Part shown: positions 1 to 47,002 of the stretch, piece after piece | Layout: each line of letters opens with the position of its first letter | How positions within the stretch are numbered: position 1 is the first letter of the stretch | NCBI GenBank assembly: GCA_028288085.1 | Contig: JAQBOK010000128.1 | Span: 1 to 47,002, forward strand | Reading direction: 5' to 3' | Length of the DNA: 47,002 nt | DNA from: Mucilaginibacter sp. | GTDB lineage: Bacteria; Bacteroidota; Bacteroidia; Sphingobacteriales; Sphingobacteriaceae | Notes under the pieces: generated by a model | Databases searched by the model: none | What the model was told of the DNA's origin: nothing | The model's input: the letters and a program-made list of their open reading frames with translations, nothing else | Program-made: the position numbers and the translations under genes

Positions 1-8
1 TTAAACCC

Positions 9-40
9 TAAACGCTCTTGCATTACTGCAAGGGCGTTTA
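9..40. terminator. 14-bp stem hairpin (TAAACGCTCTTGCA-TTAC-TGCAAGGGCGTTTA), terminator-like
   Basis: Inverted repeat read directly, with one G:T wobble; located at the window edge in non-coding sequence. Confidence 0.6.
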
Positions 41-353
41 GGTAAATGAGGGTATACAAATCACGAATCGTTCTATACTGATTTTAAGCGAATTGTAAAC
101 CTCCACATGCGAATGAAAGAGTTTGATTCGATAAAGAAAGGCAGTAGTTACTGATGAATTTAGAGAACAAAAACCCACAATGATAGATTCTGTGGCTTTG
201 CTCCACTCTGATATCCTCTGATTTTCCGGGGGCTCGTGTCAATTTTCTTTGTTACAGCTTATAGCCACAATCAAGTCCTTTATCACGGGACAGAAAATTA
301 CTCCGCTTTAATAATTTTTGTATTAGATGACCATTTGTAGAGAAATAACAATC

Positions 354-369
354 AGTAAATCGTTTTAGC
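354..369. promoter_or_regulatory. LacI-type operator AGTAAATC|GTTTTAGC upstream of the GH2 gene
   Basis: Matches the recurring motif GCTAAATC|GATTTAGC found upstream of most PUL units; 41 bp before the ATG at 411. Confidence 0.65.
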
Positions 370-410
370 TAATATTTTCTTTAAATTGCATTCGAAAATA
401 TACCGTCATT

Positions 411-3068
411 ATGAAACCAATCTTCGGCCTGATAATTATAAATCTACTGTTTCTTCAAAACGTATCGAACGCACAAAAGATAGTATTGAACTGGAAATTG
501 CACCCTCAGCAAGAAAACACCTACAGCATAAAACAACTATCTAAGCCTGGTTTTAATACTAAGAGCTGGATTAATGCGATAGTACCCGGAACCGTATTTT
601 ATTCCTATGTAAAGGCCGGCAAAGAGAGCAACCCCGATTATGCAGATAATATTTATAAAGTTAATAAAGCAAAATACAACCGTCCGTTTTGGTACCGTAC
701 AGAATTTTCTGCTAAAGGCTTTGCCCCAGGAAAAAGAATATGGCTCAACTTTAATGGCATCCATAAACGAGGTGAAATTTATTTAAATGGAAGCCACATT
801 GGGACAGTTAAAGGTATTGTAGAGAGGGGACTGTATGACGTGACCACGTTGCTGAATAAAAAAAGCGCGAACGTTATTTTAGTATTGGTTGTACCTCCCC
901 GTAATGATGCTGAACATAATCACCCCATGGCCAATTGGGAAAGTCCTACTTACATTAGCAGCGGAAGTTGGGACTGGATGCCCGCAGTGCCGGGATTAAA
1001 CAGCGGCATTACCGATACGGTTAGCATAACTGCAAAAGGCCCTATAGCTGTTTCAGATCCCTGGATACATACCAGCATGCCCGACAAAAACACGGCAAAT
1101 TTAACAGTTAATGTTCACCTCAATAACACATCATCTTCAACAGTAAGTGGCCAGGTTAAATTCAACATTAACCCGGGTAATATCACCGTTAACGGCCCTA
1201 TACTTACATTAAATGCCAATAGCAGCCAAACCGCAAATTACGATTGGACACAGTTTTCGCAATTAAAAATTAAAAATCCTAAACTATGGTGGCCAAACGG
1301 TTATGGCGGCAAAGCAGACGGGACTCAAAATTTATATACCTGTAGGGTTACTTTTAATGTTGGTGGAGTAACACCGTCTGACGTGGTTACAAAAGCCTTT
1401 GGAATAAGAAAGATCACTGCCGACACGACCTCGCTTAACGGGCCATTGCGTGTTTATGTTAATGATGTGCCTATATTGTTAAAGGGCGGTAACTGGGGTA
1501 TGAGCGATTATATGCTGAAGGCGCGCGGTAAAGATTATGATACCCGCATCAGGTTTCATAAGGAAATGAATTTTAATATCATCAGGAATTGGACCGGTGA
1601 AGTTACCGACGAGGCCTTTTATAACTATTGTGATAAATATGGCATTATGGTTTGGGACGATTTCTGGCTGAATAATTTCGGGCAAATTGACAGCCTGGAA
1701 ATATTTAAGCGCAATGCCATAGAAAAAGTTAAAAAACTAAGGGATCATCCTTCTATAGTTATATGGTGCGGTGCTAATGAGGGCGTACCAGGTGGCAACC
1801 CCAAAGGGCCACTAAACGAAGTGATCAAAAATGCCATTAAAGATAATGACGGCGAGGACAGGTTGTATCTTGCTCGATCAAATGCGGGGGAAACTAATCC
1901 AAACTTTTCTATTCATGGCGGCAGTCGGGTTTTATCGGGCAGCGGGCTTTGGAGTAATGCCGACCCTAAAACCTATTTTACTGATCCGCATAATGGCTAT
2001 TTGTTCTCTAAGGATTCTTATGGATTGCGTAGCGAGTTGGGGACGGCTACCTTTGTAAACGAAGAAAGCTTTAAAAAATTCATGCCTGCCGACTACTGGG
2101 TGGCTCCAACAACAGAGGCCGTTAACAGTAAAACTAATATGTGGGCCCGGCATTATTTTAGCACAGACGGAGCCCTGGGCGGGGGTTCTGACCCGGTTAA
2201 ATATATCAATACAATCAATAACAGCTACGGTAAAGCTACCTCGTTAGCAGACTTTTGCAAAAAAGCCCAGATGCTAAATGTGGAAACTATGAAAGCCATG
2301 TTCGAATCATGGAATGACCATATGTGGAACGACGCTTCGGGTATGCTGATATGGATGAGCCAATCGGCCTATCCATCCATGATATGGCAAACGTACGATT
2401 ATTATTATGACTTGACAGGTGCATACTTTGGTGCTAAAACAGCTTGTGAACCTGTTCATATACAATGGAACCCGGCTACAAATGCTATTAAAATAATTAA
2501 TAATAAGCCTTACAATCTAATGGCGTTAACTGCTGATGCATCTGTTTACAATATAGATGGCCAAATAGTGCCGGAATATTCATTCAAAAAACAAATGAAT
2601 GTGAATGCCACCTCGGCAACGGAGGCGTTCAAAGTCTTTGAAAATAGCGTTGGCCTGCCAAAACTATCTTCTGTCCATTTCTTAAAACTAAAGCTATTTA
2701 ATTCGCAGCATAAATTGTTATCTGAGAACTTTTACTGGATCGGAAATACTTATTTAGATTATACAGCCCTAAATAAAATGCCTTCTGTGAGTTCAAGTTT
2801 GACTGTGAGCCAACCAATAGTATCTACAGCAAAAAACAAAATTAACAAATTGCTTAAATATGTCATTTTAAATAGCTCAAAAACCACAGCTGCTTTTGGT
2901 ATCCGGGTGCAGTTATTAAATAATGCAGGGGAGCAGTTGCTGCCCGCTTTATACAACAATAACTATTTTTCTTTAATGCAGGGTGAAGCTGAAACTCTTG
3001 AAGTAGAAATTGATCCTAATCTGCTTAAGCACGGCTATAAATTACAGGTTAAAGCGTACAATAATTAA
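411..3068 (+). CDS. Glycoside hydrolase family 2 (exo-beta-glucosaminidase / beta-mannosidase-like), secreted
   Basis: 885 aa ORF with N-terminal signal peptide; GH2 motifs 'RNWTGEVTDEAFYNYCDKYGIMVWDDFW', 'VIWCGANEG' (acid/base) and 'RSELGT' (candidate nucleophile region). Confidence 0.85.
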   Translation: MKPIFGLIIINLLFLQNVSNAQKIVLNWKLHPQQENTYSIKQLSKPGFNTKSWINAIVPGTVFYSYVKAGKESNPDYADNIYKVNKAKYNRPFWYRTEFSAKGFAPGKRIWLNFNGIHKRGEIYLNGSHIGTVKGIVERGLYDVTTLLNKKSANVILVLVVPPRNDAEHNHPMANWESPTYISSGSWDWMPAVPGLNSGITDTVSITAKGPIAVSDPWIHTSMPDKNTANLTVNVHLNNTSSSTVSGQVKFNINPGNITVNGPILTLNANSSQTANYDWTQFSQLKIKNPKLWWPNGYGGKADGTQNLYTCRVTFNVGGVTPSDVVTKAFGIRKITADTTSLNGPLRVYVNDVPILLKGGNWGMSDYMLKARGKDYDTRIRFHKEMNFNIIRNWTGEVTDEAFYNYCDKYGIMVWDDFWLNNFGQIDSLEIFKRNAIEKVKKLRDHPSIVIWCGANEGVPGGNPKGPLNEVIKNAIKDNDGEDRLYLARSNAGETNPNFSIHGGSRVLSGSGLWSNADPKTYFTDPHNGYLFSKDSYGLRSELGTATFVNEESFKKFMPADYWVAPTTEAVNSKTNMWARHYFSTDGALGGGSDPVKYINTINNSYGKATSLADFCKKAQMLNVETMKAMFESWNDHMWNDASGMLIWMSQSAYPSMIWQTYDYYYDLTGAYFGAKTACEPVHIQWNPATNAIKIINNKPYNLMALTADASVYNIDGQIVPEYSFKKQMNVNATSATEAFKVFENSVGLPKLSSVHFLKLKLFNSQHKLLSENFYWIGNTYLDYTALNKMPSVSSSLTVSQPIVSTAKNKINKLLKYVILNSSKTTAAFGIRVQLLNNAGEQLLPALYNNNYFSLMQGEAETLEVEIDPNLLKHGYKLQVKAYNN

Positions 3069-3091
3069 TATAGCAAGCTATTCGCTGTAGA

Positions 3092-4114
3092 TTATCGTGT
3101 TGTGGTTTTTGAAGATCCTCTTATATTAAAGTCGGTTTTTAGTATAATAGATTGTGAGCTGATGTGCTGAGATGACGTATTTAATTTATTTAACAAAACG
3201 GTAATAACACTATCTGCAATGGCCTCAATTGGCTGTGCTATGGCCGTAACGGGGGGCGAAAAAAGCTTAAATACATCATAATCATCGAATGAAACCACGG
3301 CCAGGTCTGATGGGACTTTTATGCCAAGACTATTGATTACTTTTAATCCACATGTACCCACATGGTTAGTGCCAAAAAAAACAGCGTCCAGTTTTTTATT
3401 CTTTTTAAGGAAATTAGTAATCGGAGCTATGATCAGATCTTCGTTTTGGTTAAAGACAATCTCCTCAACAACGGGCTTATAGCCACTTTCGTTCAAGGCA
3501 TTATGATAGCCTTGTAAGCGAGCCTGCATTTGCGTTTGCCCCGAAGCAAACGTGATAAAAGCGATATCCTTATACCCTTGTTGAATAAGGTGCTTTGTTG
3601 CGTTGTAACTGCTGAACAAGTTATCTATTTCTACAAAATCGGTGCTTACATTAGGTAAATGCCTGTCAAAAAGAACTACAGGCATCCCATCTTTTAACAA
3701 TGACCTGATATCGTCTTCAATACCTTTTGGTGGGGCAATGATATAGCCATCTACATGCCTGTCGCGAAACATGTTGATCAGTTCCCGGGTTTTAAGGGTG
3801 TCGTTATCGGTACTGCAGTAGATTATTTTATACCCATTTTTATAAGCCCTGTCCTCAATAAGCCTGGCAATAGCCGAAAAAAATGGGTTAGAAATATCCT
3901 CAACCATCAGCCCAATGATGTTAGACTTACCTGTACGTAAGCTTTTCGCCAACGAATTAGGTTTGTATCCCACCTCTTCCACAAATTTCTGAACACGCTC
4001 TACCAATTCCTTACCTATTCTTTTTTCTTCTGCACGCCCGTTCAGAATAAATGAAATGGTTGTTTTTGAAACATTAAGGTGGTTGGCTATATCTACTATT
4101 GAAAGTTTTTTCAC
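3092..4114 (-). CDS. LacI family transcriptional regulator
   Basis: N-terminal HTH 'LSIVDIANHLNVSKTTISFILNG', hinge 'YKPNSLAKSLRTGKS' and a periplasmic-binding-like sensor domain. Confidence 0.95.
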   Translation of the reverse strand: MKKLSIVDIANHLNVSKTTISFILNGRAEEKRIGKELVERVQKFVEEVGYKPNSLAKSLRTGKSNIIGLMVEDISNPFFSAIARLIEDRAYKNGYKIIYCSTDNDTLKTRELINMFRDRHVDGYIIAPPKGIEDDIRSLLKDGMPVVLFDRHLPNVSTDFVEIDNLFSSYNATKHLIQQGYKDIAFITFASGQTQMQARLQGYHNALNESGYKPVVEEIVFNQNEDLIIAPITNFLKKNKKLDAVFFGTNHVGTCGLKVINSLGIKVPSDLAVVSFDDYDVFKLFSPPVTAIAQPIEAIADSVITVLLNKLNTSSQHISSQSIILKTDFNIRGSSKTTTR

Positions 4115-4144
4115 TTGTTATATTTATAAAATCAAATATAATGA

Positions 4145-4156
4145 TATCTTAAGATA
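4145..4156. promoter_or_regulatory. Perfect 12-bp palindrome TATCTTAAGATA in the lacI upstream region
   Basis: Direct reading; adjacent to the LacI-type operator at 4163. Confidence 0.3.
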
Positions 4157-4162
4157 AATGCA

Positions 4163-4178
4163 GTTAAATCGATTTATC
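4163..4178. promoter_or_regulatory. LacI-type operator GTTAAATC|GATTTATC upstream of lacI (autoregulation candidate)
   Basis: Palindrome matching the recurring PUL motif, between the MFS stop and the lacI start. Confidence 0.65.
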
Positions 4179-4200
4179 AGCCCGTGCAACGCACAATAGG

Positions 4201-5445
4201 TTATTTATTATTTATCCCCAATTTATTCACCTTATTATAGCTGTAACCAAATACAAATATTACCGTGTAACAAATAATTGGCAAATAATAAGCATTAGCT
4301 ACACTATGATTAGCTATAAGACCCATCAATGGCGGGAAAATACCGCCGCCAACAACGCCCATAACAATAAAAGAAGAAGCCTGCTGGGTTTGCTTGCCCA
4401 GATCTTTTAAGCCCAGGCTAAATATGGTTGGGAACATAATACTGAAAAAGAAGTTGATAAACAGCAATGCAATAAAAGAAACCCAACCAAAACTTTGAGC
4501 CACTATGATACACATTACAATATTGCTCAGGGCGAACGTGGCAAGTAGTTTATTAGGAGCTATATAGCGCATTAACACCGTACCGGCGGAGCGCCCAACA
4601 ACCATCATAATCATACTTAAAGAAAAAAAATAGCCCGCTTTTTCATCGGTGAAATGCATTACATCGTGTCCATAATTGATAAAATAGGCCCAGGTACCAC
4701 CTTGCGCTGCAACATTAAACAATTGCGCTATGGCCGCAAACACAAAATGTTTATGCTGAAATAGCGTTTTATCTACATGTTCTACCGGGACAACTGCATA
4801 TGCATCTGTTGTTGCGTTATGATAATCGCCAAGTTGGGGTACTTTTACAAAGGCAAAGGCTACACCAATCAGTACAATCACGGTACCTATTACAATATAT
4901 AAATGCTTTACAGATACCAAATCGTTAGAGTGCTCCTGCCCTGCTTTTAAAATAAAATAGCTGCCGATAAGTGGGCCAATAACACCGCCCAAACCATTAA
5001 ATGCCTGGGAGAAATTAATACGTTGATCGCTGGTGCGCTGGTCGCCAAGAGATGCTACAAACGGGTGTGCAACGGTTTCCAATGTAGCCAGGCCACAGGC
5101 TAAAACAAAAAGAGCTATCCTGAAAAAATTGAAAGAATCGGCATTGGCAGCAGGAACAAACAGGAATGCCCCGGTAGCATACAGGAATAAACCCAGAAGC
5201 ACACCCCTTTTGTAACCAAATTTTTTCATAAAAATGCCAGCTGGGATACCCATTACAGCGTATGCCCCAAACATGGATAACTGTACCAGCGCAGAGCGGG
5301 ATTTTGATACATGCAGCACGTTTTGAAAATGCCTGTTCAGCACATCACCAAGTGTTAAAGCAATACCCCAGAGCATAAATAGCGATGTGATAAATAGCAG
5401 GATCACCACGTATTTGCGTTCGGTAAAATTGGGTTTAGCGTCCAT
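4201..5445 (-). CDS. MFS sugar permease, FHS / L-fucose:H+ symporter (FucP)-like
   Basis: 414 aa with about 12 hydrophobic segments; FHS-like N-terminus 'FMLWGIALTLGDVLNRHFQ' and 'SQAFNGLGGVIGPLIGSYFI'. Confidence 0.85.
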   Translation of the reverse strand: MDAKPNFTERKYVVILLFITSLFMLWGIALTLGDVLNRHFQNVLHVSKSRSALVQLSMFGAYAVMGIPAGIFMKKFGYKRGVLLGLFLYATGAFLFVPAANADSFNFFRIALFVLACGLATLETVAHPFVASLGDQRTSDQRINFSQAFNGLGGVIGPLIGSYFILKAGQEHSNDLVSVKHLYIVIGTVIVLIGVAFAFVKVPQLGDYHNATTDAYAVVPVEHVDKTLFQHKHFVFAAIAQLFNVAAQGGTWAYFINYGHDVMHFTDEKAGYFFSLSMIMMVVGRSAGTVLMRYIAPNKLLATFALSNIVMCIIVAQSFGWVSFIALLFINFFFSIMFPTIFSLGLKDLGKQTQQASSFIVMGVVGGGIFPPLMGLIANHSVANAYYLPIICYTVIFVFGYSYNKVNKLGINNK

Positions 5446-5590
5446 TGATGAAAGCTTGATAATTTGGCTAATTAAGTGGCGCCCTAAAGTAAGTTAAAAC
5501 TTTACAGGTATCAAACTAACAATCTATTTTTCATCCAGGAATTGGCAACGATTTTCCTATCGATAATCAGTTTGCGCTTATAAATACAGA

Positions 5591-7870
5591 TCATTGCTGT
5601 TCACTTTTTGACAGTGAGAATGGTTTATCCTCTGTAGCCAACCCCCGGCTTGTGTTGGGTTTGTCGCCCATTTCAAAATGCAGGGTGCCGCCATTCATGA
5701 TCTCGGCATGGCTTATCCAGTTATGCGTATATGGCTTCCCGTTCAATGTTGCCGACTGGATATACACATTCTGGCTGCTATTATTATTGGCTTCAATGGT
5801 GAATTTGTTGCCATTTTCCAGCGTAATAGTCATCTTTTTAAAGGCAGGGCTACCTATCACATATTGGTCTGTACCGGGGCAAACGCTGTAAAAACCTGCG
5901 GCACTCAGCACGTACCATGATGACATTTGCCCCTCGTCTTCGTCACCCGGATAACCATTTTCGGTAGCATTATACATTTTATCCATTACCTCGCGCAGAT
6001 GCTGCTGCGCTTTCCAGGGCTGGCCCGCATAATTGTAAAGGTATATCATGTGCTGTATCGGTTCATTACCCTGCACATACTGGCCCATTTTAAAAGCTGC
6101 CATTTCTGTCATTTCATGAATTACCTGCCCATATCCACCTACTTTAATAGTTCCGGGTTGGGTAAATACGGCGTCCATTTTATCGGTAAAATTTTTGTCA
6201 CCACCCATTAAATTAATTAAGCCCTGCACATCCTGAAAAACCGACCTAGTCCAGTGCCATGCTTTCACTTCGGTATAGGGGCCGCCCCAGTCAAGTGGAT
6301 CAAAAGGTTCTATCCAATTGCCGTGGGCATCTTTAGCACGCATAAAGCCTGATTTGGTGTCATACAGGTTTTTATAGTTATACATTTGCCGGCCAAACAC
6401 GTTTTCATAATGGGAATCCCCGGTTTGTTTAGCCAACTGGTACCCGCAAAAATCATCGTACGCAAATTCAAGCGTCCATGCGGTGGATCCTTGGGTTTGT
6501 GGGGTGAAGGGTACGTAACCATCTGCAAAATATTCTTTCCAGCCAGGCCTGCCATTGGCACTTCCCCATGGCCCTTTATTAGTTGCTTCGTGGTAATAAG
6601 CGTCCAGGGCCCGTTTGGGGTCAAATGTTCGGATACCTTTTACCCAGGCATCGGTTAACAATGATATGGCGTGATTACCTAACATGCCACCTGTTTCCGC
6701 GGGGAAAGACCATGCAGGAAGCCAGCTGCATTGTTGCTGCGCATCCAGTAAAGCATTTACATATTGACCTTCCATTTTGGGGTGCATAATGGTATTTAAG
6801 GGGAATTGCGCTCGGAAAGTATCCCAAAAGCCATTATCTGTATACATATAACCGTCGTGAATTGCACCATCGTAAGGGCTATAATAATATGGCTTACCAT
6901 CCTTGCCATATTCAAAAAATTGATGCGAAAACAAATTTGCGTGGTACAGGCAGGAGTAAAATGTCGCTTTTTGTTCTTCCGTTCCACCTTCAACCAACAT
7001 TCTGCCCAACAAAGTATTCCACACTTTATCAGCTGCTTTATGGGTTTCATCAAATGATTTGTATTGGCCTAATTCTTTTTGTAAAGTCAGTTCAGCCTGT
7101 TCTGAACTTATATAAGATGAGGCTACTTTTGCCTGTACCGTTTCGCCATCTTTAAATTTGATGTATGCGCCGACGCCGTCACCTTCGGCCTCTATTTGCT
7201 GAGCGCTTAGGGTATTTTTTTTATTTTCCCAGGTTCCGTAAGCTGTAAATGGTTTATCAAATACAATTACAAAATAATTTCTGAAGCTTTTTGGTGCCCA
7301 TCGGCAGTTATTTACCCAGCCGGTAATTGTCCTGTTAGCAGCATCAATTTTCACCATACTCATTTTGGTGTAGCCATCCAGCACCAGGTACGCGCCCTTG
7401 CTTTTAGGAAATGTGAACCGAAGATGGGCACCACGTTCTGTAGGGCTAATTTCGGTAGTGATGTTGTTACTCAACTTCACCTTATAATAACCCGGCTGAG
7501 CAATTTCATTATTATGGCTAAATGATGTGGCCCTTTCATCTTCGTTAACGACCAATTTGCCGGTAACAGGCATCAGGCTAAATACAGCATAATCATTCAC
7601 CCATGAACTGCATTGGTGCGATTGCTGAAAGCCACGAATGGTTTTTTCGAAATACTGATACTTCCAACCATCACCGTTCTTTCCGGTTTGGGGTGTCCAG
7701 GTGTTCATACCAAAAGGCAGCGACGTAGCCGGGTAAGTGTTACCATAAGAGAATTCGTACTTTGTGTTAGTGCCCTGCCGGGTATTAACATATTTAACCA
7801 GGTTTGTTTGCTGGGCAAACATGGCAGTGCTCAATAACAGTGCAGTGCAGGTAAGTATGCATTTATTCAT
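5591..7870 (-). CDS. Glycoside hydrolase family 92 (alpha-mannosidase), secreted
   Basis: GH92 signatures 'AETGGMLGNHAISLLTDAWVKGI', 'GNEPIQHMIYLYNYAG' and 'GDEDEGQMSSWYVLSAAGFYSVCPG'. True start probably MNKCILT at 7870; the ORF-track start at 7927 lies beyond a terminator-like hairpin. Confidence 0.93.
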   Translation of the reverse strand: MNKCILTCTALLLSTAMFAQQTNLVKYVNTRQGTNTKYEFSYGNTYPATSLPFGMNTWTPQTGKNGDGWKYQYFEKTIRGFQQSHQCSSWVNDYAVFSLMPVTGKLVVNEDERATSFSHNNEIAQPGYYKVKLSNNITTEISPTERGAHLRFTFPKSKGAYLVLDGYTKMSMVKIDAANRTITGWVNNCRWAPKSFRNYFVIVFDKPFTAYGTWENKKNTLSAQQIEAEGDGVGAYIKFKDGETVQAKVASSYISSEQAELTLQKELGQYKSFDETHKAADKVWNTLLGRMLVEGGTEEQKATFYSCLYHANLFSHQFFEYGKDGKPYYYSPYDGAIHDGYMYTDNGFWDTFRAQFPLNTIMHPKMEGQYVNALLDAQQQCSWLPAWSFPAETGGMLGNHAISLLTDAWVKGIRTFDPKRALDAYYHEATNKGPWGSANGRPGWKEYFADGYVPFTPQTQGSTAWTLEFAYDDFCGYQLAKQTGDSHYENVFGRQMYNYKNLYDTKSGFMRAKDAHGNWIEPFDPLDWGGPYTEVKAWHWTRSVFQDVQGLINLMGGDKNFTDKMDAVFTQPGTIKVGGYGQVIHEMTEMAAFKMGQYVQGNEPIQHMIYLYNYAGQPWKAQQHLREVMDKMYNATENGYPGDEDEGQMSSWYVLSAAGFYSVCPGTDQYVIGSPAFKKMTITLENGNKFTIEANNNSSQNVYIQSATLNGKPYTHNWISHAEIMNGGTLHFEMGDKPNTSRGLATEDKPFSLSKSEQQ

Positions 7871-7894
7871 TTGTATTTTATTAAAATCAATTAC

Positions 7895-7919
7895 AAAAAA
7901 GGAGGCGTTGCCACCTCCT
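7895..7919 (-). terminator. Intrinsic terminator-like hairpin AGGAGG-TGGCAACG-CCTCCT followed by T6, 25 nt before the GH92 start codon
   Basis: Minus-strand reading GAGGAGGTGGCAACGCCTCCTTTTTTG. Confidence 0.6.
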
Positions 7920-7948
7920 CTAACCAATATAAATCAATCTAAATTCTC

Positions 7949-8611
7949 CTAATTAATTGCAGCCTTATACAATAGTTCAGCTGCGTATTTGTTGCCCTCA
8001 TCGTTAAGGTGCACACCATCCTTTGTTAAAATGCCGTTGTCTTTATTTTGCGGGTTATTTTTAAGCCCATATTGATGAAATAAGCTGCGAAAATCAACCA
8101 GGCCGCAATTGTACTGCTTAGCCAGATCACGGATACTTTGCGAATATTTATTTAAATCGCCATCGAGCTCATTGGTGTAATCTGTTTTTTCGCCAACAGA
8201 TGCCGGTGTACACAATACCAGTTTAATGTTCTTAGCCTGGAATTTTTTTATCAAGGCTGTATAAAAACGACCAAACTTATCATAATCTGTACCGGTTCCG
8301 GCAAGCCGTTTATGCCATACATCATTTACGCCTACCCATATTACAACCACATCAGGGTTTTTAGCCAGCACATCATCTTCATACCGCAGGTACAGGTCAT
8401 AAATTTTGTTACCTCCAATGCCCGCACCGCTAACTGTATAATCGGCGTCTTTATGTTCATCTTTTAACCTTTGCTGTATGAGGGTAATAAAGCCCTGAGG
8501 CTGCACCGCATATTCGGTAATTGAATCACCAAAGAAAACCACGTTAACAGGCTTTTTCGGTGTAAATGACAATAAGGCAACTATAGTTGTCAATAGGATG
8601 ATCTTTTTCAC
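7949..8611 (-). CDS. SGNH/GDSL-family hydrolase (putative acyl/acetyl esterase), secreted
   Basis: 'VVFFGDSITEYA' (block I), 'GAGIGGNKIYD', 'VVIWVGVNDVW' and the C-terminal 'DGVHLNDEG' (DxxH). Confidence 0.9.
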   Translation of the reverse strand: MKKIILLTTIVALLSFTPKKPVNVVFFGDSITEYAVQPQGFITLIQQRLKDEHKDADYTVSGAGIGGNKIYDLYLRYEDDVLAKNPDVVVIWVGVNDVWHKRLAGTGTDYDKFGRFYTALIKKFQAKNIKLVLCTPASVGEKTDYTNELDGDLNKYSQSIRDLAKQYNCGLVDFRSLFHQYGLKNNPQNKDNGILTKDGVHLNDEGNKYAAELLYKAAIN

Positions 8612-8632
8612 AATGTATATTTAGGTGTAATT

Positions 8633-8648
8633 GCTAAATTGATTTAGC
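8633..8648. promoter_or_regulatory. LacI-type operator GCTAAATT|GATTTAGC upstream of the SGNH-GH92 unit
   Basis: Two perfect 7-nt arms; identical to the site at 31618-31633. Confidence 0.75.
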
Positions 8649-8690
8649 TAAAGTATAATATTATTTATTTTCTCGCAAATTAATTGCAAA

Positions 8691-9884
8691 TTATTGAAAT
8701 TTTACCCGGATAAATCTTGGGCGATACAAATTAGGATAAACCTTCAGGTCGTTAATAAAATCGGTAGAATTGATATTATAGCTAATCAATAATTCTCCCT
8801 GATCGGAAAGCGAGGGGTGCGCCTTGGCATTATAAACCACAAAGGTGTTTTTTATAAGGTCGGGTTTACAGTCCCAAAGCTTAATAATTGGCCCAAATGG
8901 CCCATAAGGTGTTGCACCTATACGCATCCCGACAGTGGTTGACATGCCATCAACCTGGAAAACAAGTGCATATCGCCCATCAGGGAGCACTGTTAAGCTC
9001 AATTCATTCGATACGTCTTTGGTTACGTCGGCAACTTTATTGATATCATTCAACCAGCTTTTTCCATCCCAATAAACCCACCTGTCAAAATTCTCAAAAT
9101 CAACGGGCTTTACCCGGGCAACCATTAGTTTCTTCGCCATTCCGCGTACCCCGTAAATATAAATGTAACCGTCGGGGTTTGGCACGCCGGCCGCGCTGGT
9201 GTTCACATAAATACCGGCGCCAAAAGAGCCGCTTTCACCTGCTTGATCCGTTAAATAAAAAGGAGTATCCATTTGCTTTTGATCGGTAAATGGAGGTTGG
9301 CTGCCGGACTTGATCTTTATTAGCGTATTACCAACTTCTTTAAATCCAAATGCCCCGGTACTTACATTGTGAACCCGGTAACCAAAAATATAGATATTAT
9401 TGCCAAGCGCCTGGTTTACAAAGCCATCACCCAACCAATAATAATCACCGTTTTTTGTTTGCGGTGTTTTAGGCATAAATATCGATTCGGGCGCCCCTTT
9501 ACTGTCTTTATCCCAGTGAAAACGAATCGCATCCGGTTCAGGTTTATTTCCCGTTAAAACCGCAACCGCATTATGGATCATTTTGTATCCCGGTGCCATT
9601 GTATTGTCATGGATCTTCCCTATCATGCTGTCGCTGAAAATAAAAAGCACTTTATCGGTACCTTTAACTTGTTTGCCTTCTTGTCCGTTCAACGGTATGG
9701 TATAAATACCATCGCCGCCAAACCAACCTGAATCGCGTTTTAATAACGCCGACCATTCGGGGGCTTCGGCTACGGTAAATTTAATATGTGTAACATCCAC
9801 TGGCTCACTTGTACTCTGCCCATATAAAACAACAGAAGAGAAAGAAAATACTATGGAAAAAATTAAGAGAAGATATGTTTTCAT
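8691..9884 (-). CDS. Secreted putative beta-propeller protein (DUF5005/DUF4185-like), possible glycosidase
   Basis: Signal peptide; propeller-like repeats such as 'WFGGDGIYTIPL', 'VLFIFSDSMIG', 'NIYIFGYRVHN' and 'GYIYIYGVRGM'. Family assigned by eye only. Confidence 0.45.
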   Translation of the reverse strand: MKTYLLLIFSIVFSFSSVVLYGQSTSEPVDVTHIKFTVAEAPEWSALLKRDSGWFGGDGIYTIPLNGQEGKQVKGTDKVLFIFSDSMIGKIHDNTMAPGYKMIHNAVAVLTGNKPEPDAIRFHWDKDSKGAPESIFMPKTPQTKNGDYYWLGDGFVNQALGNNIYIFGYRVHNVSTGAFGFKEVGNTLIKIKSGSQPPFTDQKQMDTPFYLTDQAGESGSFGAGIYVNTSAAGVPNPDGYIYIYGVRGMAKKLMVARVKPVDFENFDRWVYWDGKSWLNDINKVADVTKDVSNELSLTVLPDGRYALVFQVDGMSTTVGMRIGATPYGPFGPIIKLWDCKPDLIKNTFVVYNAKAHPSLSDQGELLISYNINSTDFINDLKVYPNLYRPRFIRVKFQ

Positions 9885-9930
9885 CTATAAGTGGCTTACA
9901 GCAATAAAGCTGATTCAAATTTAATTATTT

Positions 9931-11100
9931 TCAATACGACAGCTTGCCTTGTTTCTTCAAACATTTATAAATTATTGACAAGATACCAATTAACCCGCAG
10001 GTTATCATAGCTGCAGATATCCATTCTGCCTGTGTTAAATTCAATCCTAAAAAACGGTAGCGTATATTTATCCTGATAGTTTCAATCAATATCCTTTCGG
10101 TACCATTCAAAATTAAATAAATGTAAAACATTAATCCAGCCGGGCCCAGATGTTTTCTGATGGCCCACATCAAAATAAATAGTAAAAGGCATAAAACAGC
10201 CTCATAAAAAGAAGTTGGGTAAACACCCCGAACCAGCTCATAACAGAAATTACCCGAACAATTATCCATAGGCGCTCCTGCATTAATCTCATTATGCGGA
10301 AATCTGTACGACCAGGCCCAATCGGGCATCCAATTTAGCCAGGTAGGCTTGGGATGCATATTCGCTATCCCCCAATCGCCATCTCCCGAAAGTGCACAAC
10401 CTACCCTGCCGACCGCATAAGCCAACATCATACCCGGCGAACCGATATCGGCCAGATGATCCAACCGCATTCCGCGTTTATGGCAAAAATAAAGGTAAGC
10501 GAGCGCGCCAAAAATTAAGCCGCCGTAGTAAGTAAAACCGTTTACCGAAAACAGTGTTCCGATTGGATCATACTTTAAACGGTCAAAGTGTTCGGCTGTA
10601 TCGAACAATTTGGCGCCGATAAACCCCCAAAATGCCACCGTGAAAACGATTTGCAATGCCAACTGGTAAGGATGAACTGTTTTTTCAACGATAACAGGCT
10701 GCGCTAATTGCACCTTCCTCCTATCATACCAGGCCCAATAACCGAAGCCTAAACCACAGAGAATGCCGCATATCAAATTCCCCTGCAGCGAAAGGATATA
10801 TTTTTGAGGGTCAGATAAGAACGAGTGATAGCTGATCAACCCGCCCAATATTTTAAACCCAAAAAGAAAGCCCAGCAGGCTATTGACGAATATTTCGAGG
10901 GCAGAAGCAGGTTTACCTTCAACTATGGTTTGTGTAAAGGCCTTTATCTTTCCTTCGGCTTCTTTTCTTTTAAACTCCGCTTTAAAAACCTGGTAAGACG
11001 ATATAAAAGCCATTGCCATAAAAAAACCCAACGTTTGAATGTTGAACAGGATATGCTTATGAAACAGATAATTTATTAGATGGCCAATGGTTGGAAACAT
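9931..11100 (-). CDS. lgt: Prolipoprotein diacylglyceryl transferase (Lgt) homologue
   Basis: Polytopic membrane protein with Lgt-like 'YYGGLIFG', 'AYAVGRVGCALSGDGDWG', 'YPTSFYEA' and 'NGTERILIETIRIN'. Confidence 0.85.
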   Translation of the reverse strand: MFPTIGHLINYLFHKHILFNIQTLGFFMAMAFISSYQVFKAEFKRKEAEGKIKAFTQTIVEGKPASALEIFVNSLLGFLFGFKILGGLISYHSFLSDPQKYILSLQGNLICGILCGLGFGYWAWYDRRKVQLAQPVIVEKTVHPYQLALQIVFTVAFWGFIGAKLFDTAEHFDRLKYDPIGTLFSVNGFTYYGGLIFGALAYLYFCHKRGMRLDHLADIGSPGMMLAYAVGRVGCALSGDGDWGIANMHPKPTWLNWMPDWAWSYRFPHNEINAGAPMDNCSGNFCYELVRGVYPTSFYEAVLCLLLFILMWAIRKHLGPAGLMFYIYLILNGTERILIETIRINIRYRFLGLNLTQAEWISAAMITCGLIGILSIIYKCLKKQGKLSY

Positions 11101-11143
11101 GCTGCTAATTTAACTTAATTAAATTTTTGCATGTAAAACAACA

Positions 11144-11183
11144 CCAGTACCCATTGCTTTTTTTTATTGGCAAAGGGTACTGG
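11144..11183 (-). terminator. Intercistronic hairpin (9-bp perfect stem CCAGTACCC/GGGTACTGG) between lgt and SusC-B
   Basis: Inverted repeat read directly; no U-tract directly after the stem, so it may be an RNA-processing or stability element rather than a terminator. Confidence 0.45.
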
Positions 11184-11195
11184 CGCTGTAATAAA

Positions 11196-14100
11196 TTAAA
11201 AACCAAGTTGTACACCAAAGTTAATTACACGTTGGTTAATGTAGGCATCCCCCGCTGTATTAGTTTGTACTTCAGGATCTTGTTGATATTTGCGGTAATT
11301 ATCAAAAGTCAACAAGTTGTAGGCGCTCATATAAATACGGGCATTGTTGATATGAAATGGCAATAGTTTACTTGGAAACTGGTAACCTATATCCAGTGTT
11401 TTTAAACGGATATAATATGCATTAAGCAACCAATAATCTGAGGGGTATGCCGACGGGCTATCGACAGTTCCCGGAACCGAAGTTAACCTTGGAAATTGAG
11501 CTGTCGCGGCAGTAGCCGGCGTCCATCTTTGCAGGTCAATTGGCTGAAACTGGCTTTGGAACGGTTCAATTGCAGTACCCGACAAAATAAAGCTGTAATT
11601 AAACGCGCCCTGAAAAAGTACATTTATACTGAACCCTTTATATGCAACTCCCAGGGATAATCCAAGAGTGGTATTGGGCAAGTTTGGATTACCGATAGCG
11701 CGTTGATCAAACACATTTACTACACCATCACCGTTCAGGTCCTGGTATCGCAAATCACCGGCTTGTATGGGAAGGCCATTATCCGGTATTGCTATTGGGT
11801 CGCCCGCGTTTGAGCCATTATGTGCTGTTTTATAATTGTTCACAGCAGTTACATCTGCGGGGGAATAATAGCCAAGGGAATGATAACCGAAAGGCTGCCC
11901 TATCGGGTGGCCCGTTTTAGCCAACCAAGGATATGCCGGCGTGGCTTCGTCTTCGTAAAGAATTTTGTTTTTTGCATAAGAGAATACAAAGCTGGTGTTA
12001 TATTGTACGTTGCCAATAGAGTTGTGGTAAGTTATTTGCCCATCAAATCCTTGGTTCTGCACCCGGCCGAGGTTAATTGCAGGCAGGCCCACCCCCAATA
12101 ATTCGGTTATACTTCCGGGAGTAATAAGCTGATCATAACGGATATCATGAAAAACATCGATAGTTGCCGAAACATGGTCGTTTAAAAGGTTCATATCCAA
12201 GCCAATATCCAGTTTCCGGCTTTTCTCCCAAACCACATTATTATTGCTCAACGCGCCTTCAGAGATGGTTGGATAAGGTTGTTGGCTTTCGCCGAAATTA
12301 TAGCCACCACCGCTATTATAAGTTTGCGAGTAAACATACCGGTTGCCTGGCGCTGCATCTGACCCAACCAAACCGAACGAGCCCCTTAGTTTAAATAAAC
12401 TAAAAGTTGGGAACAAATCTTTAAAGTACTTTTCTTTCGCCATGTTATAACCCAAGCCGACAGCCGGGAAAAACCCGTACCGATGGTTGGCAGCGAAACG
12501 GTCTGTACCGTTATAAGCCACGTTAAAGTCGAACAGGTAAATTCCATTATAGTCGTAAGCAGCCTTTCCAGCAACTCCACGGAATTTCTGCGGTACGCCA
12601 ACATCTGTGGCTGCTAAATTATTATTACCGTTAGCATCCGCACTGGCGTATTGTGTATAAGATTGCTGATTAATCAAAATCAACCCGGTAAGGTGGTTGT
12701 AGCCAAAGGACCTTTCGTAATTTGAAAACAACTGGACATTTACATTTGTGTTGTAAATATCTGTATTCCCCTGGTACAGATAGGTGCCAAAAACATATGG
12801 CGCATTTGGCTTTAAAGAATAACTATTGGTAGAAGGGTCATAATGGTATGAAGGGTAATTGCCGAAGTTAGTGACACTCTTTCGAAACTCATCCGTACTC
12901 GCGTAAGCTACCCTTGCTGTTACCGAAAGCCCGGGTGTAATATTATCAAGCTTTTGTACCGCTCCGAATAAAACATTGTAGTCTGTTCGCCTGAAATGCT
13001 GGTAACCGTCGCCGGATAATCGTGCATTTAGTGTGGGTAAAGCGCCCGGCGTAAACTTCGAGTCGTTGTAAGCAAAGCTGCCATTAGGATTTAGAAAAGG
13101 TGCTGAAAACGGTGTTTCCTGGGCGAAATTATAAATTCCGTTGATCGCATTTTCAGATCCGGGCTGATTCAGATCGGAGAAACGTGTGGTAACGTCCAGG
13201 CGCAAATCAAGTGTTTTATTGGCTTTTAAGTCAAGATTTGACCTGAAGTTGTAGCGTTTAAAGTAGTAGTTGGTGTTCACCTGATCGGTAGGGTCTTCAA
13301 AATCCCTGTTCAAACCGTTTTGGGTAAGCGCACCGCCCGATATAAAATATTTGATGGCGTTTGTACCTCCCGAAATATCCAAATTTGTATTGGCCTGGTA
13401 AGAAAACTTTTTGAATATTTCGTTATACCAATTAGTATTTGGATGTCCATAAGGATCGGTTCCATTTTGGAATAATGTAAGATCATTTTGCGTAAACGTT
13501 GGCACTAATCCGTCGTTTTTTTCGGCTTCGTTAATCAACATAGCCGATTGATATGAGTCCAGAAACTTGGGTGTAAGGGTCGGATTTTGCAATCCGCCTT
13601 CAATCCTTAAATTTATCTTTGGAGCGCCGGATTTACCTCTGCGGGTTGTTACCACCAGTACACCGTTAGCACCTTTGATACCATAGATGGCCGTAGTTGA
13701 TGCATCTTTCAATATGGTTATGCTTTCAATTTCATTTACGTTGATCTGTTGCAACTGGTCGTATGTATACTCAATATCGTCAACCAAAATTAGTGGCTGG
13801 TTGCCATTAGCATTCAGCGAACTTACCCCCCTTATAAAAAAATCTGAGGCATCCTTACCGGGCTGGCCTGATGACTGCTGCGAGAAGAAACCCGGTAGCT
13901 TGCCGGCTAATGCGTTTTGCACATTAGCGGTTGGCACAGTGCGTATCTGCTCTCCCGAAATAGTGCTCGAAGCGCCGGTAGTTGTAATACGCTTTGACGG
14001 CGTAAAACCTACCACTGTCACTTCATCAAGGCCGTTGCTGTTGGCCTGCAAATTAATATCAAGTGATATCTTGTCCACAACATTCACTTCCTTTGTAACA

Positions 14101-14333
14101 TAACCTATAAACCGAACAAGCAAAATTTCTGATTTTCCCTTTAATGTAAGCCTGAAATGGCCACTAACGTCGGTAACGGTACCATTGCCCGCCATTCCTT
14201 TTTCTACAACAGAAGCACCGGGAAGTGAACCTCCAAGATCTCTTACAGAACCGGTTATAGTGCGTCCCTGTGCCAGTAGCGTTAGGGGGCCCATGGTTAA
14301 TATAAGTTGAAAGAAAAGTATTATTCTTCTCAT
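11196..14333 (-). CDS. SusC/RagA-type TonB-linked outer membrane protein (SusC-B, canonical)
   Basis: CarboxypepD-like N-terminus, TonB-box-like 'LDEVTVVGF', plug 'ILKDASTTAIYGIKGANGVLVVTTRRGKSG' and a C-terminal beta-strand ending in F. Start taken as MRRIILFF at 14333. Confidence 0.95.
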   Translation of the reverse strand: MRRIILFFQLILTMGPLTLLAQGRTITGSVRDLGGSLPGASVVEKGMAGNGTVTDVSGHFRLTLKGKSEILLVRFIGYVTKEVNVVDKISLDINLQANSNGLDEVTVVGFTPSKRITTTGASSTISGEQIRTVPTANVQNALAGKLPGFFSQQSSGQPGKDASDFFIRGVSSLNANGNQPLILVDDIEYTYDQLQQINVNEIESITILKDASTTAIYGIKGANGVLVVTTRRGKSGAPKINLRIEGGLQNPTLTPKFLDSYQSAMLINEAEKNDGLVPTFTQNDLTLFQNGTDPYGHPNTNWYNEIFKKFSYQANTNLDISGGTNAIKYFISGGALTQNGLNRDFEDPTDQVNTNYYFKRYNFRSNLDLKANKTLDLRLDVTTRFSDLNQPGSENAINGIYNFAQETPFSAPFLNPNGSFAYNDSKFTPGALPTLNARLSGDGYQHFRRTDYNVLFGAVQKLDNITPGLSVTARVAYASTDEFRKSVTNFGNYPSYHYDPSTNSYSLKPNAPYVFGTYLYQGNTDIYNTNVNVQLFSNYERSFGYNHLTGLILINQQSYTQYASADANGNNNLAATDVGVPQKFRGVAGKAAYDYNGIYLFDFNVAYNGTDRFAANHRYGFFPAVGLGYNMAKEKYFKDLFPTFSLFKLRGSFGLVGSDAAPGNRYVYSQTYNSGGGYNFGESQQPYPTISEGALSNNNVVWEKSRKLDIGLDMNLLNDHVSATIDVFHDIRYDQLITPGSITELLGVGLPAINLGRVQNQGFDGQITYHNSIGNVQYNTSFVFSYAKNKILYEDEATPAYPWLAKTGHPIGQPFGYHSLGYYSPADVTAVNNYKTAHNGSNAGDPIAIPDNGLPIQAGDLRYQDLNGDGVVNVFDQRAIGNPNLPNTTLGLSLGVAYKGFSINVLFQGAFNYSFILSGTAIEPFQSQFQPIDLQRWTPATAATAQFPRLTSVPGTVDSPSAYPSDYWLLNAYYIRLKTLDIGYQFPSKLLPFHINNARIYMSAYNLLTFDNYRKYQQDPEVQTNTAGDAYINQRVINFGVQLGF

Positions 14334-14368
14334 AATTTCTTTATTAATTTTTAATTGGGTCTGATAGT

Positions 14369-16093
14369 TTACCATCCGGGATTCTGTTTCATGTTTGGGT
14401 TTTTCAACACTTCATCATACGGAATGGGATACAGGTACATTTTAGGTTGCGTAAATTTGGTAGTCAAAACATTGATAATGTTATAAGTGGTAGCGTTACC
14501 TGATTGAATAATAGTTTCTCCCCTGCGTGGCAGATTCATTACCGTTTCGGCAATTTTCCAGCGGCGGATATCAAAAAACCTATTTTCCTCAAAGGCCAGT
14601 TCAATGCGGCGTTCGTTTTGTACCACGGTACGCATGCCGGCCTGGCTCAATCCCGTTTTAAGGCCATACATCCCATCAGTCCCTGCACTGATGCCGGCCC
14701 GCTTTCTTAAATCTATGATGGCGCTATAAACATCCGTGCCTGGTGCCGGTAGTGTTTCATTCTCTGCTTCGGCATAATCAAGTAACACCTCCGCATAGCG
14801 TAATATTACCCAGTCTTCATTATGGGCTCCATAGGAGTTGGCATTTTCAAAATTTCCCATAAATTTCCGCATGTAATAACTGGTGAGTGTTTGCTGCTGG
14901 CCCGTATTTGGCTTACTCTGCCCACCTTCAAAGGTTTGTAACTGGGTATTTAGCCATTGTGCACCGTTGTACAATACCGTGTAGGATAAACGCGGATCGC
15001 GGTTTACATAAGGGTTAGTCGAATTATAACCTGATGATGGATCAGTAATAGGCAGGCCATTATTCATCGGAAACGCGTCGACAAGGTCCTGCGTCGGGCT
15101 GGTTCGTCCCAGGCCCTTTGCCGCAGGGAACCCTACCGGTCCGTTAGCGCTTTCAACGGAATTTCCGTTATCGCCCTGGCGTATAAATATTATTTCAGGG
15201 TTATTCTGCGTTAAAAAAACGTCTGTAAAGCTTGGGTCGAGCGAAAAAGAATTAAGGTCCATCACATCTTTTGCGGCCTGTGCAGCCAAGGCCCAACGAG
15301 ACGGATCTGCTGTGGGATAGCCCGTAAGCGGGTTGGCCCCGTCGATATTCCCGCCATTAAACAAAGGGCTTGCTGCATATAACAAAACCCTGGCTTTAAG
15401 GGCCATAGCAGCACCTTTTGTGACCCTGCCATAATTAGCATTCGGAGAAATGATAGGATTTGTAAGCAGGCTATCCTTTATGGCATCGCACTCACTGGTA
15501 ATATATTTAATGCACTCATCAAAAGAATTACGTGGTAGCGAAATATTGTCGTTAATGGTATAAACTTTATTGCCAAGCAAGGGCACACCGCCAAAGCGTT
15601 TTACCAGCTCAAAATAAAAATAAGCCCTTAAAAACCTGGCTTCACTTTTCCAGACATATTTCATTGAAAAGCCATTATAAGTTTGCTGCACAGGTACTAC
15701 ACCAATATTGGTTACAAACTCGTTGGCCATTCGTATCCCAGTCCAATTACTTTGCGCACCCGACCAAACATTCTCATTTGCCGGCAGCGTAGATGAATTG
15801 TAAGCCGCTGTGGATAAAATAGTTACCGGCGTAGTAGGACCTTCTGCCGATGATATTGCGTCATCGCTTGCAGCATCCAGGTAATCACTAGCCACCACAT
15901 TGTGTCCGTCCCTCAGTACTGCATACATGGAGTTCAGGTAGGCATGAGCATTTGTGCCCAAAGAATCGTATTTATCAAAAACGATATTAAGCGTTTGTTT
16001 ATCAACCGGGAATTGCTCGTATTTTTTGCAGGCGCTTATGCCGCAAGCAAGTAAAATCACTGCTACCCAAAATATATTTTTATAATTCCTCAT
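14369..16093 (-). CDS. SusD/RagB-type nutrient-binding lipoprotein (SusD-2)
   Basis: Lipobox 'LLACGISAC'; 'RFLRAYFYFELVKRFGGVPLL' and 'NERRIELAFEENRFFDIRRWK'. Confidence 0.95.
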   Translation of the reverse strand: MRNYKNIFWVAVILLACGISACKKYEQFPVDKQTLNIVFDKYDSLGTNAHAYLNSMYAVLRDGHNVVASDYLDAASDDAISSAEGPTTPVTILSTAAYNSSTLPANENVWSGAQSNWTGIRMANEFVTNIGVVPVQQTYNGFSMKYVWKSEARFLRAYFYFELVKRFGGVPLLGNKVYTINDNISLPRNSFDECIKYITSECDAIKDSLLTNPIISPNANYGRVTKGAAMALKARVLLYAASPLFNGGNIDGANPLTGYPTADPSRWALAAQAAKDVMDLNSFSLDPSFTDVFLTQNNPEIIFIRQGDNGNSVESANGPVGFPAAKGLGRTSPTQDLVDAFPMNNGLPITDPSSGYNSTNPYVNRDPRLSYTVLYNGAQWLNTQLQTFEGGQSKPNTGQQQTLTSYYMRKFMGNFENANSYGAHNEDWVILRYAEVLLDYAEAENETLPAPGTDVYSAIIDLRKRAGISAGTDGMYGLKTGLSQAGMRTVVQNERRIELAFEENRFFDIRRWKIAETVMNLPRRGETIIQSGNATTYNIINVLTTKFTQPKMYLYPIPYDEVLKNPNMKQNPGW

Positions 16094-16118
16094 GATCTTA
16101 TTTTTAATTTCTCAAAAA

Positions 16119-19100
16119 CTAAAGCTTAATAGTTACTCCTGCATTAAATACTCGCTGTATGGGATATGGATTATAGTTCAAAGGGTCACCATAATAAACT
16201 TCAGGGTCCTGACCTTTGAAACCTGCAACCGTTAGCAGATTCTCACCATTTGCAAACATCCTTATGCCAACCAGTTTCAATTTTCTGCAAAACTGTTCAG
16301 GCAGGCTATAGCCAATCTCCGCGTTCTTTAATCTCAGGTAATTACCCGATTTGATATCGAAGGAGGATAAACTGGTGTTATTGAGATTACCCAATGACAA
16401 CCTCGGTAGTGCTGCAGTATTTCCGGTTTCTGGTGTCCATCGCGAGGTTAAAACATTGTATCCCTGGCCAACATATTGGTTGCCATATTGCCCTTCGCCA
16501 ATGAAACCGGAATACGCATTATCAGCAATGCTTATCTGGCGGTTTGTTACACCCTGCAATATGGCACTGAAACTGAACCCCTTATAGTTGAATCCAAGTG
16601 TTGTGCCAAAGTATATAAGCGGTTTAGTACCAGCAATAGGTGAAAGATCAAATTGATTGATCACACCGTCATTGTTCAGATCTTTATACTTTATATCACC
16701 GGGCTGGGCTGTGTAACCAACGGTTGTAGCGCTATGCGCTGCATCCTGCGCGTTTTGAAAAAAGCCCAATGCGGTATAACCGAAAATTGTAGTTACAGGT
16801 TGGCCGGTATTCCTTACCCAGGGATATGGCGAAGGCTCTTCATCGCTGTATACTACCTTAGATGCCTCTATAGATATGTTACCGGTAACAAAGTAGTTAA
16901 AGTTGCCCAGGTTATTAGAATAGGTAAGGGTAAGCTCACCACCTTTATACAGGTTAATACCTAAGTTTTCCTTAGTATAGGCGGTTCCCAATAACGCTAT
17001 GCTATTGCCGCGCACCTGCAGCAGATCGTAATATGTATCGTGGTAATAATCTGCGGTTATCTTTAAATGATTCTTAAATAAGGATATATCGGTACCAATG
17101 TCAATTTTATGAGCATTTTCCCAACTGATGTTCGGGTTTGCTAACGGATCAGCAACTATACCATCGCCTCTGGACCTGGCAGTCCCCTGCGAGTAAGCAC
17201 CGTAAGCACCGCTGTAGGTTTGTTGATAACCGTAATAGCCATAACTGTCAATATTTGCATTACCGGTTTTTCCATAATCGGCACGCCATTTCCATGAATC
17301 TATCCAGGTCAAATTATCTTTAATAAAGGCTTCTTTGCCCATTTGCCAGCCAATGCCCCCTGCATAAAACATTCCGAACTGACTACCCGGAGGATATCTG
17401 TTGTAGCCGCTATTGTTGATGGCACCTTCAACAAAGTATTTTCCATCATAATTATACCCAACTTTAAAAGCCCTATTGTTGGTTATTTCCGGTAAGTCGA
17501 AAGTCAATACCACCGAGCGGTAATCAGCAAGCAGCATGGCGCTCACATTGTTTTTACCAAAGCTGCGGTCGTAGTTAAGCGCGCCCTGTGCAAAGGCATA
17601 GCGGGCGGTTGTTACCGTTGAGAAAGTGTTGCTTTGGGAAATTGTGGTACCTACAGCAGCATAGCTCGAGTCCTTTGCAGTATATAAGTAGCTTTGATTT
17701 TGCAAGCTGCGGTTCAAAACAGTTTGCGACTCTATGGACAAGTTGCCCTTTGCCTTGAAAGACAATCCCTTGAGAAAACTGCTCATATCATATTTCAGGT
17801 CAAGGTTCGCCAGTACATCGTGGCTATTCGTTTGTATATAACCGGAATTTTCTGATTGTGCGAGTACATTGTTTGGATAAAACGATGTACCTCCAAATGA
17901 GCCATTAGGATTATATACAGGATAAGCGTTGTTTGGGAGCGAATACAGTGTTTGCAATATATTGCCGTAACCTGCGCCAGGCTCAGTGCCTTGCTGAATA
18001 CGTCCGAAAAGCTGCAGATCTACTTTAAATTTCGGGGTCACGTCAACGCTCAGGTCAGAGTTGATCACATACCGGTTAAGATCATTATTGGTATTATAAG
18101 GTACAGCACTTGCTGTTTTAAAAATACCGCCCTGATCCATATAGCTCAGTGATATAGTATAGCGGGCCGCCTGCGTACCACCGTTAACATTTAACTTGTA
18201 ATTTGTTAAAGGCGAATAATTATTCAGGATAGTTTTGAACCAATTAACATCAGGATGCCCTGTAGGATCGGTATGATTTTTAAAAGCGTTGAAATCAGCA
18301 GCATTGTAAATAGGCGCCTTCCCATCATTTTGCAGCGCCTCATTATACAAATATGCGTATTGATAAGAAGGCAGAGGGGTTGGCAAACCCAATGACTGCT
18401 GTATGCCTGTTTCTGCTGTGAACGAGATACGAGGCGCTCCCATTGCCGGGCGCTTTGTAGTAACCAGCAATATCCCGTTTGAACTGTTAATACCTAACAG
18501 GATGGTAGAAAGCGCATCTTTTAAAACCGAAACAGACTCAATACTCTCCGGATCTATAGAAGAGATCTCACGTTGAACACCGTCGATAACTGTAATAATA
18601 TTTTTTTGTCCCCGTATTTGCAAGTTGATCTCGGTGTTGTCATTGGGGGCTACGTTATGGCTGGATACAACATTTGAAAATAGTCCATTTGATGTCGGAA
18701 GAGTTGTTTGAGCGGCGGAAAAACCGCTTACCTGCTGGGTATATAATCCGGGTAACTGCCCGGCCAGTGCGTACAAATAAAGAGACGCAGGCGTGGTGGT
18801 TAACTGGTTGGTATAAATGGTTGCGACAGATCCCAGTTGTGCCGACCGATCGATTTGATCATACAGCACATCAATTTTATCCGGCGACTGCAGATAGGTG
18901 TCTAAAAGCCTTACAGTAAGCTCTTTATCATCATTTATCTTTATTTCGGCCACATTGTGCCCGGTATATTTAAAAACCAATATACTCCCGGTGCCTGCCT
19001 TTATTTCAAAATGCCCGGTAATATCAGTTGTAAAAACAGCGGGGTTACCTTTAACATTTACCTCAGCACCCTTAACAGGGCGCTTATTTTCATCCAATAC

Positions 19101-19238
19101 TATACCTGTAACAATTCCAGGAATATGGTTAACCGATTTAGCAGTTGTATCCTGCACAAAGGCAAAACTGGACTTTACAGAAAGGAACATCAGTATGATA
19201 AATCCTGTAAAGCATTTTTTTAAGTAGCAATTGGCCAT
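16119..19238 (-). CDS. SusC/RagA-type TonB-linked outer membrane protein (SusC-A, divergent plug / no obvious TonB box)
   Basis: 'GIVTGIVLDENKRPVKGAEVNVKG', plug 'VSVLKDALSTILLGINSSNGILLVTTKRP' and SusC-like beta-barrel repeats; lacks a clear 'DEVVVVGYG' box. Confidence 0.9.
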   Translation of the reverse strand: MANCYLKKCFTGFIILMFLSVKSSFAFVQDTTAKSVNHIPGIVTGIVLDENKRPVKGAEVNVKGNPAVFTTDITGHFEIKAGTGSILVFKYTGHNVAEIKINDDKELTVRLLDTYLQSPDKIDVLYDQIDRSAQLGSVATIYTNQLTTTPASLYLYALAGQLPGLYTQQVSGFSAAQTTLPTSNGLFSNVVSSHNVAPNDNTEINLQIRGQKNIITVIDGVQREISSIDPESIESVSVLKDALSTILLGINSSNGILLVTTKRPAMGAPRISFTAETGIQQSLGLPTPLPSYQYAYLYNEALQNDGKAPIYNAADFNAFKNHTDPTGHPDVNWFKTILNNYSPLTNYKLNVNGGTQAARYTISLSYMDQGGIFKTASAVPYNTNNDLNRYVINSDLSVDVTPKFKVDLQLFGRIQQGTEPGAGYGNILQTLYSLPNNAYPVYNPNGSFGGTSFYPNNVLAQSENSGYIQTNSHDVLANLDLKYDMSSFLKGLSFKAKGNLSIESQTVLNRSLQNQSYLYTAKDSSYAAVGTTISQSNTFSTVTTARYAFAQGALNYDRSFGKNNVSAMLLADYRSVVLTFDLPEITNNRAFKVGYNYDGKYFVEGAINNSGYNRYPPGSQFGMFYAGGIGWQMGKEAFIKDNLTWIDSWKWRADYGKTGNANIDSYGYYGYQQTYSGAYGAYSQGTARSRGDGIVADPLANPNISWENAHKIDIGTDISLFKNHLKITADYYHDTYYDLLQVRGNSIALLGTAYTKENLGINLYKGGELTLTYSNNLGNFNYFVTGNISIEASKVVYSDEEPSPYPWVRNTGQPVTTIFGYTALGFFQNAQDAAHSATTVGYTAQPGDIKYKDLNNDGVINQFDLSPIAGTKPLIYFGTTLGFNYKGFSFSAILQGVTNRQISIADNAYSGFIGEGQYGNQYVGQGYNVLTSRWTPETGNTAALPRLSLGNLNNTSLSSFDIKSGNYLRLKNAEIGYSLPEQFCRKLKLVGIRMFANGENLLTVAGFKGQDPEVYYGDPLNYNPYPIQRVFNAGVTIKL

Positions 19239-19377
19239 AGTTTCTATATTTTATTGGCAAAAATCTATTCTAATTCCTCAGAAATGCGCTTCAAATGCCG
19301 CAATAAGACGCATGTATTAGTGTGAAGAATAATATCCGGTTGTCGCCAACTTTAATTACTCTGCTGTATGTTTATAA

Positions 19378-20409
19378 TTAGTTACATTTAAATGTATAAG
19401 TGAACGGGCTCGCAGTATTACCATAGCCCACTTTGATATTGCCGGTTGCATCCGTCACGTAATAATTCATATTTACAATAGTTTGCGAATCGGATATCCC
19501 GAAATACGATCGGGGCCATATCGTAATTTTATATTTATTACTACCCGCAACAGTTTGAGTAAATTGTGTTTTCGCAGATTGATCGCATACTGTATAGGTT
19601 TTTCCGTCGCTGGTATTGGCTGTGGCGCATAAATAAATTGTTGAAGAACTTGGTAATGCTGTTTTTGTTACTGTTCCGTCAAATGATAGCGTAACAAAAT
19701 CATTATCCAGCGACTTTGGCGGGTCAACACTTGTTAGCTGGGGATTACAAAAATCAACCACCTCGCCACTGCCTCCTGTAAGCATAAAACATGGCGTGAT
19801 CTGTTCGGCATAGTATTCATATTTTGCCCCGTTTTGATCAATATTGCTATCAACCTCGTGTAAGCCATCATGTGATTCTGCTATTAAGTAGCCCAGCTTA
19901 CACAGTGTATTATTGTTATCTGCCCCCACTTTCAAGCTGATATTTAATGTAGCTGTTATTTCCTCCCCGTCATTCAACGGAAGACCAACATCTGACTGAT
20001 AAACAACCCATTCCATGTCATTCACCAAGTTAGTGCCAATGCCAAATTTTTTAAGCAAAGCTGAAGACCATGACAGGCCGTTACTTTGTGGCTCCGTGAC
20101 GTTTGACGGCATTAGCACCATTTTACCATCTCCCACCGTACTGGTATAAGTAATTTTAGCATTTTGGCTAACTGCCCAGCCCTTAGGCACCAGGAAACCG
20201 AATACCAGATTTTCGGTATTGCCGCCTTTTATATTGTGGTAGGTAAATTTTACACTTATAGGTATAGTTGAGCCAACTACAGCAGTATCAGGCTGGGTTA
20301 CAGTAAACACAGTGATACTGCAGCATGTGATCACCATGCCCAGGATAAGCGCTGCGCAGCAACTCCATAGCCATTTTGCTTTTACATTAATTCGTAAAGA
20401 TGCTCTCAT
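19378..20409 (-). CDS. PUL-associated surface protein (DUF4961-like)
   Basis: N-terminal hydrophobic segment with Cys ('ILGMVITCCSI'); Ig-like N-terminal half; position next to a DUF5004-like lipoprotein and SusCD. Confidence 0.6.
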   Translation of the reverse strand: MRASLRINVKAKWLWSCCAALILGMVITCCSITVFTVTQPDTAVVGSTIPISVKFTYHNIKGGNTENLVFGFLVPKGWAVSQNAKITYTSTVGDGKMVLMPSNVTEPQSNGLSWSSALLKKFGIGTNLVNDMEWVVYQSDVGLPLNDGEEITATLNISLKVGADNNNTLCKLGYLIAESHDGLHEVDSNIDQNGAKYEYYAEQITPCFMLTGGSGEVVDFCNPQLTSVDPPKSLDNDFVTLSFDGTVTKTALPSSSTIYLCATANTSDGKTYTVCDQSAKTQFTQTVAGSNKYKITIWPRSYFGISDSQTIVNMNYYVTDATGNIKVGYGNTASPFTYTFKCN

Positions 20410-20431
20410 ATTTAATTTTTAAATGGTCTTA

Positions 20432-20875
20432 TTAATTGGCTTTTCGAAATGTATATATATAAATATTATTAGGGCAGCCAGGGCTAAAGGTTAATGTCAA
20501 TTGCCTCACCCCGTTAACTATAGGATAGGTAAAAGCAGTTGCTACAGCCGGACTGCCAGCCGGTGTAAAACTTATTTGAAATGGATACTGCGGATTATCA
20601 AGCGAATAAGTGCCGTTTTGACTTACCAAAAATGGCAGTTTGTTAAGGAGCGTATACTTTCCTTCGCTAAATGTTAATTTGAACTGGCTGAAATCTACAA
20701 TGCTGGTAAGGTCAGTACCATTGCGGGTAGCTCCAATAACGCTCCAGTTGCCGGAGATGTCCTTGCTTGCTTCGTTAACCGGTCTCAAACTTTCAACTTT
20801 GCATGAGCTGGCTGCAAGTAAAGCAAGTATAACCAGGAGATATGCGGGCCTGCGAAATTTATAAAACTCTTTCAT
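20432..20875 (-). CDS. Small lipoprotein, lipocalin-like (DUF5004-like)
   Basis: Lipobox 'LLAASSCKVES'; 'ISGNWSVIGATRNGTDLT...FKLTFSEGKYTL'. Confidence 0.6.
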   Translation of the reverse strand: MKEFYKFRRPAYLLVILALLAASSCKVESLRPVNEASKDISGNWSVIGATRNGTDLTSIVDFSQFKLTFSEGKYTLLNKLPFLVSQNGTYSLDNPQYPFQISFTPAGSPAVATAFTYPIVNGVRQLTLTFSPGCPNNIYIYTFRKAN

Positions 20876-20913
20876 GTCAATATTTTATCACTATTATTCC
20901 GTTCTTAAATCTG

Positions 20914-22686
20914 TTAGTATTCAGGGTTTTGTACCAATTGCGATGATTTAGCCACTTCGCCCTGTGGTATCGGCCATAAATACATAGCTTTTCTGAAATT
21001 ATGCTTTCGCACATTAAACCGTTTGTAAGACACAGCAGTGCCGTTTCTGTCAACTTCCATACCTGTCATCTCCTGGTTTTCAGCAACATCAGCTATCATC
21101 CAGCGACGCACATCCCAAAAACGGTGTCCTTCAAACGCTAATTCTATGCGCCGTTCATTCTGTATTACCAATCGCATCTCGGCCTGGCTCATCCCCGTTT
21201 TAAGGCCATACATCCCATCAGCCCCTGCACTGATGCCGGCCCGACTTCTTAAATCTATAATGGCGGTATAAACATCAGGGCTTGGTGCCGTTAGTGTTTC
21301 ATTCGCCGCTTCTGCATAGTTGAGTAAAATTTCAGCATAGCGTATTATCGGCAAGCAGCGATTAGTCGCATGGGTTCCATCTGTTGATACCGCATTAGGG
21401 TCAAGCATTTTATTAGTATAGTAACCGGTGGGTGTGCCTCTATATACCGCATCACTTCCGGCTGGCACACCATTAAAAGTACCCAGGTAAACATTGATCG
21501 GTGAAAATCCCGTCCCCAACCTTATAGGTAATACAGATTGATCGTGATTGACTGTGTAATTCAAGCGTGGGTCACGATTAGCATAAGGATTTGCCGGATC
21601 ATAATTTGATGTCGGATCTGTAATTGCTATACCATTGCTCATTGGGAAAGCGTCAACCAACTCCTGGTAAGGATATGCCCCTCCCGACCCCGATCTTGAT
21701 GGCGGATCCCAAACACCTTCAAGATCCCAGTTTCCACCAGGGCGCATCAATTGTAAAATATACTCATTGTTAGGTCTCAATGGGAAAAGGCTTTGAAAAC
21801 CATAGCCAGGAGCCGTAGTGTTGTCCGTATTTAAACTATAGCTTCCAAGGGCAATAACGGCAGCAGCGGCGTCCTCAGCAAGCTTCCACCGACTCTGGTC
21901 GACTGTAGGGTAACCAACGATGGCGCCAAGTGGCCCCGAAGCCAGCTGTGTACCATTATATAACGGACTTGCAGCATATAATAACACCCTTGATATCAAA
22001 GCCAGGCAAGACCCTCTGGATGCCCTGCCATAGTTTAAACCGGTTTGGGCATCAGGAAGCGACTGCGCGGCTGCATTGCATTCAGAAACAATATAGTTTA
22101 CGCAATTAGAAAATGTACTCCGTACGACCGGTATATGATCGGTGTAAGTATAAAGCGTGTCGCCAATAAGCGGCACCCCGCCGTAATGCTCAACAAGCAC
22201 AAAATAATACCAGGCCCTTAAAAAACGGGCCTCGGCCTTCATTTGCGTTTTAGTATACGGCTTTACAGGCACATTAGGTAAATTTTTCAATAATTGATTT
22301 ACAGCACGTATATTATTATAACCCGTATTGAATGCGTCGGCACCAGTTAACGCTGATGGGTTATCAGGGCTGACAATACCGGCATTAATAGTCCCGGTGG
22401 CCCAATCGGTAGCTACAGAAAGACTTGCATTACCAACCTCTGCCTCGTCAGATGCAGCATCCAGTCCCCCATTTCCAAATCGTGTAGCATTGGTGCTGAA
22501 GCCTATATTAGTATAGATATTAGCGAGGAACGCCACCGTGTTTGCACTATCGGCAAAAACAGAACTTTGGGTCAGATTCGTGGTGGTTGTTGGGGCTAAA
22601 AAACCGCCTTTTTTGCACGAAGCCATAAAAAAAAGCAACATGACAAAAAGAAATAAATTAAAATTTTGAAAGTAATTTTTCTTCAT
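20914..22686 (-). CDS. SusD/RagB-type nutrient-binding lipoprotein (SusD-1)
   Basis: Lipobox 'LFFMASCKKGG'; 'ARFLRAWYYFVLVEHYGGVPLIGDTLYT' and 'NERRIELAFEGHRFWDVRRW'. Confidence 0.95.
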   Translation of the reverse strand: MKKNYFQNFNLFLFVMLLFFMASCKKGGFLAPTTTTNLTQSSVFADSANTVAFLANIYTNIGFSTNATRFGNGGLDAASDEAEVGNASLSVATDWATGTINAGIVSPDNPSALTGADAFNTGYNNIRAVNQLLKNLPNVPVKPYTKTQMKAEARFLRAWYYFVLVEHYGGVPLIGDTLYTYTDHIPVVRSTFSNCVNYIVSECNAAAQSLPDAQTGLNYGRASRGSCLALISRVLLYAASPLYNGTQLASGPLGAIVGYPTVDQSRWKLAEDAAAAVIALGSYSLNTDNTTAPGYGFQSLFPLRPNNEYILQLMRPGGNWDLEGVWDPPSRSGSGGAYPYQELVDAFPMSNGIAITDPTSNYDPANPYANRDPRLNYTVNHDQSVLPIRLGTGFSPINVYLGTFNGVPAGSDAVYRGTPTGYYTNKMLDPNAVSTDGTHATNRCLPIIRYAEILLNYAEAANETLTAPSPDVYTAIIDLRSRAGISAGADGMYGLKTGMSQAEMRLVIQNERRIELAFEGHRFWDVRRWMIADVAENQEMTGMEVDRNGTAVSYKRFNVRKHNFRKAMYLWPIPQGEVAKSSQLVQNPEY

Positions 22687-22753
22687 ATTAAATAGTTTAT
22701 ACCGATGAAAAATCCACTCCTTTTTAAAGGAACAGTATCGCTGTATAAGATTT

Positions 22754-22769
22754 ATAAAATCGTTTTAGC
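22754..22769. promoter_or_regulatory. LacI-type operator ATAAAATC|GTTTTAGC upstream of SusD-1
   Basis: Recurring motif; proximal member of a pair. Confidence 0.6.
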
Positions 22770-22872
22770 AAAAATTCAAAAAGCAACAAAGAAGTTATAA
22801 TTTTACTTTTTAGTCACTTGTATTATAATTGGTTTTATATTCAGATTTAGAATCTGACTGCTAAATTAGTAC

Positions 22873-22888
22873 ATAAAAACGATTTAGC
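22873..22888. promoter_or_regulatory. LacI-type operator ATAAAAAC|GATTTAGC, distal site of the SusD-1 promoter region
   Basis: Recurring motif; 119 bp centre-to-centre from the site at 22754. Confidence 0.6.
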
Positions 22889-22940
22889 AAATTTTCTTCA
22901 ATTAATTATTAAATATATTCAGGTAAATCTCGTCAGATCG

Positions 22941-23771
22941 TTATTCCTCTTTATTAAAAAAGCGGCTAAAAAATAATGCTTGATAATTGATTGAATTTCC
23001 CCAATATTCCCAGGTGTGTGCTCCGGGCCTGGAAGTGTAATCGTGGGGTATTTTTTGGTCCAGTAATTTTTGATGCAAAGCATTATTCACGGTAAAGAAA
23101 AAGTCCTCGGCCCCATCATCAAATACGATGGCAAGTGCATTTGGTTTTAACAAGTAAACCATGTTTACAACACTATTTTTCTCCCATCTTTCAGGATATT
23201 CCTTTATTGTGCCAAGTACCTGCTTAATACCGAAATTGTCTGCAAAAGGACGAAGATCCACAGCACCGCTCATACTGCCCGCCGCACCATAAATATCCTG
23301 ATGTTTAAAGGCAAGATACAGCGCTCCGTGCCCGCCCATGCTTAGCCCCGTGATAGCCCGCCCCGACCGATCTTTGACCGTGGAGTAATGGCCATCTACA
23401 TAATTTACCAGCTCTTTGGCCAAATAAGTTTCATATTGTGATTGCTTATCCACAGGGCTATCGAAATACCATCCCGCAAATCCACCGTCAGGGCAAATAA
23501 TGATGATATCATAACGGTCAGCAAGTTGGATAATTGAAGGAACTTTTAATATCCAATCTGAATACTTACCGCTAAACCCATGAAGCAGGTATAAAACAGG
23601 GAATTTTTTGTTGGTTGAATAATCTGCCGGTTTTATTACTACAGCCTTGATATCTCTATTCATAGCTGCGCTGTGGGTTAAAGCGGTGTCAACAATGGCA
23701 GCTTCCGCCCTGACAGCGCATACAGCCAACAATAAAAGTACCAGGGTAGAAAATCGGTTTATTTTGGTCAT
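22941..23771 (-). CDS. Alpha/beta-fold esterase (CE1 / EstA tributyrin esterase-like), secreted
   Basis: 'FPVLYLLHGFSGKYSDW', nucleophile elbow 'GLSMGGHGALYLA' and C-terminal 'GAHTWEYW'. Confidence 0.88.
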   Translation of the reverse strand: MTKINRFSTLVLLLLAVCAVRAEAAIVDTALTHSAAMNRDIKAVVIKPADYSTNKKFPVLYLLHGFSGKYSDWILKVPSIIQLADRYDIIIICPDGGFAGWYFDSPVDKQSQYETYLAKELVNYVDGHYSTVKDRSGRAITGLSMGGHGALYLAFKHQDIYGAAGSMSGAVDLRPFADNFGIKQVLGTIKEYPERWEKNSVVNMVYLLKPNALAIVFDDGAEDFFFTVNNALHQKLLDQKIPHDYTSRPGAHTWEYWGNSINYQALFFSRFFNKEE

Positions 23772-23794
23772 TTTAGGTAAATTCTTGAAAGCTT

Positions 23795-25183
23795 CTATTG
23801 CACCCTTATTATAGCGATCCGGTGATTTTGCGGTTTATTAATGGCATATATCTGATCTGTAAGCACATTCATTTCCTTTTGCCAGGCATCCCGAACGCTT
23901 TTGTAACGGGCCCGTGAGTAATTGTCCTTATTACCGTTTACAAACATATCTTTAACTGCATATTTCTTCACGCTGTCCATGGCGGCATTGTTGTCTTTAT
24001 AAAGCATGTTTTTACCCTTCAGAAAATCATATTCCATCCATACATACATCCTCAGGCGCCGTTCAATATCCCATCTTTCTTCGTTCAGTTCCCTGACTTG
24101 GATAGCCTGCTGATATTCGGGTGTTTTGGTAATTTCGCCAAGATTAATACCATCGGCAAATTGTTTGTATGACCAATTACCCATCAATTCGCCGTCTATC
24201 ATTAAATTGTAGTTGCCATTTTGGAGGCCTTTTACAGCCAACAACTCCTGGTTAAATTCCTTTGTAAAAGGTATGAGCTTTAAAGCGTCAGCCTGCTTTT
24301 TACGATTGCCCCAACTGCGCGGGATGGTGTCGATAGGGTAAGGTAATGAATTGGCAAGGTAATTAAAGGTAACGGAATCCGCTGATCCTGAAATATTTGA
24401 CACTTTACAGTTTACAGCCCTCGAAAGTTTTCTACTTTTTGCATCGATGCCGATATCAGCAACAGGTTTGTTATCCAGCCCCTGCGCCTTTAAAAAAAGG
24501 TAAGCCATTACCAAATGTCCGTCGTTATCGGGATGAATACGGTCATTCGGTGTAAGACTGAATAAAGAATCGGTTGCCTGTTCCCGCTGATTGATTGCCA
24601 GCATTGGGTGGTAAAAGTCAACAATATCCCAGTTGTTCTTTTTGGCAGCAGCCTCCTGAAAATCTATGATCTTCCCTAAAGCAATACTCTTTTTTGGGTA
24701 TAGGTTTTTAGGATTGCTCTTGGTAGTTTCATCGTAAGGAGAGCCAAGTATGATGATCTTTTTGATCTCTGGCTTTTGCTTCAGCTTATTCTCCAGCATA
24801 CCATAATAATTGTAGGAGCCTGCTATCTTTTTATCCATAACATCCTGGGCGTCACTTTTGAACCAATCAAAATAGCCGCTGTCGTTCATTCCCCAGGTAA
24901 GCGTTAGAACGGTGGGATTTTTCGAGAACACATCGTCATCAAAACGATCATATATCTGGTTGATAGCGTCTCCGCCTATCCCAGCGTTAAAACAGGTAAT
25001 GCGCGCACCGGGAAAATGTGTCATGTAATACAGCCATATATAGGAATGATAATGGCCCCCGTCTGTAATGCTGTTGCCTACAAATGCAACCCTGTCGCCC
25101 GCGTGGAAGGGTGTGATCTTTTGGCCCATGGATGCGTTGAATAAAAAACAGGCTGCCAGTAGTGTAAAAATTATTTTCTTCAT
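23795..25183 (-). CDS. SGNH/GDSL hydrolase, 462 aa (paralogue 1), secreted
   Basis: 'VAFVGNSITDGGHYHSYIWLYYMTHFPG', 'NAGIGGDAINQI', 'LTLTWGMNDSGY' and 'DRIHPDNDGH'. Confidence 0.9.
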   Translation of the reverse strand: MKKIIFTLLAACFLFNASMGQKITPFHAGDRVAFVGNSITDGGHYHSYIWLYYMTHFPGARITCFNAGIGGDAINQIYDRFDDDVFSKNPTVLTLTWGMNDSGYFDWFKSDAQDVMDKKIAGSYNYYGMLENKLKQKPEIKKIIILGSPYDETTKSNPKNLYPKKSIALGKIIDFQEAAAKKNNWDIVDFYHPMLAINQREQATDSLFSLTPNDRIHPDNDGHLVMAYLFLKAQGLDNKPVADIGIDAKSRKLSRAVNCKVSNISGSADSVTFNYLANSLPYPIDTIPRSWGNRKKQADALKLIPFTKEFNQELLAVKGLQNGNYNLMIDGELMGNWSYKQFADGINLGEITKTPEYQQAIQVRELNEERWDIERRLRMYVWMEYDFLKGKNMLYKDNNAAMDSVKKYAVKDMFVNGNKDNYSRARYKSVRDAWQKEMNVLTDQIYAINKPQNHRIAIIRVQ

Positions 25184-25184
25184 A

Positions 25185-27512
25185 TTAATTAAGTCCCCAG
25201 TTTTTATTTGGTGTATTCCCCATGGTTAGTTCCAATATTCCTCCTTCAGCGATGTCTTTGAAATCAATGTGACATTTATTATAAGGCTTACCGTTGAGCT
25301 TTGCACTTTGGATATAAATATTTGTTGACGAATTGTTATCAGCTTTTATGGTGAAGGTTTTACCCTTAGCATATTCAGGGTCGAGCTTAAAAGTTATTTT
25401 GCTAAATACCGGGCTGGTAATTTCCTGCCGGGTATCGCCGGGGCAAACGGGATGCAAACCGGCTGATGCCAGTACGTACCAGGCAGACATCTGGCCCACA
25501 TCTTCGTTACCAACCAAGCCTTCAACAGAATTTTTGTACGCCCTGCGGCAAACCGCACGGCTCCATTTTTGAGTTAGCCAGGGCGCTCCTAAACGGTTAT
25601 ATAAAAAAGGAACGTGATGCACCGGCTCATTGGCCTGGTTAAAATAATCGTTCCACATCATATTTTCGGGTGTTTTTTCGAACAGGTTGTTTAGGTCGGC
25701 AATTACTTTTTCCGTGCCACCCATTAGCTTCACCATGCCATCAACATCTTGCGGTACAAACCAGCCCTGTTGATAAGGATTGGTTTCAAAGGTACCATAC
25801 CATTGGGTTAATCTCCCCGAATCTGGCCACGCGGCCCATTTGCCAGTACTGTCTTTCGGTCTGAACCAGCCTTTTTCCTTGTCGAAAATATTATGGTAAT
25901 CCTCACTGCGGGCAGCGTATTTAGCAGAATCGGCAGGATGTTTTAACCAACCACCCAACTGCGAAGCACACCATTCGGTATACGCGTATTCTAAAGTTAA
26001 AGCAATACTATTAGACCCTGGAGAATATCCCTTATCTCCATTGCCGAATTTTTCAACCGAACCAATTGAAAGCGCATAAGCCTCAGGTACATTAAAGTTG
26101 CGGATGCCCTTAGCATAGGCATCGGTTATTACGGATACCGCCGGGTTACCAAACATGCAGCCGCTGTAGGCGTTCAACAGTTCCCAGCGTTCCAGGTAAT
26201 TTTTATTTTTTTCGTTTGCCAGTGTTATCAACGAATTGATCAGATCGTTCACTAGGGATGGATTGATGATGGTTTGCAAAGGCATCTGGCTGCGAAACAC
26301 ATCCCAACCGCTAAAAACAGTACGTTTGTTAAATGTTCTATCAAGATGTGCCTTGCCATCTCCACCAGGATAGCGTCCATCCACATCGTTAATAATACGG
26401 GGATCTATCATGGTGTGGTACATGGCGGTGTAAAAAACAGTTCGCTCTTCCGGTGTACCGCCCTCTATTTTTACCTTAGCCAAAGCCTTGTTCCAAAGCG
26501 CAATTGCCCGATGATGGGCGGCATCAAAATTCCAGTCTTTGATTTCTGTCAGCAAATTATTTTTAGCACCTGCCATACTTACATAAGAAATACCTGATTT
26601 CAGGATAACCTGCTCATTGGCTTTAGTTGCAAATTCAGTATAAAAACCCAGGTGTTTACCCTGTTTTTGTTTGATGCCCTTTAAGATAGCTGCATGCGCT
26701 ATCCAATCCTGGTATTTTGCGTTCTCTACATCTTCGCGTTTACGACCCTGTCCGTCAGGTATATCTGCACTCCAAACACCAAAGTTCCTGAGTGGCTTAC
26801 TAAATTTAACATAAAAATAAACTGTATAATTGGCATGCCCATCACCGTCGCCCCAACCTCCTCCATCAGGCGTACATTTCATCCAGCCTTCTATGGTATT
26901 GGCATCAAGTACTTTTACGTATTGTAACGTTGACGTGCCCCCTACCCTTCTTGCCAGATCTATTTGTATCCTGGATGATCTGTTTTGCGGAAAGGTAAAG
27001 CGTAACATACCACTATGCGGTGCTGCTGTCATTTCGGCCTTAATATGATAATCGGTAAGCAGTGCACAATAATAACCGGCAGTTGCCTTCTCGCTCGACT
27101 TCAAGTATGCAGAGCGGTACCCAACTTTTGGATCAGCAAGCGTACCGGCGCTTGTTTTAAGTTTTCCGGTTGTTGGCATCACTAAAAAATTACCCATATC
27201 GCCATACCAGCCAATGCCACTCATTTGCGTAAAAGCAAAACCTTCGATACTTTTATGTTCATAGCTATAACCAGAGCCATTATCTCCACCAGTGACCGTA
27301 TTAGGGCTAACCTGCACCATACCGTAGGGTGTAGTTGCTCCAGGAAAAGTTTTACCCAAGCCATGATAGATACCTGCCGCTGCAGTGCTGCTACTGGCTC
27401 CAATTAATGGATTTACGTACGATGCGGCATCCTGCCCTTTTGCTATTAAAACAGCTACAGACAGTCCGACTGCCGTCACGAGGGCGAAAAATCTCTTAAC
27501 GTTTCTAAACAT
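25185..27512 (-). CDS. Glycoside hydrolase family 92 (alpha-mannosidase), secreted
   Basis: 'NSLITLANEKNKNYLERWELLNAYSGCMFGNPAVSVITDAYAKGI', 'QANEPVHHVPFLYN' and 'GNEDVGQMSAWYVLASAGLHPVCPG'. Confidence 0.95.
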   Translation of the reverse strand: MFRNVKRFFALVTAVGLSVAVLIAKGQDAASYVNPLIGASSSTAAAGIYHGLGKTFPGATTPYGMVQVSPNTVTGGDNGSGYSYEHKSIEGFAFTQMSGIGWYGDMGNFLVMPTTGKLKTSAGTLADPKVGYRSAYLKSSEKATAGYYCALLTDYHIKAEMTAAPHSGMLRFTFPQNRSSRIQIDLARRVGGTSTLQYVKVLDANTIEGWMKCTPDGGGWGDGDGHANYTVYFYVKFSKPLRNFGVWSADIPDGQGRKREDVENAKYQDWIAHAAILKGIKQKQGKHLGFYTEFATKANEQVILKSGISYVSMAGAKNNLLTEIKDWNFDAAHHRAIALWNKALAKVKIEGGTPEERTVFYTAMYHTMIDPRIINDVDGRYPGGDGKAHLDRTFNKRTVFSGWDVFRSQMPLQTIINPSLVNDLINSLITLANEKNKNYLERWELLNAYSGCMFGNPAVSVITDAYAKGIRNFNVPEAYALSIGSVEKFGNGDKGYSPGSNSIALTLEYAYTEWCASQLGGWLKHPADSAKYAARSEDYHNIFDKEKGWFRPKDSTGKWAAWPDSGRLTQWYGTFETNPYQQGWFVPQDVDGMVKLMGGTEKVIADLNNLFEKTPENMMWNDYFNQANEPVHHVPFLYNRLGAPWLTQKWSRAVCRRAYKNSVEGLVGNEDVGQMSAWYVLASAGLHPVCPGDTRQEITSPVFSKITFKLDPEYAKGKTFTIKADNNSSTNIYIQSAKLNGKPYNKCHIDFKDIAEGGILELTMGNTPNKNWGLN

Positions 27513-27584
27513 TCAAGTTTTGAATAAGCTTTTAAATACAGACCGTATTTAATAATTGGTTTAATAAAGCGTCCAAATTATATA

Positions 27585-27600
27585 AAAAAAACGATTTAGC
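27585..27600. promoter_or_regulatory. LacI-type operator AAAAAAAC|GATTTAGC upstream of GH92-2
   Basis: Recurring motif, 73 bp upstream of the GH92-2 start. Confidence 0.6.
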
Positions 27601-27649
27601 AAATATTTGATGAAATAATTTATCTTATTTCTCCTTCGGTATTCTCAAC

Positions 27650-30208
27650 CTAAAACATCCTTGCATTTTTCAGTTTGATGGTTCTTATTCCAAATTTTGG
27701 GATAGCTATAATTGTAGAAATTTGACTGGCTTCCTTTGATAAGGCTAATTCCCCTCCCTCTCTGCCATCAAGTCCGGTTAGTATGGCCTTAGTTGCCTGG
27801 CAGCCAAAAATTATTTTTTCTTTAATGGCCGACCCTGTATTAAAAATTCGCACCAGCATATCGTTACCATCAAAATTTATCGCTGATACTTCATATCCAA
27901 CTGGAAGTTTAACAAGGGATCTGCTCATTTTTTGCGGATGTTTATCGGTTGCTACTGCAATTAAGGGCTCATTCCACTTGGTGCCCTCTGCCCATATACC
28001 GGCTTTATCCCATTTGCCAACATGTGGTATCAAAGCGTAATTGATCTGTGTGGGGCCGTTAATACCATAGTTCCTGCCCCATAAGCCCATCCCCGAGTAT
28101 TGAATATCGAGCCCTAAAGGAAAATCCCCGCCATGCGCGTAACTGGTGGTATGATCGGTAAAAAGCGCCATACCATACTGATTATTTTTGTCGGTAACAT
28201 CTACCCAATTCAGTATTACGTTATTCTTTATACTGTCCCAGCTAGTAAAAAAAGTATTTTTCAACTTGCTTTCAGTTACATCAAAAGGTGCATTTTTGTA
28301 GACCTTTTGATGTTTTAAATTCAGTGGAAATAACGCAAGCAGTTTATTCCGGTCATCATAGAAAGCTTTTACCGGCAACTCTATTCTGTATGTTCCGCGT
28401 TTAGTATCCTGCCCTATACCGGGGTTACCTTTCCAGTCGATATTTAATTTGATATCGATCCGTGGCTGGCCCTGCGCTAAGGTAATCAGCTGGTTGTAAC
28501 TGTTGCCCCCTATGTACCCTTGCACCAAAATACTAATCCTCAGCGGCCCATTTTCTATGATCTCTACATGGGCGGCACTATCTGCGCTTGATCTAAAGCC
28601 ACCATCATGATAAAAGTTCCCGCGCAGTTCATTAAAGCTGCGGGCGTTTGACTGGTCAACAAACTCTTTATTATTTAATTTTTTTGCGATGATACTTTTT
28701 ATTACCCCCCCACGTGCCGGATCGATGATGAGCTTGTACAGATCTGTTTCTAGCTTATAGTTTCCATTAGCCAATTTATTCACGGCCGCGCCTTTTGCAT
28801 CTGCCGATGCTTTATCCGTTAGCTGATAAACCTTATATCCTACAGATGGCACTTTGGCCTTAAAAATGATACTGTTCCCGTTGGAAACCTGTAAAGGCAC
28901 GGAATGTCCGTTTTCATCAATCAAACCAATATTAGCCAAATCCAGGGCAGATGACAGCGGCACGTTTATTACTTCATCGCGGTTGGCGCCGGTGGTATTG
29001 TAAACGGTGACATAATTACCAATAACACCAGCCTTATTTAATGCGTCACCCGCGCGGTTAATAATGCTATCACATATCCGGTTGGTGTGGCCTGTCCAGA
29101 TGGTTACCTTATCTGCCCAGGTGTTACCGGGTTTGCCGTTGTAAGGCACTATCCAGCAATCATGATGCTGTGATAGCAACAAAGTGCGCCAAGCCGAATC
29201 TAATGGTGTCTGTGGCCAATCGGCATCGGCATAAATCTTAGCCAGAGCGCCCAGCTTCTCAGTAGCCACCAGCTTGTTTTCAGATACACGTACTTTCTGC
29301 GCAATTTGCTGTGTAACCTGCGAACCCCAAACCAGGCTTACCAAAATATCTTCCTGCGATATCTTCCAGTTTTGTTTTGCATCCTTTGCTGTTACATTGG
29401 CAAAGTAATTGCGCCAGGTAGTATAAACATTTTTAATATTGCCATCTACGCCATTACCTATAAAGGGCCCGCCTTTCCAGCCAGCATCCTGTAGCGTCAT
29501 CCCTATTGGGTGTGTAATACCGTCTGTGAGCGCAGTATTAATATATGCTGGCGAGTTATTCCAGGCGATAGTTTGCCAGGTTGATTTAGTGGCCAGTTTT
29601 TCTACATTATAACGTGGGGAGGCAATTATGCCAGTGCCATCCGGACCGATCCAATTAACCAGTTCACCACCATGTGGACGGGTATAACCACCAAAACAGG
29701 TATTCGGGTTTTTCAAGGATGCATATTTAAACCCAAAAGATTTCAATATCTGCGGCAAGGCGCTGGTAAAGCAAGGCTCTTCGGACGAATAGCTGGTAAA
29801 TACCGCTTCTGGAAAATGAGCTTTGATCATCTTCATCCCGTAGCTAAACTGCCGGATAATACTCTCGCCAGATATGTTGTACATATAGCTTTGCGCATAA
29901 GCCGGGTTCACATATTCAATTCTTCCTTTTAGGGACTGATCTGCGAAAATCGCCTTAAAATCTTCATAAGCTGCAGGGTCAATAGCTTGCGCCCTGGCCC
30001 AGGTTTCCGGCTCCAACTCGATATTAATTTTCCATTCGGGGTTCTTTTTTAACATATCTGCCATAAACCGGGTGTTCCAATCCGGGTAATGCCCCCATAT
30101 CCCGCCATGAAAACCATCTATATAATAGGCAGTTTGGGCAGATACTTTTGCATAGCTAAGGCAGACAACTAAAACAGAAAACAGATGTGATAATTTTTTA
30201 ACACTCAT
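27650..30208 (-). CDS. GH38-like alpha-mannosidase-family protein (divergent catalytic region), secreted
   Basis: GH38-like N-terminal layout ('YYIDGFHGGIWGHYPDWNTRFMADML...INIELEPETW...GRIEYVNPAYAQSYMYNISGESIIRQFSYGMKMIKAHF...LPQILKSFGFKYA') and long C-terminal beta-domains; canonical catalytic motifs not found. Confidence 0.65.
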   Translation of the reverse strand: MSVKKLSHLFSVLVVCLSYAKVSAQTAYYIDGFHGGIWGHYPDWNTRFMADMLKKNPEWKINIELEPETWARAQAIDPAAYEDFKAIFADQSLKGRIEYVNPAYAQSYMYNISGESIIRQFSYGMKMIKAHFPEAVFTSYSSEEPCFTSALPQILKSFGFKYASLKNPNTCFGGYTRPHGGELVNWIGPDGTGIIASPRYNVEKLATKSTWQTIAWNNSPAYINTALTDGITHPIGMTLQDAGWKGGPFIGNGVDGNIKNVYTTWRNYFANVTAKDAKQNWKISQEDILVSLVWGSQVTQQIAQKVRVSENKLVATEKLGALAKIYADADWPQTPLDSAWRTLLLSQHHDCWIVPYNGKPGNTWADKVTIWTGHTNRICDSIINRAGDALNKAGVIGNYVTVYNTTGANRDEVINVPLSSALDLANIGLIDENGHSVPLQVSNGNSIIFKAKVPSVGYKVYQLTDKASADAKGAAVNKLANGNYKLETDLYKLIIDPARGGVIKSIIAKKLNNKEFVDQSNARSFNELRGNFYHDGGFRSSADSAAHVEIIENGPLRISILVQGYIGGNSYNQLITLAQGQPRIDIKLNIDWKGNPGIGQDTKRGTYRIELPVKAFYDDRNKLLALFPLNLKHQKVYKNAPFDVTESKLKNTFFTSWDSIKNNVILNWVDVTDKNNQYGMALFTDHTTSYAHGGDFPLGLDIQYSGMGLWGRNYGINGPTQINYALIPHVGKWDKAGIWAEGTKWNEPLIAVATDKHPQKMSRSLVKLPVGYEVSAINFDGNDMLVRIFNTGSAIKEKIIFGCQATKAILTGLDGREGGELALSKEASQISTIIAIPKFGIRTIKLKNARMF

Positions 30209-30210
30209 TA

Positions 30211-31599
30211 TTATTTTATTAAGTTAATCTCGAAACGGTGAATAACCGGCTTATTGATCTGGTACATTTTATCGGTAAGCAGGTTTATTTCCTGTTGCCA
30301 TGCTTCGCGAACGCTTTTAAACCTTGCTTTGCGATAAGTAGGTATGGTTATTGCCACAAAAAAATCCTTTTTAGCATATTTTTGCAGAGAATCAACCGTG
30401 GCATCCCCATCATTAAACAGCAGTCCCTTTGGCTTCAATATGGAATAATGTATCCAGTAATATTCACGTAGTCGGCGCTCAATTTCCCAGCGTTCTTCAT
30501 TTAGGTGCATTACCGCCAATGCCTGCTGATATTGGGGTGTGATGTTAATTAGAGCCAGGTTAATACCTTGGGCAAAATCGGCACCGCTGTAAGTACCAAT
30601 GGTTTTGCCATCAATTTTAAGCGCATACTGACTTTCCTTCAATCCCTTGATTTGTAATACTTCCTGGTTAAACTCATTAGTAAATGGGATCAGTTTTAAA
30701 GCCTCTGATTGAGCGCGTTGCGGCCTTCCAAAACCACTTGGAACGGTATCAATGGGATAAGGTAAAGAATTGGCCAAATAGTTGAATTTGATAACCGCCG
30801 GCGAAATATGGGGTAGAGTAATGGCGCAATTCTCAACGTATTCCATCTTATTTGTCGAGGCATTGATTACTATATCAGCGATTTTTTTTCCTGCTAATCC
30901 CTGGGATTTTAAAAAAGCATATGCCATAACCATTTGCCCATCATTTGTGGGATGGATACGATCAGCATTATTAAATGTAAACAATGAATCGCGTTGCTGC
31001 TCGCGCAGACTAACCCGTGTAAGGCCACCATTAAAATCTACATAACCCCAATTATTTCTGAGCGCGGCTTTTTGTTGTTCAGATGCTATTCTCAAAATAG
31101 CGGCATTCTTTTTTAACAAGGGGTTGATCTTTATTTTAGAGGTTTCATCATACGGCGGCGAGGAGATCATGATCTTTTTAATCTCAGGGTGCGCTTTGAG
31201 TTTTGCCTCGATAAGCGCGAAGCTTTTTAGTGACGCGGCCACTTTAGCATTATAAACAGAATCGGCCTTACCCCCCTTCAAGTTTTGATAACCTGTATCA
31301 TTCATACCAAAGGTTAGTGTCATCACAGTAGGCTTATGGGCGAAAACGTCACTATCAAGCCTTTCAAATATCTGTTGTGCAACATCACCACCTATCCCTG
31401 CATTAAATACGGTAATGCGCCTGCCGGGGTAATGGGTTAAATAATACAGCCAAATGTAGGAATGATAATGACCGCCATCGGTGATGCTGTTACCTGTAAA
31501 TACTACCCGGTCGCCTTGTTGAAAAGGTCGGATCGTTTGCGCGGTAACAATCCCGTTAAAACAAAGAAATAAGGTTAATGTATAAAAGTTTAATTTCAT
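30211..31599 (-). CDS. SGNH/GDSL hydrolase, 462 aa (paralogue 2), secreted
   Basis: 'VVFTGNSITDGGHYHSYIWLYYLTHYPG', 'NAGIGGDVAQQI', 'LTFGMNDTGY' and 'DRIHPTNDG'; same length as 23795..25183 and collinear with it. Confidence 0.9.
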   Translation of the reverse strand: MKLNFYTLTLFLCFNGIVTAQTIRPFQQGDRVVFTGNSITDGGHYHSYIWLYYLTHYPGRRITVFNAGIGGDVAQQIFERLDSDVFAHKPTVMTLTFGMNDTGYQNLKGGKADSVYNAKVAASLKSFALIEAKLKAHPEIKKIMISSPPYDETSKIKINPLLKKNAAILRIASEQQKAALRNNWGYVDFNGGLTRVSLREQQRDSLFTFNNADRIHPTNDGQMVMAYAFLKSQGLAGKKIADIVINASTNKMEYVENCAITLPHISPAVIKFNYLANSLPYPIDTVPSGFGRPQRAQSEALKLIPFTNEFNQEVLQIKGLKESQYALKIDGKTIGTYSGADFAQGINLALINITPQYQQALAVMHLNEERWEIERRLREYYWIHYSILKPKGLLFNDGDATVDSLQKYAKKDFFVAITIPTYRKARFKSVREAWQQEINLLTDKMYQINKPVIHRFEINLIK

Positions 31600-31617
31600 A
31601 AAATAAATCTATAGAAA

Positions 31618-31633
31618 GCTAAATTGATTTAGC
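31618..31633. promoter_or_regulatory. LacI-type operator GCTAAATT|GATTTAGC upstream of the SGNH-GH38 unit
   Basis: Identical to the site at 8633-8648. Confidence 0.75.
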
Positions 31634-31671
31634 AAAATGAGCCGATTTTTGGTTTTGTTTAAATCTGTTGA

Positions 31672-34029
31672 CTAAATAATAAATGAATTACTCCCCGCTT
31701 TTAGTGCATATTGCTTTGCTTTCCAAATCAATATACCAGTGGTTCTCTGCGGCAGTGTTATTTGTACAGACCATTTGCCTTGGTTGAGGACATAACTAAC
31801 TGCTATTTTCCCGTCTGGGTGAGGAATTTCACCACTTACTTTGGTTATTGTTCCTAAATGTGGTTTTATCCTGATCTTCTTGAATCCGGGTGCATAGCTG
31901 TCAATCCCTAATACTGTCCTGAAAAATTCAATATTTGGACTTGCCCCCCAGGCATGGCACTCTGAACGTACGGTTTGCAGGCTTGAGTCCTCAGCCCAGG
32001 TAGTCATTCCCATTGCTATATTTTCTCGCCATATGCCCAACCAGTTCATATAATCGTTGCCCAAACCTGCTTTTATAAGTGCTTGGTGCAGGTAATATTT
32101 AAAGTAAACGGTGCATTGGGTTAAACTTTTATCGTTAAGGAGTCTGTTGGCGACAGCTGGCATGTCCGCATTGCTTACCATACCTGTAAGTACCGCCAGG
32201 GAATTAACATGCTGTGAAAACCCGGTTTTTTCTTTAGTATCGGCATATAATTTTTTTACCGGGTCCCAGTACTTGCGTTGTATAGTAGCCTTTAACTGCG
32301 CGGCTTTTTGATTATAGATAATTGCATAATCATGCAGACCGATTTTGGCTTCCATTTCCGCAGCCCATTGATAAGCCCAAAGTAGCTGCAGGTCATATAT
32401 AGCGGCACTGCCGTCCGTACCTTTGACATTACCAGCCAAATTGCCCGCCCAGTCAACAAACGTCCAGTATGGCGTATCTTTTAATGAGCCATCCGGCTGC
32501 TGATATTTGCTGAAAAAATTAAGGATATCCCTTTCGCCCACCAATTTGTCTTTTACAAAACCACTATCAGGCCGGTACATCCAGTAATCATGGAGCATGC
32601 CGATATACCATAGTGAAAAGGTTGAGATGATCTGCGTACCTTTTGTAGGATAACAGCTTCTGGTAACGCCTTCAGCTAAACGCGAATGATCCATCAAAGT
32701 GAGGGCATTACGGGCCAGCCGGTCATCACTGGTATTATAGTAAGATATTAATGCCTGTATCCTGGTATCGCCTATGTATTGTAATTGCTCATAATAAGGG
32801 CAATCTGTATAAGTTTCCCACGCGTTAAGCCGCGCAGTACGCCAGCCAATATCCAGTATTTGCTTGGTTTCGGTATTGTCTGTATTAAATACCGCGGTTC
32901 GTTTAAAAGGATAACCGGTGAAAGTGCCATAAAGATCATCGATAACCAACGGCTCATTTTTGGTCTGTACAATCAGCCTGATGTAGCGATAAGTACGAAA
33001 GTTTAGCGTTGTAAACGTTTGCCCCTGGCTACCGTCTGCAATCAGACTGTCTATTCGCCCTACAAAATCTTTGCCTTCTATTTCATTCCGGTTACTTTTG
33101 CGCCTGCCCTTGCTGCCTTTGTCGTAAAGTGTTTCGGCGTAGCCTAATGAAATTCCGGCATCCTTGCCGCCGCTAAAATTTAGTGTTACATAAGCGTTTG
33201 TTTCAAAAGTTTGATCAAGCAATAAAGTAACCATAGTATTGGCAGGGATCGTTAACGGTGTCTTTACTTCGGGAAATGTGGGCGGAACGCTAATGCCAAC
33301 TGCACTACGCAACTTAATGATGCGTTGGTAGGTCATTTCCCTTGGTGGTAATGATGAAGGAACTAATGCCCAATCAATGCCCCATGACATGCCTTTAAGA
33401 GTTCCATCAAGCACTTTAGCCGCAAAAGGCCACACGCCGTCATTATAATTTACAGCTGTCCAATCGCCTTTGACAGCTTGATTCATATCTACCATTTCGC
33501 CTTTACTGGCAGCAAAAAAATAACCCGGAACGGGCTGATGACCGGCATCACGGATGCATTTCCAGGTGTTGTTAGTATTCAATATCTCTTCATTGGCAGA
33601 ATTCCCCTGTATAATGAAAGCTGTTCGTACCGAAATTTGTGCTTCGGGACGATATTGTGCCTCATTCCAAACAACCCCAGCTATGATATTCTTTCCCACC
33701 GATAAATATGGCGATAAATCAACTGTTTCATAATTCCAGTAGTAGGTATCTCCACGGGCCGGACCCAATGAAACCATCGTTCCATTAACATACAATTTAT
33801 AGCGATTATCTGCAGATATATGTATGGTAAACGATGCGGGTTTTACTGAAAGATCAATACTTTTCCGGAAATAAAAAACGCCGTAACTGATACCGTTATC
33901 CCCGGGTGCAGCTATCCATTGCGAATTCCACGGCTCTTTTCGAATCTGGATATCAGCCGATTGAGCACAGACACTATTAGTCGAAACTAAACCAGAAAGG
34001 AACAGCAGTACCGTAAAAATAAACTTCAT
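31672..34029 (-). CDS. Glycoside hydrolase family 78-like (alpha-L-rhamnosidase), secreted
   Basis: 'WETYTDCPYYEQLQYIGDTRIQALISYY', 'YKLYVNGTMVSLGPARGD' and 'SECHAWGASPNIEFFRTVLGI'. Start taken as MKFIFTV at 34029. Confidence 0.88.
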   Translation of the reverse strand: MKFIFTVLLFLSGLVSTNSVCAQSADIQIRKEPWNSQWIAAPGDNGISYGVFYFRKSIDLSVKPASFTIHISADNRYKLYVNGTMVSLGPARGDTYYWNYETVDLSPYLSVGKNIIAGVVWNEAQYRPEAQISVRTAFIIQGNSANEEILNTNNTWKCIRDAGHQPVPGYFFAASKGEMVDMNQAVKGDWTAVNYNDGVWPFAAKVLDGTLKGMSWGIDWALVPSSLPPREMTYQRIIKLRSAVGISVPPTFPEVKTPLTIPANTMVTLLLDQTFETNAYVTLNFSGGKDAGISLGYAETLYDKGSKGRRKSNRNEIEGKDFVGRIDSLIADGSQGQTFTTLNFRTYRYIRLIVQTKNEPLVIDDLYGTFTGYPFKRTAVFNTDNTETKQILDIGWRTARLNAWETYTDCPYYEQLQYIGDTRIQALISYYNTSDDRLARNALTLMDHSRLAEGVTRSCYPTKGTQIISTFSLWYIGMLHDYWMYRPDSGFVKDKLVGERDILNFFSKYQQPDGSLKDTPYWTFVDWAGNLAGNVKGTDGSAAIYDLQLLWAYQWAAEMEAKIGLHDYAIIYNQKAAQLKATIQRKYWDPVKKLYADTKEKTGFSQHVNSLAVLTGMVSNADMPAVANRLLNDKSLTQCTVYFKYYLHQALIKAGLGNDYMNWLGIWRENIAMGMTTWAEDSSLQTVRSECHAWGASPNIEFFRTVLGIDSYAPGFKKIRIKPHLGTITKVSGEIPHPDGKIAVSYVLNQGKWSVQITLPQRTTGILIWKAKQYALKAGSNSFII

Positions 34030-34081
34030 CGCAGTTAAGTAATTGGTAAGACAATAATACAAATAAACTGTTAAAAACAAA

Positions 34082-34097
34082 AATAAATCGTTTTAGC
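34082..34097. promoter_or_regulatory. LacI-type operator AATAAATC|GTTTTAGC upstream of GH78
   Basis: Recurring motif; last instance found, marking the distal edge of the PUL. Confidence 0.65.
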
Positions 34098-34296
34098 TAT
34101 TTTTTTGCATCAGCCTTAGATATTTTTTCGCGACTTTATTTAAAGCGCTGATTCATTAAAGTAGGCTACAATAACTAAATTATTGTAGAAAGTATCCAAT
34201 ATCAAAAACTATTGTTTTCTTAAAAATATAAAACGGTACTTTAGTGTTTGCAAAGTCAACTTGTCTATTTCCTGTCTTTACATTAAAACGCATATC

Positions 34297-34797
34297 ATGA
34301 AAAAGTTTACGCTGATCGGCCTGCTTTGCGCGGCCTTCCTTTTGGGCTATGGTTTCAGCCGGGTAATCAACCCGGTCAATAGCGGTCCGCGCGTGACGGG
34401 CATCGGCGGTATTTTTTTTAAGGCCAAAGATCCCGCGGCACTGAAAGCCTGGTACAGCAAGAACCTGGGTATCCGCATAGGGGGATTCGGTTCAAATTTT
34501 GAATGGCACCAGGGTATGGACAGCACAAAAAAGGGTTTTACCATATGGGCGCCGTTTAAGGAAACCACCAAATACTTTCAGCCCTCTGAAAAGCAATTTA
34601 TGATCAATTATCGCGTAGAAGGGTTAGATCAGCTTTTAGCCCAAATGAAAGCCACGGGTATAATGCCGACTGACAGCGTGCAAAAGACGAGCTATGGTAA
34701 TTTTGTACACTTGATGGATCCGGAGGGTAATAAGATTGAATTATGGGAACCTAATGATGTGGAATTTGCTAAAATGAGCAGTGTCACTACCAAATAA
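34297..34797 (+). CDS. VOC (glyoxalase/bleomycin resistance-like) family protein with N-terminal hydrophobic segment
   Basis: 'GIGGIFFKAKDPAALKAWYSKNLGI' and 'YGNFVHLMDPEGNKIELWEP'; ATG at 34297 (MKKFTLIG). Confidence 0.88.
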   Translation: MKKFTLIGLLCAAFLLGYGFSRVINPVNSGPRVTGIGGIFFKAKDPAALKAWYSKNLGIRIGGFGSNFEWHQGMDSTKKGFTIWAPFKETTKYFQPSEKQFMINYRVEGLDQLLAQMKATGIMPTDSVQKTSYGNFVHLMDPEGNKIELWEPNDVEFAKMSSVTTK

Positions 34798-34859
34798 ACA
34801 GCGGCTATATCTATCCTTGCCTTTGTTAGTGTTGTTACCAACACAAAATCATGTTTAAC

Positions 34860-34897
34860 AAAAAAACGCCCTCCAGTTCCCTGAAAGGCGTTTTTTT
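34860..34897. terminator. Bidirectional intrinsic terminator AAAAAAACGCC...GGCGTTTTTTT (tRNA-His-terminator-like copy 1)
   Basis: Long inverted repeat between convergent genes; near-identical to the tRNA-His terminator at 42120. Confidence 0.85.
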
Positions 34898-35054
34898 GGG
34901 TCAGTTATGGGACAAATCCCCGAACACTTTCATATCTGATTTAAAGCGACTTGTGGATTTATAAAATCGCATAAAGGAGTTTGATTCGTATTAAAAAAGT
35001 GACAATGCCAGGGGTTTTCAATCGGCGATATAAGTTTCGCAATCGGGTTATGCC

Positions 35055-36113
35055 TCATTTGGAATAACCATCAACTTCGATAACAGCATCAGCGAATGCC
35101 TGCGGAGCTTCCTGGGGTAGATTGTGTCCGACACCTCCATCGATTATTCGGTTCTTATATTTGCCCGAGAACTTACTTGCGTAGGCGCCCGGTGGCGGAT
35201 GCGGTGCGCCGTTTGCTTCGCCTTCAAGGGTGATGGTGGGCACCGTGATGACCGGGCTTTGGGCCAGTTTATGCTCCAGGTCGTCGTATTTTGCCTCGCC
35301 CCGCGCCAGGCCTTGCCGCCAGCGATAATTATGAATGACGATAGCAAGGTGATCTGGGTTGTCAAAGGCTTTGGCCGATCGATCGAAAGTGATGTCGTCG
35401 AAGTTCCATTTCGGCGAAGCGAGTCGCCAGATCAGCTTGGCGAAGTCATGCCGGTATTTTTCGTAGCCTGCCTTGCCACGATCTGTCGCGAAGTAGAACT
35501 GATACCACCATTGGAACTCGGCCGGCGGCGGCAGCGGGAATTTGCCGGAGGCCTGGCTGCCGATTAGGTAGCCGCTCACAGAAACCAGGGCCTTGCAACG
35601 CTGCGGCCATAGCGCAGCGATGATGTTGGCAGAGCGTGCACCCCAGTCGAACCCGGCGAGGATGGCTTTTCTGATCTTGAGCGCATTCATTAACGCGATG
35701 GTATCGAGGGCGACCGCAGACGGCTGGCCATTACGGAAGGTCTCTTTTGAAAGAAATCGCGTTGTACCATAGCCACGCAAATAGGGGATAATTACCCGGT
35801 AACCTTTTGCCGCCAACAAAGGGGCGACGTCGGCAAAGCTGTGAATATCATAGGGCCAGCCGTGCAGAAGAATTACCGACGGACCATCGGAAGGACCTGC
35901 TTCAGCATACCCAACGTTCAGAACGCCTGCATCGATCTGCTTTATAGGGTCGAATGATGTGTTGGCGCCCAATTTAGATACGCCTGCATCTGCCGGCGTT
36001 ATTTTCCCGGAGCTTGCGTCTGCAAAACCGATCATGCCAAGTTCGGCCGCAGCTATGGTCATCGCAGTAACGCCCAAAAAGCGCCGGCGATCAATTTTAA
36101 GTTTTTCTGACAT
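35055..36113 (-). CDS. Alpha/beta hydrolase with Tat-like signal (epoxide hydrolase/haloalkane dehalogenase-like)
   Basis: 'DRRRFLGVTAMTIAAAELG' Tat-like N-terminus, 'VILLHGWPYDIHSF' and nucleophile elbow 'AGFDWGARSA'. Confidence 0.85.
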   Translation of the reverse strand: MSEKLKIDRRRFLGVTAMTIAAAELGMIGFADASSGKITPADAGVSKLGANTSFDPIKQIDAGVLNVGYAEAGPSDGPSVILLHGWPYDIHSFADVAPLLAAKGYRVIIPYLRGYGTTRFLSKETFRNGQPSAVALDTIALMNALKIRKAILAGFDWGARSANIIAALWPQRCKALVSVSGYLIGSQASGKFPLPPPAEFQWWYQFYFATDRGKAGYEKYRHDFAKLIWRLASPKWNFDDITFDRSAKAFDNPDHLAIVIHNYRWRQGLARGEAKYDDLEHKLAQSPVITVPTITLEGEANGAPHPPPGAYASKFSGKYKNRIIDGGVGHNLPQEAPQAFADAVIEVDGYSK

Positions 36114-36271
36114 GATTTTAAATTTTAGTTTAATATCTAATGAGAATCATGAACCAAGAGCCAGAAATTAGGATAAAAAAGTAATAGACTGCCTATCTAC
36201 TATATCTAAATTTGGTTCTTTTCAATCGTTTTTCATCCATTACTATTTTCCTGACTCTTGATTCCCCCCGG

Positions 36272-37567
36272 TTAGCGTAATGACTTGAATGCTGCACGAA
36301 GCTCCTCAGCGAAGAGTTGCGGTTGTTCCCACGCTGCAAAGTGTCCGCCTTTGTCGAGCTTATTGTAATAGATGAGCTTAGGGTAAGCCCGTTCTGTCCA
36401 GCTTCGCGGAGCTTGATAAAGCTCATAGGGGAAGGCGCTGACCGCAACAGGGATGGTAATGCCCTTCGGATCAAAGAAGGGAAGCTTGCTTTCCCAATAC
36501 AAACGAGCCGAAGAAATGGCAGTGCCTGTTAGCCAGTAAAGCGTAATGTTATCAACAATATCATCCCGCGTCAAGCCTTCAGACTGGCCATTGAAAACAC
36601 GTGTAATAAGCGCGAGACTGACTGCATCGTGATCAAGCATCCAGGCCGCCAGGCCGACAGGTGAATCTTCAATTCCGTACAACGTCTGTGGCCGGTTCGC
36701 CATCTCGCTGGCATAGCCCAGGCCGTGCTTATAGAAAAAGTCGAGTTGATCCCACGCATGTTTCTCATCAGTTGAGAGGCCGGATGGTGGAGGGTTGTTG
36801 AACTGGAGTGCTTTCGAAACGTCGGCCGGAAGTGTGGCAGGCATGTTGGTGTGAATGCCGATCAATTCGGGTGGTGCCTGCAGCGCCATTTGTTCAGTAA
36901 CAGCATTGCCCCAATCACCGCCTTGCGCTACAAACCGGGTATACCCCAAACGTTTCATTAACACTGTCCATGCCCGTGCAATATGTTGCGGATCCCAGCC
37001 GGTAGTTGTCGGCTTGCCCGAAAAGCCATAACCCGGCAGTGAAGGAATAACGACATCAAAAGCGTCTTCCTCCTTTCCGCGATAGGCAACAGGATCGGTT
37101 AGCGGGCCGATAATCTTCAACTGTTCGATGATGGAGCCTGGCCAGCCATGGGTGATAATCACCGGAAGTGCGTGCGGATTTTTAGACCGGACATGGATGA
37201 AATGGATGTCAACACCGTCAATATTTGTGATGAACTGCGGATACGAATTTAGCTTCGCCTCGCACTTGCGCCAATCGTATGTTGTTGCCCAGTAATTCGC
37301 GAGTGCCTGAATAGTAGCTAACTGCACGCCCTGGGATTGATCGGCAACAGTTTCCTTATCGGGCCATCTTGTTGCCAGCACACGCTTGCGGAGGTCGGTG
37401 AGCGCTGCCTCAGGAACGTTGATGTGGAAGGAGCGGATTGACGCCGGGATTTCGGCATTGATGGCTGTTTGGGCGAAGCCGGGGGCAGTGAGCAGGATAA
37501 GAGCTCCGGTACTGCTGGTAATAATTGTACTTGCCATGGTGCGTTTGTTTTTTTTCATTGTCTTCAT
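36272..37567 (-). CDS. Epoxide hydrolase (EHN domain + alpha/beta hydrolase), exported
   Basis: '[31 protein letters not shown]' (EHN), '[13 protein letters not shown]' and '[15 protein letters not shown]'. Start taken as MKTMKKNK at 37567. Confidence 0.9.
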
Positions 37568-37647
37568 GATTTTACGATTTATTGATGATAAGAAATTATT
37601 CTGTAATATGATTTCAGGGCGTGTGGCGACCCCGAATGAACAAGCCA

Positions 37648-38487
37648 TCATTTAAAATCTACCCCAATAGTCATCGATTTCCACTTTTCCAATTCTGCCG
37701 ACATGGCAGCCAGTCTTTCTGAAGCTCTGTTATAAGCATCACTCCCCAAGAACAGATGCGTAGGAGGATCCGGACTCTCAGCTAATTCTATAAATATCTC
37801 CGCTGCGCGGTCCGGGTCACCCGGCTGTTGTCCATCAGCAGACAGGTAACGGTCCTGGGTATTTTTTACTGCTTCATAACCCTCAATTTTTGGGGTGATT
37901 AGCGCAAGTGAGTTTTTGGTCAAAAAGCCTGTCCGGAAACCTGATGGCTCAGCTACGGTAACCTTAATTCCAAATTCTTTGACATCCAACGCGAGCACTT
38001 CTGAAAAAGCAGCTACAGCAGCTTTGGTGGCCGAATAAACAGACCAGCCGGGGGCGCCTACAAATCCGGCTACCGAACCGATATTTATTATATAGCCCGA
38101 TTTCTGACTGCGCATTACCGGCAGAACGCTCTTTACCACATCTATAGTTGCGAATATGTTGACATTAAAAATATTCCTGATATCCTGTTCAGCTATTTCT
38201 TCCACTGTTCCGGCCATTCCGTAGCCTGCATTGTTAACAACCACATCGATCTGCCCGAACGCTGCCAGTGTTTGCTGTACAGATTCATCAATACAATCAG
38301 GGTTATTTAAATCGACAGCCAGCGGAAGAAAACGATCCTTGTCTATCAATCCAACCGCCTGGCCCAGTGTGCGGGCATCACGGGAAGTTGCTGCAACACG
38401 GTAGCCGTGGGTAAGCAATTTTTTTACGAGGGTGAGTCCCAGTCCCTGGGAGGCCCCTGTTACATACCATACTTTTGAAGTGTTCAT
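37648..38487 (-). CDS. Short-chain dehydrogenase/reductase (SDR)
   Basis: '[12 protein letters not shown]', '[11 protein letters not shown]' and '[15 protein letters not shown]' (YxxxK). Start taken as MNTSKVWYV. Confidence 0.95.
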
Positions 38488-38582
38488 GATATTATTTTTT
38501 AACATTTTCCGCGAAAAACGACACCTCAAGCCAAAGAAGGGGGGATTCTGATGGCTCGTTTTGCGCTGTAAAGGGTTGAAAT

Positions 38583-39035
38583 TTATTCGGACACGTCGGT
38601 GATCATTTTATTGACGATTAGCCAGCGGTTATCTATTTTATGAAACGACAGAAACTCGTCATAATTAAACTCGTACATTTTAACATGGACTTTGGCAATT
38701 GCTATAGAGTTGAGCACATTAATCGAGATAACCGTTCCTTTAAAAGGCTTTCCGGAATCTTTCGGACTTTGGCGGTTCTTTACTCCGTCAAGGTACTGAT
38801 CAAGTGTTTTAGTATAAGGTTGCCCCTTCACATCCCCGAATAATAGGGTGCTAGGGTTAAAAATTTGTCCCAGGGTATTAACGTTGCCTTCATAGATTCC
38901 TTTGAAGTAATAATTTTCCAATGCCTGGGTGATTGCTACTGAATCTTGTTGATTATTTTCCATTTTATTTGAGTTTTGTGCTTGTAACACCCACAAGGTG
39001 CAGGACAAAAAAGCAGTTAATAAAACCGTTTTCAT
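38583..39035 (-). CDS. Secreted nuclear transport factor 2 / putative lumazine-binding-like protein
   Basis: Signal peptide; 'SVAITQALENYYFKGIYEGNVNTLGQIFNP...FLSFHKIDNRWLIVNKM'. Confidence 0.75.
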   Translation of the reverse strand: MKTVLLTAFLSCTLWVLQAQNSNKMENNQQDSVAITQALENYYFKGIYEGNVNTLGQIFNPSTLLFGDVKGQPYTKTLDQYLDGVKNRQSPKDSGKPFKGTVISINVLNSIAIAKVHVKMYEFNYDEFLSFHKIDNRWLIVNKMITDVSE

Positions 39036-39215
39036 ATCGATTCAGATTGTTCCCGGTGGCCATACCAGCAACCAGGATGATGGTGACACCGTTAATAAAT
39101 TTATTCTTGACAAAGAGATGAACCGTTTTGGACAATAACGTCCATTTCGCCAGGCGGCTCAGCAAGTGCTATCCTGCACTTTGATCAGCGGCATTACAAT
39201 GCATAGGTGTGCGGA

Positions 39216-39353
39216 TCACGCTCGGCGCAATCGTATTAATCCATCCGGTCGGTTAAAAAAGGTATCATTCAGAGTGTATTCAAAAATGTCGTCAAATCTG
39301 GGACGGGTAAGGCTACTCCTGTTTTTTTCCCGATTGAATTTTGCTGAGGTCAT
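39216..39353 (-). CDS. Candidate 45-aa small protein (MTSAKFNREKNRSSLTRPRFDDIFEYTLNDTFFNRPDGLIRLRRA), possibly a gene remnant
   Basis: Strong SD AAGGAGGAACTACC before the ATG (minus strand). Shorter than the supplied ORF track reports. Confidence 0.35.
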   Translation of the reverse strand: MTSAKFNREKNRSSLTRPRFDDIFEYTLNDTFFNRPDGLIRLRRA

Positions 39354-39577
39354 GGTAGTTCCTCCTTAATTTTGGGTTTACCGGAAAGGTCCGGGTGTCA
39401 CTACAACAATTGAAAATATTACTGGTTTGTCATTTTTTATTTTTTATTTCAACTAAAACCGGTCAGTCTAAACAGGCTGATTATAAATACAATAATGCAT
39501 CCATGCTTTTTCGAAATATCGTCAACAAAGTAATAAATTTGTCCTAATTATGTATCATCATTTTAAAGATCATTGCC

Positions 39578-40573
39578 ATGAAAAAAATTGCGATAAATGG
39601 TTTCGGCCGAATTGGCCGGGCCTCCCTTAAACTTGCACTGGAAAGCAAGGACCTCGAGGTGGTTGCCATAAACGACCTTATGAATATTGAGAATGCTGCC
39701 TACCTCTTTAAATATGACAGCATCTATGGACGCTATGAAGAATCCGTGGAAACAAATGACGACGCGCTTCTTATAGGAGGAAAAAGCATTTCCTATTTCT
39801 CCATTAAGGATCCAAAAGACCTGCCCTGGAAGGAGATGCAAATCGATGTCGTAATCGAAAGCACTGGCTTATTTACCAGTTTCGCGGATGCGGAAAAACA
39901 TATTATCGCCGGTGCAAAAACTGTTGTCCTGTCCGGACCTACAAAAAGCCCTGAGATTCCTACGGTTGTATACGGTGTTAACACAGCAGATGGACAACCC
40001 GGAATTTTTTCCTGTGCAAGCTGCACGACAAATAATATCAGCCCACTCATCGAAATCCTGGGGCGAAGGCTGGGCATCAAAAAAGCAATACTTAATACCG
40101 TGCATGCCTATACCGCTTCGCAGACATTGGTGGACGCACCGTCAAGACGGGAACCCAGGATGGGCAGAGCAGCTGGCGTAAACCTGGCCCCTGCATCTAC
40201 CGGGGCAGCGATCGCTACAACGAAGGCCTTACCGCAATACGCCGGCAAATTTGACGGCGTTGCTATTCGTACGCCTGTGCCTATCGGCTCCATATCCGAC
40301 ATTACTTTCATCGCGGAAAGAGCAACTTCAGCCGAAGAAATTAATGAGATTTTAAAGCAGGAGGCTGAAAGCGAGCGCTACCGACAAGTGGTCGCCGTAA
40401 CCGACGAACCGCTGGTTTCCTCAGATATTATCCAAAGCGGTTATGCGGCCATAGTCGATCTGGAACTGACCCGGGTTGTAGATGGTGACCTGGTTAAGAT
40501 CATGGCCTGGTATGACAATGAATGGGGTTTCTCCAGTCAGATGATAAGGCAGATCACACAACTTGAAATTTAG
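39578..40573 (+). CDS. gap: Type I glyceraldehyde-3-phosphate dehydrogenase (accessory paralogue?)
   Basis: 'KKIAINGFGRIGRASLK', catalytic 'SCTTN', 'APASTGAA' and 'WYDNEWGFSSQM'. Confidence 0.95.
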   Translation: MKKIAINGFGRIGRASLKLALESKDLEVVAINDLMNIENAAYLFKYDSIYGRYEESVETNDDALLIGGKSISYFSIKDPKDLPWKEMQIDVVIESTGLFTSFADAEKHIIAGAKTVVLSGPTKSPEIPTVVYGVNTADGQPGIFSCASCTTNNISPLIEILGRRLGIKKAILNTVHAYTASQTLVDAPSRREPRMGRAAGVNLAPASTGAAIATTKALPQYAGKFDGVAIRTPVPIGSISDITFIAERATSAEEINEILKQEAESERYRQVVAVTDEPLVSSDIIQSGYAAIVDLELTRVVDGDLVKIMAWYDNEWGFSSQMIRQITQLEI

Positions 40574-40590
40574 ATCAAACAGATAAGGCA

Positions 40591-40804
40591 ACCTTCTGAA
40601 AAGCAATTCATGATCAATTATCGCGTGGAAGGCTTGGGTCAGCTTTTAGCACAAATGAAAGCTGCGGGTGTCCTGCGGTTGACAGCGTCAAAAAGACGAG
40701 CTATGGTAATTTTGTACACTTAATGGACCCGGGGCGATAAGATCGAATTATGAGAGCCCAATGATGTGGAATATGCCAAAATGGGTAGCATCACCACCAA
40801 ATAA
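40591..40804 (+). pseudogene. Decayed 3' fragment of a VOC-family gene (paralogue of 34297..34797)
   Basis: Nucleotide alignment by eye to the 3' ~215 bp of the VOC gene, with a 1-nt deletion, a 2-nt deletion and TGG->TGA. Confidence 0.85.
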
Positions 40805-40945
40805 ACTACAGTTACGATCATGACCAAAGATGCTTTCGCCAAAGCTTGCTTACACGACACGAAAGAACTTAATAGGGGGGCACCTGCGTGATAACCAATT
40901 TCTACCTGTACCCAAATCGAACCGGGAGCCAAAAGGTTATGAGTG

Positions 40946-41752
40946 TTACATGCCAACGACCTTGATTTTATAATATGATTTGTAGGCGGCAAGCCGTTTC
41001 AGCAAGTCGCTGCCAGCGTTTATTATTTTGGCCGCTTCAACCTTGCCAGCGGGCACAATAATATACCCATAGGGCCCTTTCTTATCTCCCAAAACAGTAT
41101 TATCCGGGTTACCTATAAATGGGCCCTGGTCTGTGTCACCACCAATATCGATGTTATTCATATAGGGAGCATAAAACATATAATGAGGCATGCTCATGGT
41201 CATTATATGATTATTAGTCGGGTCGCCTGGATATCCGCGCATAACCGGGGCTAGCATATAAGATATTCCGGGTCTTGACGGTGCCTTGTATATGCCTTTC
41301 CTGACCCGGTCTATCACTATATCTTTGACCTGCCTGGCTGTAAATTTTCCGGATGCACGCATGGCTGCCACTTCCTGATAAACAGGGAAAATTGCTTTGG
41401 CGCCTGCTGGGTCGAAGCTAATGGGCATCGTAAGGTCTTTCCTGAACTCCCCCCATTCCCATTCTGTCCTGGTAATAAAACAGATAAATCCATTCGTTCC
41501 TTTTTGAGCGATATAATAGCCTTTTTCAGGATCTAACAAATAAACAGCAGCTCCTTTACGCAGATGAGGAGGCAGTGCGCTTAACGCATAATCCCTCTCC
41601 AAGTTGACCGGCATTTTTTCAAGTTTCGAGTCCGCCATTTTTTGGCAAAAACCCTTGATGGGTAATAATAAACACTGGGAGCTTATCAATAAGAGGGCAA
41701 GTAGAAGAAAGAACCTCCAACTTTTCTTTGGCAAACTGATTGAGTTATTCAT
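40946..41752 (-). CDS. Secreted protein of unknown function
   Basis: 268 aa intact ORF with N-terminal hydrophobic segment; no family recognised. Confidence 0.65.
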   Translation of the reverse strand: MNNSISLPKKSWRFFLLLALLLISSQCLLLPIKGFCQKMADSKLEKMPVNLERDYALSALPPHLRKGAAVYLLDPEKGYYIAQKGTNGFICFITRTEWEWGEFRKDLTMPISFDPAGAKAIFPVYQEVAAMRASGKFTARQVKDIVIDRVRKGIYKAPSRPGISYMLAPVMRGYPGDPTNNHIMTMSMPHYMFYAPYMNNIDIGGDTDQGPFIGNPDNTVLGDKKGPYGYIIVPAGKVEAAKIINAGSDLLKRLAAYKSYYKIKVVGM

Positions 41753-41942
41753 GATTGTGGGATTATGCTATGAGACGGTTTTAAACACAGTAAAGTTATT
41801 CGATGCAACCATATATGGCGAGGGGGAAAAAAGACAATTTAAGGGGCAATTTGCGACATTGGGTTAACGGTATCGATTCATTGCCGTGCAGGACGTTGGT
41901 CAATAGTCAGCTTAGGGTTGGTCTTATCACCGCACCAATACC

Positions 41943-41980
41943 AAACAAAAAGCGCCCTTTAGTTTCCTAAAAGGCATTCT
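41943..41980. repeat. Degenerate copy of the tRNA-His terminator sequence (copy 2)
   Basis: AAACAAAAAGCGCCCTTTAGTTTCCTAAAAGGCATTCT compared with AACAAAAAAACGCCTTCCAGTTTCCTGAAAGGCGTTTC. Confidence 0.6.
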
Positions 41981-42119
41981 GGATTAGTCATGGTTCAAAT
42001 TTCGAATCAGTATATAGCTGATTTACTACTTTCGATCTGATACCGTTTGATATTTTCAATATCTATCATGTCTAAAATTACAAGTTATGCTTTTTAGAAT
42101 TAATAGAAAAGTATTTAAC

Positions 42120-42154
42120 AAAAAAACGCCTTCCAGTTTCCTGAAAGGCGTTTC
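42120..42154 (-). terminator. Intrinsic terminator of tRNA-His
   Basis: Minus strand AAACGCCTTTCAG-GAAA-CTGGAAGGCG-TTTTTTT directly 3' of the tRNA. Confidence 0.85.
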
Positions 42155-42155
42155 G

Positions 42156-42230
42156 GGTAAATGATGGGGCTCGAACCCACGACCCTCGGTACCACAAACC
42201 GATGCTCTAACCAACTGAGCTACATCTACC
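42156..42230 (-). tRNA. tRNA-His (GTG)
   Basis: Minus strand GGTAGATGTAGCTCAGTTGGTTAGAGCATCGGTTTGTGGTACCGAGGGTCGTGGGTTCGAGCCCCATCATTTACC; anticodon stem TCGGT/ACCGA with loop TTGTGGT; acceptor GTAGATG/CATTTAC; G-1:C73 identity pair. Confidence 0.96.
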
Positions 42231-42347
42231 GTATTGGGGAGTGCAAATGTAAATATTTACAGCCTAATGTCAAGACATTTTTTAATATTACAATTGTCTT
42301 ACCATTTTAGTTAGAACGCCGCTGCTTTATTAACGAAATTTGTAACT

Positions 42348-44441
42348 ATGGCAGAGCAATTGATTGAACTAAATGTGACAGGGATGCATTGTAATAATTG
42401 CGCTATTTCGGTGCATAAATTACTTGAGAAAAAGGGATTTCATGATATTCTCGTTGATTTTGCTTCGGAAGAGGTAAAATTCTCTGCAGATAATGAAGCT
42501 AAAGTACAAGATGCCATTAAAGGTATCGAGGGCCTGGGATACAAAGTAATTGAAGATGCTGCCCTGCACAATGAAAAGTTTTATAATAAGATAGAGAATA
42601 AACTCATCTTCTGCACAATATTTACCATCCCGCTTTTGTCGGCTATGGTGTTGCCCTGGCATTTTTTGCATCTTCCTGTTGTGCAGCTTTTATTATGCCT
42701 GCCGGTTTTTATAGTGGGCTGCCTGCATTTCGGCAGAAGCGCCTGGCACTCGGTAAAAGGCGGTGTTCCAAATATGGATGTGCTGATATTTATCGGTTCA
42801 TCTTCGGCTTTTATTTATAGTCTGATAGGAACATTGCAGCATTTGGGCATGCGCTACCAGTTTTATGAAACCTGCGCCACCATTATTACATTGGTATTGC
42901 TGGGCAACCTGTTCGAAAAACGTTCTGTGACCCAAACCACTTCGGCTGTTAAGGACCTGGTTAAATTTCAGCAGGTAAATGCAAATCGTGTTGTTAATGG
43001 GGAGGTGGAAGTAGTAAGTGCACAGGAAGTAAGGCCGGGTGATACGCTTTTGGTAAACACCGGCGATAAGATCCCTGTAGATGGTGAAGTATTATCGGGC
43101 AATGCCTCCGTGAATGAATCTATGCTTACAGGCGAAAGTATCCCTATCGAAAAGGGGAAATATGATAAGCTGATAGGTGGTACGATAGTAGAGCATGGCA
43201 ATATTACCATGTTAGCTACTAAAGTAGGCTCTAATACTATGCTTTCCCAAATTATCGACCTGATGAAGAAGGCGCAAGCCGCCAAGCCCCCTGTACAAAA
43301 ATTAGGTGACCGTGTGGCATCCATATTTGTGCCGGCTGTTATATTAATCGCATTATTTACCTTTTTAATTGCTTATTTCCTGGGACATGCGGGTTTGCAA
43401 CACGCCTTAATGAATGCAATTGCCGTACTGGTGATCTCATGCCCCTGCGCTATGGGACTGGCTACCCCCACCGCAGTAATGGTGGGACTTGGAAGGGCTG
43501 CAAAAAATGGAATATTAATTAAAGGAGGCGATACCATTGAAGCAGTAACCCAAACCAAATATATTGTATTTGACAAAACAGGCACATTAACCACGGGAAA
43601 ATTCCATATTAGTAATATAAAAGCTGAAGCCGGAGCCGGTATAGAAACCATTCGGGGTGTGATCACTGCTATTGAGGAACGCTCTAACCACCCTATCGCA
43701 CGCTCGTTGGTGAATGAATTAAAAAGTTTAAAGCAACAGAAATTAATACTAAAGTCAGTTACTGAAGAAAAGGGCCTGGGTATGCGTGCGGAGGATGTTG
43801 AGGGCAATCATTATTTTCTTGGTTTGGGAAAAACAAATGCCGAAAACGATTTTAATGTATCGCTTTATAAAAACCAGGTGTTGCTTGCTCAAATAGAAAT
43901 TGACGACGAAATAAGGCCCCAGGCGGCATCTTTAATCAGCAGCCTTAAAGAGATGGGCATTATTCCTGTTTTATTGAGTGGCGATAAAAAAAGCAGGTGT
44001 GTTAAGGTGGGAAAGGCCATAGGCATTACGGAGGTGCATGCAGAAAAATTACCCGGCGAAAAACTAACAGTAATTGATATCTACAAAAAGAAAGGGAAAA
44101 CCATTATGGTTGGCGATGGCATAAACGACGCCCCTGCCCTTACCAAAGCTGATGTAGGTATTTCTATGAACGACTCGAGCCAGGTAGCCATTCAATCCGC
44201 AAAAGTGATCTTACTTAATACTGACCTGGAATCCCTTGTTAAATTTCTGCAGATCAGCAGGCACACGCTCATCACCATTAAGCAAAACCTATTTTGGGCT
44301 TTTGCCTATAATATTGTAGCTATTCCCATAGCTGCATTAGGCTTTCTTAACCCCATGTTCGGCGCATTTACTATGGCATTTTCTGATGTGGTGGTAATTG
44401 GTAACTCGTTGAGGCTGAAATCCAAGAAGATTACTCGTTAA
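42348..44441 (+). CDS. copA: Heavy-metal (Cu+) translocating P1B-type ATPase
   Basis: HMA 'VTGMHCNNCAISV', 'LTGESIPIEKG', 'SCPCAMGLATPTAVMVG', 'FDKTGTLTTG' and 'VGDGINDAPAL'. Confidence 0.95.
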   Translation: MAEQLIELNVTGMHCNNCAISVHKLLEKKGFHDILVDFASEEVKFSADNEAKVQDAIKGIEGLGYKVIEDAALHNEKFYNKIENKLIFCTIFTIPLLSAMVLPWHFLHLPVVQLLLCLPVFIVGCLHFGRSAWHSVKGGVPNMDVLIFIGSSSAFIYSLIGTLQHLGMRYQFYETCATIITLVLLGNLFEKRSVTQTTSAVKDLVKFQQVNANRVVNGEVEVVSAQEVRPGDTLLVNTGDKIPVDGEVLSGNASVNESMLTGESIPIEKGKYDKLIGGTIVEHGNITMLATKVGSNTMLSQIIDLMKKAQAAKPPVQKLGDRVASIFVPAVILIALFTFLIAYFLGHAGLQHALMNAIAVLVISCPCAMGLATPTAVMVGLGRAAKNGILIKGGDTIEAVTQTKYIVFDKTGTLTTGKFHISNIKAEAGAGIETIRGVITAIEERSNHPIARSLVNELKSLKQQKLILKSVTEEKGLGMRAEDVEGNHYFLGLGKTNAENDFNVSLYKNQVLLAQIEIDDEIRPQAASLISSLKEMGIIPVLLSGDKKSRCVKVGKAIGITEVHAEKLPGEKLTVIDIYKKKGKTIMVGDGINDAPALTKADVGISMNDSSQVAIQSAKVILLNTDLESLVKFLQISRHTLITIKQNLFWAFAYNIVAIPIAALGFLNPMFGAFTMAFSDVVVIGNSLRLKSKKITR

Positions 44442-44522
44442 CCCGTGGAAAGGGAACTTTCAAATTAATCATAATTCCCGCTTTTTGGGGTTAGGGGGAA
44501 TGATTATACTTGCAGTATAATT

Positions 44523-44993
44523 ATGATCGAAATTTTTACTGACGGCGCATCAAGCGGAAACCCCGGCCCGGGAGGCTATGGAGTTATTCTTCGGTCGGGT
44601 AAACACTATAAAGAACTTTCAGGAGGATATCGAAAAACTACCAACAACCGTATGGAGCTGATGGCTGTAATTAAAGGCCTCGAAGCTATCAAAAGCTTAA
44701 ATCAGACGGTTACCATCTATTCCGATTCTAAATATGTGATTGATTCCATTGAGAAGAAATGGGTTTATGGCTGGCTGCAAAAAGGTTTTAAGGATAAAAA
44801 AAATAAAGATCTTTGGTTGCGTTACCTTGATGTAAGTAAGCTTCACAATATAAAGTTTGTATGGGTACGCGGCCATGCCGGTCATCCCGAAAACGAAAGA
44901 TGTGATGTACTGGCCGTAGCTGCAGGCAAACAAAAGGAGTTGCTGATAGACTCCGTTTTCGAAATGGAATCAGCTAAGGTGAATTTATTATAA
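44523..44993 (+). CDS. rnhA: Ribonuclease HI
   Basis: 'IEIFTDGASSGNPGPGGYGVIL', 'NNRMELMAVIKGLE', 'IYSDSKYVIDSI' and 'VRGHAGHPENERCD'. Confidence 0.97.
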   Translation: MIEIFTDGASSGNPGPGGYGVILRSGKHYKELSGGYRKTTNNRMELMAVIKGLEAIKSLNQTVTIYSDSKYVIDSIEKKWVYGWLQKGFKDKKNKDLWLRYLDVSKLHNIKFVWVRGHAGHPENERCDVLAVAAGKQKELLIDSVFEMESAKVNLL

Positions 44994-44997
44994 AGTG

Positions 44998-45030
44998 TTG
45001 ATTGAGTTAGTTCGATATAAACTCAATCAA
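44998..45030. terminator. Hairpin (TTGATTGAGTT/AACTCAATCAA) between convergent rnhA and fbp
   Basis: 11-bp perfect inverted repeat. Confidence 0.6.
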
Positions 45031-45042
45031 ACATTCAACTAA

Positions 45043-46092
45043 TTACTGTATCCCAACTAAACCTTCAAATGTACGCTTGGTTATTTGCGGGGAAAAACAG
45101 GCCATCATTTCTTCTGCCTTCTTCACCATATTTTCCGACCCGATAAAAATAGCCGAACGCTGATGCAACTCAGTTACTTCAAGTTCAAGAATACGGTCAT
45201 AACCGTTGCTTGCCTTCCCCCCTGCCTGTTCTATAATAAATGCCATTGGGTTGCACTCGTAAACCAGGCGTAATTTGCCTTTGGGCGCGCTTGCTGTTAT
45301 AGGATAAATAAATATCCCGCCTTTGATCAGGTTGCGGTGCAAATCGGCAACCATCGAACCTATATAACGTGAAGTATAGGGGCGTTTGGTTTTCTCGTCC
45401 TCTACCTGGCAATATTTGATATATTTTTTTACCCCATCAGGGAAATGGACATAATAACCTTCGTTTATGGAATAGATCACGCCATCCTTTGGTATTTTCA
45501 TATCCGGGTGCGAAAGGCAAAACTCACCGATAGATGGATCAAGTGTAAACCCGTTCACTCCTTTACCTGTGGTATAAACCAACATGGTTGATGAACCATA
45601 GATCACATATCCTGCGGCTACCTGTTCTACACCGCGTTGCAGCACATCTTGTAATGTGGCCCGTCCTTTAGTTGACTTTCTGCGATAGATTGAAAAAATA
45701 GTTCCGATACCTACATTAACATCAATATTGGAGGAACCATCTAATGGGTCGATAGCTACAATATAATTGGCATCCTTTGAAACATCGGTATCGATATATA
45801 TATGATGATCATTTTCTTCCGATGCTACAATACAACACTCACCGCCATGTTTTAAAGCAGATATAAATTGCTCATTGGCATATACATCTAACTTCTTCTG
45901 GCCTTCGCCCTGTATGTTGGTTGTACCGGCCTCGCCTAATATATCCGCCAGGCCTGCTTTGTTTACCTCACGGTTAACTATTTTTGATGCTATTCCAATG
46001 TCTCGCAACAGTCTTGACAACTCACCCTTAGCGTACGGAAAGTCGGCTTGCTTCTCAATGATAAATTGGCCTAAAGTTTTAGCTATCTTCAT
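45043..46092 (-). CDS. fbp: Class I fructose-1,6-bisphosphatase
   Basis: '[12 protein letters not shown]', '[27 protein letters not shown]' and '[20 protein letters not shown]'. Confidence 0.97.
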
Positions 46093-46115
46093 ATACTTAG
46101 TGTATTAAATACATA

Positions 46116-46607
46116 TTATTTTTGCAATTCTATGGCCTCTAAGGTATGTATTTTTTCCTCAGAAATGCAAAATCTAAGCATTGTACGTATTTTATGCCAA
46201 CCTTGTTTCCCAGCTGCGCCGGGATTTAAGTGTAAACAACTGATCTTTTTATCATATATCACTTTCAGGATATGAGAGTGCCCGCAAATGAATAATTTTG
46301 GAGGGTTAGTGTAAATTTCTTGTCTTATTGACGGGTTATAATTTCCTGGATATCCACCTATGTGGGTCATCCATACATCCACCTCTTCACATTTAAAACG
46401 CAAATGCTCGGGATAATCCAATCTTAACTCTTTTCCATCAATATTTCCGTAAACACCACGCAAAGGTTTAAAAGCAGCAAGCTTATCTGCAAGTTCAATC
46501 GTGCCAAAATCACCGGCATGCCATATCTCGTCACAGTTTTCAAAGTGCTTAAAAACGGCGTCATCAAGGTAGCCGTGAGTGTCTGAGAGTAGGCCTATGC
46601 GAGTCAT
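46116..46607 (-). CDS. YfcE-type metallophosphoesterase
   Basis: 'IGLLSDTHGYLDD', 'WHAGDFG', 'VYGNID', 'MTHIGGYPG' and 'ICGHSHILKVIYD'. Confidence 0.93.
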   Translation of the reverse strand: MTRIGLLSDTHGYLDDAVFKHFENCDEIWHAGDFGTIELADKLAAFKPLRGVYGNIDGKELRLDYPEHLRFKCEEVDVWMTHIGGYPGNYNPSIRQEIYTNPPKLFICGHSHILKVIYDKKISCLHLNPGAAGKQGWHKIRTMLRFCISEEKIHTLEAIELQK

Positions 46608-46801
46608 AAAAATCTCACGAAAGTTGTTAAAAATATATAAGTAACCATCATTACACTCAAGAATATGGCATTGGCGACATATTTCTTTTTAACATTTAAA
46701 AAAATTGCAATCAAAAGCGCAGCTACATATATAGCCAACCAGGTAATACTTGGCCTTGCAAGAGGCACTATGTCTTCATTCTTAAACCCAAAACGTTTCA
46801 A
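46604..46801 (-). CDS. Small membrane protein of unknown function (TTG start, ATGA overlap with the phosphoesterase)
   Basis: 65 aa with two hydrophobic stretches; translational-coupling geometry at both ends. Confidence 0.5.
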   Translation of the reverse strand: MKRFGFKNEDIVPLARPSITWLAIYVAALLIAIFLNVKKKYVANAIFLSVMMVTYIFLTTFVRFL

Positions 46802-46896
46802 TGATCCTTGCTGTCGTATAACGAAAGGATGTGCAACGAAAAAAACAAAATTGGGAATAATAACACTGCTGAAAAAAATATCGAGACAATTTTCAT
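46798..46896 (-). CDS. Candidate 32-aa hydrophobic small protein (MKIVSIFFSAVLLFPILFFSLHILSLYDSKDH), or the N-terminal half of a frameshifted gene with 46604..46801
   Basis: ATG one base after the upstream TAG; its TGA overlaps the TTG start of the next ORF. Confidence 0.4.
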   Translation of the reverse strand: MKIVSIFFSAVLLFPILFFSLHILSLYDSKDH

Positions 46897-46897
46897 C

Positions 46898-47002
46898 CTA
46901 AAAAGCAATAAAGTAAGGTTGCAGCAATTTAATGTATTCTTCCGAATAGTTACCAATAGCCTTATAAATGATCAATTTACTTATCTCAGTTGAAACCTTT
47001 TC
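46898..47002 (-). CDS. 3' end of a CDS truncated by the window edge (…EKVSTEISKLIIYKAIGNYSEEYIKLLQPYFIAF*)
   Basis: Open frame for all 35 codons to the edge, with protein-like composition and tight spacing to the next ORF; product unknown. Confidence 0.55.
   Translation of the reverse strand, partial: EKVSTEISKLIIYKAIGNYSEEYIKLLQPYFIAF

Follow-up and report, generated by a model that had tools for sequence, protein, structure and literature searches.

An operator motif shared by seven units of a Mucilaginibacter polysaccharide utilization locus and its putative LacI-family regulator

The island and its regulator gene

The DNA analysed here, referred to as the window, is a stretch of 47,002 nucleotides from a soil Mucilaginibacter sp. 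that makes up the entire contig C184 of a 5.07-Mb draft genome (G000). It contains an island in which two SusD and two SusC proteins are encoded together with carbohydrate-active enzymes (two GH92, GH38, GH2 and GH78), the combination of a SusC/SusD pair and co-located enzymes by which polysaccharide utilization loci (PULs) are recognized (Table 1). The main operon (8691-22686) opens with SusD1, DUF5004, DUF4961 and SusC1, unlike the usual SusC-SusD order, and nine of ten relatives keep this opening. It also includes an LGT-like membrane protein of the prolipoprotein diacylglyceryl transferase family (9931-11100), which is kept inside the PUL in six of the ten relatives and whose family scores lie well under the curated Lgt cut-offs. 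Some relatives do not have the LGT-like or the DUF4185 gene at the corresponding place in the main operon. The MFS protein scored above the curated cut-off for the L-fucose permease family FucP.

Judging from the two GH92 enzymes, GH38, GH2 and several acyl esterases, the substrate is probably an acylated glycan rich in alpha-mannose. DUF4185 proteins have been shown to be endo-D-arabinofuranases that attack the arabinogalactan and lipoarabinomannan of mycobacteria (PMC10115798). As the DUF4185 match at 8691-9884 is partial (45 bits against a cut-off of 39.5, over about 100 residues), an arabinomannan-type substrate is only a lead.

Table 1. Operators, genes and units of the island, in window coordinates
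Feature	Coordinates	Strand	Basis and remarks
Operator AGTAAATCGTTTTAGC	354..369		About 41 bp before GH2; GH2 of relatives preceded by matching sites
GH2 (exo-beta-glucosaminidase / beta-mannosidase-like)	411..3068	+	Pfam
LacI-family regulator, 340 aa	3092..4114	-	Pfam LacI PF00356, 37.0 bits (cut-off 27); Peripla_BP_3 PF13377, 83.4
Operator GTTAAATCGATTTATC	4163..4178		About 48 bp 5' of the lacI start codon; equivalent site in most LacI orthologs at least 77% identical
MFS sugar permease, FucP family	4201..5445	-	Pfam MFS_1; TIGR00885 fucP, 319 bits against a cut-off of 280.4
SGNH1 (7949-8611) and GH92a (5591-7927)	5591..8611	-	Pfam
Operator GCTAAATTGATTTAGC	8633..8648		21 bp before SGNH1-GH92a; many relatives have the identical 16-mer at the equivalent place
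Presumed long operon SusD1-DUF5004-DUF4961-SusC1-SusD2-SusC2-LGT-like-DUF4185	8691..22686	-	Pfam; order kept in relatives
Proximal SusD1 operator	22754..22769		In presumed transcribed leader
Distal SusD1 operator	22873..22888		119 bp from the proximal site
GH92b, SGNH2, esterase operon	22941..27512	-	Pfam
Operator before GH92b-SGNH2-esterase	27585..27600		Matrix
SGNH3, GH38 operon	27650..31599	-	Pfam
Operator GCTAAATTGATTTAGC	31618..31633		18 bp before SGNH3-GH38; relatives also have a site there
GH78-type alpha-L-rhamnosidase-like enzyme	31672..34080	-	Pfam
Operator before GH78	34082..34097		About 53 bp from probable ATG at 34029

The original prediction had placed a lacI gene inside the locus and had seen no hybrid two-component, SusR or ECF sigma/anti-sigma genes, and both statements stand. 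None of the latter occurs among the window proteins scanned with Pfam, and the protein encoded at 3092-4114 combines a helix-turn-helix ('LSIVDIANHLNVSKTTISFILNG') with a periplasmic-binding-protein-like sensor domain, as is diagnostic of the LacI/GalR family. Its hinge reads 'PNSLAKSLRTG', in which a leucine was placed by eye at the position of LacI Leu56, the residue inserted at the operator centre in the LacI family. By sequence, CcpA, PurR and RbsR are its nearest solved structures and family models; they are of similar length (about 330-341 aa), and the alignment to CcpA spans residues 4-315. However, the protein scores far under the curated cut-offs for these specific functions (205.5 against 382 for RbsR and 151 against 442 for CcpA). 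Its nearest relatives by sequence are from Mucilaginibacter, and this genome encodes six LacI-family proteins.

The operator motif in the window and the genome

Eight 16-mers had been proposed as operators, and all were found at the coordinates given for them (Table 1), including the pair at 8633 and 31618 that is identical over 16 nt. They had been described as a palindrome, GCTAAATCGATTTAGC, with tolerated changes. No exact copy exists among the eight, but the tolerated changes amount to one to four mismatches per site: one at 8633 and 31618, two at 4163, three at 354 and 34082, and four at 22754, 22873 and 27585. A search of the window with up to three mismatches gave six sites against 0.21 expected from shuffling; five belong to the eight, and the sixth, at 19127, is coding. 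With a symmetrised matrix built from the eight operator sites, these took the window's top eight scores (18.5-21.9 bits), followed by a coding runner-up at 14.3 bits, and each site omitted in a leave-one-out test was still ranked first in the window. As claimed, each of the eight lies in an intergenic gap upstream of a transcription unit, while non-coding DNA amounts to only 10% of the window. Seven units are served in this way, with the sites at 22754 and 22873 sharing the gap before SusD1. GH78 probably begins at an in-frame ATG (34029) and not at the TTG at 34080; its operator then lies about 53 bp upstream of the gene. The MFS, DUF4185, LGT-like and SusC genes carry no operator of their own and presumably depend on read-through. 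The window has no operator past the GH78 gene of the island, so that the operator-bearing stretch ends with the PUL.

The operator is a 16-bp even palindrome with the half-site GCTAAA-W and a centre that is CG in six of the eight sites and TG or CA in the other two. LacI-family regulons typically have even palindromes of 16-22 bp, usually with a central CG, located in intergenic regions and mostly between -140 and -30 (PMC4052901). The motif fits this description of the palindrome; five operators are wholly inside the positional range, two fall at about -19 to -37, and the remaining one occupies about -187 to -202.

The motif does not recur at comparable density in unrelated or coding regions of the genome. 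With up to two mismatches, only five sites were found in the whole 5.07 Mb: those at 8633, 31618 and 4163 in the window and one on each of two other contigs (C12:10557 and C67:10700). These last two mark predicted remote regulon members, in line with the expectation that the motif would serve as a handle for such genes. The C12 site is located 16 bp before a truncated GH31-like ORF with weak family matches only. The C67 site, together with a weaker second one at 10729 (21.5 and 14.4 bits), lies upstream of a two-domain acyl esterase; relatives of this esterase (57-59% identical) are found in the PUL, beside operators, in three other genomes (G089, G037 and G067), which supports its true membership. 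Because the remote regulon was found by pattern searches and not by a matrix scan of the genome, C12 and C67 are a lower bound. The view of a single regulon across the island thus holds insofar as seven units carry operators, but the C12 and C67 sites extend it beyond the island.

A further site, on contig C306, was rejected as a separate member: the end of C306 matches window positions 1-476 with 97% identity and is a strain variant of that segment, GH2 promoter included. Just left of this contig end, which overlaps the window start, a SusC/SusD pair is encoded.

Distribution of the motif among LacI relatives

We compared 79 loci encoding relatives of the LacI at 3092-4114, flanks included. 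Matrix matches of at least 15 bits were intergenic in 113 of 123 cases, although intergenic DNA makes up 10% of these loci. In most of the LacI orthologs with at least 77% identity, lacI is preceded by a site no more than 260 bp away; two orthologs with the recognition residues VSKT (L046 and L047) have no strong lacI-upstream sites, and in four other relatives a site is located upstream of MFS-lacI.

We also searched 91 Mucilaginibacter genomes with the pattern GCTAAAWCGWTTTA, using the reversed pattern as the control. The 41 genomes with a LacI of at least 70% identity contained 108 matches (0.43/Mb) against 57 for the control (0.23/Mb), whereas the 35 genomes without a LacI of at least 54% identity contained 10 (0.057/Mb) against 22 (0.12/Mb). 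Of the 108 matches, 56 are found no more than 40 kb from that lacI (expectation 1.4). The other 52 correspond roughly to the control frequency, indicating that the excess of the motif is local. A repeat of AT-rich promoters arising by chance or composition might be suspected, given that the motif is AT-rich and that its conservation is partly promoter sequence (TTTG, TAnnTTTG). Shuffling, the leave-one-out ranking and the genome-wide and cross-genome controls contradict such an origin, and we rejected it as having a negligible probability.

The upstream regions of orthologous PULs, whose comparison had been suggested as a check, tell the same story as the window: ten relatives keep gene order and operators, with individual losses. 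The units whose operators are kept are SGNH3-GH38, GH92b-SGNH2-esterase, SusD1, SGNH1-GH92a, GH78 and GH2, and lacI is inside the island in all ten relatives.

Operators of relatives were also observed before secreted ricin-type lectin-domain proteins (L028:11361-13007; L109:1848-3758; L114:12610-14247 and 17238-18890; L122:14916-16613), whose C-terminal region has no family assignment; one of them has a weak match to DUF5005. These proteins may be further enzymes of the PUL's pathway.

Other palindromes occur near some related LacI clades. A sister clade of about 50% identity differs in its recognition residues (VAKS instead of VSKT) and hinge (SLS instead of SLR), and AAAACCGGTTTT palindromes were found near lacI in all 12 relatives examined. 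A paralog in this genome, on contig C142, falls in the sister clade in the LacI tree; its contig contains three one-mismatch matches to AAAACCGGTTTT, one of them upstream of its lacI, and no equally good match exists elsewhere in the genome. The operator on C142 (loci L023 and L143-L145) reads ATAAAACCGGTTTTGC, with one copy upstream of lacI and two more, spaced by 38 bp, some 2.6 kb beyond it. Operators with the centre ACGT occur near several Pedobacter-type relatives. The tree requires 14 changes of operator label against 40 in shuffles, a clustering to which near-copies contribute; the rows own_L025 and own_L026 of the tree are wrong ORFs and are to be disregarded. A clade of 62-68% identity (L057-L059, L062, L063, L065-L069, L071 and L072) shares with the window LacI the core recognition residues SKT and the hinge, yet has few or no such sites nearby; no clear operator was found within 10 kb, and strict and loose palindrome searches gave no convincing other motif. 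Across the clades compared, the operator centre appears to covary with the recognition helix and hinge of LacI, which is a new detail.

Could the palindrome instead be the target of some other transcription factor, one that has its gene outside the island and accompanies this type of PUL, the neighbouring LacI being coincidental? The link between LacI and operator rests on sequence comparison, the genome has five further LacI-family proteins, and an AraC-type regulator adjoins the PUL in one relative. However, the motif clusters at this LacI and is rare without it, lacI is a constant member of the relatives' islands, the sister clade has its own different palindrome, and a 16-bp even palindrome with a central CG is of the LacI-family type (PMC4052901). 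We therefore consider another factor very improbable. The footprint, the clustering at the ortholog, the rarity where this LacI is missing and the different operator of the sister clade all support the original assignment of the motif as the target of the island's LacI.

Promoter geometry and the proposed mode of control

Sigma-A promoters of Bacteroidota have TTTG near -33 and TAnnTTTG at -7 (PMC7366714), the latter box also being described in PMC9723704. We oriented 76 non-redundant operators by their downstream genes. Of the 61 sites starting with G, 26 have a TTTG at -3..0 that ends on the first operator base (expectation 2.5), and nine of the 76 carry an exact TAnnTTTG at +19/+20 relative to that base (shuffled mean 0.18, maximum 3). 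In the window, a TTTG-N19-TAATTTAG promoter is predicted whose spacer is filled by the distal SusD1 operator, and a TTTG-N19-TAATTTGG promoter of GH92b whose spacer contains the operator at 27585; the operator at 8633 directly follows a predicted TTTG-N20-TACTTTAG promoter of SGNH1. Promoter prediction in the window gave no clear core promoter overlapping the GH2, SGNH3 and GH78 operators. For lacI, the best -7 box predicted is downstream of the operator, which lies outside the spacer of the predicted promoter. A second geometry, in which TAnnTTTG would end on the first G of the operator, was rejected, as its 44 near-matches at -7 were mostly TTTG with AT-rich flanks and only three were exact. 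The frequent location of operators in the spacer between the -33 and -7 boxes, or just after the core promoter, is what one would expect of a repressor that keeps out RNA polymerase, as far as predicted promoters indicate.

We consider it highly likely that the palindrome is the operator of the LacI at 3092-4114 and that a dimer of this protein represses the island, the two remote genes and probably lacI until released by a sugar. LacI binding, repression, autoregulation and sugar induction are inferred from sequence. Counting against this reading are the scarcity of sites in the clade of 62-68% identity, the two VSKT orthologs that have no strong site before lacI, the place of the lacI operator outside the promoter spacer, and the three operators at which no clear core promoter overlaps. 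When the substrate is absent, a LacI dimer would most likely occupy each operator and keep RNA polymerase off the core promoter, so that the island of mannosidases, esterases and SusC/SusD proteins, the two remote genes and probably lacI would be silenced. A sugar or oligosaccharide freed from the substrate would bind to the sensor domain of LacI, which would then leave the operators and permit the joint expression of all units. Alternatively, the motif could be the operator of this same LacI while the protein activates all or some of the units. The predicted -7 box of lacI (TATATTTG) is downstream of the operator, at a distance of 38 bp from its first base, which would leave room for an activator, and dual regulators such as FruR/Cra exist in the LacI family (PMC4052901). 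Since operators that fill or directly follow a core promoter, as many do here, would block RNA polymerase, activation seems unlikely compared with repression.

Repression could involve both sites before SusD1. The corresponding pairs are 107-111 bp apart in six relatives and 132 and 142 bp apart in two, and G089 has a single SusD1 site above the threshold. Pairs of operators spaced by about 107-119 bp before the SusD/SusC operon in most relatives are, as predicted sites, a new detail, and both looping and a second roadblock would fit. The tetramerisation of E. coli LacI depends on extra C-terminal length, the tetramerisation helix. The LacI at 3092-4114 does not have this extra length, which favours the roadblock over looping.

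More speculatively, the PUL might be controlled wholly by derepression, with one soluble LacI dimer governing seven units of the island and at least two remote ones without any membrane sensor. The SusD/SusC operon would be controlled via two operators about 10-11 helical turns apart, one at the promoter and one in the leader, acting by looping or as a double roadblock, and the centres TCGA, CCGG and ACGT of the sister clades would follow changes in the recognition helix and hinge. We regard this extended picture as possible but doubtful.

We found no paper on this regulon in the openly licensed literature searched. It resembles the local LacI-family regulons of RegPrecise in having a palindrome of even length (16 bp), mostly with CG at the centre, in its intergenic sites before carbohydrate genes and before the regulator gene, and in serving one local pathway (PMC4052901), a study that covered one Bacteroides group only. 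It differs from them in extending over seven window units and at least two remote ones, with two SusC/SusD pairs and paired SusD1 operators. The LacI regulators KdgR, UxaR, UxmR and UxuR of Bacteroides thetaiotaomicron are likewise Bacteroidota regulators of sugar use predicted by comparative logic (PMC3878776). Those regulons, grouped there with other monosaccharide regulons, serve uronate pathways, and the polysaccharide-utilization workflow of the same study deals with HTCS and SusR-like regulators; here, by contrast, the predicted LacI regulon takes in a polysaccharide-type PUL itself. The island regulon is a well-supported prediction of a new and clean LacI-family PUL regulon, although the type of control is already familiar.

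Accounts of PUL control in Bacteroidota mostly centre on membrane sensors and sigma factors. The analysis provides a ready-made operator matrix, a regulon and its putative cognate regulator for a PUL that is widespread in Mucilaginibacter. As with the C67 esterase, the motif can locate more members of the degradation pathway in these genomes, and the sister clades lend themselves to testing how operator preference shifts within the LacI family.
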